Positions 1 to 64,000 of a stretch of DNA of 64,000 bases are shown here, piece after piece. How positions within the stretch are numbered: position 1 is the first letter of the stretch; the number at the start of each line of letters is the position of its first letter. Source of the DNA: Muricea muricata (Eukaryota > Cnidaria > Anthozoa > Malacalcyonacea > Plexauridae). Below the pieces are notes generated by a model. The model did no database searches, was not told the origin of the DNA, and was given only the letters and a program-made list of their open reading frames with translations. Both the position numbers and the translations under genes were made by a program. The DNA is taken from assembly GCA_963855995.1 (NCBI GenBank), contig OY979731.1, forward strand, positions 5,302,942-5,366,941, read 5' to 3'.

Positions 1-324
1 CACGGCGACGTTTTAAAGCTTAAAATAATGTTTTCAGTGCTAAAGTGAACGAGTTGAGCGCAATGATGTACTGCAATGACGGTTCTAAAAAAAGACCTTC
101 TAATTTGATATTGCAGAACTTAGCAAGTCGGGAATCATGTTTTTGGCGCTCAAACCATCGAGATGACCGTAACAACATGTTGAAATGTGAAACCTATAAC
201 TTGCTTGTACACTGAAAAGAAACGACCTTAGAACCATCAAAATCGCGTTTTAAGCGCTCAAAAAGCGATTTGAGCGTAAAAACATGCTCAAATCACCAAC
301 TAAAAATTGCTATCTTAAATCGAC

Positions 325-647
325 CACGGCGACGTTTTAGAGCTTAAAATGGTGTTTTTAGTGCTAGAACGAACGAGTTGAGCGCAATGATGTACTGCAA
401 TCAGGGACCTAAAAGAGACCTTCTAAATGGAAATTGCAGAACTTACCAAGTCGGGAATCATGATTTCGGCGCTCAAACCATCGAGATGAATGACACAACA
501 TGTTGAAATGAGAAACCTATAACTTTCTTGTAAACTGAAAAGAAACGATCTTAGAACCATCAAAATCGCGTTTTAAGCGTTCTAGAAGCGATTTTAGCGG
601 GAAAACATGCTCAAATCACTAAGTAAAAATTGCCGTCTTAAATCGAT
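325..647 (+). repeat. Representative 323-bp satellite monomer
   Basis: One full unit chosen as reference. From the start it contains CACGGCGACG, then GAGTTGAGCGC near unit position 52, AAGTCGGGAATCATG near 125, CGGCGCTCAAACCATCGAGA near 144, CAACATGTTG near 173, AACCTATAACTT near 189, ATCGCGTTTTAAGCG near 241, and a pair of TTTGAGC/GCTCAAA-type arms near 270-295 that can form a hairpin in many copies. The motif TTGAGCG or its complement appears at three or more places in the unit. I count 18 CpG dinucleotides. It resembles no transposon, rRNA, tRNA or snRNA gene that I know. Confidence 0.95.
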
Positions 648-1242
648 CACATCGACGTTTTACAGCTTAAAATGCGGTTTTTAGTGCTAAAGTGAACGAG
701 TTGAGCGCAATGATGTACTGCAATGACGGTTCTAAAAAAAGACCTTCTAATTTGATATTGCAGAACTTAGCAAGTCGGGAATCATGTTTTTGGCGCTCAA
801 ACCATCGAGATGACCGAAAAAACATGTTGAAATGTGAAACCTATAACTTGCTTGTAAACTCAAAAGAAACGACCTTAGAACCATCAAAATCTCGTTTTAA
901 GCGTTCTAAAAGCGATTTGAGCGTAAAAACATGCTCAAATCACCAACTAAAAATTGCTATCTTAAATCGACCACGGCGACGTTTTAAAGCTTAAAATGGT
1001 GTTTTTAGTGCTAGAACGAACGAGTTGAGCGCAATGATGTACTGCAATGACGGATCTTAAAAAAGACCTTCTAATTTGATATTGCAGAACTTAGCAAGTC
1101 GGGAATCATGTTTTCGGCGCTCAAACCATCGAGATGACCGAAACAACATGTTGAAATGTGAAACCTATAACTTGCTTGTAAACTGAAAAGAAACGACCTT
1201 AGAATCATCAAAATCGCGTTTTAAGCGTTCTAGAAGGAATTT

Positions 1243-1270
1243 GAGCGTGAAAACATGCTCAAATCACCAA
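1243..1270. repeat. Example of the intra-monomer TTTGAGC/GCTCAAA hairpin
   Basis: AATTTGAGCGTG, AAAA, CATGCTCAAAT forms a stem with an AAAA loop: TTTGAGC pairs with GCTCAAA, one G-T wobble follows, then TG pairs with CA. In the commonest variants, such as GATTTGAGC...GCTCAAATC (2853-2880), the stem begins with 9 perfect pairs. T1-flanking units have GTTAAAATC and lose it. It occurs once per monomer in many subtypes, about 25 bp before the unit end. Confidence 0.6.
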
Positions 1271-1618
1271 CTTAAAATTGCCGTCTTAAATCGACCACGG
1301 CGACGTTTTAGAGCTTAAAATGGTGTTTTTAGTCCTATAGTGAACGAGTTGAGCGCAATGATGTGCTGCAATCACGGACCTAAAACAGACCTTCTAAATG
1401 GAATTTGCAGAACTTACCAAGTCGGGAATCATGATTTGGGCGCTCAAACCATCGAGATGAATGAAAAAACATGTTGAAATGAGAAACCTATAACTTGCTT
1501 GTAAACTGAAAAGAAACGATCTTAGAACCATCAAAATCGCGTTTTAAGCGTTCTAGAAGCAATTTGAGCGTGAAAACATGTTAAAATCACTAACTAAAAA
1601 TTGCCGTCTTAAATCGAT

Positions 1619-1942
1619 CACATCGACGTTTTACAGCTTGAAATGCTGTTTTCAGTGCTAAAGTGAACGAGTTGAGCGCAATGATGTACTGCAATGACGG
1701 TTCTAAAAAAAGACCTTCTAATTTGATATTGCAGAACTTAGCAAGTCGGGAATCATGTTTTCGGCGCTCAAACCATCGAGATGACCGAAACAACATGTTG
1801 AAATGTGAAACCTATAACTTGCTTGTACACTGAAAAGAAACGACCTTAGAACCTTTAAAATCGCGTTTTAAGCCTTCTAAAAGCGATTTGAGCGTAAAAA
1901 CATGTTCAAATAACTAACTATAAATTGCCGTCTTAAATCGAT
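1619..1942 (+). repeat. Subtype T1 monomer (marker of HOR register)
   Basis: A monomer subtype identified by CACATCGACGTTTTACAGC followed by TTGAAATGCTG, the segment ACGGTTCTAAAAAAAGACC, and GCTTGTACACTG near the middle. It is the subtype that stays open on the minus strand over 66-69 codons. T1 units start at about 1619, 3881, 5499, 7761, 9055, 10998, 12931, 14222, 15515, 18423, 20364, 26459, 30016, 32602, 34863, 35829, 36802, 39063, 40029, 41324, 43910, 46171, 47137, 49725, 51986, 52952, 55217, 56183, 58767, 61032, 62649 and 63943. Their spacing is always a whole number of monomers, most often 3, 4, 7 or 8, and exposes the HOR structure. Confidence 0.9.
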
Positions 1943-4900
1943 AACGGTGACGTTTTACAGCTTAAAATGGTGTTTTCAGTGCTAAAGTGAACGAGTTGAG
2001 CGCAATGATGTACTGCAATCACGGATCTGAAAGAGGCCTTCTAAATGGATATTGCAGAACTTAGCAAGTCGGGAATCATGTTTTCTGCGCTCAAACCATC
2101 GAGAAGAGCGAAACAACATGTTGAAATGAGAAACCTATAATTTGCTTGTAAACTGAAAAGAAAAAATCTTAGAACCATCAAAATCGCGTTTTAAGCGTTC
2201 TAGAAGCGATTTTAGCGTGAAAACATACTCAAATCAATACCAAAAATTGCCGTCTTAAATCGATCACGGCGACGTTTTAAAGCTTAAAATAATGTTTTCA
2301 GTGCTAAAGTGAACGAGTTGAGCGCAATGATGTACTGCAATCACGGACCTAAAAGAGACCTTCTAAATGGAAATTGAAGAACTTAGCAAGTCGGCAATCA
2401 TGTTTTCGGCGCTCAAACCATCGAGATGAATGAAACAACATGTTGAAATGAGAAACCTATAACTTGCTTGTAAACTGAAAAGAAACGATCTTAGAAGCAT
2501 CAAAATCGCGTTTTTAGCGTTCTAAAAGCGATTTGAGAGTAAAAAGATACTCAAATCACCACCTAAAAATTGCCGTCTTAAATCGATCACGGCGACGTTT
2601 TAGAGCTTAAAATAATGTTTTCAGTGCTAAAGTGAACGAGTTTAGCGCAATGATGTACTGCAATCACGGACCTAAAAGAGACCTTCTAAATGGAATTTGC
2701 AGAACTTAGCAAGTCGGGAATCATGTTTTCGGCGCTCAAACTATCGAGATGACCGAAATAACATGTTGAAATGAGAAACCTATAACTTGCTTGTAAACTA
2801 AAAAGAAACGACCTTAGAACCATCAAAATCGCGTTTTAAGCGCTCAAAAAGCGATTTGAGCGTAAAAACATGCTCAAATCACCAACTAAAAATTGCTATC
2901 TTAAATCGACCACGGCGACGTTTTAGAGCTTAAAATGGTGTTTTTAGTGCTAGAACGAACGAGTTGAGTGCAATGATGTACTGCAATCAGGGACCTAAAA
3001 GAGACCTTCTAAATGGAAATTGCAGAACTTACCAAGTCGGGAATCATGATTTCGGCGCTCAAACCATCGAGATGAATGACACAACATGTTGAAATGAGAA
3101 ACCTATAACTTTCTTGTAAACTGAAAAGAAACGATCTTAGAAGCATCAAAATCGCGTTTTAAGCGTTCTAGAAGCGATTTGAGCGGGAAAACATGCTCAA
3201 ATCACTAACTAAAAATTGCCGTCTTAAATCGATCACATCGACGTTTTACAGCTTAAAATGCTGTTTTCAGTGCTAAAGTGAACGAGTTGAGCGCAATGAT
3301 GTACTGCAATGACGGATCTTAAAAAAGACCTTCTAATTTGATATTCCAGAACTTAGCAAGTCGGGAATCATGTTTTCGGCGCTCAAACCATCGAGATGAC
3401 CGAAACAACATGTTGAAATGTGAAACCTATAACTTGCTTGTAAACAGAAAAGAAACGACCTTAGAACCATCAAAATCGCGTTTTAAGCGTTCTAGAAGGA
3501 ATTTGAGCGTGAAAACATGCTCAAATCACCAACTTAAAATTGCCGTCTTAAATCGACCACGGCGACGTTTTAGAGCTTAAAATGGTGTTTTTAGTCCTAT
3601 AGTGAACGAGTTGAGCGCAATGATGTACTGCAATCACGGACCTAAAACAGACCTTCTAAATGGAATTTGCAGAACTTACCAAGTCGGGAATCATGATTTC
3701 GGCGCTCAAACAATCGAGATGAATGAAAAAACATGTTGAAATGAGAAACCTATAACTTGCTTGTAAACTGAAAAGAAACGATCTTAGAACCATCAAAATC
3801 GCGTTTTAAGCGTTCTAGAAGCAATTTGAGCGTGAAAACATGTTACAATCACTAACTAAAAATTGCCGTCTTAAATCGATCACATCGACGTTTTACAGCT
3901 TGAAATGCTGTTTTCAGTGCTAAAGTGAACGAGTTGAGCGCAATGATGTACTGCAATGACGGTTCTAAAAAAAGACCTTCTAATTTGATATTGCAGAACT
4001 TAGCAAGTCGGGAATCATGTTTTTGGCGCTCAAACCATCGAGATGACCGTAACAACATGTTGAAATGTGAAACCTATAACTTGCTTGTACACTGAAAAGA
4101 AACGACCTTAGAACCATCAAAATCGCGTTTTAAGCGCTCAAAAAGCGATTTGAGCGTAAAAACATGCTCAAATCACCAACTAAAAATTGCTATCTTAAAT
4201 CGACCACGGCGACGTTTTAGAGCTTAAAATGGTGTTTTTAGTGCTAGAACGAACGAGTTGAGCGCAATGATGTACTGCAATCAGGGACCTAAAAGAGACC
4301 TTCTAAATGGAAATTGCAGAACTTACCAAGTCGGGAATCATGATTTCGGCGCTCAAACCATCGAGATGAATGACACAACATGTTGAAATGAGAAACCTAT
4401 AACTTTCTTGTAAACTGAAAAGAAACGATCTTAGAACCATCAAAATCGCGTTTTAAGCGTTCTAGAAGCGATTTTAGCGGGAAAACATGCTCAAATCACT
4501 AAGTAAAAATTGCCGTCTTAAATCGATCACATCGACGTTTTACAGCTTAAAATGCGGTTTTTAGTGCTAAAGTGAACGAGTTGAGCGCAATGATGTACTG
4601 CAATGACGGTTCTAAAAAAAGACCTTCTAATTTGATATTGCAGAACTTAGCAAGTCGGGAATCATGTTTTTGGCGCTCAAACCATCGAGATGACCGAAAA
4701 AACATGTTGAAATGTGAAACCTATAACTTGCTTGTAAACTCAAAAGAAACGACCTTAGAACCATCAAAATCTCGTTTTAAGCGTTCTAAAAGCGATTTGA
4801 GCGTAAAAACATGCTCAAATCACCAACTAAAAATTGCTATCTTAAATCGACCACGGCGACGTTTTAAAGCTTAAAATGGTGTTTTTAGTGCTAGAACGAA

Positions 4901-7900
4901 CGAGTTGAGCGCAATGATGTACTGCAATGACGGATCTTAAAAAAGACCTTCTAATTTGATATTGCAGAACTTAGCAAGTCGGGAATCATGTTTTCGGCGC
5001 TCAAACCATCGAGATGACCGAAACAACATGTTGAAATGTGAAACCTATAACTTGCTTGTAAACTGAAAAGAAACGACCTTAGAATCATCAAAATCGCGTT
5101 TTAAGCGTTCTAGAAGGAATTTGAGCGTGAAAACATGCTCAAATCACCAACTTAAAATTGCCGTCTTAAATCGACCACGGCGACGTTTTAGAGCTTAAAA
5201 TGGTGTTTTTAGTCCTATAGTGAACGAGTTGAGCGCAATGATGTGCTGCAATCACGGACCTAAAACAGACCTTCTAAATGGAATTTGCAGAACTTACCAA
5301 GTCGGGAATCATGATTTGGGCGCTCAAACCATCGAGATGAATGAAAAAACATGTTGAAATGAGAAACCTATAACTTGCTTGTAAACTGAAAAGAAACGAT
5401 CTTAGAACCATCAAAATCGCGTTTTAAGCGTTCTAGAAGCAATTTGAGCGTGAAAACATGTTAAAATCACTAACTAAAAATTGCCGTCTTAAATCGATCA
5501 CATCGACGTTTTACAGCTTGAAATGCTGTTTTCAGTGCTAAAGTGAACGAGTTGAGCGCAATGATGTACTGCAATGACGGTTCTAAAAAAAGACCTTCTA
5601 ATTTGATATTGCAGAACTTAGCAAGTCGGGAATCATGTTTTCGGCGCTCAAACCATCGAGATGACCGAAACAACATGTTGAAATGTGAAACCTATAACTT
5701 GCTTGTACACTGAAAAGAAACGACCTTAGAACCATCAAAATCGCGTTTTAAGCCTTCTAAAAGCGATTTGAGCGTAAAAACATGTTCAAATAACTAACTA
5801 TAAATTGCCGTCTTAAATCGATAACGGTGACGTTTTACAGCTTAAAATGGTGTTTTCAGTGCTAAAGTGAACGAGTTGAGCGCAATGATGTACTGCAATC
5901 ACGGATCTGAAAGAGGCCTTCTAAATGGATATTGCAGAACTTAGCAAGTCGGGAATCATGTTTTCTGCGCTCAAACCATCGAGAAGAGCGAAACAACATG
6001 TTGAAATGAGAAACCTATAATTTGCTTGTAAACTGAAAAGAAAAAATCTTAGAACCATCAAAATCGCGTTTTAAGCGTTCTAGAAGCGATTTTAGCGTGA
6101 AAACATACTCAAATCAATACCAAAAATTGCCGTCTTAAATCGATCACGGCGACGTTTTAAAGCTTAAAATAATGTTTTCAGTGCTAAAGTGAACGAGTTG
6201 AGCGCAATGATGTACTGCAATCACGGACCTAAAAGAGACCTTCTAAATGGAAATTGAAGAACTTAGCAAGTCGGCAATCATGTTTTCGGCGCTCAAACCA
6301 TCGAGATGAATGAAACAACATGTTGAAATGAGAAACCTATAACTTGCTTGTAAACTGAAAAGAAACGATCTTAGAAGCATCAAAATCGCGTTTTTAGCGT
6401 TCTAAAAGCGATTTGAGAGTAAAAAGATACTCAAATCACCACCTAAAAATTGCCGTCTTAAATCGATCACGGCGACGTTTTAGAGCTTAAAATAATGTTT
6501 TCAGTGCTAAAGTGAACGAGTTTAGCGCAATGATGTACTGCAATCACGGACCTAAAAGAGACCTTCTAAATGGAATTTGCAGAACTTAGCAAGTCGGGAA
6601 TCATGTTTTCGGCGCTCAAACTATCGAGATGACCGAAATAACATGTTGAAATGAGAAACCTATAACTTGCTTGTAAACTAAAAAGAAACGACCTTAGAAC
6701 CATCAAAATCGCGTTTTAAGCGCTCAAAAAGCGATTTGAGCGTAAAAACATGCTCAAATCACCAACTAAAAATTGCTATCTTAAATCGACCACGGCGACG
6801 TTTTAGAGCTTAAAATGGTGTTTTTAGTGCTAGAACGAACGAGTTGAGTGCAATGATGTACTGCAATCAGGGACCTAAAAGAGACCTTCTAAATGGAAAT
6901 TGCAGAACTTACCAAGTCGGGAATCATGATTTCGGCGCTCAAACCATCGAGATGAATGACACAACATGTTGAAATGAGAAACCTATAACTTTCTTGTAAA
7001 CTGAAAAGAAACGATCTTAGAAGCATCAAAATCGCGTTTTAAGCGTTCTAGAAGCGATTTGAGCGGGAAAACATGCTCAAATCACTAACTAAAAATTGCC
7101 GTCTTAAATCGATCACATCGACGTTTTACAGCTTAAAATGCTGTTTTCAGTGCTAAAGTGAACGAGTTGAGCGCAATGATGTACTGCAATGACGGATCTT
7201 AAAAAAGACCTTCTAATTTGATATTCCAGAACTTAGCAAGTCGGGAATCATGTTTTCGGCGCTCAAACCATCGAGATGACCGAAACAACATGTTGAAATG
7301 TGAAACCTATAACTTGCTTGTAAACAGAAAAGAAACGACCTTAGAACCATCAAAATCGCGTTTTAAGCGTTCTAGAAGGAATTTGAGCGTGAAAACATGC
7401 TCAAATCACCAACTTAAAATTGCCGTCTTAAATCGACCACGGCGACGTTTTAGAGCTTAAAATGGTGTTTTTAGTCCTATAGTGAACGAGTTGAGCGCAA
7501 TGATGTACTGCAATCACGGACCTAAAACAGACCTTCTAAATGGAATTTGCAGAACTTACCAAGTCGGGAATCATGATTTCGGCGCTCAAACAATCGAGAT
7601 GAATGAAAAAACATGTTGAAATGAGAAACCTATAACTTGCTTGTAAACTGAAAAGAAACGATCTTAGAACCATCAAAATCGCGTTTTAAGCGTTCTAGAA
7701 GCAATTTGAGCGTGAAAACATGTTACAATCACTAACTAAAAATTGCCGTCTTAAATCGATCACATCGACGTTTTACAGCTTGAAATGCTGTTTTCAGTGC
7801 TAAAGTGAACGAGTTGAGCGCAATGATGTACTGCAATGACGGTTCTAAAAAAAGACCTTCTAATTTGATATTGCAGAACTTAGCAAGTCGGGAATCATGT

Positions 7901-8579
7901 TTTTGGCGCTCAAACCATCGAGATGACCGTAACAACATGTTGAAATGTGAAACCTATAACTTGCTTGTACACTGAAAAGAAACGACCTTAGAACCATCAA
8001 AATCGCGTTTTAAGCGCTCAAAAAGCGATTTGAGCGTAAAAACATGCTCAAATCACCAACTAAAAATTGCTATCTTAAATCGACCACGGCGACGTTTTAG
8101 AGCTTAAAATGGTGTTTTTAGTGCTAGAACGAACGAGTTGAGCGCAATGATGTACTGCAATCAGGGACCTAAAAGAGACCTTCTAAATGGAAATTGCAGA
8201 ACTTACCAAGTCGGGAATCATGATTTCGGCGCTCAAACCATCGAGATGAATGACACAACATGTTGAAATGAGAAACGTATAACTTTCTTGTAAACTGAAA
8301 AGAAACGATCTTAGAACCATCAAAATCGCGTTTTAAGCGTTCTAGAAGCGATTTTAGCGGGAAAACATGCTCAAATCACTAAGTAAAAATTGCCGTCTTA
8401 AATCGATCACATCGACGTTTTACAGCTTAAAATGCGGTTTTTAGTGCTAAAGTGAACGAGTTGAGCGCAATGATGTACTGCAATGACGGTTCTAAAAAAA
8501 GACCTTCTAATTTGATATTGCAGAACTTAGCAAGTCGGGAATCATGTTTTTGGCGCTCAAACCATCGAGATGACCGAAA

Positions 8580-11500
8580 CAACATGTTGAAATGTTAAAC
8601 CTATAACTTGCTTGTACACTGAAAAGAAACGACCTTAGAACCATCAAAATCGCGTTTTAAGCGTTCTAGAAGTAATTTGAGCGTGAAAACATGCTCAAAT
8701 CACCAACTAAATATTGCCGTTTTAAATCGACCACGGCGACGTTTTAGAGCTTAAAATAGTGTTTTTAGTGCTAGAGTGAATGAGTTGAGCACAATCATGT
8801 ACTGTAATCACGGACCTAAAAGAGACCTTCTAAATGGAATTTGCAGAACTTAATAAGTCGGGAATCATGATTTCGGCGCTCAAACCATCGAGATGAATGA
8901 AAAAACATGTTGAAATGAGAAACCTATAACTTGCTTGTAAACTGAAAAGAAACGATCTTAGAACCATCAAAATCGCGTTTTAAGCGTTCTAGAAGCAATT
9001 TGAGCGTGAAAACATGTTAAAATCACTAACTAAAAATTGCCGTCTTAAATCGATCACATCGACGTTTTACAGCTTGAAATGCTGTTTTCAGTGCTAAAGT
9101 GAACGAGTTGAGCGCAATGATGTACTGCAATGACGGTTCTAAAAAAAGACCTTCTAATTTGATATTGCAGAACTTAGGAAGTCGGGAATCATGTTTTTGG
9201 CGCTCAAACCATCGAGATGACCGAAACAACATGTTGAAATGTGAAACCTATAACTTGCTTGTACACTGAAAAGAAACGACCTTAGAACCATCAAAATCGC
9301 GTTTTAAGCGTTCTAGAAGTAATTTGAGCGTGAAAACATGCTCAAATCACCAACTAAAAATTGCCGTTTTAAATCGACCACGGCGACGTTTTAGACCTTA
9401 AAATGGTGTTTTTAGTGCTAGAGTGAATGAGTTGAGCACAATCATGTACTGTAATCACGGACCTAAAAAAGACTTTCTAAATGGAATTTGCAGAACTTAG
9501 CAAGTCGGGAATCATGTTTTAGGAGCTCAAACCATCGAGATGACCGAAACAACATGTTGAAATGTGAAACCTATAACTTGCTTGTAAACTGAAAAGAAAC
9601 GATCTTAGAACCATAAACGTCGCGTTTTAAGCCTTCTAGAAGCGATTTGAGCGTGAAAACATGCTCAAATCACTAACTAAAAATTTCCGTCTTAAATCGA
9701 TCACGGCGACGTTTTACAGCTTAAAATGCGGTTTTCAGTGCTAAAGTGAACGAGTTGAGCGCAATGATGTACTGCAATCACGGATCTAAAAGAGACCTTC
9801 TAAATGGATATTGCAGAACTTAGCAAGTCGAGAATCATGTTTACGGCGGTCAAACCATCGAGATGACCGAAACAACATGTTGAAATGTGAAACCTATAAC
9901 TTGCTTGTAAACTCAAAAGAAACGACCTTAGAACCATCAAAATCGCGTTTTAAGCGTGCTAAAAGCGATTTGAGCGTAAAAACATGCTCAAATCACCAAC
10001 AAAAAATTGCCGTCTTAAATCGATCACGGCGACGTTTTAAAGCTTAAAATAATGTTTTCAGTGCTAAAGTGAACGAGTTGAGCGCAATGATGTACTGCAA
10101 TCACGGACCTAAAAGAGACCTTCTAAATGGAAATTGCAGAACTTAGCAAGTCGGCAATCATGTTTTCGGCGCTCAAACCATCGAGATGAATGAAACAACA
10201 TGTTGAAATGAGAAACCTATAACTTGCTTGTAAACTGAAAAGAAACGATCTTAGAAGCATCAAAATCGCATTTTAAGCGTTCTAAAAGCGATTTGAGAGT
10301 AAAAACATACTCAAATCACCACCTAAAAATTGCCGTCTTAAATCGATCACGGCGACGTTTTACAGCTTAAAATAATGTTTTCAGTGCTAAAGTGAACGAG
10401 TTTAGCGCAATGATGTACTGCAATCACGGACCTAAAAGAGACCTTCTAAATGGAATTTGCAGAACTTAGCAAGTCGGGAATCATGTTTTCGGCGCTCAAA
10501 CCATCGAGAAGACCGAAACAACATGTTGAAATGTGAAACCTATAACTTGCTTGTAAACTGAAACGAAACGACCTTAGAACCATAAAAATCGCGTTTTAAG
10601 CGTTCTAGAAGGAATTTGAGCGTGAAAAAATGCTCAAATCACCAACTTAAAATTGCCGTCTTAAATCGACCACGGCGACGTTTTAGAGCTTAAAATGGTG
10701 TTTTTAGTCCTATAGTGAACGAGTTGAGCGCAATGATGTACTGCAATCACGGACCTAAAAGAGACCTTCTAAATGGAATTTGCAGAACTTACCAAGTCGG
10801 GAATCATGATTTCGGCGCTCAAACCATCGAGATGAATGAAAAAACATGTTGAAAGGAGAAACCTATAACTTGCTTGTAAACTGAAAAGAAACGATCTTAG
10901 AACCATCAAAATCGCGTTTTAAGCGTTCTAGAAGCAATTTGAGCGTGAAAACATGTTAAAATCACTAATTAAATTGCCGTCTTAAATCGATCACATCCAC
11001 GTTTTACAGCTTGAAATGCTGTTTTCAGTGCTAAAGTGAACGAGTTGAGCGCAATGATGTACTGCAATGACGGTTCTAAAAAAAGACCTTCTAATTTGAT
11101 ATTGCAGAACTTAGCAAGTCGGGAATCATGTTTTTGGCGCTCAAACCATCGAAATGAGCGAAATAACATGTTGAAATGAGAAACCCATAACTTGCTTGTA
11201 AACTGAAAAGAAACGATCTTAGAACCATCAAAGTCGCGTTTTAAGCGTTCTAGAAGCGATTTGAGCGGGAAAACATGCTCAAATCACTAACTAAAAATTG
11301 CCGTCTTAAATCGATCACATCGACGTTTTACAGCTTAAAATGCTGTTTTCAGTGCCAAAGTGAACGAGTTGAGCGCAATGATGTACTGTAATCACGGACC
11401 TAAAAGAGACCTTCTAAATGGAATTTGCAGAACTTACCAAGTCGGGAATCATGTTTTTGGCGCTCAAACCATCGAGATGACCGAAACAACATGTTGAAAT

Positions 11501-14500
11501 GAGAAACCTATAACTTGCTTGTAAACTGAAAAGAAACGATCTTAGAACCATCAAAATCCCGTTTTAAGCGTTCTAGAAGTAATTTGAGCGTGAAAACATG
11601 CTCAAATCACCAACTAAAAATTGCCGTTTTAAATCGACCACGGCGACGTTTTAGACCTTAAAATGGTGTTTTTAGTGCTAGAGTGAATGAGTTGAGCACA
11701 ATCATGTACTGTAATCACGGACCTAAAAAAGACTTTCTAAATAGAATTTGCAGAACTTAGCAAGTCGGGAATCATGTTTTAGGCGCTCAAACCATCGTGA
11801 TGACCGAAAATACATGTTGAAATGTGAAACCTATAACTTGCTTGTAAACTGAAAAGAAACGATCTTAGAACCATAAACGTCGCGTTTTAAGCCTTCTAGA
11901 AGCGATTTGAGCGTGAAAACATGCTCAAATCACTAGCTAAAAATTGCCGTCTTAAATCGATCACGGCGACGTTTTACAGCTTAAAATGCGGTTTTCAGTG
12001 CTAAAGTGAACGAGTTGAGCGCAATGATGTACAGCAATCACGGATCTAAAAGAGACCTTCTAAATGGAAATTGCAGAACTTAGCAAGTCGGCAATCATGT
12101 TTTCGGCGCTCAAAATATCGAGATGAATGAAACAACATGTTGAAATGAGAAACCTATAACTTGCTTGTAAACTGAAAAGAAACGATCTTAGAAGCATCAA
12201 AATCGCGTTTTAAGCGTTCTAAAAGCGATTTGAGAGTAAAAACATACTCAAATCACCACCTAAAAATTGCCGTCTTAAATCGATCACGGCGACGTTTTAA
12301 AGCTTAAAATAATGTTTTCAGTGCTAAAGTGAACAAGTTTAGCGCAATGATGCACTGCAATCACGGACCTAAAAGAGACCTTCTAAATGGAATTTGCAGA
12401 ACTTAGCAAGTCGGGAATCATGTTTTTGGCGCTCAAACCATCGAGATGAGCGAAATAACATGTTGAAATGAGAAACCTATAACTTGCTTGTAAACTCAAA
12501 AGAAACGACCTTAGAACCATCAAAATCGCGTTTTAAGCGCTCAAAAAGCGATTTGAGCGTAAAAACATGCTCAAATCACCAACTAAAAATTGCTATCTTA
12601 AATCGACCACGGCGACGTTTTAGAGCTTAAAATGGTGTTTTTAGTGCTAGAACGAACCAGTTGAGCGCAATGATGTACTGCAATCAGGGACCTAAAAGAG
12701 ACCTTCTAAATGGAAATTGCAGAACTTACCAAGTCGGGAATCATGATTTCGGCGCTCAAACCATCGAGATGAATGAAAAAACATGTTGAAATGAGAAACC
12801 TATAACTTTCTTTTAAACTGAAAAGAAACGATCTTAGAAGCATCAAAATCGCTTTTTAAGCATTCTAGAAGCAATTTGAGCGTGAAAACATCTTAAAATC
12901 ACTAACTAAAAATTGCCGTCTTAAATCGATCACATCGACGTTTTACAGCTTGAAATGCTGTTTTCAGTGCTAAAGTGAACGAGTTGAGCGCAATGATGTA
13001 CTGCAATGACGGTTTTAAAAAAAGACCTTCTAATTTGATATTGCAGAACTTAGCAAGTCGGGAATCATGTTTTCGGCGCTCAAACCATCGAGATGACCGA
13101 AACAACATGTTGAAATGTGAAACCTATAACTTGCTTGTACACTGAAAAGAAACGACCTTAGAACCATCAAAATCGCGTTTTAAGCGTTCTAGAAGTAATT
13201 TGAGCGTGAAAACATGCTCAAATCACCAACTAAAAATTGCCGTTTTAAATCGACCACGGCGACGTTTTAGAGCTTAAAATGGTGTTTTTAGTGCTAGAGT
13301 GAATGAGTTGAGCACAATCATGTACTGTAATCACGGACCTAAAAGAGACCTTCTAAATGGAATTTGCAGAACTTACCAAGTCGGGAATCATGATTTCGGC
13401 GCTCAAACCATCGAGATGAATGAAAAAACATGTTGAAATGAGAAACCTATAACTTGCTTGTAAACTGAAAAGAAACGATCTTAGAACTATCAAAATCGCG
13501 TTTTAAGCGTTCTGGAAGCGATTTGAGAGTAAAAACATACTCAAATCACCACCTAAAAATTGTTGTCTTAAATCGATCACGGCGACGTTTTAAAGCTTAA
13601 ATAATGTTTTCAGTGCTAAAGTGAACGAGTTGAGCGCAATGATGTACTGCAATCACGGACCTAAAAGAGATATTCTAAATGGAATTTGCACAACTTAGCA
13701 ATTCGGAAATCATGTTTTCGGCGCTCAAACCATCGAGATGAGCGAAACAACATGTTGAATGAGAAACCTATAACTTGATTGTAAACTGAAAAGAAACGAT
13801 CTTAGAAGCATCAAAATCGCGTTTTAAGCGTTCTAAAAGCGATTTGAGAGTAAAAAGATACTCAAATCACCACCTAAAAATTGCCGTCTTAAATCGATCA
13901 CGGCGACGTTTTAAAGCTTAAAATAATGTTTTCAGTGCTAAAGTGAACGAGTTTAGCGCAATGATGTACTGCAATCACGGACCTAAAAGAGACCTTCTAA
14001 ATGGAATTTGCAGAACTTAGCAAGTCGGGAATCATGATTTCGGCGCTCAAACCATCGAGATGAATGAAAAAACATGTTGAAATGAGAAACCTATAACTTG
14101 CTTGTAAACTGAAAAGAAACGATCTTAGAACCATCAAAATCGCTTTTTAAGCATTCTAGAAGCAATTTGAGCGTGAAAACATCTTAAAATCACTAACTAA
14201 AAATTGCCGTCTTAAATCGATCACATCGACGTTTTACAGCTTGAAATGCTGTTTTCAGTGCTAAAGTGAACGAGTTGAGCGCAATGATGTACTGCAATGA
14301 CGGTTCTAAAAAAAGACCTTGTAAATTGATATTGCAGAACTTAGCAAGTCGGGAATCATGTTTTTGGCGCTCAAACCATCGAGATGACCGAAACAACATG
14401 TTGAAATGTGAAACCTATAACTTGCTTGTACACTGAAAAGAAACGACCTTAGAACCATCAAAATCGCGTTTTAAGCGTTCTAGAAGTAATTTGAGCGTGA

Positions 14501-16759
14501 AAACATGCTCAAATCACCAACTAAAAATTGCCGTTTTAAATCGACCACGGCGACGTTTTAGAGCTTAAAATGGTGTTTTTAGTGCTAGAGTGAATGAGTT
14601 GAGCACAATCATGTACTGTAATCACGGACCTAAAAAAGACTTTCTAAATGGAATTTGCAGAACTTAGCAAGTCGGGAATCATGTTTTAGGCGCTCAAACC
14701 ATCGAGATGACCGAAAATACATGTTGAAATGTGAAACCTATAACTTGCTTGTAAACTGAAAAGAAACGATCTTAGAACCATAAACGTCGCGTTTTAAGCG
14801 TTCTAGAAGGAATTTGAGCGTGAAAACATGCTCAAATCACCAACTTAAAATTGCCGTCTTAAATCGACCATTGCGACGTTTTTGAGCTTAAAATGGTGTT
14901 TTTAGTCCTATAATGAACGAGTTGAGCGCAATGATGTACTGCAATCACGGACCTAAAAGAGACCTTCTAAATGGAATTTGCAGAACTTACCAAGTCGGGA
15001 ATCATGATTTCGGCGCTCAAACCATCGAGATGAATGACACAACATGTTGAAATGAGAAACCTATAACTTTCTTTTAAACTGAAAAGAAACGATCTTAGAA
15101 GCATCAAAATCATGTTTTAAGCGTTCTAGAAGCGATTTGAGCGGGAAAACATGCTCAAATCACTAACTAAAAATTGCCGTCTTAAATCGATCACATCGAC
15201 GTTTTACAGCTTAAAATGCTGTTTTCAGTGCTAAAGTGAACGAGTTGAGCGCAATGATGTACTGTAATCACGGACCTAAAAGAGACCTTCTAAATGGAAT
15301 TTGCAGAACTTACCAAGTCGGGAATCATGATTTCGGCGCTCAAACCATCGAGATGAATGAAAAAACATGTTGAAATGAGAAACCTATACCTTGCTTGTAA
15401 ACTGAAAAGAAACGATCTTAGAACCATCAAAATCGCGTTTTAAGCGTTCTAGAAGCAATTTGAGCGTGAAAACATGTTAAAATCACTAACTAAAAACTGC
15501 CGTCTTAAATCGATCACATCGACGTTTTACAGCTTGAAATGCTGTTTTCAGTGCTAAAGTGAACGAGTTGAGCGCAATGATGTACTGCAATGACGGTTCT
15601 AAAAAAAGACCTTCTAATTTGATATTGCAGAACTTAGCAAGTCGGGAATCATGTTTTTGGCGCTCAAACCATCGAGATGACCGAAACAACATGTTGAAAT
15701 GTGAAACCTATAACTTGCTTGTACACTGAAAAGAAACGACCTTAGAACCATCAAAATCGCGTTTTAAGCGTTCTAGAAGTAATTTGAGCGTGAAAACATT
15801 CTCAAATCACCAACTAAAAATTGCCGTTTTAAATCGACCACGGCGACGTTTTAGAGCTTAAAATGGTGTTTTTAGTGCTAGAGTGAATGAGTTGAGCACA
15901 ATCATGTACTGTAATCACGGACCTAAAAGAGACCTTCTAAATGGAATTTGCAGAACTTACCAAGTCGGGAATCATGATTTCGGCGCTCAAACCATCGAGA
16001 TGAATGAAAAAACATGTTGAAATGAGAAACCTATAACTTGCTTGTAAACTGAAAAGAAACGATCTTAGAACTATCAAAATCGCGTTTTAAGCGTTCTGGA
16101 AGCGATTTGAGCGTAAAAACATACTCAAATCACCACCTAAAAATTGCCGTCTTAAATCGATCACGGCGACGTTTTAAAGCTTAAATAATGTTTTCAGTGC
16201 TAAAGTGAACGAGTTGAGCGCAATGATGTACTGCAATCACGGACCTAAAAGAGACATTCTAAATGGAATTTGCACAATTTAGCAATTCGGAAATCATGTT
16301 TTCGGCGCTCAAACCATCGAGATGAGCGAAACAACATGTTGAATGAGAAACCTATAACTTGATTGTAAACTGAAAAGAAACGATCTTAGAAGCATCAAAA
16401 TCGCGTTTTAAGCGTTCTAAAAGCGATTTGAGAGTAAAAAGATACTCAAATCACCACCTAAAAATTGCCGTCTTAAATCGATCACGGCGACGTTTTAAAG
16501 CTTAAAATAATGTTTTCAGTGCTAAAGTGAACGAGTTTAGCGCAATGATGTACTGCAATCACGGACCTAAAAGAGACCTTCTAAATGGAATTTGCAGAAC
16601 TTAGCAAGTCGGGAATCATGTTTTCGGCGCTAAAACCATCGAGACTAGCGAAATAACATGTTGAAATGAGAAACCTATAACTTGCTTGTAAACTCAAAAG
16701 AAACGACCTTAGAACCATCAAAATCGCGTTTTAAGCGCTCAAAAAGGGATTTGAGCGTA
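8580..16759 (+). repeat. Satellite stretch without a simple tandem HOR (about 25 monomers)
   Basis: Monomers continue in register but their subtype order is irregular. T1 units occur at 9055, 10998, 12931, 14222 and 15515, spaced 6, 6, 4 and 4 monomers, yet the monomers between them are not the same set from one interval to the next. The unit at 13578 is only 321 bp, through single-base losses in CTTAAATAATG and GTTGAATGAG. The part from about 14805 resembles 31892-34650 at an offset of 17,087 bp, so the stretch mixes segments found elsewhere in the window. No gene is seen. Confidence 0.8.
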
Positions 16760-19700
16760 AAAACATGCTCAAATCACCAACTAAAAATTGCTATCTTAAA
16801 TCGACCACGGCGACGTTTTAGAGCTTAAAATGGTGTTTTTAGTGCTAGAACGAACGAGTTGAGCGCAATGATGTACTGCAATCAGGGACCTAAAAGAGAC
16901 CTTCTAAATGGAAATTGCAGAACTTACCAAGTCGGGAATCATGATTTCGGCGCTCAAACCATCGAGATGAATGACACAACATGTTGAAATGAGAAACCTA
17001 TAACTTTCTTGTAAACTGAAAAGAAACGATCTTACAAGCATCAAAATCGCGTTTTAAGCGTTCTAGAAGCGATTTGAGCGGGAAAACATGCTCAAATCAC
17101 TAACTAAAAATTGCCGTCTTAAATCGATCACATCGACGTTTTACAGCTTAAAATGCTGTTTTCAGTGCTAAAGTGAACGAGTTGAGCGCAATGATGTACT
17201 GCAATGACGGATCTTAAAAAAGACCTTCTAATTTGATATTGCAGAACTTAGCAAGTCGGGACTCATGTTTTCGGCGCTCAAACCATCGAGATGACCGAAA
17301 CAACATGTTGAAATGTGAAGCCTATAACTTGCTTGTAAACTGAAAAGAAACGACCTTAGAACCATCAAAATCGCGTTTTAAGCGTTCTAGAAGGAATTTG
17401 AGCGTGAAAACATGCTCAAATCACCAACTTAAAATTGCCGTCTTAAATCGACCACGGCGACGTTTTAGAGCTTAAAATGGTGTTTTTAGTCCTATAGTGA
17501 ACGAGTTGAGCGCAATGATGTACTGCAATCACGGACCTAAAACAGACCTTCTAAATGGAATTTATAGAACTTACCAAGTCGGGAATCATGATTTGGGCGC
17601 TCAAACCATCGAGATGAATGAAAAAACATGTTGAAATGAGAAACCTATAACTTGCTTGTAAACTGAAAAGAAACGATCTTAGAACCATCAAAATCGCGTT
17701 TTAAGCGTTCTAGAAGCAATTTGAGCGTGAAAACATGTTAAAATCACTAACTAAAAATTGCCGTCTTAAATCGATCACATCGACGTTTTACAGCTTGAAA
17801 TGCTGTTTTCAGTGCTAAAGTGAACGAGTTGAGCGCAATGATGTACTGCAATGACGGATCTTAAAAAAGACCTTCTAATTTGATATTGCAGAACTTAGCA
17901 AGTCGGGACTCATGTTTTCGGCGCTCAAACCATCGAGATGACCGAAACAACATGTTGAAATGTGAAGCCTATAACTTGCTTGTAAACTGAAAAGAAACGA
18001 CCTTAGAACCATCAAAATCGCGTTTTAAGCGTTCTAGAAGGAATTTGAGCGTGAAAACATGCTCAAATCACCAACTTAAAATTGCCGTCTTAAATCGACC
18101 ACGGCGACGTTTTAGAGCTTAAAATGGTGTTTTTAGTCCTATAGTGAACGAGTTGAGCGCAATGATGTACTGCAATCACGGACCTAAAACACACCTTCTA
18201 AATGGAATTTGCAGAACTTACCAAGTCGGGAATCATGATTTGGGCGCTCAAACCATCGAGATGAATGAAAAAACATGTTGAAATGAGAAACCTATAACTT
18301 GCTTGTAAACTGAAAAGAAACGATCTTAGAACCATCAAAATCGCGTTTTAAGCGTTCTAGAAGCAATTTGAGCGTGAAAACATGTTAAAATCACTAACTA
18401 AAAATTGCCGTCTTAAATCGATCACATCGACGTTTTACAGCTTGAAATGCTGTTTTCAGTGCTAAAGTGAACGAGTTGAGCGCAATGATGTACTGCAATG
18501 ACGGTTCTAAAAAAAGACCTTCTAATTTGATATTGCAGAACTTAGCAAGTCGGGAATCATGTTTTTGGCGCTCAAACCATCGAGATGACCGAAACAACAT
18601 GTTGAAATGTGAAACCTATAACTTGCTTGTACACTGAAAAGAAACGACCTTAGAACCATCAAAATCGCGTTTTAAGCGTTCTAGAAGTAATTTGAGCGTG
18701 AAAACATGCTCAAATCACCAACTAAAAATTGCTATCTTAAATCGACCACGGCGACGTTTTAGAGCTTAAAATGGTGTTTTTAGTGCTAGAACGAACGAGT
18801 TGAGCGCAATGATGTACTGCAATCAGGGACCTAAAAGAGACCTTCTAAATGGAAATTGCAGAACTTACCAAGTCGGGAATCATGATTTCGGCGCTCAAAC
18901 CATCGAGATGAATGACACAACATGTTGAAATGAGAAACCTATAACTTTCTTGTAAACTGAAAAGAAACGATCTTACAAGCATCAAAATCGCGTTTTAAGC
19001 GTTCTAGAAGCGATTTGAGCGGGAAAACATGCTCAAATCACTAACTAAAAATTGCCGTCTTAAATCGATCACATCGACGTTTTACAGCTTAAAATGCTGT
19101 TTTCAGTGCTAAAGTGAACGAGTTGAGCGCAATGATGTACTGCAATGACGGATCTTAAAAAAGACCTTCTAATTTGATATTGCAGAACTTAGCAAGTCGG
19201 GACTCATGTTTTCGGCGCTCAAACCATCGAGATGACCGAAACAACATGTTGAAATGTGAAGCCTATAACTTGCTTGTAAACTGAAAAGAAACGACCTTAG
19301 AACCATCAAAATCGCGTTTTAAGCGTTCTAGAAGGAATTTGAGCGTGAAAACATGCTCAAATCACCAACTTAAAATTGCCGTCTTAAATCGACCACGGCG
19401 ACGTTTTAGAGCTTAAAATGGTGTTTTTAGTCCTATAGTGAACGAGTTGAGCGCAATGATGTACTGCAATCACGGACCTAAAACAGACCTTCTAAATGGA
19501 ATTTATAGAACTTACCAAGTCGGGAATCATGATTTGGGCGCTCAAACCATCGAGATGAATGAAAAAACATGTTGAAATGAGAAACCTATAACTTGCTTGT
19601 AAACTGAAAAGAAACGATCTTAGAACCATCAAAATCGCGTTTTAAGCGTTCTAGAAGCAATTTGAGCGTGAAAACATGTTAAAATCACTAACTAAAAATT

Positions 19701-20673
19701 GCCGTCTTAAATCGATCACATCGACGTTTTACAGCTTGAAATCCTGTTTTCAGTGCTAAAGTGAACGAGTTGAGCGCAATGATGTACTGCAATGACGGAT
19801 CTTAAAAAAGACCTTCTAATTTGATATTGCAGAACTTAGCAAGTCGGGACTCATGTTTTCGGCGCTCAAACCATCGAGATGACCGAAACAACATGTTGAA
19901 ATGTGAAGCCTATAACTTGCTTGTAAACTGAAAAGAAACGACCTTAGAACCATCAAAATCGCGTTTTAAGCGTTCTAGAAGGAATTTGAGCGTGAAAACA
20001 TGCTCAAATCACCAACTTAAAATTGCCGTCTTAAATCGACCACGGCGACGTTTTAGAGCTTAAAATGGTGTTTTTAGTCCTATAGTGAACGAGTTGAGCG
20101 CAATGATGTACTGCAATCACGGACCTAAAACACACCTTCTAAATGGAATTTGCAGAACTTACCAAGTCGGGAATCATGATTTGGGCGCTCAAACCATCGA
20201 GATGAATGAAAAAACATGTTGAAATGAGAAACCTATAACTTGCTTGTAAACTGAAAAGAAACGATCTTAGAACCATCAAAATCGCGTTTTAAGCGTTCTA
20301 GAAGCAATTTGAGCGTGAAAACATGTTAAAATCACTAACTAAAAATTGCCGTCTTAAATCGATCACATCGACGTTTTACAGCTTGAAATGCTGTTTTCAG
20401 TGCTAAAGTGAACGAGTTGAGCGCAATGATGTACTGCAATGACGGTTCTAAAAAAAGACCTTCTAATTTGATATTGCAGAACTTAGCAAGTCGGGAATCA
20501 TGTTTTTGGCGCTCAAACCATCGAGATGACCGAAACAACATGTTGAAATGTGAAACCTATAACTTGCTTGTACACTGAAAAGAAACGACCTTAGAACCAT
20601 CAAAATCGCGTTTTAAGCGTTCTAGAAGTAATTTGAGCGTGAAAACATGCTCAAATCACCAACTAAAAATTGC
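16760..20673 (+). repeat. 6-monomer higher-order repeat, 1,941 bp, two copies
   Basis: Copy 1 (16760-18700) and copy 2 (18701-20673) match at a 1,941-bp offset. Shared private variants include GGGACTCATG, TTACAAGCATC, a TTTATAGAAC variant and ACACACCTTC, in the same order. One difference is AATCCTG near 19741 against AATGCTG near 17800. The match ends at 20674, where copy 2 reads TTGCCGTTTT and copy 1 reads TTGCTATCTT. Confidence 0.88.
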
Positions 20674-20827
20674 CGTTTTAAATCGACCACGGCGACGTTT
20701 TAGAGCTTAAAATGGTGTTTTTAGTGCTAGAGTGAATGAGTTGAGCACAATCATGTACTGTAATCACGGACCTAAAAAAGACTTTCTAAATGGAATTTGC
20801 AGAACTTAGCAAGTCGGGAATCATGTT

Positions 20828-20830
20828 TTA
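20828..20830. other. Target site duplication TTA, left copy
   Basis: The triplet TTA directly abuts the left inverted repeat and is repeated at 24013-24015. Paralogous monomers read ATGTTTTAGGCGC with a single TTA (26923-26925, 30480-30482, 41788-41790, 14686-14688, 11779-11781). Confidence 0.9.
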
Positions 20831-20865
20831 CACGCCTGGCATTTTTGCATGCGAAAACGCTAGTT
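20831..20865 (+). repeat. Left terminal inverted repeat of the transposon
   Basis: Begins CACGCCTGGCATTTTTG and continues through GCATGCGAAAACGCTAGTT. It pairs with the complement of the right end over 35 bp with two mismatches, at element positions 18 (C/A) and 27 (A/T). Similarity stops after CGCTAGTT. Confidence 0.93.
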
Positions 20866-21420
20866 TAAAGTGTAACAATTTTTTTGCCACCGCGCGTCAA
20901 AATTCGAGAGCTTGGTAGCGAATTTAATTCTTGAAAAATTCTTTAAATTCATCGAGTTATTCCTCGTGCGCGTTTTCCTGGAGGGTTATGTGATGATAAT
21001 AGGGAGATAGAGGGTTTTTCGAGGATCAAAATGATATCAATATTGCCATGGTTACATGCAATGTTTTCCTACGGGAAGGCTTCTTGTTCGAGGCATTTCG
21101 CGCAATGGCGACTTTTTGTACGATGTTGTAAAAATGTGACAACTTCGGCTTGTATAGGCTCCTTCGTTCCGGCTTCTTTTCATTTAATTTTTGTCGCCTA
21201 TACAAGTTAAGATATCTATAAAAGTTTGTATGTTTTTTGTTTTTCGAGAAATGTTAGTAAAACATAAAAAATGGCTTTTACAAAGGCATGAATTTTGGCG
21301 AATTTTGAATTGTGAATAAAGGCGCAAGAAAAGGTTCGGCACGTTCACGGTTAAAGAGAAGGATCAAAAAGCAAAAAATACTACTCAAAAACCTAAGCGA
21401 TTGCTCTAAAAGGTAGGAAA
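20866..21420 (+). other. CpG-rich left domain of the transposon, possible exon fragment
   Basis: No reading frame of useful length starts with ATG here. The stretch is unusually rich in CpG for this insertion, about 25-30 sites including CCGCGCGTC and CTCGTGCGCG, against a handful in the next 1.6 kb. A short ATG-less open stretch (21309-21413) encodes a very basic peptide containing KGARKGSARSRLKRRIKKQK, followed at 21413 by GTAGGA, which could act as a splice donor after AAAAG. This may be a promoter-proximal or captured-exon remnant. I recognise no protein family. Confidence 0.3.
21149..21206. repeat. 11-bp perfect inverted repeat with 36-bp loop
   Basis: CTTGTATAGGC at 21149-21159 is the exact complement of GCCTATACAAG at 21196-21206. 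It could be a hairpin or the relic of a small nested insertion. No function is evident. Confidence 0.6.
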
Positions 21421-22727
21421 CGTGTTATAGATTTTGTATTGCTTGTGATAACGTTTCTGATTTATTGTCTTTCCATAAAATTTCAAGTCAACATATCACA
21501 ATATATTATTCATCAAAGAACTCACATATATTTTTATGTTGATGAATTTATTTTCGCCTGTTAAAGTGCCTAAGTTTGTTTACAGTTCAGAAAATCTGCT
21601 ATCTAAAGGTAGATTTAATTTATATAATGCTATATTTTGTGCATATATATATATATGTATATGTATAGTGTTCATATGCCACATTGGGTTTTAGTATAAC
21701 CACTACACCAAGCTCAATGATATGGCCCAGGTCAATGATCATTAAGAATTTCTGCCAGACTAAAATTAACAACTTTCTGAAAGAAAATGAAAATAGATGT
21801 AGTTGGTTATGATATGTTTGTGCTATGCTGGTGATTTATAGTGCTATAATATTTTGCACTAATCCACTTGACAGGCAAGCTATAAGTACTACATGGCCCA
21901 ACCCAGAGTAATGAATTTATTATAAATTGATAGATGATTATTAGCAAAGAGAAATTGATGGTTGATGATTGCCGGGAGAGATTTTGTTAATAGTGAACAA
22001 TATGGGCTATATAGTTATTGAGAGTTATTATTGATAGTACACCTGTTTTAGACATCTGCATTTGAAAGGACTGTTTAATAGTAAGCAATTAAAGGTGATT
22101 TTGTATAAAGCTTGACATAGTACAGAATATATTTGAATTCAACTAGGCCTGCACCATTGTATATATTGGTATTTAATCATATTTTTCTGCTATTTATACA
22201 ATTTCTTATATCATTGTGCTATGTGAGCCAAATTAGTAATTCCAGAATTATAAGAAAAATTGTGCACAGCAAATTTCTTTTCAAAATATATGATTAAAGT
22301 TCTGATTTCTAATCATCTTGTCTTTGCCAAATTTTAGTGGGTTGAACAAAACACCTGAAACATGATATATTTGATAGGTTGGTGACATATATGCTATAAC
22401 ATTTATCATCTGACCAAACTAACATTCTGCTTGTGTTATTTAGATTGTTTCCACCTGCCTTGTACCAGCTGACACGACAAGTCATAAATCATAATTAGGG
22501 CAGACATAGTGTGCTCTCCCCCAAGCAGATATTTGGTAGATTTTAACTATACTATTACCCACCTATATAAGGTTATTATACAAACAAGTTATAAGTTTTC
22601 ACAGGAACTGGTCAGGGTTTTGCACATCAGATGATTAATGAACCTATGTGTCACATTGTATTAGGGTGTAATTGGTCAAATTAGTTAACTTTTTTTATAG
22701 TTTGCCCAAGCCATTGAGCAACAAATT
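21421..22727. other. AT-rich, CpG-poor core of the transposon, no gene seen
   Basis: This interval has very few CpG dinucleotides and no open frame I would call a gene. It contains a short AT-dinucleotide run near 21642 and otherwise unstructured AT-rich sequence. Its composition is intron-like or that of old methylated DNA, in sharp contrast to both the flanking satellite and the element ends. Confidence 0.6.
21642..21667. repeat. AT/GT-type microsatellite
   Basis: A short alternating run, CATATATATATATATGTATA and a few further bases, inside the AT-rich core. Simple-sequence DNA with no function inferred. Confidence 0.8.
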
Positions 22728-22847
22728 CCCCTTGGCAAGTAAAATTAGTTTCATAGTGGGTAATACTGAACATGTCCCCACTACTTCATTACACATAACT
22801 GAATTATACATTATACATAACAGGCTATTACTTTTACTTGTCAAGGG
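22728..22847. repeat. 16-bp inverted repeat (possible small nested MITE)
   Basis: CCCCTTGGCAAGTAAAA at 22728-22744 pairs with TTTTACTTGTCAAGGG at 22832-22847, with 15 of 16 matching positions (G against A). The 87-bp interior is AT-rich. A clear flanking target duplication is not visible, so it may be a decayed miniature element or simply a hairpin. An open frame at 22672-22872 overlaps it and looks accidental. Confidence 0.45.
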
Positions 22848-23056
22848 AAGCCTATGGATACTAACTGTTTGAACTATTAAGTCCGAAGCAAACTATGACA
22901 ATATATGAATTTAAGACAATTTATTCAGTATTTAATTTCAAATTTACAAAGCCTGTAACTATTGTGTAAATTACAGTAATTAACTATATAAAATAAAAAA
23001 CAATTTTGCTTTTTATCTTTTGCTGGTCTAATTCACACCAATGATATAGAGAATAA

Positions 23057-23189
23057 TACATGAGTGCGCGGAAATACCAGATTTATTTCGAGTGTTGAAC
23101 ATGATATCTCACGAGTAAGCACAGTGAACGAGTGAGAAATATCATGTTCAACACGAGAAATAAATCTGGTATTTCCAAGCACCCATGTA
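23057..23189. mobile_element. Nested fold-back (MITE-like) palindrome, 133 bp
   Basis: The two halves are long inverted copies. The left arm runs TACATGAGTGC, GGAAATACCAGATTTATTTC, GTTGAACATGATATCTCAC; the right arm is its complement ending GGTATTTCC...CATGTA. The centre carries ACAGTGAACGAGTGAG. Weaker pairing continues outward to about 23046 and 23200. Arm differences (CGAGTG against CTCGTG, for example) show some decay. Fold-backs with this kind of GAAATACCAGATTTATTTC arm are, as far as I recall, frequent in anthozoan genomes, which is my only hint to the host. The 92-codon minus frame at 23033-23311 runs through this palindrome and is not a gene. Confidence 0.75.
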
Positions 23190-23272
23190 TTTTTCTGTTT
23201 ATTATTATAAACTACAGGTTTTCCACTAATATAAAATGTCCAGAAGCTATGATTGGTAATTGTTTGAAAAGC

Positions 23273-23324
23273 GATAATTTTCACATGTGAAATTATCATA
23301 AATAATCTCACATGTGAGATTATC
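23273..23324. repeat. Two adjacent palindromes centred on CACATGTG
   Basis: GATAATTTTCACATGTG with AAATTATC (23273-23297) is a near-perfect palindrome with one unpaired T. A second, ATAATCTCACATGTGAGATT plus AT (23302-23323), is perfect over 22 bp. They share the ACATGT core and sit 4 bp apart, just outside the fold-back element. They could be part of the same larger mobile element, protein-binding sites, or cruciform-forming sequence. Confidence 0.7.
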
Positions 23325-23588
23325 AGTTTTATCAGTGCCCGAAATCCTTATAAAGCACTGTACTTTATATAATAAACTATAATAATGTACACCCTAACTA
23401 ACAAAGCATCAGTTGTTGTATGACAAAACTGTTGAAACTTACACGATGAGAATGTCTTTCATAAAATCTTTCTGCTTTTATATTGTTTATTGCTATGACC
23501 ATAATACTGTTTAATACAAATTCATTCTTGTACCAGTTTAGTAGCTAATGTATTACAAGATAGCATATTGTTTTCATATTTCTTGTGA

Positions 23589-23912
23589 TCACTTCCTGAC
23601 GGGTAAAAACTTGCAAACAAAGTTTCCAATTGTGTACTGTGACAAGACAAGACGATTTTGGCAAAATTTGCTAGCATTCAGCCATTCACTGCAATTGTGA
23701 CTGTCCACTCTCTCCAATATATAATCGAAGCCTTTAGAGAGAAGAAAACGTGGCATGGAAAATTCTCCTGCTGTAACGTTTGTACAATACTTTCTTAAAA
23801 ACGTAAATCCCTTCATTTTCCTTGCCATACTATTGTGCTTCTCTTGTCTTGTTGTAATTTGCGATTTCATGCAAATAAAATTTGTTCGCCATTTTGAATC
23901 AACAACGCGCAT
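23589..23912 (-). CDS. Unrecognised 107-codon reading frame at the transposon right end
   Basis: An open frame running inward from the right end of the element. The product is basic with several Cys residues (near residues 14, 43, 73, 83 and 99), starts MRVVDSKWRT and ends CKFLPVRK. I see no DDE motif, zinc-finger spacing, helix-turn-helix or membrane segment that I can name. It lies in a segment with more CpG than the core, so it could be a decayed exon of a transposase or of a captured host gene. No convincing splice donor follows the last codon. Chance occurrence is quite possible; a second frame (23867-24049) overlaps it, crosses the element boundary and is certainly an artefact. Confidence 0.2.
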   Translation of the reverse strand: MRVVDSKWRTNFICMKSQITTRQEKHNSMARKMKGFTFLRKYCTNVTAGEFSMPRFLLSKGFDYILERVDSHNCSEWLNASKFCQNRLVLSQYTIGNFVCKFLPVRK

Positions 23913-23977
23913 ACTTGGTGTAAGCTGAAGTTATTGGATATTTTTTGCGGAATAGCCGCTGGATTTGCGTACAGGCG

Positions 23978-24012
23978 AACTAGCGATTTCGCATTCAAAA
24001 ATGCCAGGCGTG
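23978..24012 (-). repeat. Right terminal inverted repeat of the transposon
   Basis: Read on the minus strand from 24012 it begins CACGCCTGGCATTTTTG, then AATGCGAAATCGCTAGTT, matching the left end at 33 of 35 positions. The outermost 17 bp are identical to the left end. Confidence 0.93.
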
Positions 24013-24015
24013 TTA
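24013..24015. other. Target site duplication TTA, right copy
   Basis: TTA follows the right inverted repeat immediately and continues into GGCGCTCAAACC, the normal satellite sequence. Removing 20831-24015 restores the sister-monomer sequence exactly at this point. Confidence 0.9.
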
Positions 24016-27000
24016 GGCGCTCAAACCATCGAGATGACCGAAAATACATGTTGAAATGTGAAACCTATAACTTGCTTGTAAACTGAAAAGAAACGATCTT
24101 AGAACCATAAACGTCGCGTTTTAAGCCTTCTAGAAGCGATTTGAGCGTGAAAACATGCTCAAATCACTAGCTAAAAATTGCCGTCTTAAATCGATCACGG
24201 CGACGTTTTACAGCTTAAAATGCGGTTTTCAGTGCTAAAGTGAACGAGTTGAGCGCAATGATGTACTGCAATCACGGATCTAAAAGAGACCTTCTAAATG
24301 GAAATTGCAGAACTTAGCAAGTCGGCAATCATGTTTTCGGCGCTCAAAATATCGAGATGAATGAAACAACAATTTGAAATGAGAAACCTATAACTTGCTT
24401 GTAAACTGAAAAGAAACGATCTTAGAAGCATCAAAATCGCGTTTTAAGCGTTCTAAAAGCGATTTGAGAGTAAAAACATACTCAAATCACCACCTAAAAA
24501 TTGCCGTCTTAAATCGATCACGGCGACGTTTTAAAGCTTAAAATAATGTTTTCAGTGCTAAAGTGAACGAGTTTAGCGCAATGATGCACTGCAATCACGG
24601 ACCTAAAAGAGACCTTCTAAATGGAATTTGCAGAACTTAGCAAGTCGGGAATCATGTTTTCGGCGCTAAAACCATCGAGATGAGCGAAATAACATGTTGA
24701 AATGAGAAACCTATAACTTGCTTGTAAACTCAAAAGAAACGACCTTAGAACCATCAAAATCGCGTTTTAAGCGCTCAAAAAGCGATTTGAGCGTAAAAAC
24801 ATGCTCAAATCACCAACTAAAAATTGCTATCTTAAATCGACCACGGCGACGTTTTAGAGCTTAAAATGGTGTTTTTAGTGCTAGAACGAACGAGTTGAGC
24901 GCAATGATGTACTGCAATCAGGGACCTAAAAGAGACCTTCTAAATGGAAATTGCAGAACTTACCAAGTCGGGAATCATGATTTCGGCGCTCAAACCCTCG
25001 AGATGAATGACACAACATGTTGAAATGAGAAACCTATAACTTTCTTTTAAACTGAAAAGAAACGATCTTAGAAGCATCAAAATCGCGTTTTAAGCGTTCT
25101 AGAAGCGATTTCAGCGGGAAAACATGCTCAAATCACTAACTAAAAATTGCCGTCTTAAATCGATCACATCGACGTTTTACAGCTTAAAATGCTGTTTTCA
25201 GTGCTAAAGTGAACGAGTTGAGCGCAATGATGTACTGCAATGACGGATCTTAAAAAAGACCTTCTAATTTGATATTGCAGAACTTAGCAAGTCGGGAATC
25301 ATGTTTTCGGCGCTCAAACCATCGAGATGACCGAAACAACATGTTGAAATGTGAAACCTATAACTTACTTGTAAACTGAAAAGAAACGACCTTAGAACCA
25401 TCAAAATCGCGTTTTAAGCGTTCTAGAAGGAATTTGAGCGTGAAAACATGCTCAAATCACCAACTTAAAATTGCCGTCTTAAATCGACCATTGCGACGTT
25501 TTTGAGCTTAAAATGGTGTTTTTAGTCCTATAATGAACGAGTTGAGCGCAATGATGTACTGCAATCACGGACCTAAAACAGACCTTCTAAATGGAATTTA
25601 TAGAACTTACCAAGTCGGGAATCATGACTTGGGCGCTCAAACCATCGAGATGAATGAAAAAACATGTTGAAATGAGAAACCTATAACTTGCTTGTAAACT
25701 GAAAAGAAACGATCTTAGAACCATCAAAATCGCGTTTTAAGCGTTCTAGAAGCAATTTGAGCGTGAAAACATGTTAAAATCACTAACTAAAAATTGCCGT
25801 CTTAAATCGATCACATCGACGTTTTACAGCTTGAAATGCTGTTTTCAGTGCTAAAGTGAACGAGTTGAGCGCAATGATGTACTGCAATGACGGATCTTAA
25901 AAAAGACCTTCTAATTTGATATTGCAGAACTTAGCAAGTCGGGACTCATGTTTTCGGCGCTCAAACCATCGAGATGACCGAAACAACATGTTGAAATGTG
26001 AAGCCTATAACTTGCTTGTAAACTGAAAAGAAACGACCTTAGAACCATCAAAATCGCGTTTTAAGCGTTCTAGAAGGAATTTGAGCGTGAAAACATGCTC
26101 AAATCACCAACTTAAAATTGCCGTCTTAAATCGACCACGGCGACGTTTTAGAGCTTAAAATGGTGTTTTTAGTCCTATAGTGAACGAGTTGAGCGCAATG
26201 ATGTACTGCAATCACGGACCTAAAACACACCTTCTAAATGGAATTTGCAGAACTTACCAAGTCGGGAATCATGATTTGGGCGCTCAAACCATCGAGATGA
26301 ATGAAAAAACATGTTGAAATGAGAAACCTATAACTTGCTTGTAAACTGAAAAGAAACGATCTTAGAACCATCAAAATCGCGTTTTAAGCGTTCTAGAAGC
26401 AATTTGAGCGTGAAAACATGTTAAAATCACTAACTAAAAATTGCCGTCTTAAATCGATCACATCGACGTTTTACAGCTTGAAATGCTGTTTTCAGTGCTA
26501 AAGTGAACGAGTTGAGCGCAATGATGTACTGCAATGACGGTTCTAAAAAAAGACCTTCTAATTTGATATTGCAGAACTTAGCAAGTCGGGAATCATGTTT
26601 TTGGCGCTCAAACCATCGAGATGACCGAAACAACATGTTGAAATGTGAAACCTATAACTTGCTTGTACACTGAAAAGAAACGACCTTAGAACCATCAAAA
26701 TCGCGTTTTAAGCGTTCTAGAAGTAATTTGAGCGTGAAAACATGCTCAAATCACCAACTAAAAATTGCCGTTTTAAATCGACCACGGCGACGTTTTAGAG
26801 CTTAAAATGGTGTTTTTAGTGCTAGAGTGAATGAGTTGAGCACAATCATGTACTGTAATCACGGACCTAAAAAAGACTTTCTAAATGGAATTTGCAGAAC
26901 TTAGCAAGTCGGGAATCATGTTTTAGGCGCTCAAACCATCGAGATGACCGAAAATACATGTTGAAATGTGAAACCTATAACTTGCTTGTAAACTGAAAAG

Positions 27001-29925
27001 AAACGATCTTAGAACCATAAACGTCGCGTTTTAAGCCTTCTAGAAGCGATTTGAGCGTGAAAACATGCTCAAATCACTAGCTAAAAATTGCCGTCTTAAA
27101 TCGATCACGGCGACGTTTTACAGCTTAAAATGCGGTTTTCAGTGCTAAAGTGAACGAGTTGAGCGCAATGATGTACTGCAATCACGGATCTAAAAGAGAC
27201 CTTCTAAATGGAAATTGCAGAACTTAGCAAGTCGGCAATCATGTTTTCGGCGCTCAAAATATCGAGATGAATGAAACAACAATTTGAAATGAGAAACCTA
27301 TAACTTGTTTGTAAACTGAAAAGAAACGATCTTAGAAGCATCAAAATCGCGTTTTAAGCGTTCTAAAAGCGATTTGAGAGTAAAAACATACTCAAATCAC
27401 CACCTAAAAATTGCCGTCTTAAATCGATCACGGCGACGTTTTAAAGCTTAAAATAATGTTTTCAGTGCTAAAGTGAACGAGTTTAGCGCAATGATGCACT
27501 GCAATCACGGACCTAAAAGAGACCTTCTAAATGGAATTTGCAGAACTTAGCAAGTCGGGAATCATGTTTTCGGCGCTAAAACCATCGAGATGAGCGAAAT
27601 AACATGTTGAAATGAGAAACCTATAACTTGCTTGTAAACTCAAAAGAAACGACCTTAGAACCATCAAAATCGCGTTTTAAGCGCTCAAAAAGCGATTTGA
27701 GCGTAAAAACATGCTCAAATCACCAACTAAAAATTGCTATCTTAAATCGACCACGGCGACGTTTTAGAGCTTAAAATGGTGTTTTTAGTGCTAGAACGAA
27801 CGAGTTGAGCGCAATGATGTACTGCAATCAGGGACCTAAAAGAGACCTTCTAAATGGAAATTGCAGAACTTACCAAGTCGGGAATCATGATTTCGGCGCT
27901 CAAACCATCGAGATGAATGACACAACATGTTGAAATGAGAAACCTATAACTTTCTTTTAAACTGAAAAGAAACGATCTTAGAAGCATCAAAATCGCGTTT
28001 TAAGCGTTCTAGAAGCGATTTCAGCGGGAAAACATGCTCAAATCACTAACTAAAAATTGCCGTCTTAAATCGATCACATCGACGTTTTACAGCTTAAAAT
28101 GCTGTTTTCAGTGCTAAAGTGAACGAGTTGAGCGCAATGATGTACTGCAATGACGGATCTTAAAAAAGACCTTCTAATTTGATATTGCAGAACTTAGCAA
28201 GTCGGGAATCATGTTTTCGGCGCTCAAACCATCGAGATGACCGAAACAACATGTTGAAATGTGAAACCTATAACTTACTTGTAAACTGAAAAGAAACGAC
28301 CTTAGAACCATCAAAATCGCGTTTTAAGCGTTCTAGAAGGAATTTGAGCGTGAAAACATGCTCAAATCACCAACTTAAAATTGCCGTCTTAAATCGACCA
28401 TTGCGACGTTTTTGAGCTTAAAATGGTGTTTTTAGTCCTATAATGAACGAGTTGAGCGCAATGATGTACTGCAATCACGGACCTAAAAGAGACCTTCTAA
28501 ATGGAAATTGCAGAACTTACCAAGTCGGGAATCATGATTTCGGCGCTCAAACCATCGAGATGAATGACACAACATGTTGAAATGAGAAACCTATAACTTT
28601 CTTGTAAACTGAAAAGAAACGATCTTACAAGCATCAAAATCGCGTTTTAAGCGTTCTAGAAGCGATTTGAGCGGGAAAACATGCTCAAATCACTAACTAA
28701 AAATTGCCGTCTTAAATCGATCACATCGACGTTTTACAGCTTAAAATGCTGTTTTCAGTGCTAAAGTGAACGAGTTGAGCGCAATGATGTACTGCAATGA
28801 CGGATCTTAAAAAAGACCTTCTAATTTGATATTGCAGAACTTAGCAAGTCGGGACTCATGTTTTCGGCGCTCAAACCATCGAGATGACCGAAACAACATG
28901 TTTAAATGTGAAGCCTATAACTTGCTTGTAAACTGAAAAGAAACGACCTTAGAACCATCAAAATCGCGTTTTAAGCGTTCTAGAAGGAATTTGAGCGTGA
29001 AAACATGCTCAAATCACCAACTTAAAATTGCCGTCTTAAATCGACCACGGCGACGTTTTAGAGCTTAAAATGGTGTTTTTAGTCCTATAGTGAACGAGTT
29101 GAGCGCAATGATGTACTGCAATCACGGACCTAAAACAGACCTTCTAAGTGGAATTTATAGAACTTACCAAGTCGGGAATCATGATTTGGGCGCTCAAACC
29201 ATCGAGATGAATGAAAAAACATGTTGAAATGAGAAACCTATAACTTGCTTGTAAACTGAAAAGAAACGATCTTAGAACCATCAAAATCGCGTTTTAAGCG
29301 TTCTAGAAGCAATTTGAGCGTGAAAACATGTTAAAATCACTAACTAAAAATTGCCGTCTTAAATCGATCACATCGACGTTTTACAGCTTGAAATGCTGTT
29401 TTCAGTGCTAAAGTGAACGAGTTGAGCGCAATGATGTACTGCAATGACGGATCTTAAAAAAGACCTTCTAATTTGATATTGCAGAACTTAGCAAGTCGGG
29501 ACTCATGTTTTCGGCGCTCAAACCATCGAGATGACCGAAACAACATGTTGAAATGTGAAGCCTATAACTTGCTTGTAAACTGAAAAGAAACGACCTTAGA
29601 ACCATCAAAATCGCGTTTTAAGCGTTCTAGAAGGAATTTGAGCGTGAAAACATGCTCAAATCACCAACTTAAAATTGCCGTCTTAAATCGACCACGGCGA
29701 CGTTTTAGAGCTTAAAATGGTGTTTTTAGTCCTATAGTGAACGAGTTGAGCGCAATGATGTACTGCAATCACGGACCTAAAACACACCTTCTAAATGGAA
29801 TTTGCAGAACTTACCAAGTCGGGAATCATGATTTGGGCGCTCAAACCATCGAGATGAATGAAAAAACATGTTGAAATGAGAAACCTATAACTTGCTTGTA
29901 AACTGAAAAGAAACGATCTTAGAAC

Positions 29926-32900
29926 CATCAAAATCGCGTTTTAAGCGTTCTAGAAGCAATTTGAGCGTGAAAACATGTTAAAATCACTAACTAAAAATTG
30001 CCGTCTTAAATCGATCACATCGACGTTTTACAGCTTGAAATGCTGTTTTCAGTGCTAAAGTGAACGAGTTGAGCGCAATGATGTACTGCAATGACGGTTC
30101 TAAAAAAAGACCTTCTAATTTGATATTGCAGAACTTAGCAAGTCGGGAATCATGTTTTTGGCGCTCAAACCATCGAGATGACCGAAACAACATGTTGAAA
30201 TGTGAAACCTATAACTTGCTTGTACACTGAAAAGAAACGACCTTAGAACCATCAAAATCGCGTTTTAAGCGTTCTAGAAGTAATTTGAGCGTGAAAACAT
30301 GCTCAAATCACCAACTAAAAATTGCCGTTTTAAATCGACCACGGCGACGTTTTAGAGCTTAAAATGGTGTTTTTAGTGCTAGAGTGAATGAGTTGAGCAC
30401 AATCATGTACTGTAATCACGGACCTAAAAAAGACTTTCTAAATGGAATTTGCAGAACTTAGCAAGTCGGGAATCATGTTTTAGGCGCTCAAACCATCGAG
30501 ATGACCGAAAATACATGTTGAAATGTGAAACCTATAACTTGCTTGTAAACTGAAAAGAAACGATCTTAGAACCATAAACGTCGCGTTTTAAGCCTTCTAG
30601 AAGCGATTTGAGCGTGAAAACATGCTCAAATCACTAGCTAAAAATTGCCGTCTTAAATCGATCACGGCGACGTTTTACAGCTTAAAATGCGGTTTTCAGT
30701 GCTAAAGTGAACGAGTTGAGCGCAATGATGTACTGCAATCACGGATCTAAAAGAGACCTTCTAAATGGAAATTGCAGAACTTAGCAAGTCGGCAATCATG
30801 TTTTCGGCGCTCAAAATATCGAGATGAATGAAACAACAATTTGAAATGAGAAACCTATAACTTGCTTGTAAACTGAAAAGAAACGATCTTAGAAGCATCA
30901 AAATCGCGTTTTAAGCGTTCTAAAAGCGATTTGAGAGTAAAAACATACTCAAATCACCACCTAAAAATTGCCGTCTTAAATCGATCACGGCGACGTTTTA
31001 AAGCTTAAAATAATGTTTTCAGTGCTAAAGTGAACGAGTTTAGCGCAATGATGCACTGCAATCACGGACCTAAAAGAGACCTTCTAAATGGAATTTGCAG
31101 AACTTAGCAAGTCGGGAATCATGTTTTCGGCGCTAAAACCATCGAGATGAGCGAAATAACATGTTGAAATGAGAAACCTATAACTTGCTTGTAAACTCAA
31201 AAGAAACGACCTTAGAACCATCAAAATCGCGTTTTAAGCGCTCAAAAAGCGATTTGAGCGTAAAAACATGCTCAAATCACCAACTAAAAATTGCTATCTT
31301 AAATCGACCACGGCGACGTTTTAGAGCTTAAAATGGTGTTTTTAGTGCTAGAACGAACGAGTTGAGCGCAATGATGTACTGCAATCAGGGACCTAAAAGA
31401 GACCTTCTAAATGGAAATTGCAGAACTTACCAAGTCGGGAATCATGATTTCGGCGCTCAAACCATCGAGATGAATGACACAACATGTTGAAATGAGAAAC
31501 CTATAACTTTCTTTTAAACTGAAAAGAAACGATCTTAGAAGCATCAAAATCGCGTTTTAAGCGTTCTAGAAGCGATTTCAGCGGGAAAACATGCTCAAAT
31601 CACTAACTAAAAATTGCCGTCTTAAATCGATCACATCGACGTTTTACAGCTTAAAATGCTGTTTTCAGTGCTAAAGTGAACGAGTTGAGCGCAATGATGT
31701 ACTGCAATGACGGATCTTAAAAAAGACCTTCTAATTTGATATTGCAGAACTTAGCAAGTCGGGAATCATGTTTTCGGCGCTCAAACCATCGAGATGACCG
31801 AAACAACATGTTGAAATGTGAAACCTATAACTTACTTGTAAACTGAAAAGAAACGACCTTAGAACCATCAAAATCGCGTTTTAAGCGTTCTAGAAGGAAT
31901 TTGAGCGTGAAAACATGCTCAAATCACCAACTTAAAATTGCCGTCTTAAATCGACCATTGCGACGTTTTTTAGCTTAAAATGGTGTTTTTAGTCCTATAA
32001 TGAACGAGTTGAGCGCAATGATGTACTGCAATCACGGACCTAAAAGAGACCTTCTAAATGGAATTTGCAGAACTTACCAAGTCGGGAATCATGATTTCGG
32101 CGCTCAAACCATCGAGATGAATGACACAACATGTTGAAATGAGAAACCTATAACTTTCTTTTAAACTGAAAAGAAACGATCTTAGAAGCATCAAAATCGC
32201 GTTTTAAGCGTTCTAGAAGCGATTTGAGCGGGAAAACATGCTCAAATCACTAACTAAAAATTGCCGTCTTAAATCGATCACATCGACGTTTTACAGCTTA
32301 AAATGCTGTTTTCAGTGCTAAAGTGAACGAGTTGAGCGCAATGATGTACTGTAATCACGGACCTAAAAGAGACCTTCTAAATGGAATTTGCAGAACTTAC
32401 CAAGTCGGGAATCATGATTTCGGCGCTCAAACCATCGAGATGAATGAAAAAACATGTTGAAATGAGAAACCTATACCTTGCTTGTAAACTGAAAAGAAAC
32501 GATCTTAGAACCATCAAAATCGCGTTTTAAGCGTTCTAGAAGCAATTTGAGCGTGAAAACATGTTAAAATCACTAACTAAAAACTGCCGTCTTAAATCGA
32601 TCACATCGACGTTTTACAGCTTGAAATGCTGTTTTCAGTGCTAAAGTGAACGAGTTGAGCGCAATGATGTACTGCAATGACGGTTCTAAAAAAAGACCTT
32701 CTAATTTGATATTGCAGAACTTAGCAAGTCGGGAATCATGTTTTTGGCGCTCAAACCATCGAGATGACCGAAACAACATGTTGAAATGTGAAACCTATAA
32801 CTTGCTTGTACACTGAAAAGAAACGACCTTAGAACCATCAAAATCGCGTTTTAAGCGTTCTAGAAGTAATTTGAGCGTGAAAACATGCTCAAATCACCAA

Positions 32901-35900
32901 CTAAAAATTGCCGTTTTAAATCGACCACGGCGACGTTTTAGAGCTTAAAATGGTGTTTTTAGTGCTAGAGTGAATGAGTTGAGCACAATCATGTACTGTA
33001 ATCACGGACCTAAAAGAGACCTTCTAAATGGAATTTGCAGAACTTACCAAGTCGGGAATCATGATTTCGGCGCTCAAACCATCGAGATGAATGAAAAAAC
33101 ATGTTGAAATGAGAAACCTATAACTTGCTTGTAAACTGAAAAGAAACGATCTTAGAACTATCAAAATCGCGTTTTAAGCGTTCTGGAAGCGATTTGAGAG
33201 TAAAAACATACTCAAATCACCACCTAAAAATTGCCGTCTTAAATCGATCACGGCGACGTTTTAAAGCTTAAATAATGTTTTCAGTGCGAAAGTGAACGAG
33301 TTGAGCGCAATGATGTACTGCAATCACGGACCTAAAAGAGACATTCTAAATGGAATTTGCACAACTTAGCAATTCGGAAATCATGTTTTCGGCGCTCAAA
33401 CCATCGAGATGAGCGAAACAACATGTTGAATGAGAAACCTATAACTTGATTGTAAACTGAAAAGAAACGATCTTAGAAGCATCAAAATCGCGTTTTAAGC
33501 GTTCTAAAAGCGATTTGAGAGTAAAAAGATACTCAAATCACCACCTAAAAATTGCCGTCTTAAATCGATCACGGCGACGTTTTAAAGCTTAAAATAATGT
33601 TTTCAGTGCTAAAGTGAACGAGTTTAGCGCAATGATGTACTGCAATCACGGACCTAAAAGAGACCTTCTAAATGGAATTTGCAGAACTTAGCAAGTCGGG
33701 AATCATGTTTTCGGCGCTAAAACCATCGAGACTAGCGAAATAACATGTTGAAATGAGAAACCTATAACTTGCTTGTAAACTCAAAAGAAACGACCTTAGA
33801 ACCATCAAAATCGCGTTTTAAGCGCTCAAAAAGGGATTTGAGCGTAAAAACATGCTCAAATCACCAACTAAAAATTGCTATCTTAAATCGACCACGGCGA
33901 CGTTTTAGGGCTTAAAATGGTGTTTTTAGTGCTAGAACGAACGAGTTGAGCGCAATGATGTACTGCAATCAGGGACCTAAAAGAGACCTTCTAAATGGAA
34001 ATTGCAGAACTTACCAAGTCGGGAATCATGATTTCGGCGCTCAAACCATCGAGATGAATGACACAACATGTTGAAATGAGAAACCTATAACTTTCTTGTA
34101 AACTGAAAAGAAACGATCTTACAAGCATCAAAATCGCGTTTTAAGCGTTCTAGAAGCGATTTGAGCGGGAAAACATGCTCAAATCACTAACTAAAAATTG
34201 CCGTCTTAAATCGATCACATCGACGTTTTACAGCTTAAAATGCTGTTTTCAGTGCTAAAGTGAACGAGTTGAGCGCAATGATGTACTGCAATGACGGATC
34301 TTAAAAAAGACCTTCTAATTTGATATTGCAGAACTTAGCAAGTCGGGACTCATGTTTTCGGCGCTCAAACCATCGAGATGACCGAAACAACATGTTGAAA
34401 TGTGAAGCCTATAACTTGCTTGTAAACTGAAAAGAAACGACCTTAGAACCATCAAAATCGCGTTTTAAGCGTTCTAGAAGGAATTTGAGCGTGAAAACAT
34501 GCTCAAATCACCAACTTAAAATTGCCGTCTTAAATCGACCACGGCGACGTTTTAGAGCTTAAAATGGTGTTTTTAGTCCTATAGTGAACGAGTTGAGCGC
34601 AATGATGTACTGCAATCACGGACCTAAAACAGACCTTCTAAATGGAATTTGCAGAACTTACCAAGTCGGGAATCATGATTTGGGCGCTCAAACCATCGAG
34701 ATGAATGAAAAAACATGTTGAAATGAGAAACCTATAACTTGCTTGTAAACTGAAAAGAAACGATCTTAGAACCATCAAAATCGCGTTTTAAGCGTTCTAG
34801 AAGCAATTTGAGCGTGAAAACATGTTAAAATCACTAACTAAAAATTGCCGTCTTAAATCGATCACATCGGCGTTTTACAGCTTGAAATGCTGTTTTCAGT
34901 GCTAAAGTGAACGAGTTGAGCGCAATGATGTACTGCAATGACGGTTCTAAAAAAAGACCTTCTAATTTGATATTGCAGAACTTAGCAAGTCGGGAATAAT
35001 GTTTTCGGCGCTCAAACCATCGAGATGACCGAAACAACATGTTGAAATGTGAAACCTATAACTTGCTTGTACACTGAAAAGAAACGACCTTAGAACCATC
35101 AAAATCGCGTTTTAAGCCTTCTAAAAGCGATTTGAGCGTAAAAACATGTTCAAATAACTAACTATAAATTGCCGTCTTAAATCGATAACGGTGACGTTTT
35201 ACAGCTTAAAATGGTGTTTTCAGTGCTAAAGTGAACGAGTTGAGCGCAATGATGTACTGCAATCACGGATCTGAAAGAGGCCTTCTAAATGGATATTGCA
35301 GAACTTAGCAAGTCGGGAATCATGTTTTCTGCGCTCAAACCATCGAGAAGAGCGAAACAACATGTTGAAATGAGAAACCTATAATTTGCTTGTAAACTGA
35401 AAAGAAAAAATCTTAGAACCATCAAAATCGCGTTTTAAGCGTTCTAGAAGCGATTTTAGCGTGAAAACATACTCAAATCACCACCAAAAATTGCCGTCTT
35501 AAATCGATCACGGCGACGTTTTAAAGCTTAAAATAATGTTTTCAGTGCTAAAGTGAACGAGTTGAGCGCAATGATGTACTGCAATCACGGACCTAAAAGA
35601 GACCTTCTAAATGGAAATTGAAGAACTTAGCAAGTCGGCAATCATGTTTTCGGCGCTCAAACCATCGAGATGAATGAAACAACATGTTGAAATGAGAAAC
35701 CTATAACTTGCTTGTAAACTGAAAAGAAACGATCTTAGAACCATCAAAATCGCGTTTTAAGCGTTCTAAAAGCGATTTGAGAGTAAAAAGATACTCAAAT
35801 CACCACCTAAAAATTGCCGTCTTAAATCGATCACATCGACGTTTTACAGCTTGAAATGCTGTTTTCAGTGCTAAAGTGAACGAGTTGAGCGCAATGATGT

Positions 35901-36086
35901 ACTGCAATGACGGTTCTAAAAAAAGACCTTCTAATTTGATATTGCAGAACTTAGCAAGTCGGGAATAATGTTTTCGGCGCTCAAACCATCGAGATGACCG
36001 AAACAACATGTTGAAATGTGAAACCTATAACTTGCTTGTACACTGAAAAGAAACGACCTTAGAACCATCAAAATCGCGTTTTAAGC
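29926..36086 (+). repeat. 6.16-kb duplicated segment, copy 1 (partner at 41234-47394)
   Basis: Matches 41234-47394 at a constant offset of 11,308 bp (35 monomers). T1 units at 30016, 32602, 34863 and 35829 correspond to those at 41324, 43910, 46171 and 47137. Differences are sparse, for example GCAGAACTTAG near 30130 against GCAGATTTTAG near 41438, and CACATCGGCG near 34863 in this copy. The match breaks at 36087 (AAGCGTTC against AAGCCTTC). Confidence 0.85.
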
Positions 36087-39000
36087 GTTCTAGAAGGAAT
36101 TTGAGCGTGAAAACATGCTCAAATCACCAACTTAAAATTGCCGTCTTAAATCGACCATTGCGACGTTTTTTAGCTTAAAATGGTGTTTTTAGTCCTATAA
36201 TGAACGAGTTGAGCGCAATGATGTACTGCAATCACGGACCTAAAAGAGACCTTCTAAATGGAATTTGCAGAACTTACCAAGTCGGGAATCATGATTTCGG
36301 CGCTCAAACCATCGAGATGAATGACACAACATGTTGAAATGAGAAACCTATAACTTTCTTTTAAACTGAAAAGAAACGATCTTAGAAGCATCAAAATCGC
36401 GTTTTAAGCGTTCTAGAAGCGATTTGAGCGGGAAAACATGCTCAAATCACTAACTAAAAATTGCCGTCTTAAATCGATCACATCGACGTTTTACAGCTTA
36501 AAATGCTGTTTTCAGTGCTAAAGTGAACGAGTTGAGCGCAATGATGTACTGTAATCACGGACCTAAAAGAGACCTTCTAAATGGAATTTGCAGAACTTAC
36601 CAAGTCGGGAATCATGATTTCGGCGCTCAAACCATCGAGATGAATGAAAAAACATGTTGAAATGAGAAACCTATACCTTGCTTGTAAACTGAAAAGAAAC
36701 GATCTTAGAACCATCAAAATCGCGTTTTAAGCGTTCTAGAAGCAATTTGAGCGTGAAAACATGTTAAAATCACTAACTAAAAACTGCCGTCTTAAATCGA
36801 TCACATCGACGTTTTACAGCTTGAAATGCTGTTTTCAGTGCTAAAGTGAACGAGTTGAGCGCAATGATGTACTGCAATGACGGTTCTAAAAAAAGACCTT
36901 CTAATTTGATATTGCAGAACTTAGCAAGTCGGGAATCATGTTTTTGGCGCTCAAACCATCGAGATGACCGAAACAACATGTTGAAATGTGAAACCTATAA
37001 CTTGCTTGTACACTGAAAAGAAACGACCTTAGAACCATCAAAATCGCGTTTTAAGCGTTCTAGAAGTAATTTGAGCGTGAAAACATGCTCAAATCACCAA
37101 CTAAAAATTGCCGTTTTAAATCGACCACGGCGACGTTTTAGAGCTTAAAATGGTGTTTTTAGTGCTAGAGTGAATGAGTTGAGCACAATCATGTACTGTA
37201 ATCACGGACCTAAAAGAGACCTTCTAAATGGAATTTGCAGAACTTACCAAGTCGGGAATCATGATTTCGGCGCTCAAACCATCGAGATGAATGAAAAAAC
37301 ATGTTGAAATGAGAAACCTATAACTTGCTTGTAAACTGAAAAGAAACGATCTTAGAACTATCAAAATCGCGTTTTAAGCGTTCTGGAAGCGATTTGAGAG
37401 TAAAAACATACTCAAATCACCACCTAAAAATTGCCGTCTTAAATCGATCACGGCGACGTTTTAAAGCTTAAATAATGTTTTCAGTGCTAAAGTGAACGAG
37501 TTGAGCGCAATGATGTACTGCAATCACGGACCTAAAAGAGACATTCTAAATGGAATTTGCACAACTTAGCAATTCGGAAATCATGTTTTCGGCGCTCAAA
37601 CCATCGAGATGAGCGAAACAACATGTTGAATGAGAAACCTATAACTTGATTGTAAACTGAAAAGAAACGATCTTAGAAGCATCAAAATCGCGTTTTAAGC
37701 GTTCTAAAAGCGATTTGAGAGTAAAAAGATACTCAAATCACCACCTAAAAATTGCCGTCTTAAATCGATCACGGCGACGTTTTAAAGCTTAAAATAATGT
37801 TTTCAGTGCTAAAGTGAACGAGTTTAGCGCAATGATGTACTGCAATCACGGACCTAAAAGAGACCTTCTAAATGGAATTTGCAGAACTTAGCAAGTCGGG
37901 AATCATGTTTTCGGCGCTAAAACCATCGAGACTAGCGAAATAACATGTTGAAATGAGAAACCTATAACTTGCTTGTAAACTCAAAAGAAACGACCTTAGA
38001 ACCATCAAAATCGCGTTTTAAGCGCTCAAAAAGGGATTTGAGCGTAAAAACATGCTCAAATCACCAACTAAAAATTGCTATCTTAAATCGACCACGGCGA
38101 CGTTTTAGGGCTTAAAATGGTGTTTTTAGTGCTAGAACGAACGAGTTGAGCGCAATGATGTACTGCAATCAGGGACCTAAAAGAGACCTTCTAAATGGAA
38201 ATTGCAGAACTTACCAAGTCGGGAATCATGATTTCGGCGCTCAAACCATCGAGATGAATGACACAACATGTTGAAATGAGAAACCTATAACTTTCTTGTA
38301 AACTGAAAAGAAACGATCTTACAAGCATCAAAATCGCGTTTTAAGCGTTCTAGAAGCGATTTGAGCGGGAAAACATGCTCAAATCACTAACTAAAAATTG
38401 CCGTCTTAAATCGATCACATCGACGTTTTACAGCTTAAAATGCTGTTTTCAGTGCTAAAGTGAACGAGTTGAGCGCAATGATGTACTGCAATGACGGATC
38501 TTAAAAAAGACCTTCTAATTTGATATTGCAGAACTTAGCAAGTCGGGACTCATGTTTTCGGCGCTCAAACCATCGAGATGACCGAAACAACATGTTGAAA
38601 TGTGAAGCCTATAACTTGCTTGTAAACTGAAAAGAAACGACCTTAGAACCATCAAAATCGCGTTTTAAGCGTTCTAGAAGGAATTTGAGCGTGAAAACAT
38701 GCTCAAATCACCAACTTAAAATTGCCGTCTTAAATCGACCACGGCGACGTTTTAGAGCTTAAAATGGTGTTTTTAGTCCTATAGTGAACGAGTTGAGCGC
38801 AATGATGTACTGCAATCACGGACCTAAAACAGACCTTCTAAATGGAATTTGCAGAACTTACCAAGTCGGGAATCATGATTTGGGCGCTCAAACCATCGAG
38901 ATGAATGAAAAAACATGTTGAAATGAGAAACCTATAACTTGCTTGTAAACTGAAAAGAAACGATCTTAGAACCATCAAAATCGCGTTTTAAGCGTTCTAG

Positions 39001-40286
39001 AAGCAATTTGAGCGTGAAAACATGTTAAAATCACTAACTAAAAATTGCCGTCTTAAATCGATCACATCGACGTTTTACAGCTTGAAATGCTGTTTTCAGT
39101 GCTAAAGTGAACGAGTTGAGCGCAATGATGTACTGCAATGACGGTTCTAAAAAAAGACCTTCTAATTTGATATTGCAGAACTTAGCAAGTCGGGAATAAT
39201 GTTTTCGGCGCTCAAACCATCGAGATGACCGAAACAACATGTTGAAATGTGAAACCTATAACTTGCTTGTACACTGAAAAGAAACGACCTTAGAACCATC
39301 AAAATCGCGTTTTAAGCCTTCTAAAAGCGATTTGAGCGTAAAAACATGTTCAAATAACTAACTATAAATTGCCGTCTTAAATCGATAACGGTGACGTTTT
39401 ACAGCTTAAAATGGTGTTTTCAGTGCTAAAGTGAACGAGTTGAGCGCAATGATGTACTGCAATCACGGATCTGAAAGAGGCCTTCTAAATGGATATTGCA
39501 GAACTTAGCAAGTCGGGAATCATGTTTTCTGCGCTCAAACCATCGAGAAGAGCGAAACAACATGTTGAAATGAGAAACCTATAATTTGCTTGTAAACTGA
39601 AAAGAAAAAATCTTAGAACCATCAAAATCGCGTTTTAAGCGTTCTAGAAGCGATTTTAGCGTGAAAACATACTCAAATCACCACCAAAAATTGCCGTCTT
39701 AAATCGATCACGGCGACGTTTTAGAGCTTAAAATAATGTTTTCAGTGCTAAAGTGAACGAGTTGAGCGCAATGATGTACTGCAATCACGGACCTAAAAGA
39801 GACCTTCTAAATGGAAATTGAAGAACTTAGCAAGTCGGCAATCATGTTTTCGGCGCTCAAACCATCGAGATGAATGAAACAACATGTTGAAATGAGAAAC
39901 CTATAACTTGCTTGTAAACTGAAAAGAAACGATCTTAGAACCATCAAAATCGCGTTTTAAGCGTTCTAAAAGCGATTTGAGAGTAAAAAGATACTCAAAT
40001 CACCACCTAAAAATTGCCGTCTTAAATCGATCACATCGACGTTTTACAGCTTGAAATGCTGTTTTCAGTGCTAAAGTGAACGAGTTGAGCGCAATGATGT
40101 ACTGCAATGACGGTTCTAAAAAAAGACCTTCTAATTTGATATTGCAGAACTTAGCAAGTCGGGAATCATGTTTTCGGCGCTCAAACCATCGAGATGACCG
40201 AAACAACATGTTGAAATGTGAAACCTATAACTTGCTTGTACACTGAAAAGAAACGACCTTAGAACCATCAAAATCGCGTTTTAAGC
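31842..40286 (+). repeat. 13-monomer higher-order repeat, 4,200 bp, two copies
   Basis: Copy 1 is 31842-36041 and copy 2 is 36042-40286. T1 units at 32602, 34863 and 35829 recur at 36802, 39063 and 40029. Noted differences are GCGAAAG near 33288 against GCTAAAG near 37488, CGGCG near 34869 against CGACG, TTAAAGC near 35521 against TTAGAGC near 39721, and AATAATG near 35965 against AATCATG near 40165. The register carries a 3-monomer module (T1, AACGGT type, CACGGC type) that recurs downstream. Confidence 0.9.
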
Positions 40287-41233
40287 CTTCTAAAAGCGAT
40301 TTGAGCGTAAAAACATGTTCAAATAACTAACTATAAATTGCCGTCTTAAATCGATAACGGTGACGTTTTACAGCTTAAAATGGTGTTTTCAGTGCTAAAG
40401 TGAACGAGTTGAGCGCAATGATGTACTGCAATCACGGATCTGAAAGAGGCCTTCTAAATGGATATTGCAGAACTTAGCAAGTCGGGAATCATGTTTTCTG
40501 CGCTCAAACCATCGAGAAGAGCGAAACAACATGTTGAAATGAGAAACCTATAATTTGCTTGTAAACTGAAAAGAAAAAATCTTAGAACCATCAAAATCGC
40601 GTTTTAAGCGTTCTAGAAGCGATTTTAGCGTGAAAACATACTCAAATCACCACCAAAAATTGCCGTCTTAAATCGATCACGGCGACGTTTTAAAGCTTAA
40701 AATAATGTTTTCAGTGCTAAAGTGAACGAGTTGAGCGCAATGATGTACTGCAATCACGGACCTAAAAGAGACCTTCTAAATGGAATTTGCAGAACTTAGC
40801 AAGTCGGGAATCATGTTTTCGGCGCTCAAACCATCGAGATGACCGAAATAACATGTTGAAATGAGAAACCTATAACTTGCTTGTAAACTCAAAAGAAACG
40901 ACCTTAGAACCATCAAAATCGCGTTTTAAGCGCTCAAAAAACGATTTGAGCGTAAACACATGCTCAAATCACCAACTAAAAATTGCTATCTTAAATCGAC
41001 CACGGCGACGTTTTAGAGCTTAAAATGGTGTTTTTAGTGCTAGAACGAACGAGTTGAGTGCAATGATGTACTGCAATCAGGGACCTAAAAGAGACCTTCT
41101 AAATGGAAATTGCAGAACTTACCAAGTCGGGAATCATGATTTCGGCGCTCAAACCATCGAGATGAATGACACAACATGTTGAAATGAGAAACCTATAACT
41201 TTCTTGTAAACTGAAAAGAAACGATCTTACAAG

Positions 41234-44200
41234 CATCAAAATCGCGTTTTAAGCGTTCTAGAAGCAATTTGAGCGTGAAAACATGTTAAAATCACTAACT
41301 AAAAATTGCCGTCTTAAATCGATCACATCGACGTTTTACAGCTTGAAATGCTGTTTTCAGTGCTAAAGTGAACGAGTTGAGCGCAATGATGTACTGCAAT
41401 GACGGTTCTAAAAAAAGACCTTCTAATTTGATATTGCAGATTTTAGCAAGTCGGGAATCATGTTTTTGGCGCTCAAACCATCGAGATGACCGAAACAACA
41501 TGTTGAAATGTGAAACCTATAACTTGCTTGTACACTGAAAAGAAACGACCTTAGAACCATCAAAATCGCGTTTTAAGCGTTCTAGAAGTAATTTGAGCGT
41601 GAAAACATGCTCAAATCACCAACTAAAAATTGCCGTTTTAAATCGACCACGGCGACGTTTTAGAGCTTAAAATGGTGTTTTTAGTGCTAGAGTGAATGAG
41701 TTGAGCACAATCATGTACTGTAATCACGGACCTAAAAAAGACTTTCTAAATGGAATTTGCAGAACTTAGCAAGTCGGGAATCATGTTTTAGGCGCTCAAA
41801 CCATCGAGATGACCGAAAATACATGTTGAAATGTGAAACCTATAACTTGCTTGTAAACTCAAAAGAAACGATCTTAGAACCATAAACGTCGCGTTTTAAG
41901 CCTTCTAGAAGCGATTTGAGCGTGAAAACATGCTCAAATCACTAACTAAAAATTGCCGTCTTAAATCGATCACGGCGACGTTTTACAGCTTAAAATGCGG
42001 TTTTCAGTGCTAAAGTGAACGAGTTGAGCGCAATGATGTACTGCAATCACGGATCTAAAAGAGACCTTCTAAATGGAAATTGCAGAACTTAGCAAGTCGG
42101 CAATCATGTTTTCGGCGCTCAAAATATCGAGATGAATGAAACAACAATTTGAAATGAGAAACCTATAACTTGCTTGTAAACTGAAAAGAAACGATCTTAG
42201 AAGCATCAAAATCGCGTTTTAAGCGTTCTAAAAGCGATTTGAGAGTAAAAACATACTCAAATCACCACCTAAAAATTGCCGTCTTAAATCGATCACGGCG
42301 ACGTTTTAAAGCTTAAAATAATGTTTTCAGTGCTAAAGTGAACGAGTTTAGCGCAATGATGCACTGCAATCACGGACCTAAAAGAGACCTTCTAAATGGA
42401 ATTTGCAGAACTTAGCAAGTCGGGAATCATGTTTTCGGCGCTAAAACCATCGAGATGAGCGAAATAACATGTTGAAATGAGAAACCTATAACTTGCTTGT
42501 AAACTCAAAAGAAACGACCTTAGAACCATCAAAATCGCGTTTTAAGCGCTCAAAAAGCGATTTGAGCGTAAAAACATGCTCAAATCACCAACTAAAAATT
42601 GCTATCTTAAATCGACCACGGCGACGTTTTAGAGCTTAAAATGGTGTTTTTAGTGCTAGAACGAACGAGTTGAGCGCAATGATGTACTGCAATCAGGGAC
42701 CTAAAAGAGACCTTCTAAATGGAAATTGCAGAACTTACCAAGTCGGGAATCATGATTTCGGCGCTCAAACCATCGAGATGAATGACACAACATGTTGAAA
42801 TGAGAAACCTATAACTTTCTTTTAAACTGAAAAGAAACGATCTTAGAAGCATCAAAATCGCGTTTTAAGCGTTCTAGAAGCGATTTCAGCGGGAAAACAT
42901 GCTCAAATCACTAACTAAAAATTGCCGTCTTAAATCGATCACATCGACGTTTTACAGCTTAAAATGCTGTTTTCAGTGCTAAAGTGAACGAGTTGAGCGC
43001 AATGATGTACTGCAATGACGGATCTTAAAAAAGACCTTCTAATTTGATATTGCAGAACTTAGCAAGTCGGGAATCATGTTTTCGGCGCTCAAACCATCGA
43101 GATGACCGAAACAACATGTTGAAATGTGAAACCTATAACTTACTTGTAAACTGAAAAGAAACGACCTTAGAACCATCAAAATCGCGTTTTAAGCGTTCTA
43201 GAAGGAATTTGAGCGTGAAAACATGCTCAAATCACCAACTTAAAATTGCCGTCTTAAATCGACCATTGCGACGTTTTTTAGCTTAAAATGGTGTTTTTAG
43301 TCCTATAATGAACGAGTTGAGCGCAATGATGTACTGCAATCACGGACCTAAAAGAGACCTTCTAAATGGAATTTGCAGAACTTACCAAGTCGGGAATCAT
43401 GATTTCGGCGCTCAAACCATCGAGATGAATGACACAACATGTTGAAATGAGAAACCTATAACTTTCTTTTAAACTGAAAAGAAACGATCTTAGAAGCATC
43501 AAAATCGCGTTTTAAGCGTTCTAGAAGCGATTTGAGCGGGAAAACATGCTCAAATCACTAACTAAAAATTGCCGTCTTAAATCGATCACATCGACGTTTT
43601 ACAGCTTAAAATGCTGTTTTCAGTGCTAAAGTGAACGAGTTGAGCGCAATGATGTACTGTAATCACGGACCTAAAAGAGACCTTCTAAATGGAATTTGCA
43701 GAACTTACCAAGTCGGGAATCATGATTTCGGCGCTCAAACCATCGAGATGAATGAAAAAACATGTTGAAATGAGAAACCTATACCTTGCTTGTAAACTGA
43801 AAAGAAACGATCTTAGAACCATCAAAATCGCGTTTTAAGCGTTCTAGAAGCAATTTGAGCGTGAAAACATGTTAAAATCACTAACTAAAAACTGCCGTCT
43901 TAAATCGATCACATCGACGTTTTACAGCTTGAAATGCTGTTTTCAGTGCTAAAGTGAACGAGTTGAGCGCAATGATGTACTGCAATGACGGTTCTAAAAA
44001 AAGACCTTCTAATTTGATATTGCAGAACTTAGCAAGTCGGGAATCATGTTTTTGGCGCTCAAACCATCGAGATGACCGAAACAACATGTTGAAATGTGAA
44101 ACCTATAACTTGCTTGTACACTGAAAAGAAACGACCTTAGAACCATCAAAATCGCGTTTTAAGCGTTCTAGAAGTAACTTGAGCGTGAAAACATGCTCAA

Positions 44201-47200
44201 ATCACCAACTAAAAATTGCCGTTTTAAATCGACCACGGCGACGTTTTAGAGCTTAAAATGGTGTTTTTAGTGCTAGAGTGAATGAGTTGAGCACAATCAT
44301 GTACTGTAATCACGGACCTAAAAGAGACCTTCTAAATGGAATTTGCAGAACTTACCAAGTCGGGAATCATGATTTCGGCGCTCAAACCATCGAGATGAAT
44401 GAAAAAACATGTTGAAATGAGAAACCTATAACTTGCTTGTAAACTGAAAAGAAACGATCTTAGAACTATCAAAATCGCGTTTTAAGCGTTCTGGAAGCGA
44501 TTTGAGAGTAAAAACATACTCAAATCACCACCTAAAAATTGCCGTCTTAAATCGATCACGGCGACGTTTTAAAGCTTAAATAATGTTTTCAGTGCTAAAG
44601 TGAACGAGTTGAGCGCAATGATGTACTGCAATCACGGACCTAAAAGAGACATTCTAAATGGAATTTGCACAACTTAGCAATTCGGAAATCATGTTTTCGG
44701 CGCTCAAACCATCGAGATGAGCGAAACAACATGTTGAATGAGAAACCTATAACTTGATTGTAAACTGAAAAGAAACGATCTTAGAAGCATCAAAATCGCG
44801 TTTTAAGCGTTCTAAAAGCGATTTGAGAGTAAAAAGATACTCAAATCACCACCTAAAAATTGCCGTCTTAAATCGATCACGGCGACGTTTTAAAGCTTAA
44901 AATAATGTTTTCAGTGCTAAAGTGAACGAGTTTAGCGCAATGATGTACTGCAATCACGGACCTAAAAGAGACCTTCTAAATGGAATTTGCAGAACTTAGC
45001 AAGTCGGGAATCATGTTTTCGGCGCTAAAACCATCGAGACTAGCGAAATAACATGTTGAAATGAGAAACCTATAACTTGCTTGTAAACTCAAAAGAAACG
45101 ACCTTAGAACCATCAAAATCGCGTTTTAAGCGCTCAAAAAGGGATTTGAGCGTAAAAACATGCTCAAATCACCAACTAAAAATTGCTATCTTAAATCGAC
45201 CACGGCGACGTTTTAGGGCTTAAAATGGTGTTTTTAGTGCTAGAACGAACGAGTTGAGCGCAAGGATGTACTGCAATCAGGGACCTAAAAGAGACCTTCT
45301 AAATGGAAATTGCAGAACTTACCAAGTCGGGAATCATGATTTCGGCGCTCAAACCATCGAGATGAATGACACAACATGTTGAAATGAGAAACCTATAACT
45401 TTCTTGTAAACTGAAAAGAAACGATCTTACAAGCATCAAAATCGCGTTTTAAGCGTTCTAGAAGCGATTTGAGCGGGAAAACATGCTCAAATCACTAACT
45501 AAAAATTGCCGTCTTAAATCGATCACATCGACGTTTTACAGCTTAAAATGCTGTTTTCAGTGCTAAAGTGAACGAGTTGAGCGCAATGATGTACTGCAAT
45601 GACGGATCTTAAAAAAGACCTTCTAATTTGATATTGCAGAACTTAGCAAGTCGGGACTCATGTTTTCGGCGCTCAAACCATCGAGATGACCGAAACAACA
45701 TGTTGAAATGTGAAGCCTATAACTTGCTTGTAAACTGAAAAGAAACGACCTTAGAACCATCAAAATCGCGTTTTAAGCGTTCTAGAAGGAATTTGAGCGT
45801 GAAAACATGCTCAAATCACCAACTTAAAATTGCCGTCTTAAATCGACCACGGCGACGTTTTAGAGCTTAAAATGGTGTTTTTAGTCCTATAGTGAACGAG
45901 TTGAGCGCAATGATGTACTGCAATCACGGACCTAAAACAGACCTTCTAAATGGAATTTGCAGAACTTACCAAGTCAGGAATCATGATTTGGGCGCTCAAA
46001 CCATCGAGATGAATGAAAAAACATGTTGAAATGAGAAACCTATAACTTGCTTGTAAACTGAAAAGAAACGATCTTAGAACCATCAAAATCGCGTTTTAAG
46101 CGTTCTAGAAGCAATTTGAGCGTGAAAACATGTTAAAATCACTAACTAAAAATTGCCGTCTTAAATCGATCACATCGACGTTTTACAGCTTGAAATGCTG
46201 TTTTCAGTGCTAAAGTGAACGAGTTGAGCGCAATGATGTACTGCAATGACGGTTCTAAAAAAAGACCTTCTAATTTGATATTGCAGAACTTAGCAAGTCG
46301 GGAATCATGTTTTCGGCGCTCAAACCATCGAGATGACCGAAACAACATGTTGAAATGTGAAACCTATAACTTGCTTGTACACTGAAAAGAAACGACCTTA
46401 GAACCATCAAAATCGCGTTTTAAGCCTTCTAAAAGCGATTTGAGCGTAAAAACATGTTCAAATAACTAACTATAAATTGCCGTCTTAAATCGATAACGGT
46501 GACGTTTTACAGCTTAAAATGGTGTTTTCAGTGCTAAAGTGAACGAGTTGAGCGCAATGATGTACTGCAATCACGGATCTGAAAGAGGCCTTCTAAATGG
46601 ATATTGCAGAACTTAGCAAGTCGGGAATCATGTTTTCTGCGCTCAAACCATCGAGAAGAGCGAAACAACATGTTGAAATGAGAAACCTATAATTTGCTTG
46701 TAAACTGAAAAGAAAAAATCTTAGAACCATCAAAATCGCGTTTTAAGCGTTCTAGAAGCGATTTTAGCGTGAAAACATACTCAAATCACCACCAAAAATT
46801 GCCGTCTTAAATCGATCACGGCGACGTTTTAAAGCTTAAAATAATGTTTTCAGTGCTAAAGTGAACGAGTTGAGCGCAATGATGTACTGCAATCACGGAC
46901 CTAAAAGAGACCTTCTAAATGGAAATTGAAGAACTTAGCAAGTCGGCAATCATGTTTTCGGCGCTCAAACCATCGAGATGAATGAAACAACATGTTGAAA
47001 TGAGAAACCTATAACTTGCTTGTAAACTGAAAAGAAACGATCTTAGAACCATCAAAATCGCGTTTTAAGCGTTCTAAAAGCGATTTGAGAGTAAAAAGAT
47101 ACTCAAATCACCACCTAAAAATTGCCGTCTTAAATCGATCACATCGACGTTTTACAGCTTGAAATGCTGTTTTCAGTGCTAAAGTGAACGAGTTGAGCGC

Positions 47201-47394
47201 AATGATGTACTGCAATGACGGTTCTAAAAAAAGACCTTCTAATTTGATATTGCAGAACTTAGCAAGTCGGGAATCATGTTTTCGGCGCTCAAACCATCGA
47301 GATGACCGAAACAACATGTTGAAATGTGAAACCTATAACTTGCTTGTACACTGAAAAGAAACGACCTTAGAACCATCAAAATCGCGTTTTAAGC
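41234..47394 (+). repeat. 6.16-kb duplicated segment, copy 2 (partner at 29926-36086)
   Basis: Second copy of the long-range duplication. Private changes include AACTCAAAAG near 41858, CACTAACTA near 41940 where copy 1 has CACTAGCTA, and GCAAGGATGT near 45260. Between the two copies lies material of the 13-monomer repeat, so the duplication predates or accompanies the 4,200-bp expansion. Confidence 0.85.
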
Positions 47395-50300
47395 CTTCTA
47401 AAAGCGATTTGAGCGTAAAAACATGTTCAAATAACTAACTATAAATTGCCGTCTTAAATCGATAACGGTGACGTTTTACAGCTTAAAATGGTGTTTTCAG
47501 TGCTAAAGTGAACGAGTTGAGCGCAATGATGTACTGCAATCACGGATCTGAAAGAGGCCTTCTAAATGGATATTGCAGAACTTAGCAAGTCGGGAATCAT
47601 GTTTTCTGCGCTCAAACCATCGAGAAGAGCGAAACAACATGTTGAAATGAGAAACCTATAATTTGCTTGTAAACTGAAAAGAAAAAATCTTAGAACCATC
47701 AAAATCGCGTTTTAAGCGTTCTAGAAGCGATTTTAGCGTGAAAACATACTCAAATCACCACCAAAAATTGCCGTCTTAAATCGATCACGGCGACGTTTTA
47801 AAGCTTAAAATAATGTTTTCAGTGCTAAAGTGAACGAGTTGAGCGCAATGATGTACTGCAATCACGGACCTAAAAGAGACCTTCTAAATGGAAATTGAAG
47901 AACTTAGCAAGTCGGCAATCATGTTTTCGGCGCTCAAACCATCGAGATGAATGAAACAACATGTTGAAATGAGAAACCTATAACTTGCTTGTAAACTGAA
48001 AAGAAACGATCTTAGAAGCATCAAAATCGCGTTTTAAGCGTTCTAAAAGCGATTTGAGAGTAAAAAGATACTCAAATCACCACCTAAAAATTGCCGTCTT
48101 AAATCGATCACGGCGACGTTTTAGAGCTTAAAATAATGTTTTCAGTGCTAAAGTGAACGAGTTTAGCGCAATGATGTACTGCAATCACGGACCTAAAAGA
48201 GACCTTCTAAATGGAATTTGCAGAACTTAGCAAGTCGGGAATCATGTTTTCGGCGCTCAAACCATCGAGATGACCGAAATAACATGTTGAAATGAGAAAC
48301 CTATAACTTGCTTGTAAACTCAAAAGAAACGACCTTAGAACCATCAAAATCGCGTTTTAAGCGCTCAAAAAACGATTTGAGCGTAAACACATGCTCAAAT
48401 CACCAACTAAAAATTGCTATCTTAAATCGACCACGGCGACGTTTTAGAGCTTAAAATGGTGTTTTTAGTGCTAGAACGAACGAGTTGAGTGCAATGATGT
48501 ACTGCAATCAGGGACCTAAAAGAGACCTTCTAAATGGAAATTGCAGAACTTACCAAGTCGGGAATCATGATTTCGGCGCTCAAACCATCGAGATGAATGA
48601 CACAACATGTTGAAATGAGAAACCTATAACTTTCTTGTAAACTGAAAAGAAACGATCTTACAAGCATCAAAATCGCGTTTTAAGCGTTCTAGAAGCGATT
48701 TGAGCGGGAAAACATGCTCAAATCACTAACTAAAAATTGCCGTCTTAAATCGATCACATCGACGTTTTACAGCTTAAAATGCTGTTTTCAGTGCTAAAGT
48801 GAACGAGTTGAGCGCAATGATGTACTGCAATGACGGATCTTAAAAAAGACCTTCTAATTTGATATTGCAGAACTTAGCAAGTCGGGACTCATGTTTTCGG
48901 CGCTCAAACCATCGAGATGACCGAAACAACATGTTGAAATGTGAAGCCTATAACTTGCTTGTAAACTGAAAAGAAACGACCTTAGAACCATCAAAATCGC
49001 GTTTTAAGCGTTCTAGAAGGAATTTGAGCGTGAAAACATGCTCAAATCACCAACTTAAAATTGCCGTCTTAAATCGACCACGGCGACGTTTTAGAGCTTA
49101 AAATGGTGTTTTTAGTCCTATAGTGAACGAGTTGAGCGCAATGATGTACTGCAATCACGGACCTAAAACAGACCTTCTAAATGGAATTTGCAGAACTTAC
49201 CAAGTCGGGAATCATGATTTGGGCGCTCAAACCATCGAGATGAATGAAAAAACATGTTGAAATGAGAAACCTATAACTTTCTTTTAAACTGAAAAGAAAC
49301 GATCTTAGAAGCATCAAAATCGCGTTTTAAGCGTTCTAGAAGCGATTTGAGCGGGAAAACATGCTCAAATCACTAACTAAAAATTGCCGTCTTAAATCGA
49401 TCACATCGACGTTTTACAGCTTAAAATGCTGTTTTCAGTGCTAAAGTGAACGAGTTGAGCGCAATGATGTACTGTAATCACGGACCTAAAAGAGACCTTC
49501 TAAATGGAATTTGCAGAACTTACCAAGTCGGGAATCATGATTTCGGCGCTCAAACCATCGAGATGAATGAAAAAACATGTTGAAATGAGAAACCTATACC
49601 TTGCTTGTAAACTGAAAAGAAACGATCTTAGAACCATCAAAATCGCGTTTTAAGCGTTCTAGAAGCAATTTGAGCGTGAAAACATGTTAAAATCACTAAC
49701 TAAAAACTGCCGTCTTAAATCGATCACATCGACGTTTTACAGCTTGAAATGCTGTTTTCAGTGCTAAAGTGAACGAGTTGAGCGCAATGATGTACTGCAA
49801 TGACGGTTCTAAAAAAAGACCTTCTAATTTGATATTGCAGAACTTAGCAAGTCGGGAATCATGTTTTTGGCGCTCAAACCATCGAGATGACCGAAACAAC
49901 ATGTTGAAATGTGAAACCTATAACTTGCTTGTACACTGAAAAGAAACGACCTTAGAACCATCAAAATCGCGTTTTAAGCGTTCTAGAAGTAATTTGAGCG
50001 TGAAAACATGCTCAAATCACCAACTAAAAATTGCCGTTTTAAATCGACCACGGCGACGTTTTAGAGCTTAAAATGGTGTTTTTAGTGCTAGAGTGAATGA
50101 GTTGAGCACAATCATGTACTGTAATCACGGACCTAAAAGAGACCTTCTAAATGGAATTTGCAGAACTTACCAAGTCGGGAATCATGATTTCGGCGCTCAA
50201 ACCATCGAGATGAATGAAAAAACATGTTGAAATGAGAAACCTATAACTTGCTTGTAAACTGAAAAGAAACGATCTTAGAACTATCAAAATCGCGTTTTAA

Positions 50301-53300
50301 GCGTTCTGGAAGCGATTTGAGAGTAAAAACATACTCAAATCACCACCTAAAAATTGCCGTCTTAAATCGATCACGGCGACGTTTTAAAGCTTAAATAATG
50401 TTTTCAGTGCTAAAGTGAACGAGTTGAGCGCAATGATGTACTGCAATCACGGACCTAAAAGAGACATTCTAAATGGAATTTGCACAACTTAGCAATTCGG
50501 AAATCATGTTTTCGGCGCTCAAACCATCGAGATGAGCGAAACAACATGTTGAATGAGAAACCTATAACTTGATTGTAAACTGAAAAGAAACGATCTTAGA
50601 AGCATCAAAATCGCGTTTTAAGCGTTCTAAAAGCGATTTGAGAGTAAAAAGATACTCAAATCACCACCTAAAAATTGCCGTCTTAAATCGATCACGGCGA
50701 CGTTTTAAAGCTTAAAATAATGTTTTCAGTGCTAAAGTGAACGAGTTTAGCGCAATGATGTACTGCAATCACGGACCTAAAAGAGACCTTCTAAATGGAA
50801 TTTGCAGAACTTAGCAAGTCGGGAATCATGTTTTCGGCGCTAAAACCATCGAGACTAGCGAAATAACATGTTGAAATGAGAAACCTATAACTTGCTTGTA
50901 AACTCAAAAGAAACGACCTTAGAACCATCAAAATCGCGTTTTAAGCGCTCAAAAAGGGATTTGAGCGTAAAAACATGCTCAAATCACCAACTAAAAATTG
51001 CTATCTTAAATCGACCACGGCGACGTTTTAGGGCTTAAAATGGTGTTTTTAGTGCTAGAACGAACGAGTTGAGCGCAAGGATGTACTGCAATCAGGGACC
51101 TAAAAGAGACCTTCTAAATGGAAATTGCAGAACTTACCAAGTCGGGAATCATGATTTCGGCGCTCAAACCATCGAGATGAATGACACAACATGTTGAAAT
51201 GAGAAACCTATAACTTTCTTGTAAACTGAAAAGAAACGATCTTACAAGCATCAAAATCGCGTTTTAAGCGTTCTAGAAGCGATTTGAGCGGGAAAACATG
51301 CTCAAATCACTAACTAAAAATTGCCGTCTTAAATCGATCACATCGACGTTTTACAGCTTAAAATGCTGTTTTCAGTGCTAAAGTGAACGAGTTGAGCGCA
51401 ATGATGTACTGCAATGACGGATCTTAAAAAAGACCTTCTAATTTGATATTGCAGAACTTAGCAAGTCGGGACTCATGTTTTCGGCGCTCAAACCATCGAG
51501 ATGACCGAAACAACATGTTGAAATGTGAAGCCTATAACTTGCTTGTAAACTGAAAAGAAACGACCTTAGAACCATCAAAATCGCGTTTTAAGCGTTCTAG
51601 AAGGAATTTGAGCGTGAAAACATGCTCAAATCACCAACTTAAAATTGCCGTCTTAAATCGACCACGGCGACGTTTTAGAGCTTAAAATGGTGTTTTTAGT
51701 CCTATAGTGAACGAGTTGAGCGCAATGATGTACTGCAATCACGGACCTAAAACAGACCTTCTAAATGGAATTTGCAGAACTTACCAAGTCGGGAATCATG
51801 ATTTGGGCGCTCAAACCATCGAGATGAATGAAAAAACATGTTGAAATGAGAAACCTATAACTTGCTTGTAAACTGAAAAGAAACGATCTTAGAACCATCA
51901 AAATCGCGTTTTAAGCGTTCTAGAAGCAATTTGAGCGTGAAAACATGTTAAAATCACTAACTAAAAATTGCCGTCTTAAATCGATCACATCGACGTTTTA
52001 CAGCTTGAAATGCTGTTTTCAGTGCTAAAGTGAACGAGTTGAGCGCAATGATGTACTGCAATGACGGTTCTAAAAAAAGACCTTCTAATTTGATATTGCA
52101 GAACTTAGCAAGTCGGGAATCATGTTTTCGGCGCTCAAACCATCGAGATGACCGAAACAACATGTTGAAATGTGAAACCTATAACTTGCTTGTACACTGA
52201 AAAGAAACGACCTTAGAACCATCAAAATCGCGTTTTAAGCCTTCTAAAAGCGATTTGAGCGTAAAAACATGTTCAAATAACTAACTATAAATTGCCGTCT
52301 TAAATCGATAACGGTGACGTTTTACAGCTTAAAATGGTGTTTTCAGTGCTAAAGTGAACGAGTTGAGCGCAATGATGTACTGCAATCACGGATCTGAAAG
52401 AGGCCTTCTAAATGGATATTGCAGAACTTAGCAAGTCGGGAATCATGTTTTCTGCGCTCAAACCATCGAGAAGAGCGAAACAACATGTTGAAATGAGAAA
52501 CCTATAATTTGCTTGTAAACTGAAAAGAAAAAATCTTAGAACCATCAAAATCGCGTTTTAAGCGTTCTAGAAGCGATTTTAGCGTGAAAACATACTCAAA
52601 TCACCACCAAAAATTGCCGTCTTAAATCGATCACGGCGACGTTTTAAAGCTTAAAATAATGTTTTCAGTGCTAAAGTGAACGAGTTGAGCGCAATGATGT
52701 ACTGCAATCACGGACCTAAAAGAGACCTTCTAAATGGAAATTGAAGAACTTAGCAAGTCGGCAATCATGTTTTCGGCGCTCAAACCATCGAGATGAATGA
52801 AACAACATGTTGAAATGAGAAACCTATAACTTGCTTGTAAACTGAAAAGAAACGATCTTAGAACCATCAAAATCGCGTTTTAAGCGTTCTAAAAGCGATT
52901 TGAGAGTAAAAAGATACTCAAATCACCACCTAAAAATTGCCGTCTTAAATCGATCACATCGACGTTTTACAGCTTGAAATGCTGTTTTCAGTGCTAAAGT
53001 GAACGAGTTGAGCGCAATGATGTACTGCAATGACGGTTCTAAAAAAAGACCTTCTAATTTGATATTGCAGAACTTAGCAAGTCGGGAATCATGTTTTCGG
53101 CGCTCAAACCATCGAGATGACCGAAACAACATGTTGAAATGTGAAACCTATAACTTGCTTGTACACTGAAAAGAAACGACCTTAGAACCATCAAAATCGC
53201 GTTTTAAGCCTTCTAAAAGCGATTTGAGCGTAAAAACATGTTCAAATAACTAACTATAAATTGCCGTCTTAAATCGATAACGGTGACGTTTTACAGCTTA

Positions 53301-55094
53301 AAATGGTGTTTTCAGTGCTAAAGTGAACGAGTTGAGCGCAATGATGTACTGCAATCACGGATCTGAAAGAGGCCTTCTAAATGGATATTGCAGAACTTAG
53401 CAAGTCGGGAATCATGTTTTCTGCGCTCAAACCATCGAGAAGAGCGAAACAACATGTTGAAATGAGAAACCTATAATTTGCTTGTAAACTGAAAAGAAAA
53501 AATCTTAGAACCATCAAAATCGCGTTTTAAGCGTTCTAGAAGCGATTTTAGCGTGAAAACATACTCAAATCACCACCAAAAATTGCCGTCTTAAATCGAT
53601 CACGGCGACGTTTTAAAGCTTAAAATAATGTTTTCAGTGCTAAAGTGAACGAGTTGAGCGCAATGATGTACTGCAATCACGGACCTAAAAGAGACCTTCT
53701 AAATGGAAATTGAAGAACTTAGCAAGTCGGCAATCATGTTTTCGGCGCTCAAACCATCGAGATGAATGAAACAACATGTTGAAATGAGAAACCTATAACT
53801 TGCTTGTAAACTGAAAAGAAACGATCTTAGAAGCATCAAAATCGCGTTTTAAGCGTTCTAAAAGCGATTTGAGAGTAAAAAGATACTCAAATCACCACCT
53901 AAAAATTGCCGTCTTAAATCGATCACGGCGACGTTTTAGAGCTTAAAATAATGTTTTCAGTGCTAAAGTGAACGAGTTTAGCGCAATGATGTACTGCAAT
54001 CACGGACCTAAAAGAGACCTTCTAAATGGAATTTGCAGAACTTAGCAAGTCGGGAATCATGTTTTCGGCGCTCAAACCATCGAGATGACCGAAATAACAT
54101 GTTGAAATGAGAAACCTATAACTTGCTTGTAAACTCAAAAGAAACGACCTTAGAACCATCAAAATCGCGTTTTAAGCGCTCAAAAAACGATTTGAGCGTA
54201 AACACATGCTCAAATCACCAACTAAAAATTGCTATCTTAAATCGACCACGGCGACGTTTTAGAGCTTAAAATGGTGTTTTTAGTGCTAGAACGAACGAGT
54301 TGAGTGCAATGATGTACTGCAATCAGGGACCTAAAAGAGACCTTCTAAATGGAAATTGCAGAACTTACCAAGTCGGGAATCATGATTTCGGCGCTCAAAC
54401 CATCGAGATGAATGACACAACATGTTGAAATGAGAAACCTATAACTTTCTTGTAAACTGAAAAGAAACGATCTTACAAGCATCAAAATCGCGTTTTAAGC
54501 GTTCTAGAAGCGATTTGAGCGGGAAAACATGCTCAAATCACTAACTAAAAATTGCCGTCTTAAATCGATCACATCGACGTTTTACAGCTTAAAATGCTGT
54601 TTTCAGTGCTAAAGTGAACGAGTTGAGCGCAATGATGTACTGCAATGACGGATCTTAAAAAAGACCTTCTAATTTGATATTGCAGAACTTAGCAAGTCGG
54701 GACTCATGTTTTCGGCGCTCAAACCATCGAGATGACCGAAACAACATGTTGAAATGTGAAGCCTATAACTTGCTTGTAAACTGAAAAGAAACGACCTTAG
54801 AACCATCAAAATCGCGTTTTAAGCGTTCTAGAAGGAATTTGAGCGTGAAAACATGCTCAAATCACCAACTTAAAATTGCCGTCTTAAATCGACCACGGCG
54901 ACGTTTTAGAGCTTAAAATGGTGTTTTTAGTCCTATAGTGAACGAGTTGAGCGCAATGATGTACTGCAATCACGGACCTAAAACAGACCTTCTAAATGGA
55001 ATTTGCAGAACTTACCAAGTCGGGAATCATGATTTGGGCGCTCAAACCATCGAGATGAATGAAAAAACATGTTGAAATGAGAAACCTATAACTT
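43436..55094 (+). repeat. 18-monomer higher-order repeat, 5,815 bp, two copies
   Basis: Copy 1 is 43436-49250 and copy 2 is 49251-55094. T1 units at 43910, 46171 and 47137 recur at 49725, 51986 and 52952. Differences seen include AAGTAACTTG near 44173 against AAGTAATTTG, and AAGTCAGGAATC near 45971 against AAGTCGGGAATC. Identity ends at 55095, where ACTTGCTTGT replaces ACTTTCTTTT. Confidence 0.9.
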
Positions 55095-57882
55095 GCTTGT
55101 AAACTGAAAAGAAACGATCTTAGAACCATCAAAATCGCGTTTTAAGCGTTCTAGAAGCAGTTTGAGCGTGAAAACATGTTAAAATCACTAACTAAAAATT
55201 GCCGTCTTAAATCGATCACATCGACGTTTTACAGCTTGAAATGCTGTTTTCAGTGCTAAAGTGAACGAGTTGAGCGCAATGATGTACTGCAATGACGGTT
55301 CTAAAAAAAGACCTTCTAATTTGATATTGCAGAACTTAGCAAGTCGGGAATCATTTTTTCGGCGCTCAAACCATCGAGATGACCGAAACAACATGTTGAA
55401 ATGTGAAACCTATAACTTGCTTGTACACTGAAAAGAAACGACCTTAGAACCATCAAAATCGCGTTTTAAGCCTTCTAAAAGCGATTTGAGCGTAAAAACA
55501 TGTTCAAATAACTAACTATAAATTGCCGTCTTAAATCGATAACGGTGACGTTTTACAGCTTAAAATGGTGTTTTCAGTGCTAAAGTGAACGAGTTGAGCG
55601 CAATGATGTACTGCAATCACGGATCTGAAAGAGGCCTTCTAAATGGATATTGCAGAACTTAGCAAGTCGGGAATCATGTTTTCTGCGCTCAAACCATCGA
55701 GAAGAGCGAAACAACATGTTGAAATGAGAAACCTATAATTTGCTTGTAAACTGAAAAGAAAAAATCTTAGAACCATCAAAATCGCGTTTTAAGCGTTCTA
55801 GAAGCGATTTTAGCGTGAAAACATACTCAAATCACCACCAAAAATTGCCGTCTTAAATCGATCACGGCGACGTTTTAAAGCTTAAAATAATGTTTTCAGT
55901 GCTAAAGTGAACGAGTTGAGCGCAATGATGTACTGCAATCACGGACCTAAAAGAGACCTTCTAAATGGAAATTGAAGAACTTAGCAAGTCGGCAATCATG
56001 TTTTCGGCGCTCAAACCATCGAGATGAATGAAACAACATGTTGAAATGAGAAACCTATAACTTGCTTGTAAACTGAAAAGAAACGATCTTAGAACCATCA
56101 AAATCGCGTTTTAAGCGTTCTAAAAGCGATTTGAGAGTAAAAAGATACTCAAATCACCACCTAAAAATTGCCGTCTTAAATCGATCACATCGACGTTTTA
56201 CAGCTTGAAATGCTGTTTTCAGTGCTAAAGTGAACGAGTTGAGCGCAATGATGTACTGCAATGACGGTTCTAAAAAAAGACCTTCTAATTTGATATTGCA
56301 GAACTTAGCAAGTCGGGAATCATGTTTTCGGCGCTCAAACCATCGAGATGACCGAAACAACATGTTGAAATGTGAAACCTATAACTTGCTTGTACACTGA
56401 AAAGAAACGACCTTAGAACCATCAAAATCGCGTTTTAAGCCTTCTAAAAGCGATTTGAGCGTAAAAACATGTTCAAATAACTAACTATAAATTGCCGTCT
56501 TAAATCGATAACGGTGACGTTTTACAGCTTAAAATGGTGTTTTCAGTGCTAAAGTGAACGAGTTGAGCGCAATGATGTACTGCAATCACGGATCTGAAAG
56601 AGGCCTTCTAAATGGATATTGCAGAACTTAGCAAGTCGGGAATCATGTTTTCTGCGCTCAAACCATCGAGAAGAGCGAAACAACATGTTGAAATGAGAAA
56701 CCTATAATTTGCTTGTAAACTGAAAAGAAAAAATCTTAGAACCATCAAAATCGCGTTTTAAGCGTTCTAGAAGCGATTTTAGCGTGAAAACATACTCAAA
56801 TCACCACCAAAAATTGCCGTCTTAAATCGATCACGGCGACGTTTTAAAGCTTAAAATAATGTTTTCAGTGCTAAAGTGAACGAGTTGAGCGCAATGATGT
56901 ACTGCAATCACGGACCTAAAAGAGACCTTCTAAATGGAAATTGAAGAACTTAGCAAGTCGGCAATCATGTTTTCGGCGCTCAAACCATCGAGATGAATGA
57001 AACAACATGTTGAAATGAGAAACCTATAACTTGCTTGTAAACTGAAAAGAAACGATCTTAGAAGCATCAAAATCGCGTTTTAAGCGTTCTAAAAGCGATT
57101 TGAGAGTAAAAAGATACTCAAATCACCACCTAAAAATTGCCGTCTTAAATCGATCACGGCGACGTTTTAGAGCTTAAAATAATGTTTTCAGTGCTAAAGT
57201 GAACGAGTTTAGCGCAATGATGTACTGCAATCACGGACCTAAAAGAGACCTTCTAAATGGAATTTGCAGAACTTAGCAAGTCGGGAATCATGTTTTCGGC
57301 GCTCAAACCATCGAGATGACCGAAATAACATGTTGAAATGAGAAACCTATAACTTGCTTGTAAACTCAAAAGAAACGACCTTAGAACCATCAAAATCGCG
57401 TTTTAAGCGCTCAAAAAACGATTTGAGCGTAAACACATGCTCAAATCACCAACTAAAAATTGCTATCTTAAATCGACCACGGCGACGTTTTAGAGCTTAA
57501 AATGGTGTTTTTAGTGCTAGAACGAACGAGTTGAGTGCAATGATGTACTCCAATCAGGGACCTAAAAGAGACCTTCTAAATGGAAATTGCAGAACTTACC
57601 AAGTCGGGAATCATGATTTCGGCGCTCAAACCATCGAGATGAATGACACAACATGTTGAAATGAGAAACCTATAACTTTCTTGTAAACTGAAAAGAAACG
57701 ATCTTACAAGCATCAAAATCGCGTTTTAAGCGTTCTAGAAGGGATTTGAGCGGGAAAACATGCTCAAATCACTAACTAAAAATTGCCGTCTTAAATCGAT
57801 CACATCGACGTTTTACAGCTTAAAATGCTGTTTTCAGTGCTAAAGTGAACGAGTTGAGCGCAATGATGTACTGCAATGACGG
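51080..57882 (+). repeat. 10-monomer higher-order repeat, 3,231 bp, about 2.1 copies
   Basis: Copy 1 is 51080-54310 and copy 2 with overhang is 54311-57882. T1 units at 51986 and 52952 recur at 55217 and 56183. Copy 2 carries single-base changes such as GCAGTTTG near 55158, CATTTTTTC near 55352 and TACTCCAATC near 57548. The match ends at 57883 (ACGGTTCT against ACGGATCTT), inside a chimeric monomer. This block overlaps the 18-mer block, so the periods are nested. Confidence 0.88.
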
Positions 57883-60466
57883 TTCTAAAAAAAGACCTTC
57901 TAATTTGATATTGCAGAACTTAGCAAGTCGGGAATCATGTTTTCGGCGCTCAAACCATCGAGATGACCGAAACAACATGTTGAAATGTGAAACCTATAAC
58001 TTGCTTGTACACTGAAAAGAAACGACCTTAGAACCATCAAAATCGCGTTTTAAGCCTTCTAAAAGCGATTTGAGCGTAAAAACATGTTCAAATAACTAAC
58101 TATAAATTGCCGTCTTAAATCGATAACGGTGACGTTTTACAGCTTAAAATGGTGTTTTCAGTGCTAAAGTGAACGAGTTGAGCGCAATGATGTACTGCAA
58201 TCACGGATCTGAAAGAGGCCTTCTAAATGGATATTGCAGAACTTAGCAAGTCGGGAATCATGTTTTCTGCGCTCAAACCATCGAGAAGAGCGAAACAACA
58301 TGTTGAAATGAGAAACCTATAATTTGCTTGTAAACTGAAAAGAAAAAATCTTAGAACCATCAAAATCGCGTTTTAAGCGTTCTAGAAGCGATTTTAGCGT
58401 GAAAACATACTCAAATCACCACCAAAAATTGCCGTCTTAAATCGATCACGGCGACGTTTTAAAGCTTAAAATAATGTTTTCAGTGCTAAAGTGAACGAGT
58501 TGAGCGCAATGATGTACTGCAATCACGGACCTAAAAGAGACCTTCTAAATGGAAATTGAAGAACTTAGCAAGTCGGCAATCATGTTTTCGGCGCTCAAAC
58601 CATCGAGATGAATGAAACAACATGTTGAAATGAGAAACCTATAACTTGCTTGTAAACTGAAAAGAAACGATCTTAGAACCATCAAAATCGCGTTTTAAGC
58701 GTTCTAAAAGCGATTTGAGAGTAAAAAGATACTCAAATCACCACCTAAAAATTGCCGTCTTAAATCGATCACATCGACGTTTTACAGCTTGAAATGCTGT
58801 TTTCAGTGCTAAAGTGAACGAGTTGAGCGCAATGATGTACTGCAATGACGGTTCTAAAAAAAGACCTTCTAATTTGATATTGCAGAACTTAGCAAGTCGG
58901 GAATCATGTTTTCGGCGCTCAAACCATCGAGATGACCGAAACAACATGTTGAAATGTGAAACCTATAACTTGCTTGTACACTGAAAAGAAACGACCTTAG
59001 AACCATCAAAATCGCGTTTTAAGCCTTCTAAAAGCGATTTGAGCGTAAAAACATGTTCAAATAACTAACTATAAATTGCCGTCTTAAATCGATAACGGTG
59101 ACGTTTTACAGCTTAAAATGGTGTTTTCAGTGCTAAAGTGAACGAGTTGAGCGCAATGATGTACTGCAATCACGGATCTGAAAGAGGCCTTCTAAATGGA
59201 TATTGCAGAACTTAGCAAGTCGGGAATCATGTTTTCTGCGCTCAAACCATCGAGAAGAGCGAAACAACATGTTGAAATGAGAAACCTATAATTTGCTTGT
59301 AAACTGAAAAGAAAAAATCTTAGAACCATCAAAATCGCGTTTTAAGCGTTCTAGAAGCGATTTTAGCGTGAAAACATACTCAAATCACCACCAAAAATTG
59401 CCGTCTTAAATCGATCACGGCGACGTTTTAAAGCTTAAAATAATGTTTTCAGTGCTAAAGTGAACGAGTTGAGCGCAATGATGTACTGCAATCACGGACC
59501 TAAAAGAGACCTTCTAAATGGAAATTGAAGAACTTAGCAAGTCGGCAATCATGTTTTCGGCGCTCAAACCATCGAGATGAATGAAACAACATGTTGAAAT
59601 GAGAAACCTATAACTTGCTTGTAAACTGAAAAGAAACGATCTTAGAAGCATCAAAATCGCGTTTTAAGCGTTCTAAAAGCGATTTGAGAGTAAAAAGATA
59701 CTAAAATCACCACCTAAAAATTGCCGTCTTAAATCGATCACGGCGACGTTTTAGAGCTTAAAATAATGTTTTCAGTGCTAAAGTGAACGAGTTTAGCGCA
59801 ATGATGTACTGCAATCACGGACCTAAAAGAGACCTTCTAAATGGAATTTGCAGAACTTAGCAAGTCGGGAATCATGTTTTCGGCGCTCAAACCATCGAGA
59901 TGACCGAAATAACATGTTGAAATGAGAAACCTATAACTTGCTTGTAAACTCAAAAGAAACGACCTTAGAACCATCAAAATCGCGTTTTAAGCGCTCAAAA
60001 AACGATTTGAGCGTAAACACATGCTCAAATCACCAACTAAAAATTGCTATCTTAAATCGACCACGGCGACGTTTTAGAGCTTAAAATGGTGTTTTTAGTG
60101 CTAGAACGAACGAGTTGAGTGCAATGATGTACTGCAATCAGGGACCTAAAAGAGACCTTCTAAATGGAAATTGCAGAACTTACCAAGTCGGGAATCATGA
60201 TTTCGGCGCTCAAACCATCGAGATGAATGACACAACATGTTGAAATGAGAAACCTATAACTTTCTTGTAAACTGAAAAGAAACGATCTTAGAAGCATCAA
60301 AATCGCGTTTTAAGCGTTCTAGAAGCGATTTGAGCGGGAAAACATGCTCAAATCACTAACTAAAAATTGCCGTCTTAAATCGATCACATCGACGTTTTAC
60401 AGCTTAAAATGCTGTTTTCAGTGCTAAAGTGAACGAGTTGAGCGCAATGATGTACTGCAATGACGG
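55239..60466 (+). repeat. 8-monomer higher-order repeat, 2,584 bp, two copies
   Basis: Copy 1 is 55239-57822 and copy 2 is 57823-60466. The junction falls within the chimeric monomer starting at 57801, whose first bases are of the CACATC...CTTAAAATGCTG subtype and whose remainder is T1. The T1 unit at 56183 corresponds to 58767. A private change in copy 2 is GATACTAAAATC near 59699. Confidence 0.87.
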
Positions 60467-63400
60467 ATCTTAAAAAAGACCTTCTAATTTGATATTGCAG
60501 AACTTAGCAAGTCGGGAATCATGTTTTCGGCGCTCAAACCATCGAGATGACCGAAACAACATGTTGAAATGTGAAACCTATAACTTGCTTGTAAACAGAA
60601 AAGAAACGACCTTAGAACAATCAAAATCGCGTTTTAAGCGTTCTAGAAGGAATTTGAGCGTGAAAACATGCTCAAATCACCAACTTAAAATTGCCGTCTT
60701 AAATCGACCACGGCGACGTTTTAGAGCTTAAAATGGTGTTTTTAGTCCTATAGTGAACGAGTTGAGCGCAATGATGTACTGCAATCACGGACCTAAAATA
60801 GACCTTCTAAATGGAATTTGCAGAACTTACCAAGTCGGGAATCATGATTTCGGCGCTCAAACAATCGAGATGAATGAAAAAACATGTTTAAATGAGAAAC
60901 CTATAACTTGCTTGTAAACTGAAAAGAAACGATCTTAGAACCATCAAAATCGCGTTTTAAGCGTTCTAGAAGCAATTTGAGCGTGAAAACATGTTACAAT
61001 CACTAACTAAAAATTGCCGTCTTAAATCGATCACATCGACGTTTTACAGCTTGAAATGCTGTTTTCAGTGCTAAAGTGAACGAGTTGAGCGCAATGATGT
61101 ACTGCAATGACGGTTCTAAAAAAAGACCTTCTAATTTGATATTGCAGAACTTAGCAAGTCGGGAATCATGTTTTTGGCGCTCAAACCATCAAGATGACCG
61201 AAACAACATGTTGAAATGTGAAACCTATAACTTGCTTGTACACTGAAAACAAACGACCTTAGAACCATCAAAATCGCGTTTTAAGCGTTCTAAAAGCGAT
61301 TTGAGAGTAAAAACATACTCAAATCACCACCTAAAAATTGCCGTCTTAAATCGATCACGGCGACGTTTTAAAGCTTAAAATAATGTTTTCAGTGCTAAAG
61401 TGAACGAGTTTAGCGCAATGATGTACTGCAATCACGGACCTAAAAGAGACCTTCTAAATGGAATTTGCAGAACTTAGCAAGTCGGGAATCATGTTTTCAG
61501 CGCTAAAACCATCGAGACTAGCGAAATAACATGTTGAAATGAGAAACCTATAACTTGCTTGTAAACTCAAAAGAAACGACCTTAGAACCATCAAAATCGC
61601 GTTTTAAGCGCTCAAAAAGCGATTTGAGCGTAAAAACATGCTCAAATCACCAACTAAAAATTGCTATCTTAAATCGACCACGGCCACGTTTTAGAGCTTA
61701 AAATGGTGTTTTTAGTGCTAGAACGAACGAGTTGAGCGCAATGATGTACTGCAATCAGGGACCTAAAAGAGACCTTCTAAATGGAAATTGCAGAACTTAC
61801 CAAGTCGGGAATCATGATTTCGGCGCTCAAACCATCGAGATGAATGACACAACATGTTGAAATGAGAAACCTATAACTTTCTTGTAAACTGAAAAGAAAC
61901 GATCTTACAAGCATCAAAATCGCGTTTTAAGCGTTCTAGAAGCGATTTGAGCGGGAAAACATGCTCAAATCACTAACTAAAAATTGCCGTCTTAAATCGA
62001 TCACATCGACGTTTTACAGCTTAAAATGCTGTTTTCAGTGCTAAAGTGAACGAGTTGAGCGCAATGATGTACTGCAATGACGGATCTTAAAAAAGACCTT
62101 CTAATTTGATATTGCAGAACTTAGCAAGTCGGGACTCATGTTTTCGGCGCTCAAACCATCGAGATGACCGAAACAACATGTTGAAATGTGAAACCTATAA
62201 CTTGCTTGTAAACTGAAAAGAAACGACCTTAGAACCATCAAAATCGCGTTTTAAGCGTTCTAGAAGGAATTTGAGCGTGAAAACATGCTCAAATCACCAA
62301 CTTAAAATTGCCGTCTTAAATCGACCACGGCGACGTTTTAGAGCTTAAAATGGTGTTTTTAGTCCTATAGTGAACGAGTTGAGCGCAATCATGTACTGCA
62401 ATCACGGACCTAAAACAGACCTTCTAAATGGAATTTGCAGAACTTACCAAGTCGGGAATCATGATTTGGGCGCTCAAACCATCGAGATGAATGAAAAAAC
62501 ATGTTGAAATGAGAAACCTATAACTTGCTTGTAAACTGAAAAGAAACGATCTTAGAACCATCAAAATCGCGTTTTAAGCGTTCTAGAAGCAATTTGAGCG
62601 TGAAAACATGTTAAAATCACTAACTAAAAATTGCCGTCTTAAATCGATCACATCGACGTTTTACAGCTTGAAATGCTGTTTTCAGTGCTAAAGTGAACGA
62701 GTTGAGCGCAATGATGTACTGCAATGACGGTTCTAAAAAAAGACCTTCTAATTTGATATTGCAGAACTTAGCAAGTCGGGAATCATGTTTTCGGCGCTCA
62801 AACCATCGAGATGACCGAAACAACATGTTGAAATGTGAAACCTATAACTTGCTTGTACACTGAAAAGAAACGACCTTAGAACCATCAAAATCGCGTTTTA
62901 AGCCTTCTAAAAGCGATTTGAGCGTAAAAACATGTTCAAATAACTAACTATAAATTGCCGTCTTAAATCGATAACGGTGACGTTTTACAGCTTAAAATGG
63001 TGTTTTCAGTGCTAAAGTGAACGAGTTGAGCGCAATGATGTACTGCAATCACGGATCTGAAAGAGGCCTTCTAAATGGATATTGCAGAACTTAGCAAGTC
63101 GGGAATCATGTTTTCTGCGCTCAAACCATCGAGAAGAGCGAAACAACATGTTGAAATGAGAAACCTATAATTTGCTTGTAAACTGAAAAGAAAAAATCTT
63201 AGAACCATCAAAATCGCGTTTTAAGCGTTCTAGAAGCGATTTGAGCGGGAAAACATGCTCAAATCACTAACTAAAAATTGCCGTCTTAAATCGATCACAT
63301 CGACGTTTTACAGCTTAAAATGCTGTTTTCAGTGCTAAAGTGAACGAGTTGAGCGCAATGATGTACTGCAATGACCGATCTAAAAAAAGACCTTCTAATT

Positions 63401-64000
63401 TGATATTGCAGAACTTAGCAAGTCGGGACTCATGTTTTCGGCGCTCAAACCATCGAGATGACCGAAACAACATGTTGAAATGTGAAACCTATAACTTGCT
63501 TGTAAACTGAAAAGAAACGACCTTAGAACCATCAAAATCGCGTTTTAAGCGTTCTAGAAGGAATTTGAGCGTGAAAACATGCTCAAATCACCAACTTAAA
63601 ATTGCCGTCTTAAATCGACCACGGCGACGTTTTAGAGCTTAAAATGGTGTTTTTAGTCCTATAGTGAACGAGTTGAGCGCAATGATGTACTGCAATCACG
63701 GACCTAAAACAGACCTTCTAAATGGAATTTGCAGAACTTACCAAGTCGGGAATCATGATTTGGGCGCTCAAACCATCGAGATGAATGAAAAAACATGTTG
63801 AAATGAGAAACCTATAACTTGCTTGTAAACTGAAAAGAAACGATCTTAGAACCATCAAAATCGCGTTTTAAGCGTTCTAGAAGCAATTTGAGCGTGAAAA
63901 CATGTTAAAATCACTAACTAAAAATTGCCGTCTTAAATCGATCACATCGACGTTTTACAGCTTGAAATGCTGTTTTCAGTGCTAAAGTGAACGAGTTGAG
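60467..64000 (+). repeat. Satellite to the window edge, mixed subtype order (about 11 monomers)
   Basis: T1 units at 61032, 62649 and 63943 are spaced 5 and 4 monomers. The 7-monomer interval 58767-61031 has the same subtype order as 1619-3880 at the other end of the window, including the rare GTAAACAGAAAAG (near 60590; also near 3440) and GTTACAATC (near 60994; also near 3841) variants, so both ends derive from one ancestral HOR. The unit near 63237 switches from one subtype into another (GATTTGAGCGGG in place of GATTTTAGCGTG). No non-satellite DNA is seen. Confidence 0.85.

What the first reader, a model, noticed from the sequence alone, without database searches (positions are those of the whole stretch)
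29..60466. Seven nested higher-order repeat periods in one array
Fixed-offset matching reveals HORs of 12, 6, 9, 13, 18, 10 and 8 monomers (3,880, 1,941, 2,910, 4,200, 5,815, 3,231 and 2,584 bp), several overlapping. HORs are best known from primate alpha satellite; so many competing registers within 60 kb suggest an array caught in rapid unequal-exchange turnover.
Basis: seen in the sequence. Interest (0 to 1): 0.7.

Follow-up and report, generated by a model that had tools for sequence, protein, structure and literature searches.

The report
Satellite array with overlapping block duplications

Summary
The window is one 323-bp satellite (186 full monomers measured) with one 3.18-kb transposon-like insert. 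All seven claimed offsets are real block duplications at 99.4-99.95% identity, far beyond chance. The list is incomplete: 11-mer (3557 bp) and 3-mer (969 bp) duplications also occur, and 22, 28, 35, 40 and 53 are longer-range relations. 'HOR' overstates it: each period is mainly one duplication in two or three copies, not an iterated unit as in alpha satellite. Offsets are whole monomers, as unequal exchange or break-induced replication would leave. 'Caught in rapid turnover' is only partly supported: copies are young (cores 0.04-0.37% apart), but a neutral duplication/deletion simulation gives 1-10 coexisting periods per window, and tandem periods occur elsewhere in the array. The array spans about 927 kb in the middle of an 11.6-Mb contig, so it is a candidate centromere; there are no CENP-A data, and other chromosomes could not be tested. 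Parallels are published for Drosophila, poplar and Arabidopsis. New member of a known kind; modest interest.

The parts
1..20830 (+). 323-bp satellite array, left part, head to tail
   Evidence: Tandem Repeats Finder 1-20829; monomer anchors
20831..24012 (.). 3182-bp insert with 35-bp terminal inverted repeats (33 of 35 identical), flanked by a TTA target-site duplication (20828-20830 and 24013-24015); no listed ORF above 107 aa in it; PIF/Harbinger-like non-autonomous element (class label recalled, no family search made)
   Evidence: empty partner site with one TTA at offset 6095
24013..64000 (+). 323-bp satellite array, right part, continues beyond the window
29..8579 (+). 12-monomer duplication, offset 3880 bp (29-4699 vs 3909-8579), 3 mismatches
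   Evidence: further matches upstream on C16
16760..20673 (+). 6-monomer tandem duplication, offset 1941 bp, 1 mismatch
18701..28488 (+). 9-monomer duplication, offset 2910 bp (6095 bp across the insert); only the left copy carries the insert
24888..32351 (+).
31607..40286 (+). 13-monomer tandem duplication, offset 4200 bp, 10 mismatches
29926..47394 (+). 35-monomer relation, offset 11308 bp (35 = 13 + 22), 11 mismatches in 6161 bp
43309..55094 (+). 18-monomer tandem duplication, offset 5815 bp, 6 mismatches; a second 5815-bp relation (51951-55354 vs 57766-61169) equals 10 + 8
50859..58055 (+). 10-monomer tandem duplication, offset 3231 bp, 15 mismatches
55182..60593 (+). 8-monomer tandem duplication, offset 2584 bp, 8 mismatches
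46146..48111 (+). 3-monomer tandem duplication, offset 969 bp, 1 mismatch; found again at 51961, 55192 and 57776, inside the larger blocks

Best explanation
The window is a piece of a roughly 927-kb satellite array, most likely the centromeric or pericentromeric array of this chromosome, in an animal genome. The 323-bp monomer (itself showing a 108-bp sub-period) is copied in blocks of 2 to 18 monomers by out-of-register exchange between near-identical repeats: unequal sister-chromatid exchange or break-induced replication. Each exchange leaves one in-register tandem duplication; later exchanges copy or cut earlier ones, giving overlapping periods and sum relations such as 18 = 10 + 8 and 35 = 13 + 22. 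The competing periods are therefore the expected standing pattern of a satellite under random block duplication and deletion with mutation, not seven HOR families. Shown: the duplications, their lengths, whole-monomer offsets and identity, and the array's sampled extent and mid-contig position. Inferred: the exchange mechanism, centromere function, and that later exchanges re-copied earlier ones.
For: Register: 186 of 187 anchor intervals are 321-324 bp; the other, 3508 bp, holds the insert. Offsets are whole monomers. Junctions: the aligned segment is longer than its offset for the 3, 6, 8, 10, 11, 12, 13 and 18 (by 28, 32, 244, 735, 350, 791, 280 and 156 bp), as homologous in-register exchange predicts. 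Content: 31 monomer types at a 2% cut-off, 18 of them recurring; tandem duplications account for 83 of 186 monomers in either removal order, as 9 or 12 events. Age: core divergence 0.04-0.37%, pooled 40 of 33,852 bp over ten block pairs. Standing pattern: neutral simulations give 3.5-4.9 periods of 4 or more monomers per window on average, range 1-10, in 96 windows; 24 windows over a wider mutation range gave 2-7. Spread: tandem periods in 15 of 20 sampled stretches outside the window. Place: satellite in all 22 ten-kb stretches fetched, first base C16:4,983,119 and last 5,909,941 of 11,597,501 (the leftmost stretches are partly other sequence); none at four 1-kb probes outside; TTAGGG repeats at the right contig end; the right edge is more diverged, 89-90% to consensus.
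Against: No simulation setting fits every statistic: where mean identity matches (about 0.913; observed 0.916), partners at 99% or more are too common (98% against 85%), and at higher mutation mean identity falls too low; long-range homogenisation or a recent common origin is needed as well, and I did not verify that the simulations had reached equilibrium after 60,000 events. Junction overlaps partly rest on segment ends with clustered mismatches: free of those clusters the 8 and 11 cores are shorter than their offsets, and another caller gives the 11 a segment shorter than its offset (3457 of 3557 bp). The 9 is split by the insert and was not measured so; the 12 is cut by the window edge. 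Mean identity is flat with distance in the window and neighbours 1-5 apart are slightly the least alike. No CENP-A, read, methylation, FISH or second-haplotype data. No excess of CENP-B-box-like sites (5 with up to 2 mismatches, 108 expected); weak folding of the one monomer tested (z -1.39). Other chromosomes were not tested: the genome search did not answer in a usable way.
Confidence: 0.75

Rival explanations
1. Assembly artefact: the assembler placed both haplotypes or repeated read paths in tandem, creating the near-identical blocks.
For: Eight of ten block pairs have similar, low core divergence (under 0.15%), as misplaced haplotype copies could have; no reads were available to test it.
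Against: Ten tandem block sizes (2, 3, 6, 8, 9, 10, 11, 12, 13, 18) that overlap and are partly re-copied need successive events; the insert is in one copy only, beside an empty partner site; tandem periods occur across the array and on contig C19; blocks of 1-6 kb are within reach of ordinary long reads (recalled).
Confidence: 0.12
2. Break-induced replication, rather than reciprocal unequal exchange, makes the blocks: a collapsed fork re-invades an out-of-register copy behind it and re-copies a block.
For: A review describes this as a proposal for nested HOR structures (PMC8997354, passages). Duplications of 6-18 monomers prevail in the window, and pairs 1-5 monomers apart are least often near-identical (2.6% against 5.6-6.4% at 6-20).
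Against: Both mechanisms leave the same in-register tandem duplication; nothing here separates them.
Confidence: 0.4
3. A recent burst: the array or this domain was amplified in a short time, so the periods mark an unusual phase.
For: The window exceeds most samples in near-identical partners (mean 0.75 of monomers at 99% or more in seven 30-monomer blocks, range 0.33-0.93, against 0.45 in 20 samples, range 0-0.81); most block pairs are near 0.1% diverged; 7 periods lie in the upper part of the simulated range (6 of 96 windows reach 7).
Against: Still inside the neutral range; three samples (L017, L019, L021) reach 0.79-0.81; core divergences are heterogeneous (p = 0.003), though the 11-mer holds 12 of the 40 differences.
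Confidence: 0.25

Closest known systems
Drosophila ananassae-subgroup pericentromeric satellite arrays (PMC11917152, passages read)
   Same: Long arrays (up to 2 Mb) of 99-411-bp monomers with higher-order structure, rarely interrupted by transposons, in putative centromeric regions.
   Different: Sequences not compared; no block-level duplication map was read there.
Poplar Palv156 and Arabidopsis CEN178 centromeric satellites (PMC12046899, passages read; the Arabidopsis paper tried is not held)
   Same: Centromeric monomers organised into HORs; homogenisation mostly within a chromosome; transposon invasion.
   Different: Shorter monomers (156 and 178 bp by name); in poplar similarity falls with distance, here mean identity is flat up to about 120 kb and only the near-identical class falls.
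Human alpha-satellite HOR arrays (mostly recalled; PMC8997354, passages)
   Same: Blocks of distinct monomers copied as units; layers of different age.
   Different: There one HOR is iterated many times (recalled); here each period exists in about two or three copies; no excess of CENP-B-box-like sites.
Tribolium madens (peri)centromeric satellites with macro-dyad symmetry (PMC13081366, outline and passages)
   Same: An ancestral unit of about 110 bp inside larger units; orientation switches in the arrays.
   Different: Switches there are frequent and conserved in sequence; here three were located in the sampled stretches and their junctions differ by eye.

Membership tests
Satellite DNA (long head-to-tail tandem array) | Head-to-tail monomers in a long array | tested here: met
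   188 anchors, 323-bp monomer; array about 927 kb as sampled
Higher-order repeat array (alpha-satellite type) | Multi-monomer unit copied with much higher identity than between its monomers | tested here: met
   Blocks 99.4-99.95% alike against 91.6% mean between monomers
Higher-order repeat array (alpha-satellite type) | One unit iterated many times head to tail | tested here: not met
   Each period mainly one duplication, two to three copies; the 12-mer has a few more matches upstream
Centromere | Binds CENP-A / kinetochore | not testable with these tools
   No chromatin data
Centromere | One large array at one place on each chromosome | tested here: inconclusive
   C16 array at 43-51% of the contig, four outside probes negative; the rest of C16 and the other chromosomes were not scanned (unscored, later requests unanswered)
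Centromere with CENP-B boxes | CENP-B box in monomers | tested here: not met
   5 matches at up to 2 mismatches, three of them in the insert, against 108 expected by chance
PIF/Harbinger-type non-autonomous DNA transposon (the insert) | Terminal inverted repeats and a 3-bp TTA/TAA target duplication (recalled) | tested here: met
   35-bp inverted repeats, TTA on both sides, empty partner site with one TTA
PIF/Harbinger-type non-autonomous DNA transposon (the insert) | Ends related to an autonomous element of that superfamily | not tested
   The request for other copies of the insert did not complete

The most novel reading that the evidence does not exclude
The array is a working metacentric centromere of an early-branching animal that keeps no fixed HOR and is renewed by short-lived block copies of 2-18 monomers, while near-identical blocks also lie on opposite strands about 500 kb apart (15 monomers, 99.8%, C16:5204817 and 5707300), so that inversion or inverted copying within the array also spreads blocks.
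Probability: 0.3. Interest if true: 0.45.

Novelty: new member of a known kind. Interest (0 to 1): 0.3.

Why it matters
The sequence keeps single exchange events readable: block sizes, junctions, and an insertion that post-dates one duplication. It could serve as a test case for unequal exchange against break-induced replication outside primates and plants. By itself it agrees with a known process.

Tried and rejected
HOR arrays of the alpha-satellite kind: rejected because run lengths show mainly one duplication per period.

A chronology from differing divergences of the blocks: raw values (0.05-0.61%) look like different ages, but mismatches cluster at segment ends in several blocks; trimmed cores are 0.04-0.37%, so no fine order of events is claimed beyond the insert following the 9-mer duplication.

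A strand palindrome of the whole array: the nine near-identical inverted runs found between sampled stretches do not share one centre.

CENP-B boxes and strong secondary structure (one monomer folded, 10 of 100 shuffles folded as well): not found. CpG decay: weak at most (C>T 0.051 at CpG against 0.047 elsewhere, G>A 0.055 against 0.043 per site per monomer).

Literature: searches for a 323-bp satellite (0 and 2 papers), for cnidarian, sea-anemone or HOR centromere satellites (48, 534, 115 and 0 papers, at most 20 listed each) and for the genome by size and chromosome number (4 papers) showed, among the titles and abstract starts listed, no description of this array; the papers listed there were not read unless named here. 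Searches were listings used to find comparisons. PMC12448946 (tunicate genome, passages) was looked at as a possible source and dropped. The species was not identified. The genome carries a GFP-family coding piece and TTAGGG ends, which suggests a cnidarian or another GFP-bearing animal (taxon range recalled).

A first monomer extraction over all sampled stretches found only 248 monomers because of the search setting and was replaced (750 monomers). One search used 20 of the 21 stretches then held; L010 (12 monomers) was left out, and L055 was fetched later.

Full report
What was checked. The window is C16:5302942-5366941 of a genome of 453,007,491 bases in 74 contigs. It is one 323-bp satellite: 188 anchors give 187 intervals, of which 186 are 321-324 bp and one is 3508 bp because of an insert. 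Mean pairwise identity of the 186 monomers is 0.916. The consensus has a 108-bp sub-period: 46.7% self-match at offset 108 against a maximum of 36.8% in 500 shuffles.

The seven periods are real. Base-level comparison finds each at the stated length; coordinates are in the parts list. Identity of the called segments at the seven claimed offsets is 99.6-99.95%, and 99.4% for the left half of the 9-mer, which is shifted by the insert. Offsets of 22, 28, 35, 40 and 53 monomers are longer-range relations, several of them sums (28 = 18 + 10, 35 = 13 + 22, 53 = 35 + 18), as is the second 18 (10 + 8). Order of monomer types is far from random: longest run 18, permuted maximum 6 in 300; 83 of 186 monomers are removed as tandem duplications against 7-20 in 15 permutations. 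The two removal orders tried give 9 or 12 events but the same 83 monomers.

What they are. For the 3, 6, 8, 10, 11, 12, 13 and 18 the aligned segment is longer than the offset, so the copies abut: tandem duplications, with junctions in register, as exchange between homologous monomers leaves. Caveats: the segment caller runs on into ends with clustered mismatches; without those clusters the 8 and 11 fall short of their offsets, and the 11 does too (3457 of 3557 bp), so the junctions of these two are less sure. The 12 is cut by the window edge and the 9 is split by the insert. The type string shows a few recurrent words (4 5; 6 7; 8 9 10; 21 22 25 10) combined in many ways.

The insert. A 3182-bp element with 35-bp inverted ends sits in a TTA duplication; the partner copy of the 9-mer block has the same flanks and a single TTA. 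So the insertion followed that duplication. No ORF above 107 aa is listed in it (no protein search was made). Pieces of it resemble the genome locus L009 on C1 (94.7% over 207 bp and 78.7% over 136 bp); its copy number was not measured, because the search did not complete.

Age. Trimmed cores of ten block pairs (the 22 and 35 relations included, the 9-mer by its right half only) differ at 40 of 33,852 positions; single values 0.038-0.374%, heterogeneity p = 0.003, with the 11-mer holding 12 of the 40. Of 186 monomers, 127 have a partner in the window without difference in the aligned columns, 42 one at 99% or more, 10 at 97-99%, 4 at 95-97% and 3 below.

Is it special? I simulated random duplication and deletion of blocks (geometric lengths, about 1000 monomers, 60,000 events) with mutation. 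A first set of 24 windows over a wide mutation range held 2-7 periods; in a second set of 96 windows, 1-10 periods of 4 or more monomers coexisted, 41 of 96 windows had 5 or more and 6 of 96 had 7 or more. The real window has 7 by the same measure, in which the 9-mer is missed because the interrupted monomer was left out. No setting fits all statistics together: at the setting that matches mean identity the model has too many near-identical neighbours (98% against 85% at 99% or more). The model is illustrative, not fitted, and equilibrium was not verified. Elsewhere in the array, 15 of 20 sampled 10-kb stretches have a tandem period and 7 of 20 one of 4 or more monomers; 10-kb pieces cannot show the longest periods, and short ones have no permutation control. 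Window blocks have on average 0.75 of monomers with a partner at 99% or more (0.33-0.93 in seven blocks) against 0.45 in samples (0-0.81). The window is on the active side but not unique.

Surroundings. All 22 ten-kb stretches fetched between 4.98 and 5.91 Mb hold the satellite, the first base at 4,983,119 and the last at 5,909,941; the leftmost are partly other sequence; 1-kb probes at 4.90, 4.94, 5.93 and 5.98 Mb have none. That is 43-51% of an 11.6-Mb contig whose right end carries TTAGGG repeats. In the sampled stretches strand switches lie at 4,984,321, 5,011,642 and 5,396,643-5,396,749, the last with about 105 bp of non-satellite between; others may lie unsampled. The right edge is more diverged (89-90% to consensus). 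About 500 kb apart and on opposite strands, 15 consecutive monomers agree at 99.8%, and opposite-strand pairs at 400-600 kb are more often near-identical (0.66%) than same-strand pairs at 250-400 kb (0.09%). Contig C19 (59 kb; 6 kb read) has a 297-bp relative, 75-79% identical in the longer matches: the first 2 kb repeat at 1187 bp (four monomers, 99.9%), the 2 kb near the far end at 1189 and 1486 bp (98%), and the middle 2 kb show no such period.

How it probably works. The review read in passages (PMC8997354) sets out both candidate mechanisms: unequal exchange (Smith 1976) and break-induced replication (Rice 2020), the second proposed for nested structures. The data here cannot separate them. 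Function as a centromere is inferred from size, mid-contig position and a more diverged edge; HORs alone do not prove it, since non-centromeric arrays in poplar have them too (PMC12046899, passages).

Verdict. Observation confirmed; interpretation partly supported; ordinary satellite biology in an unidentified animal. New member of a known kind.

Noticed in passing
C16:5204817 (L017) and 5707300 (L026): Fifteen consecutive monomers, 99.8% identical, on opposite strands about 500 kb apart; several sampled domains on the plus-strand side have near-identical monomers on the minus-strand side.
   Followed up: partly
C16:4984321, 5011642, 5396643-5396749: Three orientation switches of the satellite in the sampled stretches; the last has about 105 bp of non-satellite sequence at the turn.
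   Followed up: partly
L049, L056, L057 (contig C19): A sibling 297-bp satellite, 75-79% identical to the window's, 97-99% alike between three places on its contig, with a 1187-bp 4-mer period at one end, 1189/1486-bp periods near the other and none in the middle sample.
   Followed up: partly
L011:1-3200 and L010:7130-8020: By eye, pieces of non-LTR retrotransposons with short tandem tails interrupt the satellite at the left edge of the array.
   Followed up: no
contigs C1-C3 against C4-C16: Three giant contigs (124, 72 and 61 Mb) beside thirteen of 11.6-19.2 Mb (19 of 74 contigs looked at), suggesting fusions or mis-joins.
   Followed up: no
L009:1720-1950 (minus strand): A GFP-family coding piece (best PDB match E 1.2e-14) on C1; pieces resembling the window's insert lie in the same locus.
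   Followed up: partly
window, monomer consensus: The 323-bp unit shows a 108-bp sub-period, so it may be an old trimer.
   Followed up: partly
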